64,000 nucleotides of DNA, from positions 3,339,001-3,403,000 of the forward strand of contig NZ_CP140706.1 in assembly GCF_034555375.1 (NCBI RefSeq), read 5' to 3'. This stretch comes from Pseudomonas sp. B33.4 (GTDB taxonomy: Bacteria > Pseudomonadota > Gammaproteobacteria > Pseudomonadales > Pseudomonadaceae). Shown here piece by piece: positions 1 through 64,000 of the stretch; position 1 is the stretch's first letter; each line of letters begins with the position of its first letter. The position numbers and the translations under genes are program-made. The notes beneath the pieces were generated by a model. It was not told the origin of the DNA. It worked only from the letters and a program-made list of their open reading frames with translations, and searched no databases.

Positions 1-1769
1 GCACCGTCAGGCAATTGCACGATGACCACCAGATAACCGCGATCCTGAATCGGGATAAAACCCTTTGGCGTCGACACCAACAAGTAAGCGGTGGCGGCAA
101 TCAGTACCGCGTAGATCGTCAGCATCAACGGGGTTTTCGCCACCAGCGCACGCACGCTGGCGGCATAACTCGATGACAGCTTCAGGAAGCCGTTGTTGAA
201 CCCGTCGGCCGCACGCTTGAACAGGCCGGACAAACCTGCTTTCGGTGTGTGGTGAACTTTGGGGTCATGTCGGCGCAGAATCATTGCAGCGAGTGCCGGC
301 GACAACGTCACCGAATTGAACAGCGAGATCGCCGTGGCCACCGCAATGGTAATCCCGAACTGACGGAAGAACTCCCCGGAGATACCCGGAATGAACGCTG
401 TCGGAATAAACACCGCACACAGCACAAGCGTGATCGCAATCAACGCCCCGCCGATTTCCTGCATGGTGACGATGGTCGCCTCCAGCGGGCTCTTGCCATC
501 GGCCAGATGCCGCTCGACATTCTCCACCACGACGATGGCGTTATCGACCACGATCCCCACCGCCAGCACCAGTCCGAACAGGGTCAGGTTGTTGATCGAG
601 TAACCGAGCATCGCCATGACCGCAAATGTACCAACCAGCGATACCGGAATCGCCAGGATCGGAATGATCGAAGGCCGCCAGCCTTGCAGGAACACCATGA
701 TCACCAGCACCACGAGAATCACCGCCTCGTAGATGGTCTTGCCCAACTCGCCGATGCTGTCGGCGATAAACGCGGTCGGGTTGTAGCCGATGCTGTATTC
801 AATACCGTCGGGGAAGTCCTTGCCGATTTTCTCCATGGTCTCTTCTACTACTTTCATCGTCGCCAACGCGTTGGCGCCCGGGCGCTGCAGCACTTGCAGG
901 CCGATGGCCGGGTTGCGCAGGTAGTAGGTGTTGTTGACGTATGCCAGCCCGGCGATTTCCGTGCGAGCAACGTCCTTGAGCCGCACCAGACGCCCGGCAT
1001 CCCCGGACTTGAGGACGATGTTGTCGAAGTCGGCTGGCTCCTTCAGTCGCCCCTCGAAAATCAGGTTCGGCTGAAAGGCCTGAGACGCTACCGGTGGCTG
1101 AGCGATGACACCACCCGCCACTTGAGTGTTCTGCGCGCGTACTGCAGCGATGATGTCGGCAGGGGTCAGATTGAACGCGGCCACACGCTCCGGATCGAGC
1201 CAGATACGCATCGAGTATTCACGCGCACCCAACGGATTGATATCGCCGACACCGTCAATGCGTTTAAGCACATCAGCCACGTTACGAATTGCAAAGTTCG
1301 AAACGTAGAGCTGGTCGTAAGTGCCTTTGGGTGAGGAAATGAAGATCGTCGAAAGCTGCGTAGGTGAAGACTTTCGTACCGTCACACCACTGCGCTGTAC
1401 CGGTTCGGGCAAGCGTGGAGTAGCCAGTGCGACACGGTTCTGCACCAGCACTTGTGCCTTATCGACATCGGTGCCGCTTTTGAAGGTCACGGTCAGGTTG
1501 AGACTGCCATCGGACGTAGCCTGACTGTACATGTAGAGCATGTCTTCGACGCCGTTGACTTCCTGCTCGATGGGGATCGCCAGCGTTTCAGCCACGGTCT
1601 GCGCCGAAGCACCGGGATAAGTGGCGGTCACCACGACGGTGGGCGGTGCGATATCCGGGTACTCGGACGTCGGCAGAACCAGATAGGCCAGTCCGCCGAC
1701 AATCATCAAGACGATTGAAAGCACAATCGCCAGCACCGGTTGCTCGATGGAGGTGCGTCCCAGGCTCAT
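1..1769 (-). CDS. RND multidrug efflux permease (MexF/HAE1-like), N-terminal part, cut by window edge
   Basis: Inner-membrane proton-driven pump of the HAE1 RND family, the drug-binding component of a tripartite efflux system. Translation of the minus strand from the ATG at 1769 gives about 589 residues without a stop before base 1. It starts MSLGRTSIEQPVLAIVLS, has the first transmembrane helix, then the periplasmic porter domain (LPTSEYPDIAPPTVVV, GASAQTVAETLAIPIEQ), and later the TM4 region GLVLAVGIVVDNAIVVVENV with the acidic residues used in proton relay. It resembles MexF more than MexB from memory. The start ATG overlaps the stop of the adaptor gene (ATGA, 1766-1769), so the two are translationally coupled. 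The C-terminal part and any outer-membrane channel gene lie outside the window. Family call is firm; substrate is unknown. Confidence 0.93.
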   Translation of the reverse strand, partial: MSLGRTSIEQPVLAIVLSIVLMIVGGLAYLVLPTSEYPDIAPPTVVVTATYPGASAQTVAETLAIPIEQEVNGVEDMLYMYSQATSDGSLNLTVTFKSGTDVDKAQVLVQNRVALATPRLPEPVQRSGVTVRKSSPTQLSTIFISSPKGTYDQLYVSNFAIRNVADVLKRIDGVGDINPLGAREYSMRIWLDPERVAAFNLTPADIIAAVRAQNTQVAGGVIAQPPVASQAFQPNLIFEGRLKEPADFDNIVLKSGDAGRLVRLKDVARTEIAGLAYVNNTYYLRNPAIGLQVLQRPGANALATMKVVEETMEKIGKDFPDGIEYSIGYNPTAFIADSIGELGKTIYEAVILVVLVIMVFLQGWRPSIIPILAIPVSLVGTFAVMAMLGYSINNLTLFGLVLAVGIVVDNAIVVVENVERHLADGKSPLEATIVTMQEIGGALIAITLVLCAVFIPTAFIPGISGEFFRQFGITIAVATAISLFNSVTLSPALAAMILRRHDPKVHHTPKAGLSGLFKRAADGFNNGFLKLSSSYAASVRALVAKTPLMLTIYAVLIAATAYLLVSTPKGFIPIQDRGYLVVIVQLPDG

Positions 1770-2935
1770 AGTGGCGCCCCTTGGCTACCAGCAGTTTTCG
1801 CCACCGTTGCCAATTCGCGCTCCTGTGCGGTCGCAGTGTCTCCGGTACGCACGCGTTGGAGACCGTCGACGATTACCCGGTCCTGTTCCTGCAAGCCGTT
1901 GACGATTTCCCGCAAACCGTCATGCAGTTTGCCAAGGGTGACCGGGCGGATTTCTACTTTGTTTTGTGGGTTGAGCACGTACACAACCTTGCGGGTCGCA
2001 TCGACACCGATCGCAGTGTCCGGCAGCAATAGCGCCGGGTACGCCGCCTGACTGGAGAACTGCACGCGGCCGAATTGCCCCGGGCTCAAACGCAGGTCAC
2101 GGTTGCTGACGCGAGCGCGCTGGCGCAGGGTGCCAGTGGCGGTATCGAGGCGGTTGTCGATGAAGTCCATGCGCCCGGTCATGCTCGGCTCGACCTCGCC
2201 GGGCAAGGCGATCCGCACTTGGCTCTGATTGGCGCTGGCCGTCGGCTGACGCCGGTATTTGAGGTAGCTCTGCTCATCAATATCGAAATAGATGTCGATC
2301 GGATCGAGCGAGACGATGGTGGTCAAAAGTGTCGCGTTGCTGTTCCCGCCGTTGACCAGGTTACCCTCACTGATCAGCTTGCGGCTGATGCGCCCGCTCA
2401 TGGGGGCGGTGATCCGGGTGAACTCCAGATCGAGCTTGGCATTGCTCAGCGCACCCTCGGCACTCAACACCTCGGCCTGTGCGGCCTGACGCGCCTGGAG
2501 GCGCTGGTCATAAAGGCTGCGGGCAATGGTTTTCGACTCAATCAAAACATTGGCGCGGGCGAATTCCTGCTCGGCTAGAGCCAGTTGCGAACGCACCTGC
2601 GCGAGTTTGCCCTGGGCCTGCACCACGGCCGCCTGGAACGAGCGCGAATCGATCACGAAGAGCAAGTCACCCTTCTTGACGATGGCGCCGTCCTGAAACG
2701 CGACTTTCTCCAGATAACCACTGACTCGCGAACGCACGTCCACCAAATCGGTGGCTTCAAAACGGCCGGTAAAACTGTCCCAATCAGTGATGACCGACTT
2801 GACTGGTTTGCTGACGGTGACAGTCGGCGCTGCCGGTGCGTGACTGGCCTGATCGGGTCCGCAACCGCTAAGGGCCGCGGCCAGCGCCAGGCTTAACGCC
2901 GACACCGCCACGCCTTTTAATAACAATGAATTCAC
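1766..2935 (-). CDS. RND efflux periplasmic adaptor (membrane fusion lipoprotein)
   Basis: Periplasmic adaptor that bridges the RND pump to an outer-membrane channel. The GTG at 2935 is preferred as start because a GGAG lies 9 bases upstream and the product then opens with a clean lipoprotein signal (hydrophobic stretch ending LSGC at about residues 22-25); an upstream in-frame ATG at 2974 would add 13 residues without a better ribosome site. The 389-residue product shows the lipoyl/barrel-sandwich half (SRVSGYLEKVAFQDGAIVKKGDLLFVID), an alpha-helical hairpin rich in Ala/Gln, and the second lipoyl half (RITAPMSGRISRKLISEGNLV) followed by the beta-barrel domain. It is the first gene of an operon with the downstream pump. 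No local repressor gene is present, so regulation is not evident. Confidence 0.92.
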   Translation of the reverse strand: MNSLLLKGVAVSALSLALAAALSGCGPDQASHAPAAPTVTVSKPVKSVITDWDSFTGRFEATDLVDVRSRVSGYLEKVAFQDGAIVKKGDLLFVIDSRSFQAAVVQAQGKLAQVRSQLALAEQEFARANVLIESKTIARSLYDQRLQARQAAQAEVLSAEGALSNAKLDLEFTRITAPMSGRISRKLISEGNLVNGGNSNATLLTTIVSLDPIDIYFDIDEQSYLKYRRQPTASANQSQVRIALPGEVEPSMTGRMDFIDNRLDTATGTLRQRARVSNRDLRLSPGQFGRVQFSSQAAYPALLLPDTAIGVDATRKVVYVLNPQNKVEIRPVTLGKLHDGLREIVNGLQEQDRVIVDGLQRVRTGDTATAQERELATVAKTAGSQGAPL

Positions 2936-3042
2936 TTTTGTAATCTCCGCAGTTGGCCATTGAATGCACTGCATCCAATGGCCAGACAGATAACTGAGCT
3001 GTAATTCGAGCGAGGTATTAGCAAGTTTCTAAGGCAAAGCAG

Positions 3043-3180
3043 TTAACTTTTAGACGTGTATTCACTGTGGGATTTATTACGCTCGATAAAGGCACCGGAC
3101 TCTTCAGCGTGAACCGCCAGGGACGCAGAGAGCGCAGCCAAAGTCGCGAGCAGAGCAATGGATTTTTTTACGTAAGTCAT
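3043..3180 (-). CDS. small exported peptide, function unknown
   Basis: A 45-residue product starting at the ATG at 3180, with GAGG about 10 bases upstream. It has a textbook Sec signal peptide: KK near the N-terminus, a hydrophobic core ALLATLAALSASLA, and a likely cleavage after VHA. Only about 20 polar residues would remain (EESGAFIERNKSHSEYTSKS). Small secreted peptides of this shape are common and poorly described in Pseudomonas. An upstream in-frame extension to 3360 exists, but it has no ribosome site and would bury the signal peptide. No partner is evident; the neighbours are unrelated and both read the same way. Confidence 0.6.
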   Translation of the reverse strand: MTYVKKSIALLATLAALSASLAVHAEESGAFIERNKSHSEYTSKS

Positions 3181-3424
3181 TTCAAGTGTCCTCGGTAGTG
3201 TTTGAATAAAAAGGATTTTCCGTGAGCACCCGGTCGAGATAAACCGTCGAAACGCGAAAAGAATATTGACTAAAAGGCAAGAGCCAACGCTCTGAAACGA
3301 GACATATGGGGATTCTATCGCCCACGTGAAATTAACCTGTGAAGCGTGTTCACCGATCATTTACGCGTACAGGGAAACACCTCGAAAGTTAAATTTCAAA
3401 AAGGCAGGATTGTTTAAGGCGCGC

Positions 3425-3455
3425 AAAAAAAAGATGGCCTGTCGGCCATCTTTTT
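3425..3455 (-). terminator. Rho-independent terminator
   Basis: A stem with arms at 3433-3439 and 3444-3450 (GATGGCC/GGCCATC, loop TGTC) is flanked by an A-run on one side and a T-run on the other, so it can act in both directions. It lies 6-7 bases past the stop of the aldehyde dehydrogenase gene and should end that operon. Confidence 0.85.
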
Positions 3456-3461
3456 CAACAC

Positions 3462-4940
3462 TCAGCGATTAATACCGCCCAAGCAGAGGTATTTGATTTC
3501 AAGATAGTCTTCGATGCCGTATCTGGACCCTTCACGGCCAAGTCCCGACGCTTTGACGCCCCCGAATGGTGCGACTTCGGTCGAAATCAGTCCTTCATTG
3601 ATCCCGACGATACCGCACTCCAGTGCTTCGGCTACGCGCATGATCCGCCCGATATCGCGACTGTAAAAATACGAAGCCAGGCCAAACTGGGTGTCGTTGG
3701 CCATCTCGATGGCTTGTGCCTCTGTACTGAACCGGAATAGTGGCGCCACCGGGCCGAACGTCTCTTCACGGAACACTTTTGATTCCCTTGGCACATTCAC
3801 AAGAATCGTCGGCCGATAGAAACTGCCGCCCAAGGGATGACGCTCGCCACCGGTCAACACCGAGGCGCCCCGCTCGACCGCATCGGCAACATGCTCTTCA
3901 GCCTTGCGTACTGCGTTGTCATCAATCAGCGGGCCGATCGTCACGCCGTCTTCAAAACCGCTGCCTACCTTCAGCGCTTCGACGGCGGTTTTCAGTTTGG
4001 CAGCGAACGCATCGTAGATGCCGTCCTGCACCAGCAAGCGGTTGGCACAGACACATGTCTGCCCGGCATTGCGGTACTTGGAAGCCAACGCCCCCTGCAC
4101 GGCCGCGTCCAGATCGGCATCGTCAAACACGATAAAAGGAGCGTTACCGCCCAGCTCCATGCTGGTCTTCTTGATCGTCGGCGCGCACTGGGCCAGCAAG
4201 GTCGCCCCGACTTCAGTGCTACCCGTGAAGGACAATTTGCGCACATCCGGATTGGCAGTCAGTTCGCCACCTATCTCACTGCCGGGACCGGTAATCACGT
4301 TGCAAACACCCGCCGGCAGACCGGCACGCTCGGCCAGTACAGCAATGGCAATCGCCGAGAAAGGTGTCTGGCTCGCTGGCCGCAACACGCCCGTGCAACC
4401 GGCTGCCCAACCGGGTCCGGCCTTACGAGTGATCATTGCCGCCGGAAAGTTCCACGGGGTAATAGCGGCAAACACGCCGATGGGTTCTTTCTGGACGATG
4501 ATGCGACTGTTTGGCGAATGGGAGGCGATGGTGTCGCCATAGACGCGCTTGCCCTCCTCCGCGAACCATTCAATGAACGACGCGGCATAGGTGATCTCAC
4601 CGCGACTTTCGGCCAACGGTTTGCCTTGTTCAGCGGTCATGATGCGTGCGAGGTCTTCACGATGAGTGATCATCAACTCGAACAGCAATCGCAATTTTGC
4701 TGCACGTTCTTTGGCGGTGAGTGCCCGCCATGCCGGTTGCGCGCGTCTGGCGGCGGCAATGGCGCGCGCAGTCTCGACCGCGCCCAGTGACGGTACGCGC
4801 CCGAGCACTTTACCGTTGGCCGGATTGGTGACGACGATGCTGCGCCCCTCACCCACCTCCAGCCACTGGCCATCGATGTAGTTCGCCTCGCGGAACAGCG
4901 TCGGATCTTCGAGCGTAGAAAGGAAATTGGTATCAGCCAT
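3462..4940 (-). CDS. NAD(P)-dependent succinate-semialdehyde dehydrogenase-like aldehyde dehydrogenase
   Basis: Oxidises an aldehyde to the acid with NAD(P)+; GabD-type by sequence. The ATG at 4940 is chosen (492 residues) because GAGGAG sits 7 bases upstream; a TTG at 4955 would add five residues. Seen: PWNFPAAMITRKAGP, the Rossmann motif FTGSTEVG, the general-base Glu in MELGG (about residue 262) and the catalytic Cys in GQTC (about 296). One oddity is VLRPASQT, where the family normally has KPAS; the Lys that contacts the cofactor adenosine is Arg here. It follows the alcohol dehydrogenase gene by 11 bases, so the two probably turn a primary alcohol into an acid in two steps. The substrate could be 4-hydroxybutyrate/succinic semialdehyde, but other omega-semialdehydes fit equally well. 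Confidence 0.88.
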   Translation of the reverse strand: MADTNFLSTLEDPTLFREANYIDGQWLEVGEGRSIVVTNPANGKVLGRVPSLGAVETARAIAAARRAQPAWRALTAKERAAKLRLLFELMITHREDLARIMTAEQGKPLAESRGEITYAASFIEWFAEEGKRVYGDTIASHSPNSRIIVQKEPIGVFAAITPWNFPAAMITRKAGPGWAAGCTGVLRPASQTPFSAIAIAVLAERAGLPAGVCNVITGPGSEIGGELTANPDVRKLSFTGSTEVGATLLAQCAPTIKKTSMELGGNAPFIVFDDADLDAAVQGALASKYRNAGQTCVCANRLLVQDGIYDAFAAKLKTAVEALKVGSGFEDGVTIGPLIDDNAVRKAEEHVADAVERGASVLTGGERHPLGGSFYRPTILVNVPRESKVFREETFGPVAPLFRFSTEAQAIEMANDTQFGLASYFYSRDIGRIMRVAEALECGIVGINEGLISTEVAPFGGVKASGLGREGSRYGIEDYLEIKYLCLGGINR

Positions 4941-4951
4941 GCTGTCGCTCC

Positions 4952-6076
4952 TCAAAATTCAATAACCTGCCGCACCGCACTGCCATCGTGCAGGCGATCG
5001 AAACCTTCGTTGATATCGTCCAGCTTGAGCCGGCCGCTCAGCAGTCGATCCACCGGCAGACGTCCGTCGCGATAGAGCTCGATGAACCGCGGAATATCGC
5101 GAAGCGGCACGCAGGTGCCGATGTAGCTGCCCTTGAGGGTGCGCTCCTCGCCTACCAGCTGGACGACATTGACCGGCAGCGACGAACCGGGTGGTGGCAG
5201 GCCGGCCGTCACGGTCATCCCTCCGCGCCTGGTCATTTTCATTGCGTTCTCCAGCGCCCGGATTGAACCGGCCATTTCGAAAACGTAGTCGGCGCCGCCA
5301 CCGGTCAGTGCCAGCACCTGCTCGACGGCGTCGGGATCGCCACCATTGACCACGGAGGTGGCACCGACGTCCTTGGCCAAAGCGAGTTTTTCCGCTGACA
5401 GGTCGACCGCGATGATTTTGCTCGCCCCTGCGGCCCGTGCCCCCAGAACCGAAGCCAGACCGACACCGCCCAGGCCAATGACCACGGCGGTCGAGCCCAC
5501 GCGCAATTGCGCGGTATTGACCACCGCACCGACACCGGTCAACACCGCACAACCAAACAGCGCGGCTTCGACAAAGGGCAACTCGCGATCGATCTTGACC
5601 ACCGAGTTGCGCGACATCACGGCGTACTCGGCGAACGCCGAAACACCAAGATGGTGATGAACGTGAGTGCCAGCCGCGCTCAAACGCACCGAGCCGTTGA
5701 TCAATGTCCCGGCGGCGTTGGCTTTCGCTCCCGGCTCGCACAGTGCCGGGCGGCCCTCGGCGCATGGCAGGCAGTGACCGCAACTTGGCATGAAGACCAT
5801 GACCACATGATCGCCCGGCTCAAGGTCGCTCACCCCTTCGCCCAAGGCCTCCACCACACCGGCAGCCTCATGACCGAGTGCCATGGGCATTGGCCGAGGC
5901 CGGTCACCATTGATCACCGACAGGTCGGAATGGCACAGACCGGCAGCACGAATTCGCACCAATACCTCGCCCGGGCCCGGCGGCGCCAATTCGATGGTTT
6001 CGATCGAAATCGGCTTGCTCAGGGCATAGGGCGGGGCAACATTCATGTGTCTTAGAACAGCAGCTCTGACTTGCAT
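4952..6076 (-). CDS. zinc-dependent alcohol dehydrogenase (MDR superfamily)
   Basis: Oxidises an alcohol with NAD+. The start at ATG 6076 has GGAG 7 bases upstream; a longer form from 6121 lacks this. The 374-residue protein has the catalytic zinc ligands (GLCHSDL, GHEAAG), the four-Cys structural zinc loop (SCGHCLPCAEGRPALC) and the Rossmann motif GLGGVGLASVLGAR. It belongs to the class III/benzyl-alcohol dehydrogenase-like branch. It is co-transcribed with the aldehyde dehydrogenase downstream and diverges from the cupin operon, so the 273 bases between 6077 and 6349 carry two opposing promoters; no obvious operator was recognised there. Confidence 0.9.
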   Translation of the reverse strand: MQVRAAVLRHMNVAPPYALSKPISIETIELAPPGPGEVLVRIRAAGLCHSDLSVINGDRPRPMPMALGHEAAGVVEALGEGVSDLEPGDHVVMVFMPSCGHCLPCAEGRPALCEPGAKANAAGTLINGSVRLSAAGTHVHHHLGVSAFAEYAVMSRNSVVKIDRELPFVEAALFGCAVLTGVGAVVNTAQLRVGSTAVVIGLGGVGLASVLGARAAGASKIIAVDLSAEKLALAKDVGATSVVNGGDPDAVEQVLALTGGGADYVFEMAGSIRALENAMKMTRRGGMTVTAGLPPPGSSLPVNVVQLVGEERTLKGSYIGTCVPLRDIPRFIELYRDGRLPVDRLLSGRLKLDDINEGFDRLHDGSAVRQVIEF

Positions 6077-6349
6077 CTTTTGTCTCCGACGCAGCTGGAC
6101 TCGATAGTGAGTGCTCACCACTATGCCGTAGCTCGATCACGCCAGAAATGCACTGCCGGGCGCAGCTGTTTGGAATCGAATTCGCAAAAGCGCGCCATTC
6201 CAGCGAACACTCAAGTGAATCGAATTGTTATTTGAGTTCTCAAATCTTGTGCACGGCCAGCGCATTCCCGGCTACTGACCCAGTGCTTATTCTGAAACCA
6301 CAAACAACATCACAGCGTCCCGTAGAGACGCCTGAATGAGGGTTTCAAA

Positions 6350-6790
6350 ATGACCGAATCAAGCACCCGGAAGAAACTGGTCGAGGCTGCTCCCCACGCC
6401 TCGTTCAATCTCGACGAGATCGTCAAGACGTTCCCCGAAACAGCTGAAACGCTCCTCGTCGACACCCGACTCACCGACGAAGACGAAGCCAGTGCCCGTG
6501 TCTTTCGGGTGTACCACCCGACCCCCGCGCACTATCACGCCACCTGTGACGAGTACCTGATCGTGCTTTCGGGACGCGCTACGTTTTTTATGGGCGACCG
6601 CGAAGAGTTCGAAGTGGGCCCGGGTGAAATGCTGTTCTTCAAGAAATTCACCGTTCACGGCATGCCGAAGATCCTCGAACACCCGCTGTTCATGGTGTCG
6701 GTCGATACACCGCGCCGTGATCCAAGCGACATCATTTTTGTCGATCCTTCCAGCGGCACCGCTGAATCATTCGTGCAGGCCAAGCCATGA
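6350..6790 (+). CDS. single-domain cupin protein
   Basis: A 146-residue protein with one cupin fold. The complete metal-binding set is visible: H61, H63 and E68 in the first motif (HYHATCDEYL) and H103 in the second (TVHG), so it probably binds Fe, Mn or Ni. Such small cupins can be isomerases, dioxygenases or metal-dependent regulators; the sequence does not decide. It is the first gene of a tightly packed run: its stop overlaps the start of the next gene (ATGA). Co-transcription with a metal transporter three genes on makes metal-dependent activity plausible, but this is inference. Confidence 0.8.
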   Translation: MTESSTRKKLVEAAPHASFNLDEIVKTFPETAETLLVDTRLTDEDEASARVFRVYHPTPAHYHATCDEYLIVLSGRATFFMGDREEFEVGPGEMLFFKKFTVHGMPKILEHPLFMVSVDTPRRDPSDIIFVDPSSGTAESFVQAKP

Positions 6791-7848
6791 GCAGCCCGGC
6801 ACTGGAAATCTTCGCGACATTCCCGGTCGAGCGCCCGGGCAACCCCACCGTAATGCCTGACGGCCGGGTGCTGGTATCGGTGTCGGCCATCATTGCCCCC
6901 GACATCTCGGTGCGGGCGGTAGCGCAGAACGGCGAGCATTCGGCCTACCCCAATGAGACCTGGGCTGGCAAACCTCGCGACGACGGGCGTGGCATGTCCG
7001 CCGTGATCGGTATCCGCACCGACCCCGAAGGGATCGTCTGGATACTCGATATGGGCAAGCCGGAGCAACAGCAACCCCGGCTGATTGCCTGGAATGATCG
7101 TGAGCAATGCTTGCATCGCCTGATTGTCTTGCCGCAAAACGTGCTGCGTCCGAGTTCCTTCACTCAGGACTTCGTCATCGACTGGCGGCGCCAGCGCATC
7201 TACATCGCGGACATGACGATGAACGCCAGTGGCGCCAGTGACTACCCTGCAATCGTCGTGGTTGACCTGCAGACGGGTCTGTCATGGCGTTCGCTGGAGT
7301 GCTATCCGGGACTGATGCCGGGCGACGTGCCTCTGCTCGTTGCGGGTAAACCGCTGGCCCTGCGCACTGCCGAGGGTGAAGTCATTCCGTATCGCTACGG
7401 GCTGAATCCAATTGCCATCGACCCATTGGGCCGCTGGGTGTATTTCGGTTCGATGTCTGCTCGCAAGGTCTATCGGATCAGCACCGAAAGTCTTGCCTTG
7501 CCCGACAGTGAGACAGCGTTGGGCGAAGCCGTGGAGTACTGGTGCGAGAAGCCGCATTGCGATGGCTTCGATGTCGATGCCGAGGGCAATGTCTACGTGA
7601 CCGATATCGCCAACAACGCCATCGGGCTGGCATCGCCGGTGGGCTATCGCATCCTGGCCCAGGACGACCGGCTGCTCGGCTGGCCGGACGGTGTCGAACT
7701 CGATGCACAAGGCAAATGGCTGTACATCACAGCCAACCAACTGCACCGTCACCCGTTGCTCAATGCGGGTGAAGATGACAGTCAGCCACCGTTCCATGTG
7801 TTGCGCCTGCGTGTGGATGCACCGATGGGTTTGAGCGAAACACCATGA
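6787..7848 (+). CDS. major royal jelly/yellow-like beta-propeller protein
   Basis: A 353-residue protein with MRJP/yellow-type beta-propeller features: WILDMGK, FVIDWRRQRIYIADMT, a central LNPIAIDPLGRWVYFGSMS, and C-terminal NVYVTDIANNAIG followed by WPDGVELDAQGKWLYIT. Bacterial members are usually annotated as L-dopachrome tautomerase-related or gluconolactonase-like, without proven activity. No signal peptide is seen, so it should be cytoplasmic. It overlaps its neighbours at both ends (4 bases each), which points to translational coupling with the cupin and the small membrane protein. A lactonase or tautomerase role is a guess from the fold. Confidence 0.75.
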   Translation: MSSPALEIFATFPVERPGNPTVMPDGRVLVSVSAIIAPDISVRAVAQNGEHSAYPNETWAGKPRDDGRGMSAVIGIRTDPEGIVWILDMGKPEQQQPRLIAWNDREQCLHRLIVLPQNVLRPSSFTQDFVIDWRRQRIYIADMTMNASGASDYPAIVVVDLQTGLSWRSLECYPGLMPGDVPLLVAGKPLALRTAEGEVIPYRYGLNPIAIDPLGRWVYFGSMSARKVYRISTESLALPDSETALGEAVEYWCEKPHCDGFDVDAEGNVYVTDIANNAIGLASPVGYRILAQDDRLLGWPDGVELDAQGKWLYITANQLHRHPLLNAGEDDSQPPFHVLRLRVDAPMGLSETP

Positions 7849-8216
7849 CCCATAACCGTGTTGCGCTCACTGTCATTGCAATGTTGTTCATCGTCAGCAC
7901 CGTCGTCGTTGCATTGACCGAGAGCACGTCAGGAGTCGGCATCTGGCTGTACGCCGTGGTGGCGGTTGCCGTCATGGGGTTCTCAAGGTCGATGCCAGAT
8001 GTCTGGCCCAGCTGCCTCTTCGACGCATCGAGTGCTTCGCGGGCAGCACTGACCCAGCGCCTGCTGACGCAGATGGCAGCCCTGGTTTGTCTGCTGTCTG
8101 CTCAGACGGTAAACGGGACAGTCTCCGCGACGCTCTCGATCACCGGCCTTCTGCTGTTCATTCATACTCTGCTGCTGGCGCGCCTGCCTCGGCGCCCGCG
8201 GCCAGTGAGGCATTGA
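7845..8216 (+). CDS. small integral membrane protein, unknown function
   Basis: A 123-residue protein with about four hydrophobic segments (roughly residues 8-25, 32-47, 74-91 and 95-112) and a basic C-terminal tail (LPRRPRPVRH) that probably stays in the cytoplasm. No family was recognised. Its start overlaps the preceding stop (ATGA, 7845-7848) and the transporter gene begins three bases after its stop, so it is embedded in the operon. It may be an accessory subunit of the Nramp transporter or an unrelated membrane protein. Confidence 0.65.
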   Translation: MTHNRVALTVIAMLFIVSTVVVALTESTSGVGIWLYAVVAVAVMGFSRSMPDVWPSCLFDASSASRAALTQRLLTQMAALVCLLSAQTVNGTVSATLSITGLLLFIHTLLLARLPRRPRPVRH

Positions 8217-8219
8217 TCA

Positions 8220-9482
8220 GTGACGGCACAGGCCAGCCAGCGATCATCGGTACCCGGGCGTCTCCCACTGTTGATGGGCCCGGGGTTGTTGATCGCAGTG
8301 GGTTACATGGACCCGGGCAACTGGGCAACGGGTATCGCTGCGGGTGCGCAGTTTGGCTACAAACTGCTGTTCATGGTGGTGTTGTCGAGTCTGGCGGCCA
8401 TGTTGTTGCAGACACTCGCATTGCGCCTGGGCGTCGTCACGGGTCAGGACCTCGCCCAGACCAGCCGCCTTCGTTACCCCCGCCCCGTCACATTCGCGCA
8501 TTGGGCGATGGCCGAAACAGCCATCGTCGCCACCGATATTGCTGAAGTATTGGGGGCGGCGCTGGCGTTTAAACTGCTGTTCAACCTGCCGCTCAGTATC
8601 GGCATCTTGCTGACGGCAATCAGTACTTTGATCATCCTGGGCATAAAGGGCGCTGCCAATGGCCGCGTGCAGAGGATCGTCCTGACACTGGTGACCATCA
8701 TTGTCATGTGTTTTGCCGTAGAACTGGCACTGATCACAGTCGACACAAACAAGCTGCTTCAGGGATTCGTTCCTTCACTGGACACGCTGGCTGAGCCTGG
8801 GGCGCTGTTCATTGCAGTGGGCATCATTGGCGCCACGGTCATGCCGCATAACCTCTATCTGCATTCAGCTCTGGCCCGTTCCCCCGGTCGCCTCAATGAC
8901 GATGTGCAGGTCAGGCAATCGCTGCGCAGCGGTTCCCACGACACGATTCGCGCACTGTCCATTGCTGCCGCTGTGCAGGTCGCCATTCTGTTGGTGGCTG
9001 CCGCTGTGTTCCATGAAAGCGGTAACACCGGAATTGGCGGTATAGAGCAGGCCCATCAACTGTTGACGCCCCTGACAGGGGTCGCGCTGTCCGCGGTGCT
9101 GTTTGCCCTGGCCCTGCTGGCATCCGGACAAAGCGCAACACTGACAGGCACCCTCGCCGGTCAAGTGGTGCTCGAAGGATTTCTGCAACTGAGGGTTCCA
9201 TTATGGAAGCAACGTATCGCCACCCGGCTGCTGGCCATCGTGCCGGCGCTGTCGGCAATCCACTGGCTCGGTGATCGTGCAGTCGGCGACCTGTTGGTGT
9301 TTTCACAGGTGGTGCTGTCGATACAACTACCGTTTGCCGTTTATCCCCTGATTCGTTTTACCCGCGATAAAACACTGATGGGCGACTTTGCCATATCACG
9401 CCCGGTCGCTCTCATGGCCTGGTTGATCTTCCTGCTGATTGGCGTCGCCAATCTGTGGCTGGTCGCGTCCGTCATTCTCTGA
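8220..9482 (+). CDS. Nramp-family divalent metal ion transporter
   Basis: A proton-coupled importer of Mn2+/Fe2+ or similar ions in the inner membrane. The 420-residue protein carries both Nramp metal-site signatures: DPGNWATG in TM1 (D31, N34) and MPHNLYLHSAL in TM6 (M208, N211). The Met that selects transition metals over Mg/Al is retained. Eleven hydrophobic segments can be counted. The start is a GTG at 8220 with GAGG 9 bases upstream. It is less like E. coli MntH than usual Pseudomonas MntH proteins are, judged by eye. It is placed within the cupin/royal-jelly operon rather than next to a MntR gene or riboswitch. Confidence 0.88.
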   Translation: MTAQASQRSSVPGRLPLLMGPGLLIAVGYMDPGNWATGIAAGAQFGYKLLFMVVLSSLAAMLLQTLALRLGVVTGQDLAQTSRLRYPRPVTFAHWAMAETAIVATDIAEVLGAALAFKLLFNLPLSIGILLTAISTLIILGIKGAANGRVQRIVLTLVTIIVMCFAVELALITVDTNKLLQGFVPSLDTLAEPGALFIAVGIIGATVMPHNLYLHSALARSPGRLNDDVQVRQSLRSGSHDTIRALSIAAAVQVAILLVAAAVFHESGNTGIGGIEQAHQLLTPLTGVALSAVLFALALLASGQSATLTGTLAGQVVLEGFLQLRVPLWKQRIATRLLAIVPALSAIHWLGDRAVGDLLVFSQVVLSIQLPFAVYPLIRFTRDKTLMGDFAISRPVALMAWLIFLLIGVANLWLVASVIL

Positions 9483-9506
9483 AAACCCCACAAAACAGGT
9501 GAAACC

Positions 9507-9926
9507 ATGAGTGAAGTCCACGTCTGGATTGCAATCGAACGCCCCCTTGAACAGGTCTGGTCGCTTCTCGGCGGTTTTGACTGTTTGCCCCGCTGGCTCG
9601 ATGTGATCGCCAGCAGTACCTTGAGCGATGGGGGGCGCTTGCGGCACCTGAAAACCACGAATGGTGCGACCATTGTCGAGCGTCTGCTCACATTTGACGA
9701 AGATGAAAAGCACTACAGCTATGCCTTGCTCGAAGGGCCTTCGCCGGTCATTGACTACGTCGGCAGAATGTCAGCGCAGTCCGATGGCAAAGGTGGAACA
9801 CTGGCGTCCTGGTCGAGCACTTTTCTGGTCGACGGGACCGATGAAACCGAGATGGTTGCACACTTTGAGGCCCTCTATCGTTCAGGCCTGGAAAGCCTCA
9901 AATCCGTCATCGAGCTCCACGACTGA
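9507..9926 (+). CDS. SRPBCC (START/Bet v1-like) family protein
   Basis: A 139-residue protein with the polyketide-cyclase-like SRPBCC pattern: VWIAIERPLEQVWSLL at the N-terminus, a GGRLRHL beta segment, the ERLLTFDEDEKHYSY hairpin, and the C-terminal helix with LYRSGLESLKSVIE. Such proteins bind small hydrophobic ligands in a central cavity; no catalytic residue is predictable. It lies 24 bases after the Nramp gene and is probably the last gene of that operon, converging with a LysR gene 14 bases away. Confidence 0.8.
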   Translation: MSEVHVWIAIERPLEQVWSLLGGFDCLPRWLDVIASSTLSDGGRLRHLKTTNGATIVERLLTFDEDEKHYSYALLEGPSPVIDYVGRMSAQSDGKGGTLASWSSTFLVDGTDETEMVAHFEALYRSGLESLKSVIELHD

Positions 9927-9940
9927 AGAAGGCAACGTGC

Positions 9941-10843
9941 TCACCCGCGATCCATGAAGGCTTGCAGGCGCGGCACCATGAAGTCGAGGAACGTCCGGAT
10001 ACGCTGGGGTACATGCTGGCCGCCCTGATAAAGCGCATGGACTTCCTCGCAGTCATGGCCATTTTCAGCCAGCACCTCGACCAGGCGACCAGAGGCCAGA
10101 TCGTCATCGATGTGAAAATCCGCCAGTCTGGCAATCCCGACACCGGCAATCGCCATGCGCCGAACCGTCTCGCCATTGTTGGCCTGCAGGTTGCCCTGTT
10201 CGATACGGTCCACGATGCGGCCACTCTGGTGCATCGGCCAGACCGGACTGGAACGACGGAAGTTGAAACTCAGACAGTTGTGTTCGCAAAGATCTTCCAG
10301 GGTAACGGGAACACCGTACTTCTCCAGGTATTCCGGCGAGGCGACGATCTTGCGCCGGGCAACCCCGATCTTCCGCGCTCGCAATGTCGAGTCATTCAGT
10401 GCGCCTACCCGGAACGCGATATCCGTCCTGTCCAGGTACATGTCGACGATGTCATCGCTCAAGGACAGGTTGATTTGAATGTTGGGATGCGCCTCCCAGA
10501 AAGCGGGCAGACTGGGTTCGATCGCCAGTGTGCCAAACGCAACCGATGCATTGATGCGCACAGTCCCGCGGGCCTTTTGTGCGCCTTGCGCCAACACCCT
10601 TTCAACATCTTCAAGTTCAGCCAACAATGCATGACTGCGCTCGTAGTAAATACGTCCTTCGTCCGTCAATGACAGCTTGCGCGTTGAGCGCTCCAGCAGG
10701 CGCACGCCCAAACGAAGCTCCAGGCGAACTATCAACTTGCTGACCGTCGAAGGTGTCATCAGCATCTGGCGCGCGGCCTGCGAAAAACTGCCGGCATCGA
10801 CCACTCGCACGAAGACCGACATCTCACCCGCTCTGTTATCCAC
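9941..10843 (-). CDS. LysR-family transcriptional regulator
   Basis: A 300-residue LTTR: N-terminal winged helix (SFSQAARQMLMTPSTVSKLI, then RLGVRLLERSTRKLSLT) and a C-terminal effector-binding domain (RVGALNDSTLRARKIG). It starts at a GTG at 10843 with GAGG upstream. It belongs to the large AaeR/DsdC-like group common in pseudomonads. It is divergent from the Old Yellow Enzyme gene at 11096 with 252 bases between, the usual layout for a LysR protein and its target; the ligand is unknown. Confidence 0.9.
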   Translation of the reverse strand: MDNRAGEMSVFVRVVDAGSFSQAARQMLMTPSTVSKLIVRLELRLGVRLLERSTRKLSLTDEGRIYYERSHALLAELEDVERVLAQGAQKARGTVRINASVAFGTLAIEPSLPAFWEAHPNIQINLSLSDDIVDMYLDRTDIAFRVGALNDSTLRARKIGVARRKIVASPEYLEKYGVPVTLEDLCEHNCLSFNFRRSSPVWPMHQSGRIVDRIEQGNLQANNGETVRRMAIAGVGIARLADFHIDDDLASGRLVEVLAENGHDCEEVHALYQGGQHVPQRIRTFLDFMVPRLQAFMDRG

Positions 10844-11095
10844 GTCTCTATCCTCGGAATGACTCGTGAAAAAATATCACAAGCACCTTGGTGTGAATCA
10901 TGGATATAGAAGGATAGCGTTCATTTGTCTTTGGAATAATTTTCACAGGATTGACTCGGCCCGCACGCCAAAGCTATTTCCGTATCTCTGATGATTTGTG
11001 AAGCGACCTCACAGAACCTGTTCGCCCTGAGCAGGTTATCAACGAGTCGATCGGTGCATACCCTCTTAACCACCATTCAGTGAGGACAGCACGCT

Positions 11096-12196
11096 ATGAG
11101 CACGTTATTGACTCCCTACCAGACCGGATTGCTGACGCTGCGCAATCGCATCGCAATGGCTCCTATGACCAGGGCTCGCAACCCCGATGGCGTCGCCAAT
11201 GAATTGACCGCGCTTTATTACAGCCAACGCGCCAGTGCCGGGCTGATCATTACCGAAGGCACTCCGATTTCACGTTCGGCTGAAGGTTTTCTGGCCATCC
11301 CCGGCATCTATACGACACCCCAGATCAACGGCTGGCGCAAAGTGACGCAGGCGGTCCACGAGGCCGGCGGAGTTATCTTTACTCAGCTGTGGCATGTCGG
11401 ACGTGTTTCCCATGTCAGCATTCAGCCGGGAGGCATTGCCCCGGTCAGCTCGACATCCCGGGTTGCCCGCAACTCCCAGGCCTGGGGTATGACCGAGCGT
11501 GGCGAGCCGGGCCCGGTTGATGTTTCCACACCTCGCGCCCTCAGCACACAGGAAGTCAAGGAGGTCATCCGTGACTTTGCCCAGGCTGCCGCCAATGCAA
11601 TGGAGGCCGGCTTCGACGGGATTGAGCTGCATGGTGCAAATGGCTACCTGATCGAGCAGTTTCTCAATCCTCTGGTCAATGACCGCACGGACGAGTACCG
11701 AAGCGACACCATCGAAAACCGTTCGCGCTTTTTGCTGGAAGTTGTAGACAGCGTGATTGAACGGATCGGTGCGCAACGCACAGCCATCCGCCTCTCACCG
11801 TTTGGCGGTCTGTTCGACATGGGGTTATACGAGGACGTCGAGGAGACCTATCTGTACGTCGCTGATCAACTGTCTCGGCGAGGATTGGCCTACGTCCATT
11901 TCATGGATCAACTGTCGCGGGGCAGTTCGCCGATCCCAGACCATTTTCTGCAAAGCTTTCGCAACCACTACCACGGAACACTGGTGCTCGCTGGCGGCAT
12001 GTCCAAAGAACGGGCGGAGAAATTTCTGGATGAGGGACTGATTGACATCGCTGCTTTCGGTGAACCGTTTATCGCCAATCCCGATCTGGTTGAACGCCTG
12101 CGGAACAACTGGCCACTGTTAAAACCCGACCGCGCATTGAGCTATGGTGGCGGAGCGCAGGGGTATACCGATTACCCGACCTACTCGATCAATTGA
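11096..12196 (+). CDS. Old Yellow Enzyme family FMN-dependent ene-reductase (NemA/XenB-like)
   Basis: Reduces activated C=C bonds, nitrate esters or nitroaromatics using FMN and NAD(P)H. The 366-residue TIM barrel shows MAPMTRARNPDG near the N-terminus, FTQLWHVGR (Q97), the substrate-binding H179/N182 pair with Y184 in ELHGANGYLIEQFLNP, and the FMN phosphate loop VLAGGMSKERAE. Translation starts at ATG 11096 after GTGAGGACAGC. It is a good candidate target of the divergent LysR regulator, as seen for electrophile-responsive reductases. Its 3' end overlaps the convergent LysR gene by 16 bases. Confidence 0.92.
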   Translation: MSTLLTPYQTGLLTLRNRIAMAPMTRARNPDGVANELTALYYSQRASAGLIITEGTPISRSAEGFLAIPGIYTTPQINGWRKVTQAVHEAGGVIFTQLWHVGRVSHVSIQPGGIAPVSSTSRVARNSQAWGMTERGEPGPVDVSTPRALSTQEVKEVIRDFAQAAANAMEAGFDGIELHGANGYLIEQFLNPLVNDRTDEYRSDTIENRSRFLLEVVDSVIERIGAQRTAIRLSPFGGLFDMGLYEDVEETYLYVADQLSRRGLAYVHFMDQLSRGSSPIPDHFLQSFRNHYHGTLVLAGGMSKERAEKFLDEGLIDIAAFGEPFIANPDLVERLRNNWPLLKPDRALSYGGGAQGYTDYPTYSIN

Positions 12197-13125
12197 TGCT
12201 CATTGAAGGCTGAGTGACGCTTATCCGCAATTTCATGGGTCAGGAAGTCGATCAGCGCCCGGGCCGCCGCCGATAACTGGCGATGAGGCGGGTATATCAC
12301 CGAGAACGGCCGGGACCGTCCACCCGACTGTTCGAGTAACGGAATCAGGCGTCCACTCTGGATTCGGTCCCTGACAATGAAGTCGTAGGTCTGACAAATC
12401 CCCATACCGTGTTCGGCCAAAGACACAGTGCCCAGCACATCGTCAGACACTTGAACGCTTGCCTCCGGTATCCACTCGCGATCAATCCCATGCTCGCAGA
12501 ACAACCAGGGGCCGATCCGACCCGTGCTGGGCATCACAAATGGCAGACAGGCATGGTCTGCCAGATCTTCAACACTGAGAGGAATACCTGCTCGCTGCAG
12601 ATATTCGGGGGCGGCGACTACGCACAAATTCGCGTCTTCGAGCTTGCGACCGATCAGGCCACTGTCAGGTAATTGCCCCAGGCGAATAGCCAGATCATAC
12701 CCTTCGGCCACCAGATCCACATTTCGATTGCTGATACCCAACTCGATGCGCACTTGCGGAAACTGCCGAGTGAAGCGACAGAGAAAGGCTGGCAGTCGGT
12801 GATGTCCATAAGTCGTCGGCACGCTCAGGCGCACTCGGCCGTTCAACGCACCCTCTCGGCCATGAATGACTCGTTCGGCATCATCGATCAGTGCGAACGC
12901 CGCGCGTGACTGTTCGAGATAAAGCAGACCTGCATCGGTCAGGCTCAAACGGCGGGTCGTGCGTCGAAGCAACTGGACGCCCAGACGTGCTTCCAGCCGG
13001 GAGATCGCCCGACTGACCACCGACGGCGTGGTCGCCAAAACCACGGCCCCTGAGCTCAATGAGCCCTTTTCCACCACAGTGATGAAGACTTCCACGTCCG
13101 CCAGATAATCGAATCGACGCGTCAT
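12181..13125 (-). CDS. LysR-family transcriptional regulator
   Basis: A 314-residue LTTR with the N-terminal helix-turn-helix (GSLSSGAVVLATTPSVVSRA) and substrate-binding domain (YDLAIRLGQLPDSGLIGRKL). It is divergent from the DJ-1-like gene at 13250, with only 124 bases between them, so that gene is its likeliest target. Its C-terminal codons overlap the end of the ene-reductase gene on the other strand. Confidence 0.9.
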   Translation of the reverse strand: MTRRFDYLADVEVFITVVEKGSLSSGAVVLATTPSVVSRAISRLEARLGVQLLRRTTRRLSLTDAGLLYLEQSRAAFALIDDAERVIHGREGALNGRVRLSVPTTYGHHRLPAFLCRFTRQFPQVRIELGISNRNVDLVAEGYDLAIRLGQLPDSGLIGRKLEDANLCVVAAPEYLQRAGIPLSVEDLADHACLPFVMPSTGRIGPWLFCEHGIDREWIPEASVQVSDDVLGTVSLAEHGMGICQTYDFIVRDRIQSGRLIPLLEQSGGRSRPFSVIYPPHRQLSAAARALIDFLTHEIADKRHSAFNEHQLIE

Positions 13126-13249
13126 ATTTGCCTCAAAAGAACAGCTGATTTTCTTGATGGCCAGTTTATCGCCGACAGAGGCACGAATAAAGTTTCGTCA
13201 ACGATCAACACTGTTGATCTGAACCTACCTATCACTCTGCGGAAATCTC

Positions 13250-14113
13250 ATGCGCCTTATCAATCGACTCGCCCTTGCAATGGCTATTTGCGCCGCAACC
13301 GTAAACGCCCAAGCCAGCAATGTACTGATCGTATTGTCAGACTCAGACCATCTCGACCTCAAAGACAAGAAAGTCTTCGCAACCGGTTTTTATCTGAATG
13401 AACTGATGCAACCGGTGAAACTGTTGCTTGATGCCGGGCATTCGGTGACCTTTGCGACGCCAACAGGCAAGGCGCCGACATTGGACCAGTCATCCAGCGA
13501 CAAGATGTATTTCAACAATGACCTGACGGCGCTTCAGGAACACAAGGCGTTGCTGGAGCAGCTCAAGATTACATCGCCGGGCGAATCCCCCGTCATCAGT
13601 CTTTCGCGCGTCGAACAGATCGGCTACGCACATTTCGATGCGATCTATGTACCCGGTGGTCACGCACCGATGCAGGATTTACTGCATAACGCAGCGCTGG
13701 GAAGACTGCTCAACAATTTCCACGCGACCAACAAGACAACAGCCCTCGTCTGTCATGGGCCAATTGCCTTGCTGTCGACGCTGTCCGACCCGACAGCCTT
13801 CACCCGCAAGCTCGAAGCCGGCAGCAAAGCCGAAGCATCGGACTGGATTTATGCCGGATACAAGTTCACCGTCATCAGCAATCAGGAAGAAGAACTGGCC
13901 AAAGGGTTGTTGAAGGGAGGCACCATGAAGTTCTATCCACAAACTGCACTTGAACAGGCCGGTGGCCTATACAGCAGTAACACCACTCCATGGACCTCTA
14001 ATGTCGTCATTGACCGCGAACTGGTGACAGGACAAAACCCGGGTTCAGCGTTGGATGTGGGAAAGGTTTTACTCCAGCGACTCAAAGACTCACAACCAGC
14101 TCAAATACGTTGA
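13250..14113 (+). CDS. exported DJ-1/PfpI-family protein
   Basis: A 287-residue class I glutamine-amidotransferase-like fold of the DJ-1/HchA group. Seen: the nucleophile elbow VCHGPIALL with C168-H169, the conserved acidic residue in TGFYLNE (E51), and YVPGGHAP. Relatives include glyoxalase III/deglycase (HchA), ThiJ and isonitrile hydratases. Unusually for the family it begins with a clear Sec signal (RLALAMAICAATVNAQA, cleavage near residue 22), so the mature protein should be periplasmic. It is divergent from a LysR gene, possibly its regulator. The activity is not predictable beyond the fold. Confidence 0.85.
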   Translation: MRLINRLALAMAICAATVNAQASNVLIVLSDSDHLDLKDKKVFATGFYLNELMQPVKLLLDAGHSVTFATPTGKAPTLDQSSSDKMYFNNDLTALQEHKALLEQLKITSPGESPVISLSRVEQIGYAHFDAIYVPGGHAPMQDLLHNAALGRLLNNFHATNKTTALVCHGPIALLSTLSDPTAFTRKLEAGSKAEASDWIYAGYKFTVISNQEEELAKGLLKGGTMKFYPQTALEQAGGLYSSNTTPWTSNVVIDRELVTGQNPGSALDVGKVLLQRLKDSQPAQIR

Positions 14114-14191
14114 GGGTTCAGTCACCTGTTCGCGGTGAGTTCCGGACCACTCTCAGAGTCATCGGGTAGCTCGCTGCCCCTTTGAATAGAC

Positions 14192-14216
14192 AGCGCTGGC
14201 AAAAAAAACCAGCGCT
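14192..14216. terminator. stem-loop between convergent genes, possible terminator
   Basis: Perfect 8-base arms (AGCGCTGG at 14192-14199, CCAGCGCT at 14209-14216) with an A-rich loop. It lies between the stops of the DJ-1-like gene and the convergent SDR gene. There is no clear T-run after the stem on either strand, so it may be a weak terminator or a structured 3' end. Confidence 0.35.
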
Positions 14217-14234
14217 AGAACTTCGAAACCCATC

Positions 14235-15017
14235 TCACAATATCGAGCGTATGGTTCCGCCTTCCACGCGCATGGCCATGCCGTTAAGCGCCGGCGAGGC
14301 TGCCAGGTGCAGGACGCTGCGGGCCACCTCCTCGGGTTCGATCATTCGTCTGATCAAGGATGTGGGTTCGGTTTCGTCAAAATAATTCTGTACTACTTGT
14401 TGCGCCGAGATGCCCTTCTCTTGTGCGATTTCCTGGTGATAGCGCTTGACCGCATCGGTGTAGGTTGGCCCAGGCAGTACAGAGTTGACCCGTACGGCGG
14501 TGCCTCTAGTCAATTCAGCCAACGCCCGGGAAATGCCCAGCAGGCACGTTTTCATCGCGCCATAGTGAACCATCCACGGCTGCGGCTTGACCGCGGACTC
14601 ACTGCTGATAAACACAATCGAACCTTGCCCGCGGTCAAGCATTGCCTTCATCACCAGGCGGGTCATGCGCACACCGCTCATGACATTGACGTTGAAGTAA
14701 TGAAACCACTGGGCATCGTCCGTTTCGAAAAAATCTCTGACTTCGAATATTCCGACGTTATTGATCAGGAAGTCGATGGGGCCGGCCTTCAGGGCCATAT
14801 TGACCAGTCTCTCGGCCGCCCCCTCCTCCGTTAAATCGACAACCAGTCCCCTACTGAGGGCACCCAGTTCTTCAACCGCTGTATTCACTTCGTCTGCAGA
14901 TAGCCCGCTAATGACAACCTTCGCACCTTCGAGAATGAAGCGCTGGGCGATGGCCTTGCCAATGCCTGTCGCCCCGCCAGTAATGAGTGCGGTTTTGCCA
15001 GTCAGTTGATAATCCAT
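14235..15017 (-). CDS. short-chain dehydrogenase/reductase
   Basis: A 260-residue classical SDR, NAD(P)-dependent oxidoreductase. Seen: cofactor motif GGATGIG near the N-terminus, NNVG in beta4, the catalytic Ser in FISSES and the YxxxK pair in HYGAMK. The substrate cannot be told. The C-terminus MRVEGGTIRSIL resembles SDRs of the 3-oxoacyl-reductase type. It lies 119 bases from the LysR gene at 15137, which reads the same way and may be its regulator. Confidence 0.88.
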   Translation of the reverse strand: MDYQLTGKTALITGGATGIGKAIAQRFILEGAKVVISGLSADEVNTAVEELGALSRGLVVDLTEEGAAERLVNMALKAGPIDFLINNVGIFEVRDFFETDDAQWFHYFNVNVMSGVRMTRLVMKAMLDRGQGSIVFISSESAVKPQPWMVHYGAMKTCLLGISRALAELTRGTAVRVNSVLPGPTYTDAVKRYHQEIAQEKGISAQQVVQNYFDETEPTSLIRRMIEPEEVARSVLHLAASPALNGMAMRVEGGTIRSIL

Positions 15018-15136
15018 GGAAGCTGCCTTGTTTTGTTGTTATAGGCAAAATTTTGCCCCAGGCTCAAAATGAAGTCTTTCAAGGGTTGCAGAAGACTGTT
15101 TTAACCAAACAACGAAAGTGGGTACTTGACCTGCCT

Positions 15137-16060
15137 TCATTGAGAACCGAGATGTGGAGCAATTCTTTCCACGAGAAAATCAATAAAGACCCTCACCCGG
15201 TGAGGCAGTTGCTGTCCAGGGCCTATAAACACTGCATGGATGGCCTCGGTTTCCCCGCTGTTGAATTGCTCCAGCAACGGTAACAACCGCCCGGACTCGA
15301 TATCGGAATTGATGTGGAAGCTTGCGAGTCTGGCAATACCCAGACCAGCCAGCGCAGCCTGACGCATGCTCTCGCCATCGCTGAGCAATGCATTGCCCTT
15401 GGGTTCAATCTCAATGCGCTGGCCTTCTGCGTCGCGATAAACCCAGGCCTGCGAATGACGATGAAATCCAAAGCTCAACCGATTATGTCGATGCAGGTCA
15501 TCCAGCGTTTCCGGCTGACCGTATCGTGCGATGTACGCCGGTGAAGCCACCGTGATCATTCGGCTTTCACCCAGTCGACGCTGGACCAGGCTCGACTCCT
15601 TCATAGGGCCGGTGCGTATCGCGACATCCGCGCGTCGCTCCAGTAAATCCACAACGGTATCAGTCAGTTCCACGTTCAGGGTGATATCAGGATAGGCCGC
15701 CAGAAAATCAGGCAATTGCGGTAACAAATAGTGCAAGCCAAATGGAAGATTGGCGTTGACCTGTATCAGCCCGCTGGGCTTGGACACGTTACCGATATCT
15801 CGCTCGGCAGAGTCGATCAGTTCAAGAATGCGTAAGCATTCGTTGTTGAAGCGCTCGCCTTCGGCCGTGAGTTCAAGTCGCCGAGTGGAACGATGCAGCA
15901 AACGGGCACCCAGCCGTGCTTCCAGACGAGCAATCAGTTTGCTGACCGCTGATGGAGACATTTCCAGCCGCCGGGCCGCTTCTGAGAAAGTGCCAGCATT
16001 GACCACTCGGGTGAACACTTCCATTTCGCCAGAGCGATTGATGTCTTTGAGATTTAGCAT
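15137..16060 (-). CDS. LysR-family transcriptional regulator
   Basis: A 307-residue LTTR with N-terminal helix-turn-helix (TFSEAARRLEMSPSAVSKLI, RLGARLLHRSTRRLELT) and ligand domain (RADVAIRTGPMKESSLVQRR). It is divergent from the NAD-dependent epimerase-like gene at 16208 (147 bases between), and upstream of the SDR gene on its own strand; either or both could be targets. It is closely similar in its DNA-binding helix to the LysR at 9941. Confidence 0.9.
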   Translation of the reverse strand: MLNLKDINRSGEMEVFTRVVNAGTFSEAARRLEMSPSAVSKLIARLEARLGARLLHRSTRRLELTAEGERFNNECLRILELIDSAERDIGNVSKPSGLIQVNANLPFGLHYLLPQLPDFLAAYPDITLNVELTDTVVDLLERRADVAIRTGPMKESSLVQRRLGESRMITVASPAYIARYGQPETLDDLHRHNRLSFGFHRHSQAWVYRDAEGQRIEIEPKGNALLSDGESMRQAALAGLGIARLASFHINSDIESGRLLPLLEQFNSGETEAIHAVFIGPGQQLPHRVRVFIDFLVERIAPHLGSQ

Positions 16061-16207
16061 GAACTTGATTCACAGATTCTTGTAGTTAGAGCAGTCTAGC
16101 TCACAAAAAGCAGCCGTCGTATGGTGATGTGATTCCTTACTCGGGAATGACTGCGCCTTTCGCTCTGTAAAGGCCAGGCACAATCAAAATAAGAGGGAGG
16201 CAGTACA

Positions 16208-17113
16208 GTGAAAATTTTCGTTACCGGCGTGACCGGCTACATCGGCGGCTCTGTGGCAAAGTACCTGGTGGATGCAGGCCATGAAGTCAGTGGTCTGCTG
16301 CGCAACCCGGAACAGCGGGGAGCGTTGCAGGCACTGGGCATCAAACCTGTGCTCGGTACCCTGGATGACGCCTTCATCCTGACCGAACAGGCACGTGCTG
16401 CCGACGCAGTTGTGAACGCAGCCAACTCCGACCATCTGGCTTCGGTACATACTTTTATTTCGGCTCTGAGCGGTAGTGGGAAAGTCCTGCTGCACACCTC
16501 GGGCTCGAGTGTTGTCGGTGACGATGCACGCGGCGCTTATGAGCGCAAGGAGATCTTCACCGACGAAACGCCGTTTACGCCTATGGATATCCGTAAAGAC
16601 CGTGTCCATATCAACCAGGTTGTGAGGCGAGCAGGTGTCGAACAGGGCATCCGCAGCATCGTGTTCTGCCCGACCATGATTTACGGTGAATCCCTGGGTT
16701 TGCCCGTGAAAAGCGATCAACTGCCGAAACTGTTCGAACAATCGCGCAAGTATGGCGCGGGGGCTTACATCGGTGCCGGTGTGCATCGTTGGTCCAACGT
16801 GCATATTGAGGATCTGGCAGAGCTCTATCGTCTGGCCATCGAAAAGGCGCCGTCAGCCTCTTTGTTCTTTGCGGAAAACGGCGAAGCGTCGTTCCTCGAC
16901 ATCGCGTGCTCCATCAGCAAGTCCCTCGGTTTTGGTGGCACCATTCAAAGCTGGCCGGCCGACGAGGCAATCGCTCAGTTGGGAGACTGGGCGCGTTTCG
17001 CCATCGGCTCCAATAGCCGTGTGCGTGCCGTCAACGCCAGAAACCTGCTGGGGTGGGCGCCAAAGCGTGAGTCGATGCTGCAATGGATCGAGACCAGCGG
17101 CGTGCAATGGTAA
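16208..17113 (+). CDS. atypical NAD-dependent epimerase/dehydratase (extended SDR)
   Basis: A 301-residue extended SDR with N-terminal TGVTGYIGGSVAKYL (the GxxGxxG Rossmann motif) and NANSDHLASVHTF, then SGSSVVGDDARG. The usual YxxxK catalytic pair is not evident, so it is closer to the atypical NAD(P)-binding sensor/reductase group than to sugar epimerases. Start ATG at 16208 follows GAGGGAGGCAGTACAGTG, a strong ribosome site. A UUCG-capped terminator follows, so it is monocistronic. Likely regulated by the divergent LysR at 15137. Confidence 0.82.
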   Translation: MKIFVTGVTGYIGGSVAKYLVDAGHEVSGLLRNPEQRGALQALGIKPVLGTLDDAFILTEQARAADAVVNAANSDHLASVHTFISALSGSGKVLLHTSGSSVVGDDARGAYERKEIFTDETPFTPMDIRKDRVHINQVVRRAGVEQGIRSIVFCPTMIYGESLGLPVKSDQLPKLFEQSRKYGAGAYIGAGVHRWSNVHIEDLAELYRLAIEKAPSASLFFAENGEASFLDIACSISKSLGFGGTIQSWPADEAIAQLGDWARFAIGSNSRVRAVNARNLLGWAPKRESMLQWIETSGVQW

Positions 17114-17131
17114 TTGTCGCTGCGCTGTACG

Positions 17132-17156
17132 AAAGCTCACTTCGGTGAGCTTTTTT
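17132..17156 (+). terminator. Rho-independent terminator with UUCG tetraloop
   Basis: Arms AGCTCAC (17134-17140) and GTGAGCT (17145-17151) around a TTCG loop, followed by a run of six T. It ends the epimerase-like gene about 20 bases after its stop. Confidence 0.9.
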
Positions 17157-17202
17157 GTGCCTGTACAAATTGTCCTTTTGAACAAATCACCCCCATAAAA
17201 AA

Positions 17203-17246
17203 ACGTGCGGCCAAGGTCTTCATCAATGAACACCCTGATCGCACGT
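17203..17246 (-). terminator. possible terminator of the minus-strand transketolase operon
   Basis: Seven-base arms (17203-17209 and 17240-17246, ACGTGCG/CGCACGT) separated by 30 bases, with a T-run on the minus strand right after the stem (the A-run at 17196-17203). It lies 80 bases past the transketolase stop. The long loop makes the call uncertain. Confidence 0.35.
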
Positions 17247-17325
17247 GCAGGCTTAAATCGCCTGAAGGGGAAAGCCGGAAATGCCGTTACGCTCTGACTA
17301 CATCGCAGGTATGCGATTTACGTCA

Positions 17326-18306
17326 TCAACCCAAAACTTCCAACGCTACGCTTTCAATGCCCTCGGCATCGAGCCGGTAGTGCCGGTAGAGATGGGTTGG
17401 CGGGGCAATCAGGCTGTATTCGTCGTAGATACCATGCCGGCGGACTTTGACGCCTACGCCCTCCTCCGCAATCACTTCACACACTGCACCGCCCAGCCCG
17501 CCGATGATATTGTGTTCTTCAACGGTCAGAATCGCCCGACTATTTCGCGCAGCGGTCAGTACCGCCTCACGATCCAGCGGCTTGATGGTGGTCATGTCGA
17601 TCACACCTACCGAGCGTCCGGCAGCATTCAATGCCCGCGCCGCTTCGAGGGCCGGGTGAACCGTGGAACCGGTGGCAATGATCGTCAGTTCATCGCCGGT
17701 AAAATGCACGGTCGCCTTGCCGAAGACAAAGTCCGGAACAGTGTCATACACCACAGGATCACGCCCGCGCTGGATACGGAAGTAGATCGGTTGCGGGTAA
17801 TTGGCTGACGCAAGAATCGCGGCCTTGAGCTGGTTGCCATCAGCAGGCGCGACGACTGTGATATCGGCAATCGAACGCATGATTGCCAGGTCTTCGGTGG
17901 CGTGGTGCGAGGTGCCGTAAAAGCCGAGTGAGATTCCGGCGTGGTGACCGATCAGGCGTACCGGTAGAGCCGAATAGGCAACGTCCATGCGGATCTGCTC
18001 ACAGCACAACAGAGGCAGAAACGACGCGAAGGTCGCCACGAACGGTTTCATGCCCACCGCTGCCATGCCGGCAGCGGCTGACACCATATTCTGTTCGGAG
18101 ATTCCGAATTGAACGAATTTCTCTGGGTGCAGTTTGGCGAATTTTGACAGACCGTTGGAGTACTGAAGGTCAGCGGTACCGGCAACGATCGGCTCGCCCC
18201 TCTCGACCAGTTCGATCAAGGCATCCGACAAGGCATTCAAGCTTGGTGTCTGGCTATTGAGTTCCCGGTACTGCCAGGAGTTGTTCGACAGAGATGCGGT
18301 ATTCAT
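17326..18306 (-). CDS. transketolase, C-terminal subunit
   Basis: The pyrimidine-binding plus C-terminal half of a split transketolase; it must pair with the product of the gene at 18310 to move two-carbon units between sugar phosphates or related compounds using thiamine diphosphate. The 326-residue protein shows VAGTADLQYSNG, the cofactor-activating Glu region FGISEQNMVSAAAGMA, and ISLGFYGTSHHATEDLAIMR. Split transketolases of this sort occur in catabolic clusters for unusual sugars and in archaea, whereas housekeeping TktA is one 660-residue chain. It is the last gene of the 25499-17326 block, three bases after its partner. Confidence 0.9.
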   Translation of the reverse strand: MNTASLSNNSWQYRELNSQTPSLNALSDALIELVERGEPIVAGTADLQYSNGLSKFAKLHPEKFVQFGISEQNMVSAAAGMAAVGMKPFVATFASFLPLLCCEQIRMDVAYSALPVRLIGHHAGISLGFYGTSHHATEDLAIMRSIADITVVAPADGNQLKAAILASANYPQPIYFRIQRGRDPVVYDTVPDFVFGKATVHFTGDELTIIATGSTVHPALEAARALNAAGRSVGVIDMTTIKPLDREAVLTAARNSRAILTVEEHNIIGGLGGAVCEVIAEEGVGVKVRRHGIYDEYSLIAPPTHLYRHYRLDAEGIESVALEVLG

Positions 18307-18309
18307 GAG

Positions 18310-19194
18310 TTAGATCACCTTGCTTTTGATTTCGTCGATAGCTCGTTGTGCATCTTCGGGATCGAGGTATCCCAAGTGCCAACCTGGCTCGGTCTCCATG
18401 TAAGAAACCCCTTTGCCTTTGACCGTATTGGCAATGACGCACACTGGCTGAGTGCGCGTCTTGTCGGCTTTGAGGCGACGCAACAGGCTCGTGACAGCAG
18501 CGAGATCATGGCCATCCACCACGTGGGTTTCCCAGCCAAATGCAATCCACTTGTCCGCCAAGGGCTCGATGCCGATCACGTCATCAACGTTGCCGTCAAG
18601 CTGATAGCCATTGCGGTCGATGATCGCCACAAGGTTTGCAGTCTTGTGGTGGGCTGCCGACAACGCCGCCTCCCACACTTGCCCTTCCTGCATTTCTCCA
18701 TCGCCGAGCATCACGTAAGTGGTAAATGATTTCCCCAGCATCCGCCCGGCCAGAGCCATGCCCAAACCACCGGACAGGGCATGACCGATGGAGCCGGAGG
18801 AGAAATCCACACCAGGAACTTTGCGCATGTCAGGGTGGTCACCCAGGGGGTTTCCGAGGCGCGTGTAGTTGTCGAGGATTTCTTTGGCGAAGAAGCCCCA
18901 CTCCACCAACACTGGAAACAAGCCGACGGCAGCGTGTCCCTTGCCCATCATGAAGCGGTCGCGATCGGGCCATTTCGGCTGACCGAATCGCAGGTCCATC
19001 ACGTCGTAATACAACGCAGCGAACAACTCGGCAGCGGAAAACACCGAAGTGTAGTGGCCGACTTTGGCGATCTCGATCAGCCGGATGGTTTCCAGACGGA
19101 TGAATTGAGCTTTTTCCCGCAGGCGAGCCAACTCCTTTTCGGTCAGTTCAAAGGCGTGATCCGCGCTTTCGCGGATATCTGTCAAATCAGTCAT
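18310..19194 (-). CDS. transketolase, N-terminal subunit (thiamine diphosphate-binding)
   Basis: The ThDP-binding half of a split transketolase, 294 residues. The diphosphate-binding motif is intact (LGDGEMQEGQVWEAALSAAHHKTANL, with GDG and the Asn-rich loop IDRNGYQLDG), preceded by GKGHAAVGLFPVL and SGSIGHALSGGLGMA. It lies three bases before the C-terminal subunit gene, and 79 bases after the luciferase-like monooxygenase gene. Together with the sugar ABC transporter upstream this suggests that the imported compound is processed to a ketose phosphate or ketose-like intermediate cleaved here. Confidence 0.9.
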   Translation of the reverse strand: MTDLTDIRESADHAFELTEKELARLREKAQFIRLETIRLIEIAKVGHYTSVFSAAELFAALYYDVMDLRFGQPKWPDRDRFMMGKGHAAVGLFPVLVEWGFFAKEILDNYTRLGNPLGDHPDMRKVPGVDFSSGSIGHALSGGLGMALAGRMLGKSFTTYVMLGDGEMQEGQVWEAALSAAHHKTANLVAIIDRNGYQLDGNVDDVIGIEPLADKWIAFGWETHVVDGHDLAAVTSLLRRLKADKTRTQPVCVIANTVKGKGVSYMETEPGWHLGYLDPEDAQRAIDEIKSKVI

Positions 19195-19273
19195 ATGTCG
19201 TGTCCAGGCGCATTACCAGAATTTCGGCCGCATCCGAGATGCGGCCCCACATAAGCCCACGGCAATCAGGCGA

Positions 19274-20377
19274 TCACTGCGCTTTCAAACGAGGAGTCAT
19301 GTAATCGTTCAGACGAGGCATGACCTGCTGCGCAGTCAGCTGCATCGATCGCCGCCACAGCGCCTCGTCGTCCCATTCATGGAAAGTGGTCATCAACGTG
19401 CCGAACGGCCCGGTCTGCTCACTGAACGCGACCAACTGCTCGGTGACGGAATTCACGTCGCCGTAAATGACCATTTCCTTGATGCAGTGGTCGACCGTGA
19501 CTTCCTCGTCAGTCATGTCGGGGCGGGTCTTGAAGATCTTCGTGTAATGATTGGTGGCGAGGTTGTCGATCATGTAATCGAAGTAGCGCCGCAGCGTGCA
19601 GCTCTCTTGCGCTAGATAGTCTTCGGCCTGGGCCTGAGAGTCGGCAACAAACACGGAACGGGCTACTCGCCAGTTATTGGCATCGGCCTTGATACCTGCG
19701 CTTTCGGCGCCCTGGCAGTAAGCCAGCCAATGGGAGGCAACCGTGGCAGTCGGGTTGAAGTTTGCGGACATCAGGTCCCAGTCCCTGGCACCGGCGAGTT
19801 TCGCAGTACCGGAAAACGGACTCATGGCGGTGGTTGCCACACGTGGAAACGGCTTCTGGAAAGGCGTTGGCATGTAACCGATTTCCAGCTCGTGGTGCAC
19901 AGCGTCCTTGAGGCTGACCTGGTAGTGCTCTGAAGAGAAATCATAGGGCGCCTTCGAGTTCCAGATTGAACGGATCATCTCGTAGCACTCGACCATCATC
20001 TGCCCACGGTCCTTGCCGTTACTGCCATACACCTCGAAGTCGGAAGCGAGCCCGCCAGGGCCGATGCCCATGATGAAGCGCCCCTTGGACATGTGGTCGA
20101 ACATCGCGGCGTCGGCGGCAATGCGTGCCGGAAAATGGTGTGGCAGATTCAGTACGCCGGTGCACAGTTTCATGCGTTGAGTCAGCGGAATCAGGGTAGA
20201 CAGAAATTGCAGCGCGTTGGTGATCGGCTCAGTGCGCTGTGACGTGTGTTCACCGACCCAGAGTTCATCAAAACCGACGCTGTCAGCATGGACAGCACAG
20301 GCGATGTCTTGATCGTACATCTCGTGATAGTCCCAGCCCTTGTGATGAAGTGGCTGCATGAACATAGCGAGTTTCAT
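19274..20377 (-). CDS. luciferase-like (LLM class) flavin-dependent monooxygenase
   Basis: An FMNH2-dependent oxygenase of the bacterial luciferase fold, 367 residues. Seen: SVGFDELWVGEHT, TQRMKLCTGVLNLPHHFPARIAADAAMFDHMSKGRF and GIGPGGLASDFEVYG, the pattern of limonene monooxygenase-like and related hydroxylases rather than alkanesulfonate monooxygenase. It would need reduced FMN from a partner, and a flavin reductase gene heads the same block (24984-25499). Substrate unknown; the neighbouring transporter and transketolase suggest a sugar-like or alkoxylated compound. Start at ATG 20377 after GGAGAACGAC. Confidence 0.88.
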   Translation of the reverse strand: MKLAMFMQPLHHKGWDYHEMYDQDIACAVHADSVGFDELWVGEHTSQRTEPITNALQFLSTLIPLTQRMKLCTGVLNLPHHFPARIAADAAMFDHMSKGRFIMGIGPGGLASDFEVYGSNGKDRGQMMVECYEMIRSIWNSKAPYDFSSEHYQVSLKDAVHHELEIGYMPTPFQKPFPRVATTAMSPFSGTAKLAGARDWDLMSANFNPTATVASHWLAYCQGAESAGIKADANNWRVARSVFVADSQAQAEDYLAQESCTLRRYFDYMIDNLATNHYTKIFKTRPDMTDEEVTVDHCIKEMVIYGDVNSVTEQLVAFSEQTGPFGTLMTTFHEWDDEALWRRSMQLTAQQVMPRLNDYMTPRLKAQ

Positions 20378-20577
20378 GTCGTTCTCCTGCTGCTTTTAGT
20401 GACCGGCGCGCTGTGAACAGCTTTCACAACTCACCGTTTTTATGACGAGCGCTCGTTTCGCAGGCGTGCCAGTGCCGGCGCTGCAAGTCGCAACGGTCAA
20501 GGAATGGGTTAAATGTCCGGGTAAGTGAGGCGTGATTTCAGCGCTTGCAACTCACCCTTAAGTGTTTGACCTGTGCT

Positions 20578-21375
20578 TCAACTTCCGTGCAGCAACCAAC
20601 CGCCGTCCACCAGCAGATCAATGCCGGTCACATAGGACGACAGCGGCGAAACCAGAAACAGCACCGCATCGGCGATCTCCCACGGTTCCGCCGCGCGGCC
20701 CAGGGCGATGTTGCCCAGCACGTTGTTTTTGCGGTGCTGTTCAAGCAGTTCCGGCTCCAGATTTCCGGGTGTCGCGGTCAGCCCCGGCGACACCGAATTG
20801 ACCCGAATATTGAAGGGGCTCAGATCTTTCGCGAGGCTGCGAGTCATGGCCATGACCGCGCCTTTTGATGTGTCGTAGGTACAGTGATTGGCCATGGGCC
20901 TGTGGCCACAAATCGACGACAGGTTGACGATCGCCCCAGCGCTCTGCTGCCGGCGCATCTGCCGCTGCGCCACCTGCGCACCCACGAATACCGCTCGCGT
21001 GTTGATAGCGTGCAGGCTGTCCCAGAAGTCTGCATCGACATCGTCAATGGCCTTGAGCGGATAAATGCCCGCGTTGTTGATCCAGATATCCACGCTGCCG
21101 AATCGCCCGACAGCGGTGTCCGCTAACCGCTGGATATCCGATTGACGGCTGACATCGGTTGCTTGAAACGCCACGGGAAAACCAGCCTCCACCAGCTCTC
21201 CACTGCGCTCCGGGGCAAGGCTACCAATTACCACGTTGGCCCCGGCTTCAGCCAGTCGCAGACTGATGGCGAAGCCGATGCCACTGCCACCGCCAGTAAC
21301 CACCGCGGTTTTACCGGATAAATCAAGAAGCTCGGCAAAAGCCCGGTATGGCAATGCTTGATAGGGGGATGACAT
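20578..21375 (-). CDS. short-chain dehydrogenase/reductase
   Basis: A 265-residue classical SDR. The ATG at 21375 is taken as start because GAGGA lies about 9 bases upstream; an ATG at 21408 would overlap the previous gene and has no site. Seen: TGGGSGIGFAISLRLAEAGA, NNAGIYPL, the catalytic Ser (NLSSICGH), YDTSK and the C-terminal VDGGWLLHGS. Likely oxidises or reduces a hydroxyl of the compound brought in by the ABC transporter encoded just upstream. 200 bases separate it from the luciferase-like gene downstream. Confidence 0.88.
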   Translation of the reverse strand: MSSPYQALPYRAFAELLDLSGKTAVVTGGGSGIGFAISLRLAEAGANVVIGSLAPERSGELVEAGFPVAFQATDVSRQSDIQRLADTAVGRFGSVDIWINNAGIYPLKAIDDVDADFWDSLHAINTRAVFVGAQVAQRQMRRQQSAGAIVNLSSICGHRPMANHCTYDTSKGAVMAMTRSLAKDLSPFNIRVNSVSPGLTATPGNLEPELLEQHRKNNVLGNIALGRAAEPWEIADAVLFLVSPLSSYVTGIDLLVDGGWLLHGS

Positions 21376-21404
21376 GTTTGATATTCCTCGAAGATTCACG
21401 GTCA

Positions 21405-22904
21405 TCACGCGGTGGCCAGCGTCATGATGCGGTCAGGGGCAATCTGCGGCCGATGCAGGATGCCTTGGGAGCAACCGCGAGCCATGACCATCACCCGATG
21501 GGACAATCCGATGACTTCCTCCAGGTCGGAGCTGACGACAATCACCGACACACCGGTTTTCGACAGGTCAATGATCAGTTCGTAAATCGCCGCCCGTGCG
21601 CCCATGTCGATGCCTCGGGTGGGCTCATCGAGGATGATGACTCTCGGATTGCGAGCGATCCATTTGGCAATCACGACTTTCTGCTGATTACCACCGGACA
21701 ACTTGTCGAGCATCTGCCCCGCTACACCCTTGATCCCCAGGGTCGCGATGCGTTCACGAGCGAATGCCGCTACCCGGTGACCGGCGATCACTCCACAGGA
21801 GCTGAGGCTGTCCAGATTGCAGTACGCAAGGTTCTCGGCAATCGTCTGATTCAGCACTACACCCTCGGATTTTCGATCTTCCGGGATCAGCACGATGCCG
21901 GCGTCAATCGCCGCCAGCACGTTGTTGGCGGGCAGCGTTCGATCACCCAGCATTACTGTGCCGGTACTCAGTGCGCTCAATCCGGCAATCGCCTGAACCA
22001 GTTCGGTACGTCCGGCGCCGACAATGCCGGCAATACCGAATATCTCCCCAGCATTCACTGAAAACGACACATCGTGAAAGCGCCCCGCCCTGTCCGATAG
22101 CTGCTCGACGTTCAAAACCACCTTGTCCCGAGGGATGGGTAATTCCGGAAACAGGCGATCAATCGGGCGCCCCACCATTTGCGAGACCAGAACACCGACA
22201 TCGGCCGAACCACTGTCGTGTCGCGCGATCAGGTGACCGTCGCGCATCACCACTACCTTGTCGGCGATCCGCGCAATCTCGTCCATGCGGTGGCTGATAT
22301 AGATGAATGACACGCCTTCCTTTTTCAGCTCCCGGATTTGCTTGAACAGCAGCTCGGTTTCGTCTTTGCCCAACGCGGCGGTCGGCTCATCGAGAATCAA
22401 CAGCCGCGAGTTGAGCGTCAGCGCCCGCGCTATTTCCACCAGTTGCTGTGCAGCGATTTTCAGCTGGCGCACCGGCGTCTCCGGCGAGATGTTCAGGCCG
22501 AGACGGCGCAATTGTTTCTCGGTTTCACGCAACATGGCCTTGCGGTCGACAATGCCGTTGTGCGTGGGTAAATGACCAAGGAACACGTTCTCCGCCACAC
22601 TCAGGTCGGGCAGCAGATGGATTTCCTGGTGGATCATGTTGATCCCCTGCGCCATGGCAGCGCCCGGGCCGTTCGGCGCGTAAGGTTCGCCGGCAACAAA
22701 CATCTTGCCTTTCGATGGCGTCAGCGCGCCGGCGACGATCGAGGAAAAGGTGGATTTTCCCGCGCCGTTTTCGCCAAGCAGAGCGACCACTTCTCCATAG
22801 CCAATGTCGAGGCTGATGTCTTCCAGCACCCTGACCGAGTTGAAAGACTTGCCGATATTGCTCGCGCGAAACAAAGGCGCCTTGTGGGTCTTGATGACTG
22901 TCAT
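21405..22904 (-). CDS. ribose/xylose-type sugar ABC transporter ATP-binding protein (RbsA-like)
   Basis: A 499-residue protein with two fused ABC ATPase domains, as in RbsA, XylG and MglA. The first domain has Walker A GENGAGKST (about residue 41), and Walker B LLILDEPTAALG; the second has GIVGAGRTELVQAIAG and a full signature LSGGNQQKVVIAKW with VIILDEPTRGIDMGA. The second Walker A is degenerate, as is normal in this family. It energises the permease encoded at 23940. Gene order on this strand is permease, binding protein, ATPase. Confidence 0.93.
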   Translation of the reverse strand: MTVIKTHKAPLFRASNIGKSFNSVRVLEDISLDIGYGEVVALLGENGAGKSTFSSIVAGALTPSKGKMFVAGEPYAPNGPGAAMAQGINMIHQEIHLLPDLSVAENVFLGHLPTHNGIVDRKAMLRETEKQLRRLGLNISPETPVRQLKIAAQQLVEIARALTLNSRLLILDEPTAALGKDETELLFKQIRELKKEGVSFIYISHRMDEIARIADKVVVMRDGHLIARHDSGSADVGVLVSQMVGRPIDRLFPELPIPRDKVVLNVEQLSDRAGRFHDVSFSVNAGEIFGIAGIVGAGRTELVQAIAGLSALSTGTVMLGDRTLPANNVLAAIDAGIVLIPEDRKSEGVVLNQTIAENLAYCNLDSLSSCGVIAGHRVAAFARERIATLGIKGVAGQMLDKLSGGNQQKVVIAKWIARNPRVIILDEPTRGIDMGARAAIYELIIDLSKTGVSVIVVSSDLEEVIGLSHRVMVMARGCSQGILHRPQIAPDRIMTLATA

Positions 22905-22926
22905 GACGTGCCCTCCTTCACCTGAC

Positions 22927-23880
22927 TCACGGGTGCTTCTCGAGGAAGGTTGCTGCGTTTTCCCGGGTCGTCACGAAGGCCGGCAACAGCTGGGTCTTGG
23001 TTACCTGTTTGCCTTGCTGGAGATCGACTGCGGTACGCAACGCGGTACGACCCATTTCCACGGCTTGTTGGGTAATGGTCATATCCATCTTCCCATCACG
23101 AATGGCCTCCAGGGCAGATGGCAGGCCGTCATAGCCGAACACCCAGACCTTGTGATCGATGTTGGCTACTTTTACTGCCTGCGCTGCACCCAGCGCTGGC
23201 GCATCGGAGCGCCCGATGAACACATTGATATTCGGGTTCTTCTGCAGCATGTCCTGGGCGACCTTGAAGCCGTTTTCCTGCAGCCAGTCAGTGGGCTTGT
23301 GGTCGACGATCTTCATTTCAGGTACCTCGGACAGCACCGCGTCCAGGCCTTTGGCACGGGCCACTTCAGTGGAGTCGCCCAGGGTGCCTTGCAACAGACC
23401 GATTTCAGCCTTGCCGCCCGTCAACTGGATCATCTGCCGGGCCAGCTCACCTGCGGCTGCCAGGTTGTCCGTTGAAACATAAGCGTCGCACTCGACGTTT
23501 TTCGGAAAGTTGTCAATGCAGATCACCGGTACACCCTGCTGTTTTGCCAGACGCACCGGCACGGCCGAAGCAGCACTACCGGTAGCGGTGTAAAGCAGTA
23601 CGTCGATTTTCTTACTCAGCATGTCTTGAATCTGGCTGACCTGCCGCGCCGGGTCGGCCTGGGCATCAGCCACCAGAACATTTTTGATGCCGAGGTTTTT
23701 TGCCTGCTCCATGACACCATCGCGAACCATCAGATAGAACACCCACTGAAGGCTGGGGATCGACATCCCCACAGTGATTTCATCCACCGCCTTGCTTTGT
23801 GCGTGAACAGTCATCGACATCAGGCAGCCGAGCAACGGCAACCACAGAAAACGTAGCGAGAAAACAGCACACAGTTTCAT
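22927..23880 (-). CDS. sugar ABC transporter periplasmic binding protein (RbsB-like)
   Basis: A 317-residue periplasmic binding protein of the ribose/galactose group (Peripla_BP_4). The N-terminal signal (LRFLWLPLLGCLMSMTVHAQ) should be cleaved near residue 27. Seen: VLVADAQADPARQVSQIQDMLSKKIDVLL, VPVICIDNFPKNVECDAYVSTDN and VWVFGYDGLPSALEAI. The ligand pocket cannot be read by eye. It is set 22 bases before the ATPase gene and 59 after the permease gene. Confidence 0.92.
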   Translation of the reverse strand: MKLCAVFSLRFLWLPLLGCLMSMTVHAQSKAVDEITVGMSIPSLQWVFYLMVRDGVMEQAKNLGIKNVLVADAQADPARQVSQIQDMLSKKIDVLLYTATGSAASAVPVRLAKQQGVPVICIDNFPKNVECDAYVSTDNLAAAGELARQMIQLTGGKAEIGLLQGTLGDSTEVARAKGLDAVLSEVPEMKIVDHKPTDWLQENGFKVAQDMLQKNPNINVFIGRSDAPALGAAQAVKVANIDHKVWVFGYDGLPSALEAIRDGKMDMTITQQAVEMGRTALRTAVDLQQGKQVTKTQLLPAFVTTRENAATFLEKHP

Positions 23881-23939
23881 GTTTTTATCCTTCTAATCGT
23901 GTGTGTAGACGTGGGAGGCTTTTGAGGCGTAATCCGGAC

Positions 23940-24926
23940 TCAATCAGTCTTGCGCTTGAGTAAATCGAGCATTACCGCGAACGCGATGACCGCGCCGATA
24001 ACCACTTGCTGGACGAAAGGAGAAATGCCCGCCAGGTTCAGGCCGTTGCGCAAGACGCCGATGATCAGCACGCCGATGATTGTGCCCACCACACTGCCCG
24101 CACCGCCTTTGAGGCTGCCTCCGCCGATCACGACGGCGGCAATCACATCGAGTTCATAACCGACACCTGCGCCGGCGCCGGCAGTGTCCAGACGCGACGT
24201 CATGACGATGCCGCCCAGTGCCGCGCAGATGCCGGAGATGATGTACACCGCGCTGGTGTACCCCTTGACCCGGATGCCGGCGAGCTTGGCCACTTTGCTG
24301 CTCCCACCGATGGCATAAAGGCTTCGGCCTGAGATCGTAAACTTGAGGACGAACCAGAACACCAACGCCAGCACCACGAAGCAACTGACCGTCAGCGACA
24401 GCACACCTCCGTAACGAATCACCGAGAGGTTGCTGAACCACTCCGGAAAACCGCTGACCTGAGCGCCGTCTGTGACCATATAGGCCAAGCCACGAGCGAC
24501 CGACATCATCGCGAGCGTTGCGATAAATGAAGGCAGGCCCGCTCGCACCACCAGTAACGCGGTTGTCGATCCACACGCTGCACCCACGGCGATCGCCGCA
24601 AGCATGGCCGCCCACATCGGCAGGCCGAAGACCTGTTCGAGCCAGCTCATGACCATGATCGCCACCGCCAGCACGGCACCCACGGACAGATCGATACCAC
24701 CGATAAGAATTACCAGGGTCATGCCTAAGGCCATGATGCCCAGCACCGTTACTTGATCCAGTACATTGAGCAAGTTGCTCAGGGTCAGAAAGCTATCGGT
24801 AAAGATGGTCAATACTGCGCATAACAACAACAAGCCGACCATAGGGCCAGCGATACTGGATTCCAGACCAATCCACTTAGGAATTGCTCCAGAGAGCCGC
24901 GTTTTTGCCAACAACTGATTGTTCAT
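23940..24926 (-). CDS. sugar ABC transporter permease (RbsC-like)
   Basis: An inner-membrane permease of the branched ribose-type family, about 328 residues and eight to ten hydrophobic segments. The family signature GIDLSVGAVLAVAIMVMSWL is present, with GGSSKVAKLAGIRVKGY and the loop GGGSLKGGAGSVVGTIIG. The ATG at 24926 is the likely start; a GTG 12 bases earlier (24938) is possible and neither has a strong ribosome site. It works as a dimer with the binding protein and ATPase encoded downstream. Confidence 0.9.
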   Translation of the reverse strand: MNNQLLAKTRLSGAIPKWIGLESSIAGPMVGLLLLCAVLTIFTDSFLTLSNLLNVLDQVTVLGIMALGMTLVILIGGIDLSVGAVLAVAIMVMSWLEQVFGLPMWAAMLAAIAVGAACGSTTALLVVRAGLPSFIATLAMMSVARGLAYMVTDGAQVSGFPEWFSNLSVIRYGGVLSLTVSCFVVLALVFWFVLKFTISGRSLYAIGGSSKVAKLAGIRVKGYTSAVYIISGICAALGGIVMTSRLDTAGAGAGVGYELDVIAAVVIGGGSLKGGAGSVVGTIIGVLIIGVLRNGLNLAGISPFVQQVVIGAVIAFAVMLDLLKRKTD

Positions 24927-24983
24927 ACCCACATCCACTTCTTATTTAATTGTTATAAGATCGAGCAATGCAACAACTACGAT

Positions 24984-25499
24984 TTAGTGACCGAGCTCCC
25001 GGTAGCGGCCTCCCATATAAAGGAGAGGTTCTTCCAGTGGCTGCGTAATCACATTTATGACGTTGCCGATAAACACTGTATGTGAACCGTGTTCTATCTC
25101 CTGTACCACTTCGCAAAAGATCGCCGCCTGTGCATCGGCCAAATACTGGATACCATGCACGCCGGTGCGCCAATCGCCTTCCACGAAACGCCGTTCTCGC
25201 AAGTCGGGTTGACTGAAGATCTTGCAGATTGGCTCATGCTGACTTTGCAGCATATTCACGCAGAAGAGCCCGGAACGCTTGATGATCGGCGAGGCACTGG
25301 CAGTCCGGTTGACACAGATCAGCGCCGAGGCGGGATCCATCGACACCGAGGAAAAGGCAGTCGCGGCCAAGCCGTGGGGCTGACCATCGTCATCGAGTGT
25401 GGTGATAAGGGTTATTGAAGAGGCGAAGCGGCCCATTGCCATTTTGAACTGACCGGCCAGGTCTATCGAAGGGGCGGTCTCTTGATATTGAACACGCAT
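24984..25499 (-). CDS. NAD(P)H:flavin reductase (HpaC-like)
   Basis: A 171-residue flavin reductase-domain protein that should supply reduced FMN or FAD to an oxygenase. Seen: MGRFASSITLITTLDDDGQPHGLAATAFSSVSMDP, where the TAFSSVS segment binds flavin, then FCVNML and C-terminal HTVFIGNVINV and LLYMGGRYREL. The ATG at 25499 is chosen for its GAGGG 8 bases upstream. It is the first gene of the block running to 17326 and the natural partner of the luciferase-like enzyme at 19274. The minus-strand stretch 25512-25519 reads AATAAAAA just before the ribosome site, a match to the Crc/Hfq target pattern AANAANAA. Confidence 0.88.
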   Translation of the reverse strand: MRVQYQETAPSIDLAGQFKMAMGRFASSITLITTLDDDGQPHGLAATAFSSVSMDPASALICVNRTASASPIIKRSGLFCVNMLQSQHEPICKIFSQPDLRERRFVEGDWRTGVHGIQYLADAQAAIFCEVVQEIEHGSHTVFIGNVINVITQPLEEPLLYMGGRYRELGH

Positions 25500-25787
25500 A
25501 GCATAAACCCTCTTTTTATTGTGACTCACAGGCACTGACTTGCATTATTAACAATCAATCGGACTTTTCTATTCGATTTTAAGGAAATGACTATTCACTA
25601 ACGCTGAAAGGTGAACCCAACAACAAACATATTTGAATTTGCTTCACAGGTATACTCAAAGCCCCATTCCAAAGCACTTGCGTACTCTCTCTGTTTTTTC
25701 GCTGCCACTTTGATTGGGTGGTTTTTACTGAATAATTGACTGATACTTTTCTGAAAACAAAAACAACTTCCACGAGACAAGATTCCC
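25500..25787. promoter_or_regulatory. divergent promoter region, AT-rich
   Basis: These 288 bases separate the flavin reductase gene (minus) from the LysR gene (plus) and should hold both promoters and the LysR-binding site. The stretch is clearly more AT-rich than its surroundings. No coding potential was seen and no single operator could be fixed by eye. Confidence 0.5.
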
Positions 25788-26714
25788 ATGGTCGATCGAT
25801 TGCAGGACATGCGGCTGTTTCGCCTTGTCGTTCAGACGGGTTCCCTTTCAACTGCGGGTCGGCAGATGGGTCTGTCACCTGCGGCCATGAGTGGTCGACT
25901 CAAGGCGATGGAAGACTTTTATGGGTTGCGGTTGCTCAAGCGCAACACGCGAAGCCTGAGCCCTACCGCCGAAGGGCAACTGCTGTTTGAAAATGCCCGG
26001 AAAATTCTTGAAGAGGTCGACACACTCGACAGCATCATCAAAAACGGCCATAGCGATGTGCTTGGCACCATCGGACTCACGTGCCCTACCGATTTGGGGC
26101 GGCAGTGGATTAGCCAGTTGGTCGACAGCTTCATCAGCGAAAACCCTCATATCGTCATCCGCCTTTTCCTCACTGACCGTGTACTGGATTTTGTCGAGTC
26201 CGGCTCAGACATTGCGATCAGGTTCGGCGACCTTCCGGACAGCTCGCTTATCGCCCGCTCACTCGGAGTGGACCGCCATATCGTTTGCTGCTCTCCACAA
26301 TATCTTCAACAGCGCGGCGCACCGCGCACCCCTGAAGACCTGCAGCATCACAACTGCCTGGTGCACCTGAGTGCGGATTTCACGCTTGATCGCTGGAAAT
26401 TCATGGAGAAAGGGGTGCCAACCACCATTCAGGTCAAGGGAAACCGGATGGCCAATGACGGATTCGCGCTGCGTCAGTGGGGAGTACAAGGCCTTGGGAT
26501 CATTTGGAAGTCAGTCTGGGAGGTGGCAGACGACCTGCACGCCAAGCGGTTGATCCCATTGCTTGAAGACTATCAATGCCCGAGCACTGGATTTCATTTG
26601 CTGACCGAGGGTGGGAAAAAGCTACCGTCGCGCGTAAAGACGTTCGTCGAATATGCCGTGCAGTACTTCAAAAACCTCGAAACACCGTCGCGATACCTCC
26701 TGCCCTCTCCTTAG
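25788..26714 (+). CDS. LysR-family transcriptional regulator
   Basis: A 308-residue LTTR: helix-turn-helix LSTAGRQMGLSPAAMSGRLK and FYGLRLLKRNTRSLSPT, followed by the effector domain (SDIAIRFGDLPDSSLIARSL). Divergent from the ABC transporter/monooxygenase/transketolase block, it is the likely regulator of that block. It is followed after 210 bases by a second luciferase-like gene that could be in the same regulon. Confidence 0.9.
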   Translation: MVDRLQDMRLFRLVVQTGSLSTAGRQMGLSPAAMSGRLKAMEDFYGLRLLKRNTRSLSPTAEGQLLFENARKILEEVDTLDSIIKNGHSDVLGTIGLTCPTDLGRQWISQLVDSFISENPHIVIRLFLTDRVLDFVESGSDIAIRFGDLPDSSLIARSLGVDRHIVCCSPQYLQQRGAPRTPEDLQHHNCLVHLSADFTLDRWKFMEKGVPTTIQVKGNRMANDGFALRQWGVQGLGIIWKSVWEVADDLHAKRLIPLLEDYQCPSTGFHLLTEGGKKLPSRVKTFVEYAVQYFKNLETPSRYLLPSP

Positions 26715-26924
26715 CTCCAACAGGGTCGCAATCTGCACGGCCGGTCCAGCATTGGCATGAGCCTCCAGGAGTGCGCGCCAGGAGACCTGCTTCGCAACTC
26801 AGTCGTGCGTTTTGCTCAAGACTCTTGTGCGTATTGGCGCATTTTTCTCCCTTATGGATCCGAAGATACTTGCCGGCATTCACACATTGTATTGCCTGGT
26901 TGCACACAAGGCGCAGGAGGTCTG

Positions 26925-27857
26925 ATGAACTCACATTTTCAACGATTGCTTGGCCCGGAAAACTTCTCCATCGGCCTGGAACTGCCACTGGACAATGACT
27001 GGTCCACAACAGGCCAACGCCTGCGTATAACGGAGGATCGTCCATTCGGCGTCCCTGACCTCAAGCAACATGCGCAACTGGCGCGACTGGCCGACAGCAG
27101 CGGCTTTCGAGCACTCTGGGTGCGTGATGTACCGTTGTACGACCCGCATTTCGGAGATGCAGCGCAAGTATTCGAGACTTTCTCCTACCTGGGTTATCTG
27201 GCTGGCATCACCAATAACATCATGCTCGGCACTGCGGCGGTCGTATTGCCGCTTCGACAACCGTGGTTGACCCTCAAGGCCGCCAACAGCATCGACGAGC
27301 TGAGCGATGGTCGTCTGTTGCTGGGAGTGGCCAGTGGCGACCGTCCGATGGAATACCCGCTGTTCGGGGTCGATTACGAACAGCGGGGAGCACACTTTCG
27401 CAGCGCTGTAGAACTGCTCAAAAGCCAGGGCAGCGGACGCTTGCCTGAAGGTGCTCAACTTCTGCCACAGCGCGAAGAACACGCTCCCCTGCTCGTCGCT
27501 GGGCTTGGCCAGCAATCACCCGAGTGGATAGGAAAACACATGGACGGCTGGCTCGCTTACCCCGGAACAGCACAGGAACATCGCCGGCGTGTCGGGCTGT
27601 GGCGAGAAGTCGCCGGGGACAAGCCTTACATTACGTTCCTGCACCTTCATCTTGAAGCCGATCCTAACTCGCCAATGAAACCCGTGCGCTTCGGCGGACG
27701 AGGCGGAAGGATGGCCCTCATTGACGAACTGGAAGCACTGCGTGAAGCGGGGGTGCAACATGTCGGCCTGCATCTGCGTCACAACACGCGTCCGGTTGCC
27801 GAGGTAATTGAGGAAATTGCCGAGTACGTGTTACCCCGGTTTCACGGCACCGAGTGA
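26925..27857 (+). CDS. luciferase-like oxidoreductase (LLM class, BA3436-type)
   Basis: A 310-residue flavin-dependent oxidoreductase. The ATG at 26925 follows a strong AGGAGG (26915-26920). Seen: HAQLARLADSSGFRALWVRDVPL, TNNIMLGTAAVVLPLRQPWLTLKAANSIDELSDGRLLLGVASGDRP and a long C-terminal LRHNTRPVAEVIEEIAEYVLP. It resembles the subfamily of luciferase-type oxidoreductases with no assigned substrate. It is distant from the luciferase-like enzyme at 19274. The position next to the LysR gene suggests shared control; it converges with the chemoreceptor gene 20 bases away. Confidence 0.85.
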   Translation: MNSHFQRLLGPENFSIGLELPLDNDWSTTGQRLRITEDRPFGVPDLKQHAQLARLADSSGFRALWVRDVPLYDPHFGDAAQVFETFSYLGYLAGITNNIMLGTAAVVLPLRQPWLTLKAANSIDELSDGRLLLGVASGDRPMEYPLFGVDYEQRGAHFRSAVELLKSQGSGRLPEGAQLLPQREEHAPLLVAGLGQQSPEWIGKHMDGWLAYPGTAQEHRRRVGLWREVAGDKPYITFLHLHLEADPNSPMKPVRFGGRGGRMALIDELEALREAGVQHVGLHLRHNTRPVAEVIEEIAEYVLPRFHGTE

Positions 27858-27877
27858 AACAAGACCCGGCCGTTGAC

Positions 27878-29863
27878 TCACACTTTGAAATTGGCAATGA
27901 GGCCGTGCAAGTCACGTGTCATATCAGCAACCTGATTGCTGATATTGACCGTGCTCATGGCCTGGCCTGCCGTAGACTCGCTAAGCGTTTTTATCTCTAA
28001 CGTATTTTTCTCAACGTCCTGCACAACATTTGCCTGCTCCTCAGTGGCTGAAGCGATCTGGATATTTTGGTCGATGATGAGAGTCATGCCGTGGGTAATG
28101 TCATCAAAGTACCCGGCTGCTCGGGAGACCTCCTCAACTGTTGAGGATGCGTTGACATGACAACTGCGGATGATCGAGACCGCATTGAGCACCTCTTGTT
28201 GCAGGCGGTTAATGTTGGCGTGGATCTCGCCCGTCAGCTTGTGGGAGTGAATCGCCAGGCTACGTACTTCATCGGCGACCACCGCAAATCCCCGGCCCTG
28301 GTCACCAGCCCGGGCTGCCTCGATCGCGGCATTGAGTGCGAGCAGGTTTGTTTGCTCGGAAACACTCTTGATGAGCCCTACCGCTTTTGAGATGGCTTGA
28401 CTTTCGCTTTCCACCGCACTGATGGAAACCATTGAGTCGTTCAGTTCCTGGAACAGGTTATTAATTCCTTTCACCGCCCGGCCCACCTGAATGGTGCCGT
28501 CTCGGCACTTCTGACCTGCCAGGCTGGCTTTTTCGGCCGTCGTGTTGGAACTGACGCTGACCTCCTGCACGCTGCTGACCAACTCCACCATTGAGGCTGC
28601 AATCAACTCGAGCCTGGCGTCTTGCTGTTCTATGCTTTTGTGCGATGACAGTGCATGTTCGCTGACATGCACTGCCTTGTCCTGTGTTGAAAAGGAGAAG
28701 TTTTTCACTTCGGATATCAGTTCACGCATACGGGTTTGCATAAGGTTGAAGTCTTGAGACAGGTCACCCAATTCATCCCGCCCCATGGATTTGATCCCTT
28801 GCCGTAGATCGCCCTGCGCCAGGAGACGTGTCGCTCCAGAGAGTTCTTTGATGGCTTGGCGAACAGACAGGTAAAAACCGATGAACAGGTAAATGATCAC
28901 GATCACTGTTGTCGTCAGAGTCAGGGTCCAGAGCATCAGGTTGTGTTGGTATCTGGCTATGCGCTCATGTAACTGATGATCAGCCTGCGCCAGCACCGAT
29001 TCCGTCGCTTGATCCAGTTTTGCCAGAAAAGGCGCGTAATCTTTGAAGCGCTCAAGCCAGGTCCCCATCAGCTTCTGATACACCGAGCCGGTTACTGAGT
29101 ACGGTTCGATAATGCTGGATTTGTATCGAGACTCGGCTTCCTGAGCCGCGCTGGCAATGAGCGATCGTGCATCAGCATTGCCCGAACCGTTATTTTCAGC
29201 CTGAATGAATCGATCAAAGTAATTCAGTTGATTCATGACGGTGGATTGCGTGGACGAATCCAGGTAGCCAAAAGCAGTGACGTAACCTGCGTAACTTTGG
29301 GTCTGCGCCAGAACTTGATACAGGGGCAATATCTCGTCGAACAGCAGCGCCATGTTGCGGTAGACCATTGGGTTATCGTCATGATTAAGGCGTGCCGATG
29401 TCGCCATTTCCTTGATCGTCATGAGTCGTCTGTGCAGCGAACGCGCCTGCTCGGTGTATTGCACACTCAAGGGCGGTGCAGCATCAGTGTTTTTTGCATG
29501 GAAATCCGAGCTTATGAGGTAGTTGGAGAACGGGCTTTTTTCAAGCCATTGGTTCACTTCTGCGGTTTGTAGTTTGAGGCTTTCCGTTTGTTTGCGAGTG
29601 AGCTCGGCGATATCGGGTTTGTTGCGAGCGTGGGCAACGACCTGAAGGCCTGAGAGTTCAACGGCGCTTTTGTACTCGGCTAGACTTTTACCAATGGCCA
29701 CAAGGCCTTGTCGTTCGAGTAGAGCAGTCTGATACTCCTGATAAATGGTGATCAACTTATCAAAGGAGAGCCAACAGTACGGAAGCATGAACACCACGAA
29801 AATCAGTGAAAACTTCTGCGCATATCGCGCACGGTTCATCAAAGCCAGAACGGGTCTGAACAT
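27878..29863 (-). CDS. methyl-accepting chemotaxis protein with a large helical sensor domain
   Basis: A 661-residue transmembrane chemoreceptor. The ATG at 29863 is preferred (AGGAG 5 bases upstream) over one at 29905. Order: cytoplasmic start, TM1 (about 18-36), an all-helical periplasmic domain of about 270 residues, TM2 (LMLWTLTLTTTVIVIIYLFIG), HAMP (about 335-390) and the signalling domain with the highly conserved hairpin tip NLLALNAAIEAARAGDQGRG. The sensor domain is long enough to be a helical bimodular (HBM) type, known to bind organic acids, rather than a short four-helix bundle. No C-terminal CheR-docking pentapeptide is seen. It lies 83 bases downstream of putA on the same strand, so taxis to proline or hydroxyproline is possible but unproven. 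Confidence 0.9.
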   Translation of the reverse strand: MFRPVLALMNRARYAQKFSLIFVVFMLPYCWLSFDKLITIYQEYQTALLERQGLVAIGKSLAEYKSAVELSGLQVVAHARNKPDIAELTRKQTESLKLQTAEVNQWLEKSPFSNYLISSDFHAKNTDAAPPLSVQYTEQARSLHRRLMTIKEMATSARLNHDDNPMVYRNMALLFDEILPLYQVLAQTQSYAGYVTAFGYLDSSTQSTVMNQLNYFDRFIQAENNGSGNADARSLIASAAQEAESRYKSSIIEPYSVTGSVYQKLMGTWLERFKDYAPFLAKLDQATESVLAQADHQLHERIARYQHNLMLWTLTLTTTVIVIIYLFIGFYLSVRQAIKELSGATRLLAQGDLRQGIKSMGRDELGDLSQDFNLMQTRMRELISEVKNFSFSTQDKAVHVSEHALSSHKSIEQQDARLELIAASMVELVSSVQEVSVSSNTTAEKASLAGQKCRDGTIQVGRAVKGINNLFQELNDSMVSISAVESESQAISKAVGLIKSVSEQTNLLALNAAIEAARAGDQGRGFAVVADEVRSLAIHSHKLTGEIHANINRLQQEVLNAVSIIRSCHVNASSTVEEVSRAAGYFDDITHGMTLIIDQNIQIASATEEQANVVQDVEKNTLEIKTLSESTAGQAMSTVNISNQVADMTRDLHGLIANFKV

Positions 29864-29946
29864 CACTGCTCCTACAAATGGAGATCGCTGGTTGCGAGAT
29901 ATCACGTCAAACGGCCGACGTTCCCTGTCAGCCCCCTGCCCTTCGC

Positions 29947-32900
29947 TTAACCGATGGTCATCAGACTTGCATTACCACCTGCTGCGGCGGTGTTTACGCT
30001 CACCGCCCGTTCGATGACCAGCCGTTCCAGTGGAATGTCACTCTCACCGGATGACAGGCCGTGAACGCTGATGATTGCACCTGGCCGGGAAGCGATGAGC
30101 TGGCATAGATGCCGCAACTGATCTGAATGCCCATGATGAAGAACGGCATCGAACTCCACCGTCCCGCTGTTCCATGCCACAGCTCTGCTGATCACGCGCT
30201 GCACTGCTTCAGGAAGCTTGCTGAACAACGCTTTTGTTTGTGAGTTTTCAACCCACAAGACTTGACTGCCCACGGCGAGCACGGCTGCCAGTTGTACCAG
30301 CAGATCCGCTTCCGTGTGGGCGATGCAAAGTAAGCGGGTCCGAGGCAGAATCGTGTAAGTGTTCCGCTCGCCCGTAGGCCCGGTCAGCACACGAGTCAGT
30401 CCGCTTTGCGATTCGGTTTCAAATCTTGTGCAGAGTGAATACAGCGCGTTGTTTCTATTGGAGTGTGCCCAACCAACGAGAGACTTGAGTGGTAGCAGCA
30501 AACTTTCCCGAGCACTTTTTTCTGGAATGTTCTGCCCGTCGGATTCACCAAATGCTTTGGACAAAGCATGCTCAGGCCTTGTCGACAGCAGTCGATACAT
30601 GTAGAGCGGTCCGCCAGCTTTCGGGCCGGTGCCGGATAACCCTTCCCCTCCAAATGGCTGCACGCCGACAACTGCTCCGACGATGTTGCGATTTACATAG
30701 ACATTGCCCGCGTGAACATTACCAATGATCTTGGCAATGGTTTCATCGATACGGGTATGCACCCCCAGCGTCAGCCCGTACCCGGAACCATTGATATGCT
30801 GGATCAGTCGGTCAAGATTCTTGCGGCTGTAACGAACGATGTGAAGTACCGGCCCAAAGATCTCCCGCTCCAGTTCGTCAATGCTTTCCAGCTCAATCAG
30901 CGTCGGTTGTACGAATGTACCTCTGCGGAAATCCTCACCTGACATGATTGAGGCCTGGTAAACCGAGCGACCTTTGACACGCATGGCTTCGATGTGTTTA
31001 TCGATGCCCGCTTTCGCCTCGGCATCAATCACTGGCCCGATGTCCACGCTTAACCGATCCGGATTGCCTTGCCGGCATTCAGCCATAGCGCCTTTCAACA
31101 TCTCGATCACCCGATCCGCTGAGTCATCCTGGAGGCATAGCACCCTCAACGCTGAGCAGCGCTGCCCGGCACTGTCAAAAGCGGAAGCCACGACGTCGAT
31201 AACGACCTGCTCGGTCAAAGCCGATGAGTCAACGATCATCGCGTTCTGTCCACCTGTCTCTGCAATCAACGGAACAGGGCGACCTACCGCATCGAGGCGT
31301 CCGGCGATATTTTTTTGAAGCAGGCGTGCCACCTCTGTCGACCCGGTAAACATGACCCCCTTGACTCTGTCGTCACTGATTAGCGCCGAGCCGATGACAC
31401 TGCCACGCCCCGGCAAAAGCTGTAGTACGCCAATTGGAGTGCCGGCTTCAAGCAGGATGCGTACAGCCTGAGCGGCGATCAATGATGTCTGCTCGGCTGG
31501 TTTGGCCAGTACCGTATTGCCAGCCATCAATGCGGCAGCGACCTGGCCGGTGAAAATTGCCAACGGGAAGTTCCAGGGGCTGATGCAGACCACCGGGCCC
31601 AATGGCCGATGAGCATCATTGGTAAACTCCCTGCGAGCCTGTGTGGCGTAATACCTTAGAAAGTCGACAGCCTCTCGCACTTCGGCAATAGCATTGGCAA
31701 AGGTTTTCCCGGCCTCTCGCACGAGCAGGCCCATGAGCGGTTGAATATCCGCCTCCATCAGGTCCGCTGCCCGCTCCAGAATTTGCGCTCGCTCGCTGAC
31801 GGGCGTTGCCTGCCAGATAGGGGCAGCACTGGTTGCATGTCCGAGTGCTTGCTCGACATCCTCAAGGTCTGCTGGCTGAACGTGACCAACGACGTCACGC
31901 AAGTCCGAAGGATTGCAGACCGGCTTAGCCTCACCCGATCGCCCCCCTCCGCCCAGCATAGGCATGGCGACCCATTCAGTGTTCGCGGTAGCGAGCAACG
32001 CACAGGAAAGAGAGGCAAGGCGATGTTCATTCGCCAAGTCGATTCCGGCGGAGTTGGCACGATCGACGCCATACAAATCCCTTGGCATAGGAATCTTTGG
32101 ATGAGGCAGGCCATAAGCACCATCCTCAAAAGCCATTGCATCTACCGTCAGCACCGGATCAGCAACCAACTCCTGGAGGGTGATGGAGTGGTCGGCAATT
32201 CGGTTGACGAACGAGGTGTTGGCGCCGTTTTCCAGCAGACGACGTACGAGGTACGCCAGCAGGGTCTCGTGAGTGCCGACCGGAGCGTACACACGGCACG
32301 GACGGTTCAGCTTGCCTTCGGAAACTTTGCCTACAACCTGCTCGTACAACGGTTCGCCCATGCCGTGCAGGCACTGGAATTCGTACTGGCCCGGGTAATA
32401 GTTCTGACCGGCAATGTGATAAATCGCCGACAGAGTGTGGGCGTTGTGCGTGGCGAACTGCGGGTAGATGACTTCCGGTACCGACAGCAGTTTGCGGGCG
32501 CAGGCGATGTAGGAAACGTCGGTGTACACCTTGCGGGTGTAGACCGGATAGCCTTCCAGGCCTTCGACCTGGGCGCGCTTGATTTCGCTGTCCCAGTACG
32601 CGCCTTTCACCAGACGGATCATCAGGCGATGACGGCTGCGGCGAGCCAGGTCGATCACGTAGTCGATCACGTACGGGCAACGCTTCTGGTAGGCCTGGAT
32701 CACAAAACCGATGCCGTTCCAGCCGGTCAGTTGCGGCTCGAAGCACAGGCGCTCAAGCAGATCCAGCGACAACTCCAGGCGGTCGGCTTCTTCGGCGTCG
32801 ATGTTCAGGCCGATGTCGTATTGCTTGGCCAGCAGGGTCAGCGACAGCAGGCGCGGGTAAAGCTCGGTTATCACTCGATCATATTGCGCACGGCTGTAAC

Positions 32901-33897
32901 GCGGGTGCAGAGCGGACAGCTTGATCGAAATGCCGGGCCCTTCGTAGATTCCCCGCCCGTGGGAGGCCTTGCCTATGGCATGGATGGCCTGTGTATAGGA
33001 CGTCAGGTACTTCTGAGCGTCGTGTTCGGTCAGAGCTGCCTCACCCAGCATGTCGTAAGAATACCGAAATCCCTTTGACTCGAACCGGGTAGCGTTGGCC
33101 AGTGCTTGGGCGATGGTTTCACCGGTGACAAACTGCTCGCCCATAACCCGCATGGCCATGTCTACCCCTTTGCGAATCAACGGTTCCCCGCCTTTACCGA
33201 TAATGCGCGTTAGCGTTGAGGTCATTCCGGATTCGCTATGAGTAGCAACCAGTTTCCCGGTCAGCAACAATCCCCAGGTCGCAGCGTTCACGAACAGAGA
33301 GCCGCTTTTGCCGATATGCGTCTGCCAGTTGCCGTTGCAGACTTTGTCCCGGATCAACGCATCGCGCGTGCCCTTGTCCGGGATGCGCAGCAGCGCCTCG
33401 GCCAGGCACATCAGAGCAACGCCTTCCTGCGAAGACAGCGAGAACTCCTGAAGCAGACCTTGCACGAGCCCTGCCCGGCCGCTGGCGCTCTTCTGATTGC
33501 GTAACTTTTCGGCGATGCCGGTAGCCAATTTGGCCGCTGATGTAGCCATCTCTTCAGGTAAACGCGCCTGCTCCAACAGCATCGGTACCATCTCTTCTTC
33601 TGGTCGCCGATAGGCTGAAGTAATCGCTGCCCTGAGGACCGACTGCGGATGGATATTTTCCGCCAGATCGAGAAAGGGTTGGCAAGCGGTCTCCACTGCT
33701 AGCTCCCCTTGCTCTTCAGCATCGCCGAGATGTGTGCCCAGCAACTCATCGAGCGTGACCCCACCTTCAAGCTTTTCCAGACAGTTGAAGAGTGCCTGCT
33801 TGATCAGCCAGTGTGGAGTTCGATCAATTGATGCGGCGGCAGATTTGAGACGTTCACGAGTAAGGTCGTCGAGTTTCACACCGAGGGTAGTCGCCAT
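29947..33897 (-). CDS. putA: trifunctional PutA: ribbon-helix-helix, proline dehydrogenase, P5C dehydrogenase
   Basis: Oxidises L-proline to P5C with FAD and quinones and then P5C to glutamate with NAD+; it can also repress its own promoter. The 1316-residue length matches E. coli PutA (1320). Order: RHH DNA-binding domain (residues 1-47, [16 protein letters not shown]), helical arm, proline dehydrogenase barrel (about 230-560: [43 protein letters not shown]), then P5C dehydrogenase (about 640-1060: [27 protein letters not shown], catalytic Cys near 914 in GQRCSALR) and a C-terminal domain. No putP is adjacent, and it sits beside a hydroxyproline-type regulon, so it may be a second, catabolism-specific copy. 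Hand counts show higher GC at third codon positions in about 32221-32860 than in the flanks (see findings). Confidence 0.95.
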
Positions 33898-34043
33898 TAT
33901 TAGAGCCCAGCCAAGGAAACCGTTAAAAGGAAAATGGGGCGGTCATCAACCGAATTGAAAGCGCGTAAATACGACACTTCTGGCAATTTCAGCGCGCGCA
34001 AAGGCCATGGTTGCCATCAGGTAAATGACGCTGTATTCGCCAC

Positions 34044-34078
34044 CACCGCGGTTATGGCATCAACCGGTAACCGCGGTG
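34044..34078. repeat. inverted repeat downstream of the amino acid ABC operon
   Basis: Perfect 11-base arms (34044-34054 and 34068-34078, CACCGCGGTTA/TAACCGCGGTG) with a 13-base spacer. It lies about 30 bases past the stop of the ATPase gene on the minus strand and 147 bases upstream of putA. There is no T-run, so it could be a processing or transcript-end structure, or a binding site in the putA upstream region. Confidence 0.4.
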
Positions 34079-34108
34079 TTCGCAGCTCTCATTGCGAGAG
34101 CGTGATCT

Positions 34109-34843
34109 TCAGAGTACCGAGCGCAGGAAATCTGCTGTTTCAGCTTTTTCAGGCCGGTCGAAGATCTGGTCGGGCGTCCCTAACTCGTGGATAAGCCCTT
34201 TATGGAAAAAGGCGACACGATCCGACACCTCGCGAGCGAAGCGCATTTCGTGGGTGACCACGATCATCGTCATCCCTTCATGGGACAACATACGCAAGGT
34301 ATCCAGAACCTCGCCAACCAGCTGTGGGTCCAGGGCCGAGGTCACCTCGTCAAACAACATGTAGTCCGGCGACATTGCCAGCGCGCGGGCGATCGCCATC
34401 CGTTGCTGTTGCCCGCCCGACAGACGTGCCGGAAACGTTGTCAGCTTTTCACCCAGGCCCACGTGTCTGAGTTTCTCGACAGCAATTGCCTCCGCTTCCT
34501 GCCTGGACTTACCCAGCACTTTTCGGGGGGCAAGCATGACGTTCTCGAGAACCGTCATATGGGGAAAGGCATTCCATTGCTGGAACACAATTCCGATCTT
34601 TTGCCGAAGTTTGTTGAGGTCGGTTTTTTTCGAGTGCACATGAATGCCATCAACACTGATGCGACCTTGCTGGATATCTTCCAACCCATTGATACACATC
34701 AGCATGGTCGACTTTCCGGAACCCGAACCGCCGATCATCGATAACACTTCGCCCTTGTTCACACTCAGGCTGACACCCTTGAGAACATGCAGAGAACCGA
34801 AATTTTTATGTACGTCTTCAATTTTTATCATTGTATTTGCCAC
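34109..34843 (-). CDS. polar amino acid ABC transporter ATP-binding protein
   Basis: A 244-residue ATPase of the HisP/GlnQ/OccP family. Walker A GGSGSGKST (about 37-45), Q-loop VFQQWNAFPHMTV, signature [15 protein letters not shown], Walker B YMLFDEVTSALDPQ (the usual Glu after the Asp is present) and the switch His (VVTHEMRFA). It overlaps the preceding permease gene by 16 bases and is the last gene of the operon 37032-34109. With the two permeases and the binding protein it should import an amino acid, probably a hydroxyproline or proline derivative in view of the neighbouring enzymes. Confidence 0.93.
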   Translation of the reverse strand: MANTMIKIEDVHKNFGSLHVLKGVSLSVNKGEVLSMIGGSGSGKSTMLMCINGLEDIQQGRISVDGIHVHSKKTDLNKLRQKIGIVFQQWNAFPHMTVLENVMLAPRKVLGKSRQEAEAIAVEKLRHVGLGEKLTTFPARLSGGQQQRMAIARALAMSPDYMLFDEVTSALDPQLVGEVLDTLRMLSHEGMTMIVVTHEMRFAREVSDRVAFFHKGLIHELGTPDQIFDRPEKAETADFLRSVL

Positions 34844-35481
34844 CTTTTCTCAAGACGAGCGCCGAGTCTCGCAATGGGGAAGCTTATTAAGAAGTAGATC
34901 ACGCCAGTGATTGCCAGAATGGTCAGTGGCTCTTGCACTCGGGTTGTAACAATTTGCGAGCTGCGCAGCAGTTCGATAATGCCGATCCACAACACCAGCG
35001 ATGTGTCTTTCATGATGCCGAGGGCCAGACCGATCCAGCTCGGGAATACGATCCTGGTAGCAATCGGCAAAGTGATCGAGACCACCTCCTGACGCCAGGT
35101 CAAACCCAGCGACCGCGCGGCGCGACGGGTTGTCGCCGGCACTGCCGCCACCCCGCTCCTGACGATTTCTGTGCACAGTGCTGCGGCATAGACACCGAGG
35201 CAAATACACGCCACAACGTAAGTAGGCCAGTTCAGGCGAAACATGCTGTTGAACGAATTGAATATGACCAATTGAATCAACAGCGGCACAGAACGAAAGA
35301 TATCCAGCACCCAACCTATGGGGGAGCTTATCCACCACGCAGCACCTGCTCTTATTACACCAAACAGTGTGCCGAACACTGTGCCTATCCCGACCGCAGC
35401 CAAAGTAATTGCGATTGTGACAACGGCACCCTTTAATAAATACAGGATGTCGCTCCACGCTAATGTCCCTTCAAAAAACAT
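34828..35481 (-). CDS. polar amino acid ABC transporter permease
   Basis: A 217-residue inner-membrane permease of the HisM/GlnP type. The ATG at 35481 has GAGAGG 6 bases upstream; the longer frame to 35517 has not. Seen: RAGAAWWISSPIGWVLDIFRSVPLLIQLVI, the conserved EIVRSGVAAVP and the EAA-type loop RRAARSLGLTWRQEVVSITLP. It lies 10 bases after the other permease gene. Confidence 0.9.
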   Translation of the reverse strand: MFFEGTLAWSDILYLLKGAVVTIAITLAAVGIGTVFGTLFGVIRAGAAWWISSPIGWVLDIFRSVPLLIQLVIFNSFNSMFRLNWPTYVVACICLGVYAAALCTEIVRSGVAAVPATTRRAARSLGLTWRQEVVSITLPIATRIVFPSWIGLALGIMKDTSLVLWIGIIELLRSSQIVTTRVQEPLTILAITGVIYFLISFPIARLGARLEKRWQIQ

Positions 35482-35491
35482 GGCGCACCTC

Positions 35492-36154
35492 TCAATAACG
35501 AAACAGGCGCCAAGCACATAGCCGCGCGCAAATCGTGAATATTTTCGATATCAGGTAGTACAGGCAAGCCGCGACGAAGAAGTACTCGAATGTCCGATAG
35601 GTCATGACATTAAGTTGCTGAGTAACACCCGTCAGATCGCTCGTCAGACCAACGATGGTTCCGAGAGACGTCATCAGAATTGACCACACCATCTGGTTGG
35701 TCATGGCATGGAACACCGCCCGCAACATCTGCGGAAGCACGATGTGCCACAACGTCTGAACCGCTCCCATGCCCAACGAACGAGCAGCCCGGACTTGAGT
35801 TTCCGGGACGGCGGAGAAGCCGCCCCGGAACGTTTCTGCCAGATAGCCTGCGTTGTTGAACGTAATACCGAGCAAGAGTGCATAGTACGAGTCGATACCC
35901 ACTCCAATGGAGCCCAGCCCGAAATACACCATGTAAATCTGGAACAGCGCCGGGGTATTGCGCGCCGTTTCAATCCACACACTGGCCAGACCAGATAGGG
36001 TTTTGTTACCCGATCGTTTTGCAAGCGCCAACAGGACTGCCAACACCGTACCAATTGCCATCGCCAGCGTGGCAATCTCCAGAGTGACTACCGCCCCCGA
36101 TAACATTTCCGGAAGCGATTCCAGAACCGGGCGCCACTGGAAGGTATAAGACAT
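35492..36154 (-). CDS. polar amino acid ABC transporter permease
   Basis: A 220-residue inner-membrane permease, partner of the one at 34828. Seen: SGAVVTLEIATLAMAIGTVLAVLLALA, IETARNTPALFQIYMVYFGL, then AETFRGGFSAVPETQVRAARSLGMG, which contains the EAA loop contacting the ATPase. Five hydrophobic segments. Fifty-six bases separate it from the binding-protein gene upstream. Confidence 0.9.
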   Translation of the reverse strand: MSYTFQWRPVLESLPEMLSGAVVTLEIATLAMAIGTVLAVLLALAKRSGNKTLSGLASVWIETARNTPALFQIYMVYFGLGSIGVGIDSYYALLLGITFNNAGYLAETFRGGFSAVPETQVRAARSLGMGAVQTLWHIVLPQMLRAVFHAMTNQMVWSILMTSLGTIVGLTSDLTGVTQQLNVMTYRTFEYFFVAACLYYLISKIFTICARLCAWRLFRY

Positions 36155-36210
36155 ACGATTACCTTTTTACGCGAAAGGTTTTTGTGATGCGGAACGAATG
36201 CTCCGTTTCT

Positions 36211-37032
36211 TTAACGATAGGTGCCTGGGACAGTCAGATCAGGAGCCGGCCCGCCTTCAGTTCCCACCCACTTGGCGTACAGCTCCGCATAGCGACCTGA
36301 GCGCACCTGCCGGTTGAGGAAAAGATTCACGTAGTTGAGCAAGCCCTGTTCCTGGCGTTGCACGAGGAACGCGCAGTAATCGGGATCGACTGGCGCATCA
36401 CCGACGATCTTCAGCCCCGGATATTTGCCCGAATTGATCACGTGGGTAGCAATCGTTGCAGTGGTGTATGTCGCGTCAATCTTCTTCTGGCTTAGCGCCA
36501 GGAAGCTGTCCGACTGGGACTGGAAGGTCAGCATCTTGGTGGCCGGATCATTGATCTTTTGCACCGTTTCTTTCAGAGCAGTCGTTTCATAGGCCCCGGC
36601 CGGGCCACCCACCGTGTGCCCTTTGAAATCGGCAACACCGTTAATTCCCGCGTCTTCGCGGGCTAGGATGATGGTCTTGAAGACAAAATAAGGAATCGAG
36701 AAGCCGATCGTCCTTGCGCGTTCCAGAGTATCTGAGGCTACGGCAATCCCGACATCAGCCCGTCCCGACAGCACCGCTGGAATCCGGTCAGGGTCCGGGG
36801 TATCGACGATTTCCGCCTTTACACCAAGAGCGGCGGCCAGATCATTACAGTAGTCGACATCAAAGCCGATCGGCTTGTTGTCCTTGTCTCGAGCGCCGTT
36901 AGGCGGGAAGTCGAGCTCTACCGCACAGCGCAGCTTGCCTGACGAAATGATGTCGTCCAACTGGTCTGCGTGAACGGCGGTAGTACTCAGGGCAGCAACG
37001 GCTGCGGCCAGGATGAGTGAGTTAATGCGCAT
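36211..37032 (-). CDS. polar amino acid ABC transporter periplasmic binding protein
   Basis: A 273-residue family 3 solute-binding protein. A Sec signal (SLILAAAVAALSTTAVHA) precedes the mature N-terminus DQLDDIISSGKLRCAVELDFPPNG. The family motif is seen as PIGFDVDYCNDLAAALGVKAEIVDT and the ligand-contact Arg region in IPAVLSGRADVGIA. First gene of the transporter operon. The ribosome site GAGGGG is followed by AACAAAAA running into the start codon (37032-37039), which fits the Crc/Hfq pattern. A GTATAC operator at 37097 lies 65 bases upstream, so it should be controlled by the GntR protein encoded at 43612. Confidence 0.92.
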   Translation of the reverse strand: MRINSLILAAAVAALSTTAVHADQLDDIISSGKLRCAVELDFPPNGARDKDNKPIGFDVDYCNDLAAALGVKAEIVDTPDPDRIPAVLSGRADVGIAVASDTLERARTIGFSIPYFVFKTIILAREDAGINGVADFKGHTVGGPAGAYETTALKETVQKINDPATKMLTFQSQSDSFLALSQKKIDATYTTATIATHVINSGKYPGLKIVGDAPVDPDYCAFLVQRQEQGLLNYVNLFLNRQVRSGRYAELYAKWVGTEGGPAPDLTVPGTYR

Positions 37033-37096
37033 TTTTGTTCCCCTCGTTTGTTGGCTGAACTCAGAAACAAGATACGCGTATTTTAGCGTATCTTGG

Positions 37097-37112
37097 ATAT
37101 CGTATACGTATT
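37097..37112. promoter_or_regulatory. GntR/FCD operator candidate, ABC transporter operon
   Basis: Reads ATATCGTATACGTATT, 13 of 16 positions matching the palindrome ATATCGTATACGATAT. A second related palindrome, ATACGCGTAT, lies at 37072-37081, so two operators may flank the promoter of the binding-protein gene, whose start is at 37032. Confidence 0.65.
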
Positions 37113-37156
37113 ATCGGGGCAGTAAAATTACAGCTCTTAGATCGTTATTGTTGGTA

Positions 37157-38164
37157 TCACTGGACGAGAAAACCGTAGGTAAGTGGGTCGGTCTCGTCGA
37201 TGATCCAGTTGGCGTATCCACAGATGTGGGCCTTTCCGCTCACTTCGGGAATTACGGCGTCCAGCGGACCGACCTTTGTTTCGCTGAGCGCGCGGCCTTT
37301 GAAAACGGTCCCGATAATGGATTCGTTGACCAACGTATCGGTGGCTGACAATTCACCTCGCAGATAAAGCTGTGCAACGCGGCCCGCGGTGCCCGATCCG
37401 GTTGGTGACCGGTCGATCGCACGATCGGCATACACGCAGCAGTTGGCCTGACTTGACCCCTCGTGACGCGGATCGCCATACACCATTACGCCGTACACAT
37501 CATTGAATTCGGGGATCTCAGGGTGGATGAACGAGCCCCGGGCATTGATAGCGGTTTTAATTTCATAGCCGAACTGGGTGATCGTCGACAGATCTTTTTC
37601 GCGGATGGCGATATTGTGCGGCCGGCCATCGACGTAGAAATAAGTCGCGCCGCCGTAGGCGATATCACCCGTCACCTTGCCGAACGTTGGCGTGGTCACC
37701 GTCACATCTCGCTCGAAGATGAATGACGCTACGTTGACGAAACGTACCGCCCCTGCCCGCACACCATCCCACTCGACGAACGCCTCGATGAAGCCGCATG
37801 GCGCATCGATACCTACACGGGTCTCGGGGGCTTTTCGCTCAATCCAGCCCAGCTCCACAGCAGCCGTGGCCAGCGCGATCACACCGTGACCGCAATGTGG
37901 GCTATAGCCCATGTTATTGAGGAAAATGATGCCGAAATCGGCACCTTCACTCACCGGTTCAGTCAGAAACCCGCCATACAAGTCCTTGTGACCACGTGGC
38001 TCAAGCATGAGAGCTCGCCGGTAATGGTCAGCGTTCTGTTGCAACCAGGTACTGCGCTCGACAATGGTCGCACCAGGCACTTTGGGTAGCCCCTGGGTAA
38101 CGAGACGGAACGTTTCCCCGCTCGTGTGCAGCTCAACCGTGGCAAATGATCGTTCGTACTGCAT
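37157..38164 (-). CDS. proline racemase superfamily, Cys/Thr type: probable trans-3-hydroxy-L-proline dehydratase
   Basis: A 335-residue proline racemase superfamily enzyme. The ATG at 38164 has CGGAG 7 bases upstream; the longer frame to 38257 has none. The first active-site residue is Cys91 (MGYSPHCGHG) but the second position is Thr255 in SPTGSGT, where racemases and 4-hydroxyproline epimerases have Cys. The Cys/Thr pair is the known hallmark of trans-3-hydroxy-L-proline dehydratases (EC 4.2.1.77), which form delta1-pyrroline-2-carboxylate, and both known types of reductase for that product are encoded nearby. A GTATAC operator lies 64 bases upstream at 38228. It converges with nothing and diverges from the dimethylformamidase-like gene. 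Activity is inferred from the residue pair and the context. Confidence 0.85.
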   Translation of the reverse strand: MQYERSFATVELHTSGETFRLVTQGLPKVPGATIVERSTWLQQNADHYRRALMLEPRGHKDLYGGFLTEPVSEGADFGIIFLNNMGYSPHCGHGVIALATAAVELGWIERKAPETRVGIDAPCGFIEAFVEWDGVRAGAVRFVNVASFIFERDVTVTTPTFGKVTGDIAYGGATYFYVDGRPHNIAIREKDLSTITQFGYEIKTAINARGSFIHPEIPEFNDVYGVMVYGDPRHEGSSQANCCVYADRAIDRSPTGSGTAGRVAQLYLRGELSATDTLVNESIIGTVFKGRALSETKVGPLDAVIPEVSGKAHICGYANWIIDETDPLTYGFLVQ

Positions 38165-38227
38165 TCGTATTCTCCGTATCTCAGGGTTGCGAAAGCTGGC
38201 AATGGCGTGAACAGATCGCCATTTCAG

Positions 38228-38243
38228 ATATGGTATACGATAA
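38228..38243. promoter_or_regulatory. GntR/FCD operator candidate, dehydratase gene
   Basis: Reads ATATGGTATACGATAA, 14 of 16 matching the palindrome ATATCGTATACGATAT. It is 64 bases upstream of the 3-hydroxyproline dehydratase-like gene (minus strand). Confidence 0.75.
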
Positions 38244-38374
38244 ACGATAAGCGTCAACTGTCAAATAGCGAGTCCGATGATCCAGGCCGATCAGGAGGCA
38301 AATTCCTGTAAGGCTTATAAAGAAGGAAAAGAATCCAGCCCACCTATGACTTGATGACGTCATTGACACAGGCG

Positions 38375-38390
38375 ATACGGTATACGATAT
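38375..38390. promoter_or_regulatory. GntR/FCD operator candidate, dimethylformamidase-like operon
   Basis: Reads ATACGGTATACGATAT, 14 of 16 matching the palindrome. It ends 27 bases before the ATG at 38418, a position where a repressor would block transcription of the plus-strand operon. Confidence 0.75.
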
Positions 38391-38417
38391 TCGATAAAAA
38401 CATCAGGTATCGGATGT

Positions 38418-40649
38418 ATGACTCATTCAGAAATCGATTCCCCGGCTGTCATCGGCTATGTCACACCGCTCAGCGCGCAACCCGGAGAACTTCTCGAATT
38501 CAAGATTTCCTCGGCAGGTGATAAGGACATTCGCGCCAGGGTTGTCCGGCTTGACTGCTGCGATCCCAATCCGCAGGGCCCAGGCCTCAAAAGCGTGGAC
38601 GTGGATTTCGATCTGGACGAGAGCTATCGGGCAACCGAACAAAAGACTTACCTCGGATCGTGTGCAATTGCTCCTCTGCCCTGTCTCCGTGATACCAGCA
38701 ATCTGACACTGTCGCTGTTCATAAAGCCCACGCTGTACAGCACCACTGACCAAGTGATTTTTTCGTGGCAGGATGAAACTGCAACGACGGGTTTCGCATT
38801 GATCCTCAACGCAGGCACGCTTGAGTTAAAACGACTGGGGGAGCACACCCGCCTGGAGATTGGTCTTTGCCTGGAGATCAACTGTTGGACCCAGCTGAAA
38901 ATCGGCTTCGGCCTGCAAGACATCGTCGTTCGCTCAAGGCGGGTGGGCAGACGAGAAACCGCCGAATCCAGCACCCGCCTGGAAGGGCTTCATGCCTTGC
39001 TCAAGAACTCCAGTCACCTGATTCTCGCTGCCATCTGGAGCGGCCATCCCGTCGATTGCCTCAACGGCGCCATCGAAGCACCATGCCTGACCCGGACTCA
39101 GGCTGGCACGAACGCCGACATCGAGGTGCTTGCGCGCTGGTCTTTTGCCAATGATGCATACAAGCAAACGGTTGAAGACGACATTAATCCTTCGCGCCAT
39201 CTCACCCTGGTCAACATGCCGATGCGCGGCGTGCGCTCTTCGGGCTGGACCGGCCGTAACATGGACTGGAAAACCGCGCCTGACGAATACGCCGCCATCG
39301 CTTTCCACGCCGATGACCTGAGCGACTGTCAGTGGAGCACGACCCTTGCGGTTCGAGTGCCTGCCGGTATGCCATCAGGAGTTTACGGACTGATCGTGGA
39401 TCATCCATCGGGCAGCGACACTATCCCGTTCTACGTTCTTCCCGGTGCAGGTTTACCTCGCCGCAGAATTCTCTTTCTGGCACCCACGTTTACCTATCAG
39501 GCCTATGCGAACCATACCCGCGGAACATTCGCCGGCGCGCTGCAGAACCGAGTCAGTGAGTGGAATGCCTATCCTCATAATCCGGACGTCATCGGTACAT
39601 TTGGATATTCAAACTACAACTGCCACCCGGATGGCTCAGGGATAACCCTTTCTTCCCGATTGCGGCCGATGATGACTATGCGCCCTGCGTATTTGGTCTA
39701 TCTCGACGAGCGAGGTTCCGGGATGCGTGGCTTTGCTTCGGACTCGCATCTGACCGACTGGTTGCAAGCCAAAGGGTACGAGTTCGACGTCATTACCGAT
39801 GAGGATCTGGATCGTGAAGGCATTGATGCCCTGACTCACTACGATGTCGTGCTGACCGGGACCCAGCCTGAATATCAAACGCGCAGGACACTGGAAGCGC
39901 TGATCGCCTATCGCGAGGGCGGCGGCAAACTGATGTACCTCGGCGGTAACGGCTTCTACTGGAAAATCGGCCGCCATCCACAGCTCCCTCATATGATCGA
40001 GGTGCGTCGCGCAGAAGGTGGCATGCGGGTCTGGGCCAGCCAGCCCGGCGAGTATTACCACCAACTCGATGGCGAGTATGGCGGCTTGTGGCGTCGCAAC
40101 GGAATCGCACCGCAACAAGTCGCCGGCGTGGGCTTCACCGCCGAAGGCGCATTCGAGGGGACGTACTACGTCCGCACTCCGGAATCGTTTCGCAGTGAAC
40201 TGGCCTTCCTGTTTGAGGGTATTGCACCCGATCAGCGAATAGGCGATTTCGGTCTTTCGGGAGGCGGTGCTGCCGGCTTCGAGATCGACCAGGTCTGTTC
40301 GGACTTGGGTACCCCGGACTTCGTTTCGGTCGTTGCTGTCTCTGAAGGTCATGGCCCGACCTTTGAAACCAGCTTCGAAGAGCTTCTGCTTCCGGGTGTC
40401 TTCGATGGCAGCCCGCGACCTTACGGCGGCATTCGCTCGAACATCGTCTATGGCATCGACGAGAACGGCGGAGGTCTGTTTTCGGTCGGGTCTATTACGT
40501 TTTGCGGCAGCCTCTCGCACAACCACTACGACAATAACGTGTCGCGTCTGCTGGAAAACTGTCTGCGTAAATTTCTCCAACTCTCAGGCAGCGCCGATGA
40601 GTCAGAACAACCCTCCCCTCACTCCGCCACCTCCTTAAAAGAAGATTGA
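38418..40649 (+). CDS. N,N-dimethylformamidase large-subunit homologue
   Basis: A 743-residue protein matching the large (beta) subunit of N,N-dimethylformamidase in length and layout: an N-terminal beta domain (IGYVTPLSAQPGELLEFKIS), a LamG-like jelly-roll insert (about 90-225, FIKPTLYSTTDQVIFSWQ), and a large C-terminal amidohydrolase-like domain with RILFLAPTFTYQAYANHT, PAYLVYLDERGSGMRGF, TGTQPEYQT (about 478-486) and YLGGNGFYWKIG. The known enzyme is a mononuclear-iron amidase of two chains; no gene for the small 15-kDa chain is present here. Its natural substrate is unlikely to be dimethylformamide; an N-substituted or amide derivative of a proline is plausible from context. First gene of an operon with the DpkA-like reductase (4 bases on) and the GNAT gene. 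The ribosome site is weak (AGG about 10 bases before the ATG). Confidence 0.85.
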   Translation: MTHSEIDSPAVIGYVTPLSAQPGELLEFKISSAGDKDIRARVVRLDCCDPNPQGPGLKSVDVDFDLDESYRATEQKTYLGSCAIAPLPCLRDTSNLTLSLFIKPTLYSTTDQVIFSWQDETATTGFALILNAGTLELKRLGEHTRLEIGLCLEINCWTQLKIGFGLQDIVVRSRRVGRRETAESSTRLEGLHALLKNSSHLILAAIWSGHPVDCLNGAIEAPCLTRTQAGTNADIEVLARWSFANDAYKQTVEDDINPSRHLTLVNMPMRGVRSSGWTGRNMDWKTAPDEYAAIAFHADDLSDCQWSTTLAVRVPAGMPSGVYGLIVDHPSGSDTIPFYVLPGAGLPRRRILFLAPTFTYQAYANHTRGTFAGALQNRVSEWNAYPHNPDVIGTFGYSNYNCHPDGSGITLSSRLRPMMTMRPAYLVYLDERGSGMRGFASDSHLTDWLQAKGYEFDVITDEDLDREGIDALTHYDVVLTGTQPEYQTRRTLEALIAYREGGGKLMYLGGNGFYWKIGRHPQLPHMIEVRRAEGGMRVWASQPGEYYHQLDGEYGGLWRRNGIAPQQVAGVGFTAEGAFEGTYYVRTPESFRSELAFLFEGIAPDQRIGDFGLSGGGAAGFEIDQVCSDLGTPDFVSVVAVSEGHGPTFETSFEELLLPGVFDGSPRPYGGIRSNIVYGIDENGGGLFSVGSITFCGSLSHNHYDNNVSRLLENCLRKFLQLSGSADESEQPSPHSATSLKED

Positions 40650-40653
40650 CGCC

Positions 40654-41694
40654 ATGACAGACGAGCTTTCTTTAGTGCACATGGACTTCGACGAACTCAG
40701 CCTGCTGTTGAGAAAAATCTTCATCCGCCACGGCACATCCGATTTCGTTGCTGACATCCTGGCCGCCAATTGCGCAGGCTGCGAGCGCGATGGTGCGCTA
40801 AGCCATGGCATCTTTCGCATGCCCGGCTATGTGGCCTCTCTGAAAACCGGCTGGGTGGACGGACAAGCCAATGCCGAGGTGAACATCGTAAGCCCTTCGT
40901 TCATCCGCATCGATGCCCGCAACGGATTCGCCCAACCAGCCTTGGCCGCCGCAGCGAAGGCCATTGATGAAGCCATCGAACGTACCGGCGTAGCCGTCAT
41001 CGCTATCCGCAACTCCCATCATTTCAGTGCACTCTGGCCTGACGTTGAACCGTTCGCACGCAAAGGATTGGTCGCGATCAGCTTCGTCAACGGTCTGGCC
41101 AATGTCGTCCCGCACGGCGGACACACAGCGGTTTTCGGAACCAACCCGATTGCCTTCGCAACGCCGGTCGCCGGCGCCGAGCCGCTCGTGGTGGACCAGG
41201 CGACCAGCGTCATGGCCAATGGCGAAGTTCGACTGCATGCGCTGGACGATCGACCACTTCCGCCCGGTACCGGCATCGACAGCTCAGGTAGCGCCACTAC
41301 GGATCCACATGCGGTGCTGGCCGGCGGAGCATTGAACACATTCGGCGGATACAAGGGCTCTTCGATTGCGCTCATGGTCGAGCTGTTGGCTGGTGCCCTG
41401 ACCGGAGGACAATTGTCGTTCGAGAACGACTTCGGCAGTTGCGTTGGCGCACAGACGCCAAAGGCCGGGCAGCTAATGATCGTGATCGATCCGGATCGTG
41501 GCGGCACAACCGACTTCAGCCAGCGTGCTGCGTTCCTGTGCAACCGCTTGATGGAAGCCGGTCAGGATCGACTGCCAGGTGCAAGGCGCCACAAGAACCG
41601 GCACACCGCACTGACCCAAGGCATTTTCCTTACAAAAAAAGCCATCGCGGATCTGCAGCAAATGGCCGCGGACAACGCCATACAGGCGCCTTGA
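40654..41694 (+). CDS. dpkA: delta1-piperideine/pyrroline-2-carboxylate reductase (Ldh2/DpkA family)
   Basis: A 346-residue NADPH-dependent reductase of the malate/L-lactate dehydrogenase (type 2, non-Rossmann) family. It is very like Pseudomonas DpkA as remembered: GALSHGIFRMPGYVASLKTGWVDG, FAQPALAAAAKAIDEA, AIRNSHHFSALWPDVEPFA (catalytic His in NSHHF), VPHGGHTAVFGTNPIAFATP and GGYKGSSIALMVELLAGALTGG. DpkA reduces the cyclic imines from D-lysine and D-proline and also makes L-proline from delta1-pyrroline-2-carboxylate, the expected product of the 3-hydroxyproline dehydratase gene at 37157. It starts 4 bases after the upstream stop with an AGAAGATTGACGCC site. Distinguishing it from other Ldh2 enzymes rests on these motifs and the context. 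Confidence 0.85.
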   Translation: MTDELSLVHMDFDELSLLLRKIFIRHGTSDFVADILAANCAGCERDGALSHGIFRMPGYVASLKTGWVDGQANAEVNIVSPSFIRIDARNGFAQPALAAAAKAIDEAIERTGVAVIAIRNSHHFSALWPDVEPFARKGLVAISFVNGLANVVPHGGHTAVFGTNPIAFATPVAGAEPLVVDQATSVMANGEVRLHALDDRPLPPGTGIDSSGSATTDPHAVLAGGALNTFGGYKGSSIALMVELLAGALTGGQLSFENDFGSCVGAQTPKAGQLMIVIDPDRGGTTDFSQRAAFLCNRLMEAGQDRLPGARRHKNRHTALTQGIFLTKKAIADLQQMAADNAIQAP

Positions 41695-41747
41695 TCGCAC
41701 TTATAGACACATTCACCTCACCTCTAAAGCAACATTCTGGAAAAAAC

Positions 41748-42182
41748 ATGAGCAACCTATCCCGCGACACCGGCACCCTGGAACTTCATCGATCGCTATC
41801 GTCTTCACACATCGAACAACTGGTGGCGCTTTTTCAAACCGAATGGTGGACCAAGGGACGCATCAGCGCAGATGTAGAAAAGATGGTGCAATCGGGCGGC
41901 CCGCTCTTCGCTTTCATTGACCCGCAGAACGATGAACTTGTCGCGTTCGCCCGAGCAATGACCGACGGCGTTTATAAGGCGATGATCTTCGACATTATCG
42001 TCAAGGAGACGTGGCGTGGGACCGGGCTGGGCGCTGTACTCATGAACACAGTGCTGAACGATCCTGCATTGGTCGACATCAAACACCGCGAACTCTACTG
42101 CCTGGACGACATGGTGCCGTTCTATGAAAAATGGGGTTTTGCCACCGCAGCGGCCGGTTTGAACTTCATGCGCAAGGCATAG
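41748..42182 (+). CDS. GNAT-family N-acetyltransferase
   Basis: A 144-residue GNAT protein: acetyl-CoA binding motif in VKETWRGTGLGAVLMNTVL (R/Q-x-x-G-x-G/A) and the C-terminal YEKWGFATAAAGLNFM with the usual Tyr near FYEKWGF. The ATG at 41748 is selected because the frame upstream overlaps the reductase gene and the fold begins here. It is the third gene of the operon. A role in acetylating a toxic proline analogue, as known for some GNAT enzymes acting on azetidine-2-carboxylate or cis-4-hydroxyproline, is conjecture. Confidence 0.8.
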   Translation: MSNLSRDTGTLELHRSLSSSHIEQLVALFQTEWWTKGRISADVEKMVQSGGPLFAFIDPQNDELVAFARAMTDGVYKAMIFDIIVKETWRGTGLGAVLMNTVLNDPALVDIKHRELYCLDDMVPFYEKWGFATAAAGLNFMRKA

Positions 42183-42211
42183 GGGTAAACCCGATTCCGG
42201 CCGCGATCCCG

Positions 42212-43495
42212 TCATATGGAAAAACGCTTGGCACTGAAAGGTTCCAGATTCTGCGTGGGTTGGCGGCCGGCAACCATCTGCGCAATGAGCCGGCCGGTCG
42301 TGGCTCCCAAGGTCAGGCCAAGCTGGCCATGTCCTAAAGCCATGAATACATTCGATAGCCGGGTACTGCGGTCGATCACGGGCTTGGTGTCTGGCAAATA
42401 CGGCCGGTAACCGACGCCGTACTCCAGGTCGCTCAATCGCAATCCGGGAATGATCTTGCGCGCCTTTTCAAGAATGATTTCTGCGCGTTTGAAATTCGGC
42501 TCGGCATTGGGCCGTGCAAACTCCATGGTGCCGCCGATTTGCAGGCCGCGAGTCATGGGGCTGATGCAAAAACCTCCATCGGGGAAAATGACCGAGTGTT
42601 GCACTCTCTCCACCTCCGCTGGCAGAAGCGCTTGGTAACCCGCGATCCCGACCAGCGGAATCTGTACGCCTAGCTGAGCAAAAAACTGTCGTGAACCGAC
42701 ACCCGCTGCAATCACCACATGATCAGCTGCGTAGCGCTGATCATCGGCCAGCGTGACACCGCTTGCACGTTGGGCCCCTTCATCCAGGCGTTTGACCTGT
42801 CCACGAACTCGGACACCGCCCTGGTCGATAAAACTTTGCGTCAACGATGCGATAAACCCCTCGGTATCGCTTACCGAGCGCCAGTCAGGGAAAAGCAAGC
42901 CGTGACTGAACTTGCCCGCTAGCGATGGTTCGAGATCGGCAATTGCCGCGGCATCCAGTATTTCTGCTTTGAAGCCCAAGGCTGTTCGGAATGCCAAATG
43001 GGGACGTTCCTGCTCCATACCTGCTGAGGATTCAAACAGCTTGATCACAGGACCTTCGCGCAGCAATCCCTGCTCAGTACAAGCCTGTAACAATGGCGCG
43101 TAATCCGCGTGCGCATAAAGTGTAAGACTGGCGATATCCCGAGCAATTTCTTCGGATTTCGATTGCTTGGCACACGCCAGAAACCTCAGGAACCACGGCA
43201 ACATGCCGGGCAATGCGCTGGCTCTCAACGCCAGAGGCCCTTCCTGATCGAGTAGCCACCCCGGAATCTTTTGCATCACCCCAGGTCTGGACAGTGGAAC
43301 CACTTCGCCGATGGCCATTTGGCCACAGCTCCATTTGGCCGTGCTGTCGCCTGCCGCGGCGGGATCGATCAAAGTAACGGCATACCCTTCCCTTTGAAGA
43401 TACAGGGCACAGCATGTCCCTACGATTCCCCCACCTACGACAACTACCCTTTCTGAAAACAGGCGAAAGTGTTCGGAAGAGTGAACAGGCGCCAT
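42212..43495 (-). CDS. DadA-like FAD-dependent D-amino acid (D-hydroxyproline) dehydrogenase
   Basis: A 427-residue FAD oxidoreductase of the DadA/glycine oxidase family. The FAD-binding GxGxxG is at residues 17-30 (VVVVGGGIVGTCCA), followed by STAKWSCGQMAIGEVVPLSRP and C-terminal GYRPYLPDTKPVIDRS and GHGQLGLTLGATTGRLIAQM. Such enzymes oxidise D-proline or cis-4-hydroxy-D-proline to the imine in hydroxyproline pathways; which substrate is used here is not certain. The ATG at 43495 follows AAGGGGGATAC; the longer frame to 43564 does not fit. It has its own GTATAC operator at 43537 and 116 bases separate it from gntR. It converges with the GNAT gene. Confidence 0.82.
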   Translation of the reverse strand: MAPVHSSEHFRLFSERVVVVGGGIVGTCCALYLQREGYAVTLIDPAAAGDSTAKWSCGQMAIGEVVPLSRPGVMQKIPGWLLDQEGPLALRASALPGMLPWFLRFLACAKQSKSEEIARDIASLTLYAHADYAPLLQACTEQGLLREGPVIKLFESSAGMEQERPHLAFRTALGFKAEILDAAAIADLEPSLAGKFSHGLLFPDWRSVSDTEGFIASLTQSFIDQGGVRVRGQVKRLDEGAQRASGVTLADDQRYAADHVVIAAGVGSRQFFAQLGVQIPLVGIAGYQALLPAEVERVQHSVIFPDGGFCISPMTRGLQIGGTMEFARPNAEPNFKRAEIILEKARKIIPGLRLSDLEYGVGYRPYLPDTKPVIDRSTRLSNVFMALGHGQLGLTLGATTGRLIAQMVAGRQPTQNLEPFSAKRFSI

Positions 43496-43536
43496 GTATC
43501 CCCCTTGAAGATGCGTCAAATGATGGCCATTATCAG

Positions 43537-43552
43537 ATATGGTATACGCATC
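43537..43552. promoter_or_regulatory. GntR/FCD operator candidate, DadA-like gene
   Basis: Reads ATATGGTATACGCATC, 12 of 16 matching the palindrome ATATCGTATACGATAT, with the central GTATACG intact. It lies 42 bases upstream of the start at 43495. Confidence 0.65.
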
Positions 43553-43611
43553 ACAACAAAGCAAAATCGCCGTAGCGAAGGCTACGGCGATGTGGACATC
43601 TGCGCTTGGAT

Positions 43612-44289
43612 TTACTTGCGAATGTTGTCCAGCAATGATTCGCAGGCCTTGGTGATGTGCTGACGCAACAGTTCAGCGGCCTCCTCGGCATCGCCTTTGC
43701 GGCACGCCGCCAGGATCTGCCGGTGTTCGCGATCATCCACACCTGTCCCACCGGACAGGGTGAGCTGAATTCTCAAATAGCGCTCGATACGGTCATTGAC
43801 CGAACGGATGAGGTTCATCAGGAACGGCCGGTTGGCATCCTCATAGAGGCAGGAATGAAACTGCCAATTGAGCTCCGCCCAGCGCGCCACATTGGTCTCT
43901 TGCGCGAACTCGTCACAATACTGCTCGGCCCTCTTGAAAGTGGCTTCGGTCATCAGAGGCACGGACAGTTTCAGCGCGCTGGACTCCAGCATTGCCCGGA
44001 CCTCGAAAATCTGCGCAATTTCCGGCTCGGAAATGCTTTTGACGACAGCGCCGCGGTTACGCTGAAACTCGACAAGGCCTTCGGCTTCGAGGCGTTTGAG
44101 CGCTTCACGCACCGGTATCTTACTGACATCGAACAGCTTGGCGACGTCATCCTGGCGAATCGGTTCGCCTTCATCGAAGTCACCCGTGATGATCGCCTCA
44201 CGAATGTGATTGGCGATGATGTCGGACGCCGTAGGCGCGGAGCCAAGTGACGGCAGATCTGCAGGACTTAGGGGCAATTTGAACTCCAT
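43612..44289 (-). CDS. GntR-family regulator, FCD (FadR/VanR) subfamily
   Basis: A 225-residue regulator with an N-terminal winged helix (about 20-90: ANHIREAIITGDFDEGEPIRQ, DVSKIPVREALKRLEAEGLV) and a C-terminal all-helical FCD domain (about 95-215, with AMLESSALKLSVPLM and the HRQILAACRKGDAEEAAELL ending). The FCD domain usually binds a metal and a carboxylate or amino acid, fitting induction by a hydroxyproline. Five operator candidates of the GTATAC type (37097, 38228, 38375, 43537, 44430) surround it; a weaker version is at 44316, 27 bases before its own start, suggesting autoregulation. The start at ATG 44289 has weak ribosome-site support. Confidence 0.92.
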   Translation of the reverse strand: MEFKLPLSPADLPSLGSAPTASDIIANHIREAIITGDFDEGEPIRQDDVAKLFDVSKIPVREALKRLEAEGLVEFQRNRGAVVKSISEPEIAQIFEVRAMLESSALKLSVPLMTEATFKRAEQYCDEFAQETNVARWAELNWQFHSCLYEDANRPFLMNLIRSVNDRIERYLRIQLTLSGGTGVDDREHRQILAACRKGDAEEAAELLRQHITKACESLLDNIRK

Positions 44290-44315
44290 GTGTGCAATCG
44301 GGAAGCCACGATCGA

Positions 44316-44331
44316 ATAACGTATTCTATAT
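44316..44331. promoter_or_regulatory. weak GntR operator before gntR
   Basis: Reads ATAACGTATTCTATAT, 12 of 16 positions as in ATATCGTATACGATAT, with the core broken (GTATTC). It is 27 bases upstream of gntR, consistent with weak autoregulation. Confidence 0.4.
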
Positions 44332-44429
44332 CAGCTCGCAGCTTACCATCGGCTGGTCTGTCTGGTGATACAGCCTCGCCGGGTGACTGATGCGCTTCAT
44401 CAGCCCCTAAAAACCCGTTGACACCACTA

Positions 44430-44445
44430 TCAACGTATACGATAT
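44430..44445. promoter_or_regulatory. GntR/FCD operator candidate, tautomerase/cyclodeaminase operon
   Basis: Reads TCAACGTATACGATAT, 13 of 16 matching the palindrome, with a perfect right half (CGTATACGATAT). It lies upstream of the plus-strand genes starting at 44536. Confidence 0.7.
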
Positions 44446-44510
44446 TCAATCTAGAGTTCGACTCACCCGGTGTCAAGCACTCAACACCAGGCTTGCGCTG
44501 CATACCTGCC

Positions 44511-44523
44511 AACAAGAACAACA
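44511..44523 (+). promoter_or_regulatory. possible Crc/Hfq catabolite-control motif
   Basis: AACAAGAACAACA stands just before the AGGAG ribosome site of the gene at 44536 and contains AANAANAA matches in two registers. In Pseudomonas this motif near a start codon is the known landing site for Hfq with Crc, which blocks translation when preferred carbon sources are present. Confidence 0.5.
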
Positions 44524-44535
44524 GGAGAAACCTGC

Positions 44536-44712
44536 ATGCATTCGTCTCCCCAAAAGCCAGCCAAACAATCGCGGATTGCCGACAAAGCGACAGACGCCCC
44601 CAGTGCGTCTCGGCACCCCCCCCACAAAACCGGCAAGCACGACGACCTCAGGTCGTTTTTCCACGACCTGATGAATGTGCCCGGCTCTAGCGAACATCTG
44701 TTGATTCTTTGA
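44536..44712 (+). CDS. small unknown protein at the head of the tautomerase operon
   Basis: A 58-residue frame starting at ATG 44536, with AGGAG 8 bases upstream. Composition is polar and basic at the N-terminus (SPQKPAKQSRIADKATD), then DLRSFFHDLMNVPGSSEHLLIL. No family was recognised. It contains a run of eight C at 44616-44623 and another run of eight C follows it at 44726-44733, so frameshifting by slippage is possible and it may be a decayed gene. It could also be a leader peptide. Support is the ribosome site and the position in the operon only. Confidence 0.35.
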   Translation: MHSSPQKPAKQSRIADKATDAPSASRHPPHKTGKHDDLRSFFHDLMNVPGSSEHLLIL

Positions 44713-44771
44713 TACCGGTTTATCGCCCCCCCCTTCGACGTTCGCCACTCGAACACTCAGGAGAACCCGAA

Positions 44772-44981
44772 ATGCCGATAGTAAAAATCAAAATGCTCGC
44801 CGGACGACAAAGCGAGAAAAAGCACGAACTGGCAAGTGAAATAACGGCTGCCTTTTCCAGAATCCTTGGTTCCGCACCAAAGGACGTCACCATCACTTTC
44901 ACCGATGTGGCGCCCTCCGACTGGGTAATTGCCGGCGAACCGCTCAGTGCTTCCGTCACTGCGCCCTCGCCCCAGCGTTAA
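44772..44981 (+). CDS. 4-oxalocrotonate tautomerase family protein
   Basis: A 69-residue 4-OT subunit. The catalytic Pro follows the initiator Met directly (MPIVKIKMLAGRQSEKK), so it becomes the N-terminus after Met removal; Arg near residue 11 is present, and the middle helix HELASEITAAFSRILG is typical. Such enzymes tautomerise keto/enol or imine/enamine pairs; here a tautomerisation of a pyrroline carboxylate would make sense but is unproven. The ribosome site is CAGGAGAACCCGAA. It is 85 bases from the next gene in the operon. Confidence 0.85.
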   Translation: MPIVKIKMLAGRQSEKKHELASEITAAFSRILGSAPKDVTITFTDVAPSDWVIAGEPLSASVTAPSPQR

Positions 44982-45066
44982 ACGATTCACTGAATAGCGT
45001 TTGTGGATTGAACGCGATCAATCCCGAAGCACTGTGTTTTCTATCCTTCAATGTCGAGTTTCACTC

Positions 45067-46029
45067 ATGTATTTGAATGCCCAACAACTGGCCGATGCAC
45101 TGCCTTGGGACGCGCTGATGAATGCGCTATCCGATATCTTCACCCGTACCGTGCACTCCCCTGTGCGTCACCACCACAAGATAGAAGTACCGGGCGACCC
45201 CGCTGCCATGCTGTTGTTGATGCCAGCCTGGATCGAAGGCGAGTATCTAGGGGTCAAGCAAGTCACCGTGTTCCCCGGTAACAATGCAAAAGGCCAACCG
45301 GGGCTCAGCAGCCACTATCTCCTCAGTTGTGCGAAAACCGGCCTACCGCTGGGTCAGTTTGACGGCAACGAACTGACAGCCCGCCGCACAGCCGCGGCTT
45401 CTGCACTTGCCTCTCGCTATCTGTCTCGTACCGATTCGAAACGACTGCTTATGGTCGGGGCCGGCCGTATGGGGCGCTATCTGGTCAGCGCGCACCGATC
45501 GGTTCGCGATCTGGAAGAGGTCATTGTTTATGACCTCAACTTCGAAGCCGCAACGGCATTCGCGAACGACATCAGGGCCCAGGGAATCCAGGCAAAAGCC
45601 GTCACACTTCAGGAGTTACCCGCAGCCGCTGCTGCCGTCGATATCATCAGTTGCGCCACACTGGCCACGGAACCGGTCATACAAGGTCAGTGGTTGAAAC
45701 CTGGCGTTCATCTGGACCTGGTCGGCAGCTTTACCCCGATCATGCGCGAAGTCGACGACGATGTTGTGGCGCGCTGTAGCATTTTCGTTGATACCCGCGA
45801 AGGTGCTCTCGCGGAGACAGGTGACCTGATCCAGCCGATTCAGAAAGGCGTCATTACCGAAGACGACGTAATCGCCGAGTTCAGCGAACTGTGTGCCGGG
45901 AAACACTTCGGGCGCTCTGTCCTGACGACTCCGGATAAAGCCATGACCCTGTTCAAATCGGTTGGCGCGTCGGTAGAAGACCTCGCAGCGGCCATTCTGG
46001 CTTACCAGCGGACTTCAGTTTCCCGCTGA
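45067..46029 (+). CDS. ornithine cyclodeaminase family, probable delta1-pyrroline-2-carboxylate reductase
   Basis: A 320-residue ornithine cyclodeaminase/mu-crystallin protein. The ATG at 45067 fits the usual start ([20 protein letters not shown]). Seen: [33 protein letters not shown] [16 protein letters not shown], the Rossmann motif [15 protein letters not shown], and [17 protein letters not shown] followed by [17 protein letters not shown]. These are close to the LhpI-type pyrroline-2-carboxylate reductases of hydroxyproline pathways. It should use NAD(P)H to make L-proline. This is a second, unrelated fold for the same reaction as the DpkA-like protein at 40654. Confidence 0.85.
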
Positions 46030-46102
46030 GCCCCCCTTTCAACGTTTGCACGTTCAATACATGTCGGGCGCCAGGCGCCCACCGAATCCCCGGAGAAATA
46101 CC

Positions 46103-47137
46103 ATGCGATCATCCAAAGTCATCCATGTCGTCAGTTGCCATGCAGCGGGTGAAGTGGGCGACGTCATTGTTGGCGGTGTTGCCACCCCTCCGGGGGAAAC
46201 GATCTGGGAGCAGCGCAAGTTCATTGAAACCGACCAGGCACTGCGCAACTTTGTCTTGAATGAGCCTCGCGGTGGGGTGTTCCGGCACGTCAATCTGCTG
46301 GTTCCGCCCAAGCATCCGCAAGCAGACGTTGGCTGGATCATCATGGAGCCGTGCGATACACCACCCATGTCAGGTTCCAACTCGATGTGCGTGGCGACCG
46401 TACTGCTGGAGACCGGAATCATCCCTATGGTAGAGCCGGAAACCCGCATGTTCCTTGAGCCGCCAGGAGGGTTGATCGAAGTGGTTGCGAGCTGCCGAAA
46501 TGGCAAGGCTGAGCGAATTACCGTACGCAACGTGCCGTCATTTGCTGACAAACTTGATGTGACTATCGAGGTATCGGGGATTGGGTCTCTACTCGTCGAT
46601 ACGGCCTATGGTGGTGACAGTTTCGTCATTACCGACGCCAGAAGACTGGGCTTTTCATTGACCCCTGACGAAGCCAGGGAGATTGCCGATTACGGCATGA
46701 AGATCACTCAGGCAGCCAACGAACAATTGAGGTTTGTCCACCCGGAAAACGATGACTGGAAGCATATTTCCTTCTGCCAGATCGCTAACCCGGTAGAGAT
46801 GAAAAACGGCATTCTGACCGCAGCCAATGCGGTGGCTATCCGCCCTGGAAAAGTAGACCGTTCCCCATGCGGCACGGGCTGCTCGGCCCGCATGGCAGTC
46901 CTGCATGCAAAAGGCCAGATGAAATCGGGTGATCGCTTCATCGGCAAGTCGATCCTGGGCACCGAGTTCGATTGTCGGATCGATTCAGTATTGTCCGTGG
47001 GTGGCCGTCCAGGTATCAGTCCGATAATTTCCGGACAAGCCTGGATTACAGGTACACACCAACACACGCTGGATCCGACCGACCCGTTTCCGGCAGGTTA
47101 TCGTCTTTCCGACACTTGGCCTGTAGAGAAGCAGTGA
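46103..47137 (+). CDS. proline racemase superfamily, Ser/Cys type (hydroxyproline epimerase-like)
   Basis: A 344-residue proline racemase superfamily enzyme. The ATG at 46103 has GGAGA upstream; the frame to 46046 is unsupported. The first active-site position is Ser90 ([10 protein letters not shown]) and the second is Cys256 ([12 protein letters not shown]), so the substitution is the opposite of the Cys/Thr homologue at 37157. Ser/Cys members are known as 4-hydroxyproline 2-epimerases in some cases, but activities vary. An epimerase here would link an L-hydroxyproline to the DadA-like dehydrogenase at 42212. The deaminase and ketoglutarate-semialdehyde dehydrogenase genes of the usual 4-hydroxyproline route are not found in the window. 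Last gene of the operon that starts at 44536. Confidence 0.85.
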
Positions 47138-47211
47138 TAGCCACTTATTCAAGTGCTAACGATAATTTTTCTCAGAGATCCAAGCTGTTATGGATCAAAC
47201 AAGTTGAAGCG

Positions 47212-47241
47212 GTTGTTGTTGTTGTTGTTGTTGTTGTTGTT
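47212..47241 (+). repeat. (GTT)10 trinucleotide microsatellite
   Basis: Ten perfect tandem GTT units, 30 bases. In the frame of the downstream LacI remnant they encode ten consecutive Leu. Perfect trinucleotide tracts of this length are rare in bacteria; being a multiple of three, copy-number change would not shift the frame. Confidence 0.95.
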
Positions 47242-47242
47242 G

Positions 47243-47452
47243 GGGCGTGGCCTGAAAATTCCCGACGATGTCGCCGTGCTCGGCTACGACAACATGATCG
47301 GCATTGTCGAGTTGTTCATCCCGCCGCTGACCACGGTGCAACTGCCGTACTACGAAATTGGGCGCCAGGCTGCACGGCATCTGATCGAGACCCTGGAGCT
47401 ATCGGGAACTCAGCGAGTTGACTATCCATTGGTGGTCAGGACATCACTCTGA
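47243..47452 (+). pseudogene. C-terminal remnant of a LacI-family regulator
   Basis: About 69 residues starting GRGLKIPDDVAVLGYDNM and running to a normal stop at 47452 match the last fifth of a LacI/GalR regulator (DVAVLGYDN is the usual sugar-binding-domain segment, followed by the C-terminal LTTVQLPYYEIGRQAARHLIE). The helix-turn-helix and most of the ligand domain are missing; upstream lies only the (GTT)10 tract and unrelated sequence. It is a truncated relic, perhaps left by the insertion or rearrangement that brought in the hydroxyproline cluster. The rest of 47138-47507 holds nothing else recognisable. Confidence 0.8.
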
Positions 47453-47507
47453 GAGTGGATCCGCTCGCTGATGGCACTCCCGATTGCTTTGGATTTGCCG
47501 AGTGGAA

Positions 47508-49907
47508 TCAGAAATCCACCGTCGCTGAAAGCAGATAAGTTCTCGGTGTCGACAACGTCAACCCCGGCTCGCTGTCATCCGAAGCGCCTGCCGAACTCCA
47601 GTAGCGTTTATCCAGCACGTTCTCGATATTCCCGCGCAAGGTGATGGTCTTGTCGTCAACCTTGAAGGCATAGCGCGTGCCTACGTCGAAGCGCTCCCAG
47701 GAGTCGATTTCCTTGTCGTTCGACTGATCCAGATACTGCGAACTGGAATAAATACCGCGCCCGGTCAGCGTAAGCCCCTGCACCGTCGGCACATCCCACT
47801 CGGCGCCGAGATTGACGTTGTATTTCGGTGTCGCCGGCGCACGGTTGCCGTCGAAGGTGCCATTGGTGGTCTTGGCCAATTCACTGTCGATGTACATCAC
47901 TCCGCCAAGCAAACGGAAGCCTTTGAGCGGTTCACCGAACACGCTCAGCTCCACGCCACTGTTCTCGCGTTTGCCATTGGGGCCAAAGACCCGCGTGGTG
48001 GCGTTGGTTTCATAGGCTGGCTGCTTGATGCGAAACACTGCAGCAGTCAACGCGTAGGCGCCGGCATCGTATTTGGCGCCCACTTCAACCTGACGGCTGA
48101 TAAATGGCGGGAAGATTTCGTCTTCGTTCACTGACGTCGACGGCGCGATCTTGCCCTGACTCAGGCCTTCCATGTAGTTGGCGTACAGCGACAATTTGTC
48201 CGTAGCCTTGAACAGAATCCCGCCCGAGGGCGAGACCTTTTCCTCGTCGTAAGCCGTGTCGCCTTTGACGTCATCGCTCCAGTCGTCGACCTTCACCCGT
48301 TGCCAGCGCGCACCGAGGGTCAGCAACAGTCGATCATCGAAAAAGCCCAGCGTGTCGGACAGCGCCACGCCGCTGAAGCGGTTTTCGGTATAGACCTTGG
48401 CGTCATAGCGCGTCGGTGTGCCGGGTTTGGCGGTTTCCACCGGGTCATACAGATTGCTGCGACCTGCCGCGTAACGTGCGCCGCCGTTCTCGAAATCCAT
48501 GTAGAAGTAGCTGACCGCGAGGTTGACCTCATGGCTCACCGGCCCGGTATGGAACCAGTTGCGCACGCCTGCCGTGGCCGTGCGCACGTTTTCGTCGCGG
48601 GTGAAGTCGCGCGGCAGTACGCTGAAATCACCGGCATCGTTGGTGACAGAAACGGCGTGGCGCAAGAAGTCATGATTACTTTTGCGCGCACCGACGCCGC
48701 CATACACCATCACCGAATCACTGACGTCGAACTCAGCGTTGAGCGTGCCGAAGGTGTCCTCGGTTTTCGCCTGGCTCCAAGGTTGCGCGTAATTGCGATG
48801 CACGCTATTCGCGCTCGGAACCTTGGCATTCGCGGCGACTTGCACGCGCTCTTGCGGTGCGTCGGTATCGCGTTCGGTGTGGCCGATATCGGTCGAAATT
48901 CGTAAACGCTCGCCGCGAAAGTCGAGGCCGAGCACAGCCATGTCGCGGTCGACACTTTGGTGATCCCACTCAGTGTCACCGGACTGTTTGACGCCGTTGA
49001 AGCGCAGACCGAACTGGTTGTCCTCACCGAAACGACGGCCGACATCCACGGCACCACCGACTTGATTATTCGACGCGTAATTGGTGGTCAACGAGGTGAT
49101 CGGCTTATCGGTAGCGCGCTTTGGCACCACGTTGATCCCCCCGCCCACACTGCCCCGCGGCGAAATCCCGTTAATGAGTTGGGTCGGGCCTTTGAGGATG
49201 TCGACGCGATCGGCCATTTCCATGTCGATCGTGTAAGTCGGCAACACACCGTAGAGGCCGTTATAGGCCACGTCGCTGTTGAACAGACTGAAACCACGGA
49301 TGGTGAACTGCTCGTAACGTCCGCCGGCCGGGTTGGTTGCACGCACCGAAGGGTCGCTGGCGATCAGATCGCCAAGGGTGCGCGCCTGTTGGTTTTTCAC
49401 CGTTTCGCTGGTGTAGGTGGTCATGCTGAACGGGGTTTCCATGAAGTCTTTCGAGCCCAGCAAACCCTGTGAACCACGACGCGCCACCTGGCCACCGGCA
49501 AATACATCGGCGCCCGTCGAATCGCTCGCGCCGAGGATCGAAGTCGGCGCCAGTTGCAGGCTGCTGCCCTCAGGCGCAGGAATCAGGGTGAAAGCGTGAT
49601 CGCCCAGCGGCTGCAGTTGCAAGCCAGAACCCAGCAACAACCGGGTGAACCCCTCCTCCACACCAAATTCGCCGGACAAACCATTGCTGTTGCGCCCGCT
49701 GACTAGCGCCGGATCCACAGAAAGATTGACGCCGGCCAAACCGGCAAACCGCGTCAACGCGGCACTGAGGCTGCCGGCCGGCACCTGATAACTACGCCGG
49801 GCGTCTTCGGCCCAACTGGACTGGAACAACACCGGGCTGGCACTCAGGCTCAGCAGGAGGCTCAACTGCAACAACGGACGCAAACGACTTGGGAATACTG
49901 CGGGCAT
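47508..49907 (-). CDS. TonB-dependent siderophore receptor with N-terminal signalling domain
   Basis: A 799-residue outer-membrane receptor. A signal peptide (LRPLLQLSLLLSLSASPVLFQSSWA) is followed by the STN domain (about 40-110: YQVPAGSLSAALTRFAGLAGVNLSVD) used in cell-surface signalling, then the plug (DFMETPFSMTTYTSETVKNQQARTL, DRVDILKGPTQLINGISPRGSVGGGINVVPKRA), and a long barrel ending in TYLLSATVDF with a terminal Phe. It imports a ferric siderophore, probably of foreign origin; the ligand is not predictable. The ATG at 49907 is the likely start. The gene follows fecR by 67 bases and should be switched on by the sigma factor at 50922. Confidence 0.93.
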   Translation of the reverse strand: MPAVFPSRLRPLLQLSLLLSLSASPVLFQSSWAEDARRSYQVPAGSLSAALTRFAGLAGVNLSVDPALVSGRNSNGLSGEFGVEEGFTRLLLGSGLQLQPLGDHAFTLIPAPEGSSLQLAPTSILGASDSTGADVFAGGQVARRGSQGLLGSKDFMETPFSMTTYTSETVKNQQARTLGDLIASDPSVRATNPAGGRYEQFTIRGFSLFNSDVAYNGLYGVLPTYTIDMEMADRVDILKGPTQLINGISPRGSVGGGINVVPKRATDKPITSLTTNYASNNQVGGAVDVGRRFGEDNQFGLRFNGVKQSGDTEWDHQSVDRDMAVLGLDFRGERLRISTDIGHTERDTDAPQERVQVAANAKVPSANSVHRNYAQPWSQAKTEDTFGTLNAEFDVSDSVMVYGGVGARKSNHDFLRHAVSVTNDAGDFSVLPRDFTRDENVRTATAGVRNWFHTGPVSHEVNLAVSYFYMDFENGGARYAAGRSNLYDPVETAKPGTPTRYDAKVYTENRFSGVALSDTLGFFDDRLLLTLGARWQRVKVDDWSDDVKGDTAYDEEKVSPSGGILFKATDKLSLYANYMEGLSQGKIAPSTSVNEDEIFPPFISRQVEVGAKYDAGAYALTAAVFRIKQPAYETNATTRVFGPNGKRENSGVELSVFGEPLKGFRLLGGVMYIDSELAKTTNGTFDGNRAPATPKYNVNLGAEWDVPTVQGLTLTGRGIYSSSQYLDQSNDKEIDSWERFDVGTRYAFKVDDKTITLRGNIENVLDKRYWSSAGASDDSEPGLTLSTPRTYLLSATVDF

Positions 49908-49974
49908 TGGAAGAAGCTCTCGATTTTGTTCACTTGCCTGGAATGACCGGTGAGGCGCAAAAAAGGGACAGGCT

Positions 49975-50925
49975 TCAGCCAACATTTTGCCGAGGCGTAA
50001 GGGAAACCCAGAACCGGGTGCGGGTGTGGACTTCGATCGGCAGGCTCGCCGCGAGCAGTGCGAGGATTTGATCGGTATTGTCGAGGCGGAAACTACCGGT
50101 GATGCGCAACGCTTCCAACGTTGGATCCCAGCGCAACAGCCCCGAACGATAGCGGCTCAGCTCACGCAGGAAATCCCCCAGCGGTTGGTTTTGCGCCATC
50201 AACACACCGTCACGCCAGCCCGGCATCTTTGCGTCGAACAGCGCGATCGGTCCGGCGCCGGAAGCTTGCAGGCTGACCTGTTGCCCGGCGTTCAACTGCA
50301 GCGCCGGCCCGTGTAACGGCTGCAATTGCACCGAGCCGCTGACCACCGACACGTTGCAGTCACGCTCGTTGAGGCGCACGCAGATTTCGCTGCGGCTGAC
50401 GATGATCCGACCGTATGCAGCGTTGACCGTCAACGCCGTGCTGCCGGGGACGTTGAGCGCCATCTCGCCACGCACCAGGGTCAACTGATGGCTGGCCAGA
50501 TCGACGTTTACCGCACTGGCGGTGTTCAGTTGCAAGGTGCTGCCGTCGGCCAACCGTGTTCGGGTGTGCTCGCCAGTGCCGGTCTGCAAATCGGCGCGCC
50601 AGACGTCGAGCGGCAACTGACGACTGATCAGCCACGCCGCCGGCACCAACGCGGCCAGACCGAGCGCACGTTTCAGCGCCGCGCGCCGCGCCAGATCCGG
50701 ACGATCCAGCGTAGCCATGGCCAGCGCCGCCGGCACCGCTGAAAACCGTTGCCGCAACAGTTGAATCTTCTGCCAGGCGTTTTCATGACGGCTATCGCTG
50801 CTGCGCCAATGCTGCAGTCGCGCGCGATCGTCATCGTTGGCATCCCCGGATTCCAGCAATGCCAGCCATTGCGCGGCGGCGCGTGCAACTTCGCGCGCCT
50901 CTGCGTCTGCTGCAGCGCGCATCAT
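49975..50925 (-). CDS. FecR-family anti-sigma/sigma-regulatory protein
   Basis: An inner-membrane regulator of about 316 residues that relays receptor occupancy to the ECF sigma factor. Seen: N-terminal DUF4880 domain (ARAAAQWLALLESGDANDDDRARLQHWRSS), a single membrane segment (about 90-105), and the periplasmic FecR domain with TGTGEHTRTRLADGSTLQLNTASAV, then a C-terminal STN-like segment. The ATG at 50925 overlaps the sigma gene's stop (ATGA), so the two are translationally coupled. Confidence 0.92.
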   Translation of the reverse strand: MMRAAADAEAREVARAAAQWLALLESGDANDDDRARLQHWRSSDSRHENAWQKIQLLRQRFSAVPAALAMATLDRPDLARRAALKRALGLAALVPAAWLISRQLPLDVWRADLQTGTGEHTRTRLADGSTLQLNTASAVNVDLASHQLTLVRGEMALNVPGSTALTVNAAYGRIIVSRSEICVRLNERDCNVSVVSGSVQLQPLHGPALQLNAGQQVSLQASGAGPIALFDAKMPGWRDGVLMAQNQPLGDFLRELSRYRSGLLRWDPTLEALRITGSFRLDNTDQILALLAASLPIEVHTRTRFWVSLTPRQNVG

Positions 50926-51431
50926 AGATCCAACATCAAGCAATGCTCGTAAGCCATTGCCATATAACGTTTTACTGTTCGCTCTGAGACTTGTAGACGC
51001 TCAGCGATTTCGCGGTAACCGAGACCTTCCAGCTGACTCCACAAAAACGCCCGACGCACCGGCCGTGGCAAACCATCCAGTAATTCGTCAAGCGCTTGCA
51101 GGGTTTCCAGCAGCAGCCAACGCTGCTCGGGCGACGGCACGCACTCCTCCGGCAACTGCGCCAAGGCTTCGAGATAGGCTTTTTCCAGACTGCGGCGGGT
51201 GTAGAAATTGCTCAGCAGGCGCTTGCCCACGGTCAGCAAGTACGCGCGCGGCTCGCGCATATCGGCGATCGGTTGCGCGCTGCACAGCACGCGCATGAAG
51301 GTGTCATGGCTCAGGTCCGCCGCATCCCAGGCGTTGCCCATCCGCCGGCGCAGCCAGGTTTCCAGCCAGCCGCGATGATCGCGATACAGTTCGTGCAGGT
51401 GCTGCGGCGAGCGCGTCGCGGCTTCAGTCAT
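50922..51431 (-). CDS. ECF sigma factor, FecI family
   Basis: A 169-residue extracytoplasmic-function sigma factor. Region 2 (LHELYRDHRGWLETWLRRRMGN, AADLSHDTFMRVL) and region 4 (LEGLGYREIAERLQVSERTVKRYMAMAYEHCL) are both clear. It directs RNA polymerase to the receptor gene when FecR releases it. The ATG at 51431 is supported by AGGA about 8 bases upstream. A close match to a Fur box at 51461 overlaps the promoter region, so iron starvation should induce it. Confidence 0.93.
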   Translation of the reverse strand: MTEAATRSPQHLHELYRDHRGWLETWLRRRMGNAWDAADLSHDTFMRVLCSAQPIADMREPRAYLLTVGKRLLSNFYTRRSLEKAYLEALAQLPEECVPSPEQRWLLLETLQALDELLDGLPRPVRRAFLWSQLEGLGYREIAERLQVSERTVKRYMAMAYEHCLMLDL

Positions 51432-51460
51432 CTCAAGAGTCCTGCGCGAAGTCAGTTTCA

Positions 51461-51479
51461 AATGAGAGTGATTCTATTT
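51461..51479. promoter_or_regulatory. Fur box candidate upstream of the fecI-like gene
   Basis: AATGAGAGTGATTCTATTT matches the common Pseudomonas Fur-box form AATGAGAATGATTCTCATT at 16 of 19 positions. It lies 30 bases upstream of the sigma factor start, the usual place for iron-repressed fecI genes. Confidence 0.6.
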
Positions 51480-51519
51480 AACTTGCGCGCCGACACAAAG
51501 CCTTTTTATGCCACGCGTT

Positions 51520-52419
51520 TTATGAACGCTTCAGCGTCTCACTCGGCAACTCCTTGAACAACGCCCGATAACTGCTTGAAAACCTTCCCAAATGCCAGAA
51601 CGACCAGTGCATCGCCACCTCGGCCACGGTGGTTTCCGTTGGCCGGCGCTTGAGCAGTTCGCGGTGAGCGCTGTTCAACCGGCGCAGGCGCAGCCAGTGA
51701 CTCGGGGTCATCCCGGTGTAGGCCTTGAATGCCTGCTGCAATTGCCGCAATGGCACCCCTGCCACATGCGACAGTTCGAGCAGATTGAGGGTGTCTTCCG
51801 GAGAATCCGCCGCCCACTCGCCTACCCGTTTCATGATCATCCGTTCTTCGGTGCGCCGTTGTAAGCCACCGCGATCGAGGCTGGTGTGAGCGTTGTCGAG
51901 AATGAACAGGCAATCTTCAAGTAGCTGCTTTGTCAGCGAATCTTTATCAAATGGATCAATAGCTTGCGACACCTTCGTGAGAGTCGAGCTTAACCATTTA
52001 CTGAACAAGGCGTTCTGCCCGCAATTGAGTTGCGTCATGAACAACCCTTCAAGTTTCGCCACATTCAGACCGTGCTGACGGACAAACTCCGGACCGAACA
52101 CGACGGCGATTTCCTGGTAGTTCTCCGGGGTGATCCAGATGTTGCGGCTGTCTTCATTGAGCAGGTACAGCGCGTTGTCACTGCGATCAAAACAGAACGC
52201 CAAAGCACCCGACGGCGCGCTGAAATTCTGCTCGACCCGGGTGTTCATCTGCTCTTCATAGACCTCGACACCTTGCAGATCCAGATAGCGGATCTGCCCG
52301 GCGAAATGGCCCGGCGACATCTGTTGGTAATGCTGGACCCAGCCCGGTGTGGCGCGGACTTGCTCGGCCACATCGGCGGTGTTGAACGCTTGAACCTGGA
52401 GCGGATTGCACGTTGTCAT
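51520..52419 (-). CDS. AraC-family transcriptional regulator
   Basis: A 299-residue regulator with a C-terminal AraC/XylS double helix-turn-helix (about 195-295: LLELSHVAGVPLRQLQQAFKAYTGMTPSHWLRLRRLN then VAMHWSFWHLGRFSSSYRALF) and an N-terminal sensor domain. The ATG at 52419 is chosen; the open frame runs far upstream to 52890 only because it is the mirror of the synthetase gene. It is divergent from the glutamylpolyamine synthetase gene (162 bases between) and probably controls the polyamine or amine utilisation genes to 56478. Confidence 0.9.
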   Translation of the reverse strand: MTTCNPLQVQAFNTADVAEQVRATPGWVQHYQQMSPGHFAGQIRYLDLQGVEVYEEQMNTRVEQNFSAPSGALAFCFDRSDNALYLLNEDSRNIWITPENYQEIAVVFGPEFVRQHGLNVAKLEGLFMTQLNCGQNALFSKWLSSTLTKVSQAIDPFDKDSLTKQLLEDCLFILDNAHTSLDRGGLQRRTEERMIMKRVGEWAADSPEDTLNLLELSHVAGVPLRQLQQAFKAYTGMTPSHWLRLRRLNSAHRELLKRRPTETTVAEVAMHWSFWHLGRFSSSYRALFKELPSETLKRS

Positions 52420-52581
52420 GGGGTGACCTTGCGCACTCTTTTGGTGCGCTTTGGTGCTGCTTAAAGTGGATAGATGGAACTGCAAGGCTCGCCCAAGATA
52501 GTCGTCAACGCGCCACAGGGGAAGGGGCGGAAGATGAAACCCGCCCTCCCCGGCGTCTATGAAACCAATAACGAGGTCTTT

Positions 52582-53940
52582 ATGAATGCCCCTTTCGATC
52601 AGCTGTTCACGTGGCTGAAAGATCACAAGATTACCGAAGTCGAATGTGTGGTCAGCGACCTGACCGGCATCGCCCGCGGCAAGATCGCACCGACCAACAA
52701 GTTCCTGCATGAGCGAGGCATGCGCCTGCCGGAAAGTGTGCTGCTGCAAACGGTAACCGGGGATTTTGTCGACGACGACATCTACTACGACCTGCTCGAT
52801 CCTGCCGACATCGACATGGTCTGCAAGCCAGTGGCTGACGCGGTCTACGTGATTCCGTGGGCGATCGAACCGACCGCCATCGTCATTCACGATACCTTCG
52901 ACAAGTTCGGCAACCCGATCGAACTGTCACCGCGCAACGTGCTGAAGAAAGTCTTGCAGCTCTACACCGACAAAGGCTGGAAGCCGATTGTTGCGCCGGA
53001 AATGGAGTTTTACCTGACCCAACGCTGCGAAGACCCGGACTTGCCGCTCAAGGCACCGCTGGGCCGCTCGGGCCGTGCGGAAAGCGGTCGGCAGTCGTTC
53101 TCCATCGATGCCGCCAACGAATTCGATCCACTGTTCGAAGACGTCTACGACTGGTGCGAACTGCAAGGCCTGGACCTCGACACGCTGATCCACGAGGACG
53201 GCCCGGCGCAGATGGAAATCAACTTCCGTCATGGCGACGCACTGGATCTGGCCGACCAGATCACCGTGTTCAAACGCACCATGCGTGAGGCAGCGCTCAA
53301 GCACAACGTCGCCGCGACGTTCATGGCCAAACCGATCGGCGATGAGCCGGGCAGCGCCATGCACATTCACCAGAGTGTGGTGGAAATCGCCACCGGCAAG
53401 CCGATCTTCGCCAATGAAGACGGGCAGATGAGCGAGCTGTTCCTGCACTACATCGGCGGTTTGCAGAAATACATCCCGAAAGTGCTGCCGATGTTCGCGC
53501 CCAACGTCAACTCGTTCCGCCGCTTCCTGCCGGACACCTCGGCACCGGTCAACGTCGAATGGGGCGAAGAAAACCGCACCGTTGGCCTGCGTGTGCCGAC
53601 CTCTAGCCCGGAAGCCATGCGCGTGGAAAACCGCTTGCCGGGCGCTGATGCCAACCCGTACCTGGCGATTGCCGCGAGTCTGCTCTGCGGTTACATCGGC
53701 ATGGTTGAAGCCATCGAGCCGAGCGCTGCGGTACAAGGCCGTGCGTACGAGCGCCGCAACCTGCGCCTGCCGATCACCATCGAAGAAGCACTGACGCAAA
53801 TGGAAGAATGCGAGGCCGTCGCGCAATACCTTGGCGACAAATTCGTCCGGGGCTATGTCGCGGTGAAACGCGCCGAGCATGAAAACTTCAAGCGCGTGAT
53901 CAGCTCGTGGGAGCGTGAGTTCCTGATGCTGAGCGTTTAA
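52582..53940 (+). CDS. gamma-glutamylpolyamine synthetase (SpuI/PuuA-like glutamine synthetase)
   Basis: Joins glutamate to an amine with ATP, the entry step of the gamma-glutamylation route for polyamines. The 452-residue protein is very close to P. aeruginosa SpuI from memory: WLKDHKITEVECVVSDLTGIARGKI, metal-site APEMEFYL, INFRHGDALDLADQ, AKPIGDEPGSAMHIHQS, VENRLPGADANPYLAIAASLLCG. The ATG at 52582 has GAGG 5 bases upstream; longer frames are not supported. The downstream binding protein and FAD oxidase genes agree with this role. SpuI has several paralogues in Pseudomonas (SpuB, PauA1-7), and the exact amine cannot be read. Confidence 0.92.
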   Translation: MNAPFDQLFTWLKDHKITEVECVVSDLTGIARGKIAPTNKFLHERGMRLPESVLLQTVTGDFVDDDIYYDLLDPADIDMVCKPVADAVYVIPWAIEPTAIVIHDTFDKFGNPIELSPRNVLKKVLQLYTDKGWKPIVAPEMEFYLTQRCEDPDLPLKAPLGRSGRAESGRQSFSIDAANEFDPLFEDVYDWCELQGLDLDTLIHEDGPAQMEINFRHGDALDLADQITVFKRTMREAALKHNVAATFMAKPIGDEPGSAMHIHQSVVEIATGKPIFANEDGQMSELFLHYIGGLQKYIPKVLPMFAPNVNSFRRFLPDTSAPVNVEWGEENRTVGLRVPTSSPEAMRVENRLPGADANPYLAIAASLLCGYIGMVEAIEPSAAVQGRAYERRNLRLPITIEEALTQMEECEAVAQYLGDKFVRGYVAVKRAEHENFKRVISSWEREFLMLSV

Positions 53941-53960
53941 GACCTTCGTTGTCTGTACCA

Positions 53961-54037
53961 CCGCTATCGCGAGCAGGCTCACTCCTACAGGGGGAATGCA
54001 TTCCAAAATGTAGGAGTGAGCCTGCTCGCGATGGCGG
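53961..54037. repeat. REP-type palindromic repeat
   Basis: Perfect 24-base inverted arms at 53966-53989 and 54009-54032, extended outward to about 29 bases with one mismatch, around a 19-base spacer. The arms are built on the GTAGGAGTGAGC...GCGAT sequence widespread as REP/REPIN elements in fluorescent pseudomonads. It lies between the synthetase gene and the binding-protein gene, and may stabilise the upstream transcript. Confidence 0.85.
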
Positions 54038-54064
54038 CAGCTCAAACAGCAAAGAACCACCTGA

Positions 54065-56478
<2,414 letters not shown>

Positions 56479-56507
56479 CCCGCAACCCGCTCCGACACCA
56501 TGCCCAA

Positions 56508-56593
56508 GTAGGAGCTGCCGAAGGCTGCGATCTTTTGATCTTAAAAAAGCAAGATCAAAAGATCGCAGCCTCGTTTCACTCGACAGCGCCTAC
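56508..56593. repeat. REP-like palindrome with strong hairpin
   Basis: Inner perfect 21-base arms at 56522-56542 and 56551-56571 (loop AAAAAAGC), based on GGCTGCGATCTTTTGATCTT, and outer arms GTAGGAGCTGCCGA at 56508 and its inverse near 56580-56593 with two mismatches. This is another repeat family common in fluorescent pseudomonads, distinct from the one at 53961. It separates the oxidase gene from pqiB and could act as a transcript end. Confidence 0.85.
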
Positions 56594-56711
56594 ATGGAAA
56601 CTGCCAACAATGCGCGCTATACACATTTGCTCTATCGCCAAGCGCTTCTATATTGATGAGGTGCTTTTGCGTTCCTGACGCTCAGTGCCCAATCAATCGA
56701 GGAGGACATGG

Positions 56712-58367
56712 ATGAAGTCGTCAGCCACCGACGAGCCGCGAGCACCAGGCCAAGCCCCCGTGAAAACCCGCCGTTTCGGCATCTCGCTCGTCTGGATCGT
56801 ACCGATCGTTGCCGTGCTGGTGGGCATCTCGCTGGTGGTGCACAACATCCTGCAGGAAGGCCCGACCATCACCGTCACCTTCAAGACCGGGGATGGTCTG
56901 ACGGCCAACAAGACCGAAGTCAAATACCGCAATGTGGTGATCGGCCATGTCTCGGATGTAGAACTGGCCAGCGATCACAAAAGCGTCAACGCCACGATCA
57001 AACTGGCCAAGCAGGCCGAAGAGTTTACCCGTGAAGACTCGCAGTTCTGGGTCGTGCGCCCACGGATTGGTGCGGGTGGCGTCTCGGGTATCGACACCCT
57101 GCTTTCCGGCGATTACATCGGCGCCGACATTGGCGAGGCCAATAACCGCGCGAAGAACTTCAAGGGCCTGGAAAACCCGCCACCGATCACCTATGGCGAA
57201 CCCGGCAAGACATTCTCGTTGCACACCGCCGACCTCGGCTCGCTGGACATCGGTTCACCGGTCTACTTCCGCAAGATCCCCGTAGGCCAAGTGGTCTCCT
57301 ACGCGCTGAATCCCGATGGCAAGGGCGTGAATATCGAAGTGTTCATCCACGCGCCCAACGACGCCTACGTCACCGAAAACACCCGTTTCTGGAACGCCAG
57401 CGGCGTGGATGTCAGCGTCGGCGCCAACGGTTTTGCGGTAAAAACCGAATCACTGTCGACCCTGCTGGTTGGCGGCATCGCCTTCCGTGCACCGGACTAC
57501 AGCCCCAACGATAGCGTCGCCGCGGAAAACAAAGACTTCGAGCTCTTCGCCGACCAGACTGCCGCCCTCGCCCCGCCCAACGGCAAGGCGCAATACCTGA
57601 GCCTGCGTTTCGATCAGGCGCTGCGCGGACTCAAAGTCGATGCCCCGGTCGAGTTTCTCGGCGTCGAGATCGGGCGTGTGGTCGCGGTCAATCTGGACTT
57701 CGACGAAGTCAAACGTACGTTCCCGGTGAACGTCGGCATCGTCATTTATCCGCAACGCCTGGGCCGGGCGCATCAGAAAATGCTCAAGGCATTCAATGGC
57801 GACGAAAACGACGAAGCCACTGGCGCGCGCCTGCTCGGCACCTTCATCGAAAACGGATTGCGCGCCCAGGCACGCAACGGCAACCTGCTCACCGGCCAGT
57901 TGTACATCGCGCTGGATTTCTACCCGAAAGCGCCGAAAGTCGCGTTTGACCCCACCGCCCGACCGATCAGCGTCCCGACCATCCCGGGCAGCCTCGAACA
58001 GTTGCAGGAAAAACTCGAAGCGATGGTCAACAAGATCAACGCACTGCCGATTGAACGCATCGCCGGCAACCTCGACAGCAATCTGGTCGAACTGCGCAAA
58101 GGCCTGACCCAGTTCAACGCCAAGACCTTGCCGGGCGTGCAGAGCACCCTCGCCGATGTCAGCAAGACCTTGCAGTCCGCCAATTCAACGCTGGCCGAAG
58201 ATTCGCCGCAACGCGAGAAATTGGGTGAAACCCTCGAAGAGCTCGGGCGCATGTCGCGCTCTCTGCGTGAACTCTCCGACTATCTCGGTCGTCATCCGGA
58301 ATCGCTGATTCGTGGCCGTCCCGACAACGCCGCACCGCTGGACCTGAAAGGACCGCCACGCAATTGA
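56712..58367 (+). CDS. pqiB: intermembrane lipid transport protein PqiB (MCE domains)
   Basis: A 551-residue inner-membrane-anchored periplasmic protein. One membrane helix (about 18-38, SLVWIVPIVAVLVGISLVV) is followed by three MCE domains (about 45-120 with GDGLTANKTEVKYRNVVIGHV, 160-225 with DIGSPVYFRKIPVGQVV, 290-355 with DAPVEFLGVEIGRVV) and a coiled C-terminal region (about 430-510). PqiB forms a stacked-ring tunnel across the periplasm for lipids. The ATG at 56712 has GGAGG 6 bases upstream. pqiC follows immediately, but no pqiA gene is upstream. Confidence 0.92.
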   Translation: MKSSATDEPRAPGQAPVKTRRFGISLVWIVPIVAVLVGISLVVHNILQEGPTITVTFKTGDGLTANKTEVKYRNVVIGHVSDVELASDHKSVNATIKLAKQAEEFTREDSQFWVVRPRIGAGGVSGIDTLLSGDYIGADIGEANNRAKNFKGLENPPPITYGEPGKTFSLHTADLGSLDIGSPVYFRKIPVGQVVSYALNPDGKGVNIEVFIHAPNDAYVTENTRFWNASGVDVSVGANGFAVKTESLSTLLVGGIAFRAPDYSPNDSVAAENKDFELFADQTAALAPPNGKAQYLSLRFDQALRGLKVDAPVEFLGVEIGRVVAVNLDFDEVKRTFPVNVGIVIYPQRLGRAHQKMLKAFNGDENDEATGARLLGTFIENGLRAQARNGNLLTGQLYIALDFYPKAPKVAFDPTARPISVPTIPGSLEQLQEKLEAMVNKINALPIERIAGNLDSNLVELRKGLTQFNAKTLPGVQSTLADVSKTLQSANSTLAEDSPQREKLGETLEELGRMSRSLRELSDYLGRHPESLIRGRPDNAAPLDLKGPPRN

Positions 58368-58384
58368 GCACAGGAGCTGAACCC

Positions 58385-58936
58385 ATGGCATCACCGCTGA
58401 AGATTACTGTGCTCGCTGCCGTTATGTTGCTGAGCGCCTGCCGCAGCGACCCGATCAGCTTTCATACCCTGACCCCGGTGCAACCCGGCGCCGGCCGCAG
58501 CGGAGCCGACATCGCCATCGAGGGCATCACCGTGCCGCCACAAGTCGACCGTGCGCAAATCGTCATACGCGAAGGCAACAGTGGTCTGGCGATTCTCGAA
58601 ACCGAATGGTGGGGCGCCAGCCTCGCCGACGAATTGCGCAGTGCGCTGGTCGATCAACTGAGCAACACGGCTAGTCAGCAAAGAATGTCGGTGCGCGTCG
58701 ATGTTCAACGTTTCGATTCGATTCCCGGCCAGTACGGCTTGATTGACGTGAAATGGCGACTGCGTCCGCTCGGCGCGACTGACAGCACCCTCCTCACCTG
58801 CCGCTCAGTGCTGCAAACCCCCTCGGGGCCGAGCATTGATGAACTGGTGACGGCGCAGCAGAACAACGTCAAACGTCTCGCCGCACAGATCATCCAGGCC
58901 GCCGGCAGTGCACGCGGCTGCCCACCCGCCTCCTGA
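58385..58936 (+). CDS. pqiC: PqiC-like outer-membrane lipoprotein
   Basis: A 183-residue ABC-type transport auxiliary lipoprotein (DUF330). The signal ends in a lipobox (MLLSAC, Cys at about 19); the mature protein has YHTLTPVQP-like SFHTLTPVQPG, then VDRAQIVIREGNSGLAILETEWWGASLADELRSALVDQL, typical of PqiC/YmbA. It tethers the PqiB tunnel to the outer membrane. The ATG at 58385 follows AGGAG by 8 bases, 17 bases after the pqiB stop. Confidence 0.9.
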   Translation: MASPLKITVLAAVMLLSACRSDPISFHTLTPVQPGAGRSGADIAIEGITVPPQVDRAQIVIREGNSGLAILETEWWGASLADELRSALVDQLSNTASQQRMSVRVDVQRFDSIPGQYGLIDVKWRLRPLGATDSTLLTCRSVLQTPSGPSIDELVTAQQNNVKRLAAQIIQAAGSARGCPPAS

Positions 58937-58965
58937 TTCCCCGCCGCAAAAAAACCTCGCGTTAA

Positions 58966-58986
58966 GACGCACGGCCCTCGTGCGTC
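58966..58986 (+). terminator. hairpin after pqiC, weak terminator candidate
   Basis: Eight-base perfect arms (GACGCACG/CGTGCGTC) around GCCCT, 30 bases past the pqiC stop. No T-run follows directly, so intrinsic termination is uncertain. The region to 59156 shows two T-rich runs but no gene. Confidence 0.4.
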
Positions 58987-59156
58987 GTCGCGTCGCTGCT
59001 AACCTGAATAGGAATGACATGTATTAACGGTTTTTTTAACGTTTTTTTCTCATTTGCCTGCCTACATTGCCTACGACTCAATATCTGCAAACCATTCGCA
59101 TCAACGTCCGGCGCAGGTTTGCCCATAACGTCTAAAAAGCCAGGAGCCCGCCCGCC

Positions 59157-60170
59157 ATGAGTCCACATTTGCCCGCCTTGCTGAAACGCGCCTTATTGGC
59201 CACCGCCCTGCTCGGCGCCAGCCAGGCCTATGCTGCCGATGGCGTTGGTTTGCTGGTGTACAACGCCCAGCACGAAAGCCTGACCAAAGCCTGGGTCGCC
59301 GGTTTCACCGAAGAAACCGGGATTCCGGTGACGATCCGCAATGGCGATGACACCGAGATGGGCAACCAACTGGTGCAGGAAGGCGCGGCCTCGCCGGCCG
59401 ATGTGTTCCTCACCGAAAACTCGCCGGCGATGGTACTGGTCGACAATGCCAAGCTGTTCGCCCCGATCGCGCCAGCCACGCTGGAACAAGTCGAAGCGGC
59501 GTACCGCCCGGCACATGGCCAGTGGATCGGCATCGCCGCGCGTTCAACGGTGTTCGTCTACAACCCGGCGAAACTGGCGGAAAAAGACCTGCCGAAATCC
59601 CTCCTTGATCTGGCCAGACCGGAGTGGAAAGGTCGCTGGGCTGCCTCGCCGGCCGGCGCAGACTTCCAGGCCATCGTCGCTGCCGTGCTTGAGCAAAAAG
59701 GCGAAGCCGCCACGCTGGACTGGCTCAAAGGCATGAAAACCAACGCCACCGTGTATCGCGGCAACAGCGCCGTGCTCAAAGCGGTCAACGCCGGGCAGAT
59801 CGACAGCGGCGTGATCTATCACTATTACAGCTTCGTCGATCAGTCCAAGACCGGCGAAAACAGCAAGAACACCCAGCTTTATTACTTCAAGCATCAGGAC
59901 CCGGGCGCGTTCGTCAGCACCTCCGGCGCCGGCGTGCTGGCCTCCAGCAAACATCAGGAAGAGGCGCAGAAGTTCGTCAAATACATCACCAGCAAGGAAG
60001 GCCAGGAGATTCTGCACAGCGGCACTTCGTTTGAGTACGCGGTCGGCAAAGACGCACCGTCCAACCCGAAACTGACGCCGCTGAAAGAGCTCGACGCACC
60101 CAAAGTCGATGCGTCGAAACTCGACAGCAAAAAAGCCGTCGAGCTGATGACTCAGGCGGGAATCCTGTAA
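59157..60170 (+). CDS. ferric iron ABC transporter periplasmic binding protein (FbpA-like)
   Basis: A 337-residue family 1 iron-binding protein. Signal LLKRALLATALLGASQAYA with cleavage near residue 26, then GVGLLVYNAQHESLTKAWVAGFTEETGIPVTIRNGDDTEMGNQLVQEG, as in FbpA/HitA. The adjacent tyrosines that coordinate Fe3+ are in GVIYHYYSFVDQ. First gene of a three-gene operon with the permease and ATPase. No convincing Fur box was seen upstream. Confidence 0.92.
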   Translation: MSPHLPALLKRALLATALLGASQAYAADGVGLLVYNAQHESLTKAWVAGFTEETGIPVTIRNGDDTEMGNQLVQEGAASPADVFLTENSPAMVLVDNAKLFAPIAPATLEQVEAAYRPAHGQWIGIAARSTVFVYNPAKLAEKDLPKSLLDLARPEWKGRWAASPAGADFQAIVAAVLEQKGEAATLDWLKGMKTNATVYRGNSAVLKAVNAGQIDSGVIYHYYSFVDQSKTGENSKNTQLYYFKHQDPGAFVSTSGAGVLASSKHQEEAQKFVKYITSKEGQEILHSGTSFEYAVGKDAPSNPKLTPLKELDAPKVDASKLDSKKAVELMTQAGIL

Positions 60171-61769
60171 GTGCTCCCCGAAACCCTCCCTGCGCAGGTC
60201 CCTGCGGCCTCCTCCGCCCGCCTGAGGCTAAAACCCCGCGCCCTGACCGGGCGCGGAGGTTCCTGGGTGGTCGCGCTGGCCGTCGGTGTTTCACTGTTGT
60301 CGTTGCTGCCGATCGCATTTGTGCTCGGAGTGTCGTGGGCCACCGGCTGGGCGACCATCGAAGCCTTGGTGTTTCGCCCGCGCGTGGCTGAACTGCTGAT
60401 CAACACGGTGTTGCTGGTGTTGATCACCCTGCCGTTGTGCATTCTGCTCGGCACCGCACTGGCCTGGCTGACCGAGCGTACCAACCTGCCCGGTCGACGC
60501 CTGTGGTCATTGCTGGCCGTGGCACCGCTGGCGGTGCCGGCGTTTGTTCACAGTTATGCGTGGGTCAGTCTGATTCCTTCGATTCACGGATTGCCGGCCG
60601 GGGTGCTGGTGTCGGTGATCGCTTATTTTCCGTTTCTGTACCTGCCGGTGGCGGCGACATTGCGCCGCCTCGATCCGGCCATTGAAGACGTTGCCGAATC
60701 CCTTGGCCTGAAACCCTGGGCGGTGTTTTTCCGGGTGGTGTTGCCACAGTTGCGTCTGGCCATTTGTGGCGGTGCGCTGCTGGTCGGCTTGCACCTGCTG
60801 GCCGAGTATGGCCTCTACGCGATGATCCGTTTTGACACCTTCACCACGGCGATTTTCGACCAGTTCAAATCAACCTTTAACGGTCCGGCGGCGAACATGC
60901 TGGCGGGCGTTCTGGCCTTGTGCTGTCTGGCGATGCTCACCGTCGAATCCGCCGCCCGAGGCAAGGCTCGCTACGCCCGCGTCGGTTCCGGCAGCGCTCG
61001 CGAGCAACGCACGGTGCGCTTGAATCGCGCCAGCGTGTTCCTTGGCTTGAGCCTGCAAGTGCTGACCTGTCTGCTCGCGCTCGGCGTACCGTTGTTGACG
61101 TTGGGGCGCTGGTTGATTGCCGGTGGCGCCGAGGTCTGGGGCGGCGGCGAACTGTTGCCGGCGTTGCTGCAAACCCTGTCGTTCGGTGTGGCCGGCGCAC
61201 TGTTGACCAGTCTGGCGGCGATTCCGATTGCCTGGCTGTCGATTCGTGCGCCGGGCAAGTTGCAGCGCCTGCTTGAAGGCTGCAACTACATCACCAGTTC
61301 GCTGCCGGGGATTGTCGTGGCGCTGGCCCTGGTCACCGTGACCATCCATTTCGCCCGGCCGATCTACCAGACCACCATCACCGTGTTGCTCGCCTACTTG
61401 CTGATGTTTCTGCCGCGTGCCTTGGTCAGCCTGCGCGCCGGGTTCGCCCAGGCGCCGGTCGAGCTGGAAAACATTGCGCAAAGCCTCGGCCGATCGCCGG
61501 TGCGCGCCTTGTGGCTGATCACCTTGCGCCTTGCCGCGCCGGGCGCAGCTGCCGGTGCCGCGCTGGTGTTTCTGGCGATCACCAATGAATTAACCGCAAC
61601 CTTGCTGCTTGCGCCTAACGGCACCCGCACCCTGGCCACCGGTTTCTGGGCCATGACCAGCGAAATCGATTACGCCGCCGCCGCGCCTTATGCGCTGTTG
61701 ATGGTGTTGTTATCGCTGCCGCTGACCGCCCTCCTCTATCACCAATCCAGGCGCACCGCTGGCCGATGA
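60171..61769 (+). CDS. ferric iron ABC transporter permease (FbpB-like)
   Basis: A 532-residue permease made of two fused permease domains with about twelve hydrophobic segments. Each half carries an EAA loop: [25 protein letters not shown] and [24 protein letters not shown]. The start is a GTG directly after the FbpA stop (60171), with no gap. The fused double-domain arrangement is the norm for FbpB, and the length fits. Confidence 0.92.
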
Positions 61770-62824
61770 ACGCACTTGAACTGATCTCTCTGAGCAAATC
61801 CTTTGGCGCGCAGAAAGCGCTGGATGACATCTGTCTGTCGGTGCCGACCGGCAGCCGCACGGTGATTGTCGGCCCGTCCGGCTCCGGCAAAACCACATTG
61901 CTGCGGATGATTGCCGGTTTCGAATTCCCCGATACCGGCAGCCTGACCCTCAACGGTCAGGTGCTGGTCGACAGCACTCACGCAGTGCCCGCTTATCAGC
62001 GGCAAATCGGTTATGTCCCTCAGGATGGCGCACTGTTTCCGCACATGACGGTCGCCGCCAATATCGGCTTCGGTCTTGCCCTGACCGGCACCGCCAGAGA
62101 GGAACGGATCAAGGCATTGATGGACAGTGTTTCGCTGGACGCCAACATGGCCAACCGTTGGCCCCATGAACTGTCCGGCGGCCAGCAGCAACGGGTTTCC
62201 CTCGCCCGGGCGCTCGCCCAGCAACCACGACTGATGTTGCTCGATGAGCCGTTCTCCGCCCTCGACACCGGCCTGCGCAGTGCCATGCGCAAAATGGTCG
62301 CGCGACTGCTGGAGGACGCGGGCGTCACGACGATTCTGGTGACCCACGATCAGGGCGAAGCGCTGTCATTTGCCGATCAGTTGGCGGTGATGCGCGGCGG
62401 GCGGCTGGTGCAGTCCGGGCATCCGATGGATCTTTACCGATACCCACACGACGAGCAGACCGCACACTTTCTCGGCGAAGCCGTGGTGATGCCTGCGCGG
62501 ATCGACTCCGGTCTGGCCCACTGCGATCTCGGTCCGGTGCCGGTGAACAGCAACGGTTTTAGCGGCAACGCGCAGATCATGCTCAGGCCTGAACAGTTGC
62601 AGTTGTCCGGTACGGTGATCGGTAACCAAGGCTGTCACGCCGTGGTCACCGAACGGGATTTCGCCGGCAACACCTGCACCCTCACGGTTGAACTGCGCTC
62701 GTCGATCAATCAGGATCCCGGCCGCTCGCTATTGGTACGCAGCTCCGGCATGCACGCGCCACCGGCCGGTAGCGACGTACAGTTATCGGTACTCGGTGCT
62801 GCTCACATCTTCGCGCTTTCCTGA
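61766..62824 (+). CDS. ferric iron ABC transporter ATP-binding protein (FbpC-like)
   Basis: A 352-residue ATPase. Walker [11 protein letters not shown]-loop [15 protein letters not shown], signature [32 protein letters not shown], switch His [10 protein letters not shown], and a C-terminal TOBE regulatory domain (about 240-350). It shares ATGA with the permease stop. It ends one base before the convergent recombinase gene. Confidence 0.93.
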
Positions 62825-63763
62825 TCACAGATCGAAGCGATCCACCGCCCGCCGCCGCTCGTTGTCATCGCGCACATCGTAGTTGGCGGTGGTCTGGATG
62901 TTGCTGTGGTGCGCCAGCTTCTGGGCGATCGACAGATCATGTTCTTCGATGACCCGCGTGATAAACGATCGGCGGAAATCGTGGGGCATGATCTTCACCC
63001 CGACCTGCGTGCCACGCTGTCGGGCGATGTAATAGATCGCGTGTTTGGTGATGCGCTCGCGGGTAATGTGGCTGCCGCGACGGATGCGATTGAACAGAAA
63101 GGCATCGTCGCTCTCGCCTTCCTTGAGTTCAGAACGCCGCAGCTCCAGCCACGCATTGAGTTTGGCGAAGGCCCAGGCCGGCGCGTACTTGATCAGTTGC
63201 TTGTTGCCCTTGCCGGTGACGGTCAGGCTGCGCTCAGTGAAGTCGACCTGATTCAAGTCCAGATCCACCGACTCCGATTTACGCATGCCGGTGCCGTACA
63301 ACAACGCAATCACTGCCGCGTCGCGCAGGCCTTGCGGGCGTGGATCGGCGGCGCAAACTTCCATCAATTCATGGATCAACGTGCGCTTCAAGTTGCGCCC
63401 CTGCGACAAGCGGGTGCCGGCAATGGCTTTGACCGAACGCATCTTCAACAGATGATCCTGAGAAATCAAACTCATCCGCCACGCTTCATTCATCACCCCG
63501 CGCACGGCATTCACATACAGCGACGAGGTATTCGGTGCATAGCCGTCGGCGCGCAACGCGGCGACCAGTGCCACGACGTCTTCCGGTTGCAGCCCGTGCC
63601 AGGGGATTTCTTCGATGTCCACGTCTTCGAAACCGAGGCGGTCCGCAGCATCCTGCAAGACATAGCGCATGGTCAGTTGGCTGGAGGGCGCCAGGCGGGC
63701 CAGATACAGCGTTAGCGGATTAGTGTTGGACGGGGTGGATGCAGTACTCGACAAGTCAATCAA
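62825..63763 (-). CDS. tyrosine recombinase/site-specific integrase
   Basis: A 312-residue tyrosine recombinase. The core-binding domain is about 15-110 and the catalytic domain about 120-305. All four typical residues are present: R161 (GTGMRKSE), H261 and R264 (HDFRRSF), H285 (LAHHS) and the nucleophile Y295 (TANYD). No excisionase or other phage genes, no attachment repeat and no tRNA are near, so it may be an orphan recombinase rather than a prophage integrase. It abuts the FbpC gene with no gap. Confidence 0.88.
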   Translation of the reverse strand: MIDLSSTASTPSNTNPLTLYLARLAPSSQLTMRYVLQDAADRLGFEDVDIEEIPWHGLQPEDVVALVAALRADGYAPNTSSLYVNAVRGVMNEAWRMSLISQDHLLKMRSVKAIAGTRLSQGRNLKRTLIHELMEVCAADPRPQGLRDAAVIALLYGTGMRKSESVDLDLNQVDFTERSLTVTGKGNKQLIKYAPAWAFAKLNAWLELRRSELKEGESDDAFLFNRIRRGSHITRERITKHAIYYIARQRGTQVGVKIMPHDFRRSFITRVIEEHDLSIAQKLAHHSNIQTTANYDVRDDNERRRAVDRFDL

Positions 63764-64000
63764 ACGAAACGGCCTTGAATAGAAAACAGTTCAACAAAAC
63801 AACTTAAAAGTGCAAACAAACTTATATAAATAGCGACTCTTCCGTAGGACTTTTCTACGAAAACAGCCGATGAACGGAAGAAGTCTGAACGGTGGCTGTA
63901 TGGCTTACAGATAGACGAATCGCCGACCGTTTTTTCATGTTCCTTTGACAAAAACGCGCATAACCTTAGTTACAACAGGTTGCCCCGAAAGGCCTGCAAC
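63764..64000. other. AT-rich non-coding stretch upstream of the recombinase gene
   Basis: This stretch is markedly more AT-rich than the rest and contains an imperfect inverted repeat (CTTCCGT near 63840, ACGGAAG near 63874) and a short stem GTAG/CTAC. It should carry the recombinase promoter; the repeat could be a recombinase site. A 63-residue frame on the minus strand overlaps the recombinase start and has no other support. Confidence 0.35.

Follow-up and report, generated by a model that had tools for sequence, protein, structure and literature searches.

Introduction

In the HypR regulon of Proteobacteria, as described in PMC5343134, hydroxyproline genes are controlled by a GntR-family negative regulator that is often autoregulated, and an ABC transporter, ornithine cyclodeaminase and PutA are among the taxon-specific members. 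The classical Pseudomonas L-hydroxyproline (lhp) cluster comprises PA1252-PA1269, in which PA1255 (LhpL) is reported to be a trans-3-hydroxy-L-proline (t3LHyp) dehydratase and 2-epimerase (PMC5144071).

A 64,000-nt window of Pseudomonas sp. B33.4 (assembly GCF_034555375.1, NZ_CP140706.1, 3,339,001-3,403,000, forward strand) was analysed, in which the cluster under study occupies positions 34109-47137 (Table 1). We judge it slightly likelier than even that a GntR/FCD repressor controls this cluster as one regulon, which would be a variant form of the classical lhp cluster specialised on 3-hydroxyproline-type imino acids and an amide conjugate of them.

Table 1. Genes and predicted operators of the cluster (window positions).
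Feature	Position	Strand	Evidence
PutA	29947-33897		beside cluster
ABC transporter ATPase, polar amino acid type	34109..34843	-	PF00005; 76% identical to ATPase of L134, L135
ABC permease 2	34828..35517	-	PF00528; 17/17 module loci
ABC permease 1	35492..36154	-	PF00528; 17/17 module loci
Periplasmic solute-binding protein, family 3	36211..37032	-	PF00497; 54-56% vs L134, L135 counterpart
Predicted GntR operator before ABC operon	37097..37112		3 mismatches to ATATCGTATACGATAT; same place in L037, L038, L039, L047
PRS1, Cys/Thr proline-racemase homologue	37157..38164	-	NF045511 607 bits, cut-off 540
Predicted GntR operator before PRS1	38228..38243		2 mismatches; overlaps minus-strand promoter match
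Predicted GntR operator before acylase operon	38375..38390		2 mismatches; overlaps -10 of TTGACA-17-GATATT match 38363-38391
Acylase, dimethylformamidase-fold amidohydrolase	38418..40649	+	PF20254 273 bits; 8huy 575 bits
Putative DpkA-type delta1-pyrroline/piperideine-2-carboxylate reductase	40654..41694	+	PF02615; PDB 1wtj 383 bits
GNAT N-acetyltransferase	41748..42182	+	PF00583; 17/17 module loci
DadA-like FAD-dependent D-amino acid dehydrogenase	42212..43495	-	PF01266; NF001933 208 bits, under cut-off 383
Weak predicted GntR operator before DadA-like gene	43537..43552		GATANNGTATACG exact at 43536-43548
GntR/FCD regulator, proposed repressor	43612..44289	-	PF00392, PF07729; 62% / 59% vs GntR of L134 / L135
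Predicted GntR operator before gntR (autoregulation)	44316..44331		3 mismatches; identical sequence in other four Pseudomonas loci
Predicted GntR operator before tautomerase-OCD-PRS2 operon	44430..44445		3 mismatches; overlaps -10 of TTGACA-17-GATATT match 44418-44446
Small 58-aa ORF with Shine-Dalgarno-like sequence	44536..44712	+	similar ORFs in 4/4 other Pseudomonas loci; no match in Pfam search
4-OT-type (4-oxalocrotonate-tautomerase) tautomerase	44772..44981	+	PF01361 50 bits
Predicted OCD-family delta1-pyrroline-2-carboxylate reductase	45067..46029	+	NF004793 414 bits, cut-off 322
PRS2, Ser/Cys proline-racemase homologue	46103..47137	+	NF047722 635 bits, cut-off 550

Results

A nine-gene module is conserved in several genera

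The genes listed in the original prediction (transporter, Cys91/Thr255 and Ser90/Cys256 homologues, both reductases, DadA-like enzyme, tautomerase, GntR regulator, and PutA at 29947) were all recovered in place by profile and PDB matches. That prediction had omitted the acylase gene, which is the largest in the span (743 aa), and the GNAT gene, and did not recognise the acylase-DpkA-GNAT operon (38418-42182), the unusual part of the cluster. The tautomerase, OCD reductase and PRS2 genes form another operon, with a predicted operator in front.

The nine-gene core consists of acylase, DpkA, GNAT, GntR, the Cys/Thr dehydratase (PRS1) and four ABC genes, and was counted where the acylase was at least 60% identical and the other core genes were each at least 50% identical. 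The core was found together in 17/17 loci with such an acylase, which belong to several genera, several of the loci being rhizobial, and in none of the 63 other acylase loci kept by the scan. At the 50% threshold GntR, DpkA, GNAT and the ABC genes were found in 0/63 of those other loci, and PRS1 in 2/63. In a tree the 18 module acylases (17 loci plus the window) formed a single clade with support 1.0. Comparing neighbourhoods in other Pseudomonas, as had been proposed, showed the module to be kept, with an identical predicted gntR operator in four other loci; PutA lay beside the cluster in 3/4 of them and beside no rhizobial locus. Because of this absence, and because PutA has no predicted operator, its membership in the regulon is not shown.

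A shared palindrome precedes the transcription units

The palindrome ATATCGTATACGATAT was found in front of transcription units at 70 sites over 18 loci, against 0.8 expected, and the window held 5 sites with at most three mismatches, against 0.02 expected. At the same threshold 10 places were found in the 6.6 Mb genome, 5 of them in the cluster, and the reversed control gave 1. The site before the DadA-like gene is outside these full-palindrome matches. Two predicted operators overlap the -10 elements of good promoter matches, although promoter matches in the region showed no excess (8 found, 7.7 expected). We infer that GntR acts as a repressor by binding this palindrome. A GntR gene together with a shared predicted palindrome before putative targets is the arrangement of a hydroxyproline (lhp/HypR) regulon, and the predicted operators before the transcription units support the earlier use of the word regulon.

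Two proline-racemase homologues resemble t3LHyp dehydratases

PRS1 and PRS2 both pass NCBIfam models named t3LHyp dehydratase. The residue pair of PRS1 is C91/T255, and Cys/Thr was found in 17/17 module loci. Its translation start is probably 38164, because the predicted operator at 38228-38243 sits inside the longer ORF with a TTG start. Five further genomes of the genus carry PRS1 relatives (65-66% identical) without a close acylase, indicating that t3LHyp use does not need the acylase. Three of these five clusters were read; in each, an OCD reductase accompanied PRS1 and there was no acylase.

The residue pair of PRS2 is Ser90/Cys256. Thr256 of the solved dehydratase 4k7g (B9K4G4) is absent from PRS2, and Cys256 was found in the window and in 8/8 module-locus rows with both residues readable. 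Among 20 PRS2 relatives 64-85% identical, position 256 was Cys in 12 and Thr in 8, so the residue pair is not decisive and Thr256 does not define the subfamily. The original prediction, noting that Ser/Cys members include 4-hydroxyproline epimerases, combined a route from 3-hydroxyproline to proline with a truncated 4-hydroxyproline branch, in which this protein would act on 4-hydroxyproline or another isomer. This agrees with the best PDB match of PRS2, 4k8l (4k8l, 1tm0 and 4k7g scored 538-581 bits), which Zhao et al. (2014) list among 4-hydroxyproline epimerases; in the same study one Ser/Cys protein, from a different cluster, is a 4-hydroxyproline epimerase, and cluster 3 is functionally mixed. 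However, PRS2 passes NF047722 and does not reach the 4HypE equivalog cut-off of 376 (best 216.6 bits; PRS1, 292), and is better filed, by sequence, in the t3LHyp dehydratase/epimerase subfamily (NF047722; 4k7g), which presumably contains PA1255 (LhpL). Moreover, genes for 4HypE (482 bits, cut-off 442), a DHDPS-family protein, an aldehyde dehydrogenase, DAO and a permease lie together at ~3.80 Mb, 0.4 Mb away. The reported lack of a deaminase and a semialdehyde dehydrogenase is thus correct within the span but not for the genome, where the 4-hydroxyproline branch is complete at a separate locus without the cluster's operator: none of the 10 palindrome places is there, and the predicted regulon does not include the 4-hydroxyproline enzymes. 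A truncated branch in the cluster is therefore quite improbable.

The acylase belongs to the dimethylformamidase fold

To our knowledge, few dimethylformamidase-fold amidases have a known substrate. The acylase has the PF20254 domain in common with the large subunit of N,N-dimethylformamidase (6lvb), and Y363, Y400 and E485 correspond to the conserved Tyr/Tyr/Glu of the 6lvb site, which places it in this fold; two of the conserved dimethylformamidase residues have been deposited as mutants. On the other hand, the 6lvb match reaches 342 bits only and is poor in the N-terminal part. No gene for the small (alpha) subunit was found between PRS1 and acylase or between acylase and dpkA, and there is no room for one because the gaps flanking the acylase gene measure only 175 bases (to the start of the divergent PRS1) and 4 bases (to dpkA).

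The closest PDB entry was 8huy, an N-acetyl-(R)-beta-phenylalanine acylase (match over residues 9-725), and Tyr, Tyr, Glu and Asn positions of that enzyme (8huy, 8i59, 8i5a) are shared in the alignment. Where that enzyme has the motif HPEY, the Pseudomonas acylases read QPEY, and the substrate of the window acylase probably differs. The Gln is residue 483 of the window protein and lies two positions ahead of the conserved Glu, where 6lvb has His519. It is shared by the four other Pseudomonas loci, whereas 76/76 other acylase loci have His. Omega was 0.12-0.15 for acylase and DpkA versus 0.01-0.06 for PRS1, ABC, GntR, PRS2 and PutA. The faster change and the Gln for His suggest that the Pseudomonas acylase may be altered or weakened.

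The nearest characterised relative is named for the amide of a beta-amino acid, not of an imino acid. Given this relative and the three acylase-free clusters, the operon might serve an unrelated amide, e.g., an N-acyl beta-amino acid, and merely share the regulator, with only free t3LHyp and D-prolines being degraded. We consider this unlikely, because the operon includes DpkA, a putative pyrroline-2-carboxylate reductase, because the acylase is linked with PRS1, GntR and ABC genes in 17/17 loci of several genera, and because the palindrome precedes the acylase in Pseudomonas and most rhizobial loci. Under the favoured regulon for imino acids and their conjugate, the acylase would act on an imported 3-hydroxyproline-type imino acid in amide-conjugated form. 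N-acyl imino acids are tertiary amides, like dimethylformamide.

Reductases and accessory enzymes

DpkA has the Ldh_2 fold and matched 1wtj far above the next best PDB entry (138 bits), although no cut-off was reached in the NCBIfam search; it is provisionally assigned as a pyrroline-/piperideine-2-carboxylate reductase. The names of both 1wtj and NF004793 also include piperideine-2-carboxylate, and several module loci are rhizobial, which would suit six-membered (hydroxy)pipecolic acids or their amides as substrates, with DpkA and OCD as delta1-piperideine-2-carboxylate reductases. We regard this as the least probable reading of all, since two different PRS enzymes are filed as t3LHyp dehydratases, the regulator, operator and transporter are shared with the presumed classical hydroxyproline cluster, and PutA adjoins in the window and in 3/4 other Pseudomonas loci. 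Hydroxyproline-type catabolism, with t3LHyp dehydrated and reduced to L-proline as originally put forward, is supported by the curated cut-offs that the dehydratases pass, by the DpkA and NF004793 matches of the reductases and by the likeness of GntR and operator to those of the presumed classical cluster.

The mechanical ORF of the DadA-like enzyme is 42212-43564, its start being taken as 43495; it is named DadA-like only, because its NF001933 score is under the cut-off. Rhizobial FAD oxidases gave no blastp alignment to it. GNAT had weak PDB matches (3s6f and 7dai, 45 and 41 bits), and, adjoining the acylase, it could run against it. A tautomerase homologue lies beside PRS2 in the locus L044. 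The enamine-to-imine step of 3-hydroxyproline breakdown is described as non-enzymatic.

Discussion

In the proposed pathway, the ABC transporter would import the compound and the cytoplasmic acylase would cut the amide and free the imino acid. t3LHyp would be dehydrated by PRS1, or by the LhpL-type PRS2, which probably also epimerises it, and the tautomerase might assist the conversion of the enamine product to delta1-pyrroline-2-carboxylate. Either reductase, DpkA or OCD, would then turn this into L-proline, to be burned by PutA. D-isomers, whether D-proline or the cis-3-hydroxy-D-proline that PRS2 would make, may be brought back to the imine level by the DadA-like enzyme. The more specific proposal, that a dimethylformamidase-fold enzyme hydrolyses N-acyl imino acids and feeds a 3-hydroxyproline dehydratase, that a 4-OT tautomerase performs the enamine-to-imine step and that Pseudomonas acylases with Gln for His have shifted specificity, is tentative and as a whole rather doubtful.

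The cluster offers a likely physiological setting for one branch of the dimethylformamidase-fold amidases, and the guess at the acylase substrate can be addressed with simple compounds (N-acyl prolines, 3-hydroxyprolines). The tautomerase is a candidate catalyst of the tautomerisation in 3-hydroxyproline breakdown. The palindrome ties the acylase operon to the classical cluster in both gamma- and alphaproteobacteria, so a pattern search could reveal further regulon members. An amide-cutting enzyme is unexpected in such a cluster and suggests that bacteria like this may in addition feed on 3-hydroxyproline in chemically capped form; no hydroxyproline pathway for conjugated substrates was found in the published literature searched.

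L134 and L135 are taken, by gene content, as the classical Pseudomonas cluster. Their GntR (59-62%), ABC genes (54-76%) and LhpL/PRS2 (73-74%) are related to those of the window, and their operator ATATCGTATACGAAAT is near-identical. ATATCGTATACGAAAT was found in 18/59 genomes of the genus, in 17 of those 18 within ~6 kb of an LhpL-type gene; two such clusters, L134 and L135, were read. In a third region, L136, where the palindrome has 2 mismatches, none of these genes was seen. Relatives of 4HypE, DAO, DHDPS and aldehyde dehydrogenase are present in L134 and L135, and L134 also has AcnX; the cluster under study lacks all of these. It contains instead the acylase, a close DpkA, GNAT, the Cys/Thr dehydratase, the DadA-like enzyme and the tautomerase. 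The HypR regulon, as given in PMC5343134, is similar, at the level of gene families, in its GntR-family regulator, ABC transporter, ornithine cyclodeaminase and PutA; the words acylase, dimethylformamidase, acetyltransferase and tautomerase are absent from the main text of that paper. The t3LHyp pathway of Zhao et al. (2014), a PRS dehydratase with an OCD or MLD2 reductase, has the same two reactions and enzyme families, whereas in the window dehydratase and reductase are doubled and are joined, under one palindrome, by acylase, GNAT and tautomerase.

Gene content of the region

The genome holding the window (positions 3339001-3403000) was a single contig of 6.60 Mb. All genes that the original prediction had listed were found in the span, including the Cys/Thr (PRS1) and Ser/Cys (PRS2) proline-racemase homologues and an ornithine-cyclodeaminase-type (OCD) reductase. 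The span also encodes a dimethylformamidase-fold protein (hereafter acylase), which that prediction had overlooked.

Features of the hydroxyproline-type region (window positions)
Feature	Position	Strand	Remarks
ABC transporter	34109-37032	minus	
PRS1, Cys/Thr racemase homologue	37157-38164	minus	NF045511
Acylase, 743 residues	38418-40649	plus	PF20254
DpkA-type reductase	40654-41694	plus	
GNAT	41748-42182	plus	
DadA-like oxidoreductase	42212-43495	minus	
GntR/FCD regulator	43612-44289	minus	
Small ORF, 58 residues	44536-44712	plus	Shine-Dalgarno-like sequence; first in tautomerase-OCD-PRS2 operon
Tautomerase	44772-44981	plus	
OCD-family reductase	45067-46029	plus	
PRS2, Ser/Cys racemase homologue	46103-47137	plus	NF047722

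The small ORF had no match in a Pfam scan, and versions of 57-60 residues with a conserved C-terminal end were found in all four other Pseudomonas loci. Directly 3' of PRS2, an apparent remnant of a LacI-family regulator (47153-47452, plus strand) retained the C-terminal Peripla_BP_3 part alone; it is preceded by a GTT repeat, perfect over 10.3 copies (47212-47242). A chemoreceptor (MCP) gene (27878-29905, minus strand) adjoins putA and is possibly a proline or hydroxyproline sensor; a 73% relative lies by putA in one of the other Pseudomonas loci (L047).

A conserved nine-gene module

Genome contigs were scanned with patterns from the window acylase, giving 106 relatives, and the best 80 loci were kept. 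In all 17 of these 80 loci whose acylase was at least 60% identical, nine genes (GntR, acylase, DpkA, GNAT, PRS1 and four ABC genes; the module) were present at 50% identity or more. The 17 loci came from Pseudomonas, Rhizobium, Agrobacterium, Shinella, Mesorhizobium, Phyllobacterium, Ancylobacter, Gluconacetobacter and other Rhizobiales. They are not independent: two (L040, L055) belong to R. rhizogenes, and another two (L039, L133) apparently come from a single genome. Comparison of neighbourhoods in other Pseudomonas, which had been proposed as a check, found the nine genes including PRS1 kept in all four loci. Among the other 63 of the best 80 loci, GntR, DpkA, GNAT and ABC genes at this identity level were found in none, and PRS1 in two, both Paraburkholderia. 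The 24 of these 63 loci spanning at least 20 kb had no GNAT at any level, no GntR, DpkA or ABC gene at 50% identity, and PRS1 in two. All nine genes were also carried by a Pararhizobium plasmid, the one examined, as the top match, among 75 plasmid records that contain a relative of the acylase. The gene set is real and conserved.

The 18 module acylases formed one clade (support 1.0 for the clade as a whole), in which those of Pseudomonas appeared nested among alphaproteobacterial ones, which points to transfer. Eight alphaproteobacterial loci (L040, L042, L044, L045, L046, L049, L055 and L066) had an extra FAD-dependent oxidase, Pfam-checked in L040 and L044; blastp gave no alignment between these oxidases and the DadA of the Pseudomonas loci.

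Across 398 genomes of the genus, PRS1 of at least 94% identity was found in three, the own genome included, and the acylase adjoined it in all three. A PRS1 of 65-66% identity occurred in five genomes that lack a close acylase, and five had an acylase that was only distantly related (37-42%) and no such PRS1. In the three of the five 65-66% cases that were read, PRS1 adjoined an OCD-family gene and the GTATACGAT-type operator was absent. The acylase-like gene of G010 was rejected as a module member, being a 35% relative with the module absent around it. In three marine Rhodobacteraceae MAG loci (L058, L062 and L063), an acylase of 42-43% identity lay close to genes for a tautomerase and an OCD-family protein. 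L058, the one annotated, encoded an ATC hydrolase, a PALP-family enzyme and an amidase, and PRS was absent among the ten proteins scanned in it; the same pathway was therefore rejected for these loci, which perhaps represent another amide pathway.

A shared palindrome, the predicted operator

The palindrome ATATCGTATACGATAT was found upstream of the ABC operon, PRS1, the acylase operon, gntR and the tautomerase-OCD-PRS2 operon, and in a weaker form upstream of the DadA-like gene. With up to three mismatches, the window held 5 matches versus 0.02 expected from shuffles, and the window plus 17 loci held 70 versus 0.8 expected; because the consensus was picked after viewing the sites, from the same loci, the counts in the window and in the 18-locus set are descriptive rather than an independent test. 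In the whole genome the palindrome occurred at 10 places, 5 of them in this region, compared with 1 for a reversed control pattern. Two predicted operators overlapped the -10 element of TTGACA-17-GATATT promoter matches, and promoter matches showed no excess in the region (8 found versus 7.7 expected). This layout suggests repression through predicted binding at these sites. PutA had been placed in the same route; its membership of the regulon was not borne out, as GTATAC was absent between putA and the ABC operon.

As a later control, 59 genomes of the genus were scanned for the palindrome with at most two mismatches. Matches were obtained in 27, and hydroxyproline clusters were recovered. 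Eighteen of the 27 carried ATATCGTATACGAAAT, which lay within about 6 kb of an LhpL-type gene in 17 and about 4 kb from a 4HypE-type gene in the remaining one (G043). Other variants were present in the own genome and in G009, G011, G014, G017, G021, G033, G051 and G055. Of these eight other genomes, G021 was the one whose site was read (L136): a 2-mismatch palindrome, AAATCGTATACGATTT, at position 6864, in a region where neither the module genes nor the 4-hydroxyproline genes had a relative. The gene set is very probably co-regulated.

The two racemase homologues

Both homologues exceeded the cut-offs of trans-3-hydroxy-L-proline (t3LHyp) dehydratase models, PRS1 with 607 bits against NF045511 (cut-off 540) and PRS2 with 635 bits against NF047722 (cut-off 550), and neither reached the 4-hydroxyproline epimerase cut-offs in the profile search. 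PRS1 was 94-96% identical in the four Pseudomonas loci; PRS2 was found in three of these four and in L044, L045, L046, L049 and L050. The closest PDB entries to PRS2 were 4k8l (581 bits), 1tm0 (580 bits) and 4k7g (538 bits), the last deposited as a 3-hydroxyproline dehydratase. Zhao et al. (PMC4113996) list 4K8L under 4-hydroxyproline epimerases, so that PRS2 cannot be assigned in a simple way. The same paper places 1TM0 and B9K4G4 (4K7G, Ser90/Thr256) in cluster 3, describes this cluster as mixed for both activities, and reports 3-hydroxyproline epimerisation for another of its members.

In 20 relatives of PRS2 (64-85% identical), position 256 was Cys in 12 and Thr in 8, indicating that the reaction is not settled by the residue pair. 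Given this mixture within one subfamily, and both reactions in one cluster of Zhao et al. (PMC4113996), we rejected Cys256 as sufficient evidence for an epimerase. PRS2 was 73-74% identical to the PRS protein of L134 and L135, two loci of matching gene content, and is therefore probably an LhpL-type (PA1255) protein. Its closest relative outside the module loci (85%; G023, L119 12409-13539) adjoined an acyl-CoA dehydrogenase gene and putA, in a stretch without GTATAC.

The listing of 4k8l, the closest PDB entry, by Zhao et al. slightly favours the original prediction of a 3-hydroxyproline-to-proline route with a truncated 4-hydroxyproline branch, a version we still regard as quite improbable, and makes an unrelated substrate for the acylase operon slightly less likely. 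The branch had been called incomplete, and a complete locus was found elsewhere in the genome, at 3.80 Mb. There, a third racemase homologue (482 bits versus a 4-hydroxyproline epimerase cut-off of 442) neighbours an amino acid permease, a DHDPS-family protein, an aldehyde dehydrogenase and a DAO-family protein. AcnX-type dehydration of cis-3-hydroxyproline was rejected for this genome, where a PF04412 search gave no match.

The acylase

The acylase matched the dimethylformamidase domain PF20254 (273 bits). Residues 9-725 aligned at 575 bits with 8huy, an N-acetyl-(R)-beta-phenylalanine acylase; the match to the dimethylformamidase 6lvb was weaker (342 bits). Tyr399, Tyr440 and Glu521 of 6lvb, which we take to be metal ligands, correspond to Y363, Y400 and E485 and were kept in all of the best 80 of the 106 relatives; two of the 6lvb-type entries carry point mutations, one at position 440 (Tyr) and the other at 521 (Glu) in the printed numbering. 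The position of His519, two residues before the conserved Glu, was Gln in the window acylase and in the four other Pseudomonas (L037, L038, L039 and L047) and His in all 76 others of the best 80.

When the window was compared with the other Pseudomonas loci, omega was 0.12-0.15 for the acylase and DpkA, 0.06-0.12 for GNAT, 0.07-0.12 for DadA and for the tautomerase, 0.06-0.07 for OCD, and 0.01-0.06 for PRS1, ABC, GntR, PRS2 and PutA (the last two in three of four loci). We rejected the idea that the acylase has decayed outright, since 0.12-0.15 still indicates purifying selection. The faster evolution and the Gln at the His position suggest that the acylase operon of Pseudomonas is adapting or partly relaxed.

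By eye, a signal peptide was absent from the acylase and present in the binding protein, which would mean that the intact substrate is taken up. An N-acylproline is a tertiary amide like dimethylformamide, which would make the acylase chemistry attractive. No open-licence PubMed Central paper was found pairing dimethylformamidase with hydroxyproline, N-acyl-L-proline with acylase, or pyrroline-2-carboxylate with tautomerase. That the acylase operon serves an unrelated amide, with the cluster degrading free t3LHyp, seems to us rather unlikely; the acylase tracks with the other module genes in every close locus.

Proposed pathway

In the pathway we favour, GntR would repress the genes until a hydroxyproline-related inducer arrives. 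The ABC system would import a free or conjugated imino acid, from which the acylase would remove the amide, and t3LHyp would be dehydrated by PRS1 and PRS2. The enamine would then give delta1-pyrroline-2-carboxylate, possibly helped by the tautomerase; this step is described as non-enzymatic by Zhao et al. (PMC4113996). DpkA or OCD would reduce the product to L-proline, to be degraded by PutA. The DadA-like enzyme may convert D-isomers to the imine, and the presence of two reductases would thereby be explained.

Comparison with the classical hydroxyproline cluster

Three regions of the control scan were read (L134, L135 and L136), of which L134 and L135 were taken as the classical Pseudomonas hydroxyproline (lhp) cluster. 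Their GntR (59-62%), ABC (54-76%) and LhpL (73-74%) proteins were related to those of the window at these identities, and their DpkA was more distant (38-40%). They also had 4HypE (68%) and relatives of DHDPS and aldehyde dehydrogenase; the operator sequence lay by the genes for the binding protein and for DHDPS. Of the two, L134 was scanned for AcnX, and the gene was present. The regulator, operator and transporter of the window thus resemble those of the hydroxyproline cluster. Judged from gene content, the module looks like a variant of this cluster that has the acylase, DpkA, GNAT and a Cys/Thr dehydratase in place of the 4-hydroxyproline enzymes. The joint occurrence of both racemase types is no surprise; the surprise is the acylase operon, an unexpected addition to a hydroxyproline-type cluster.
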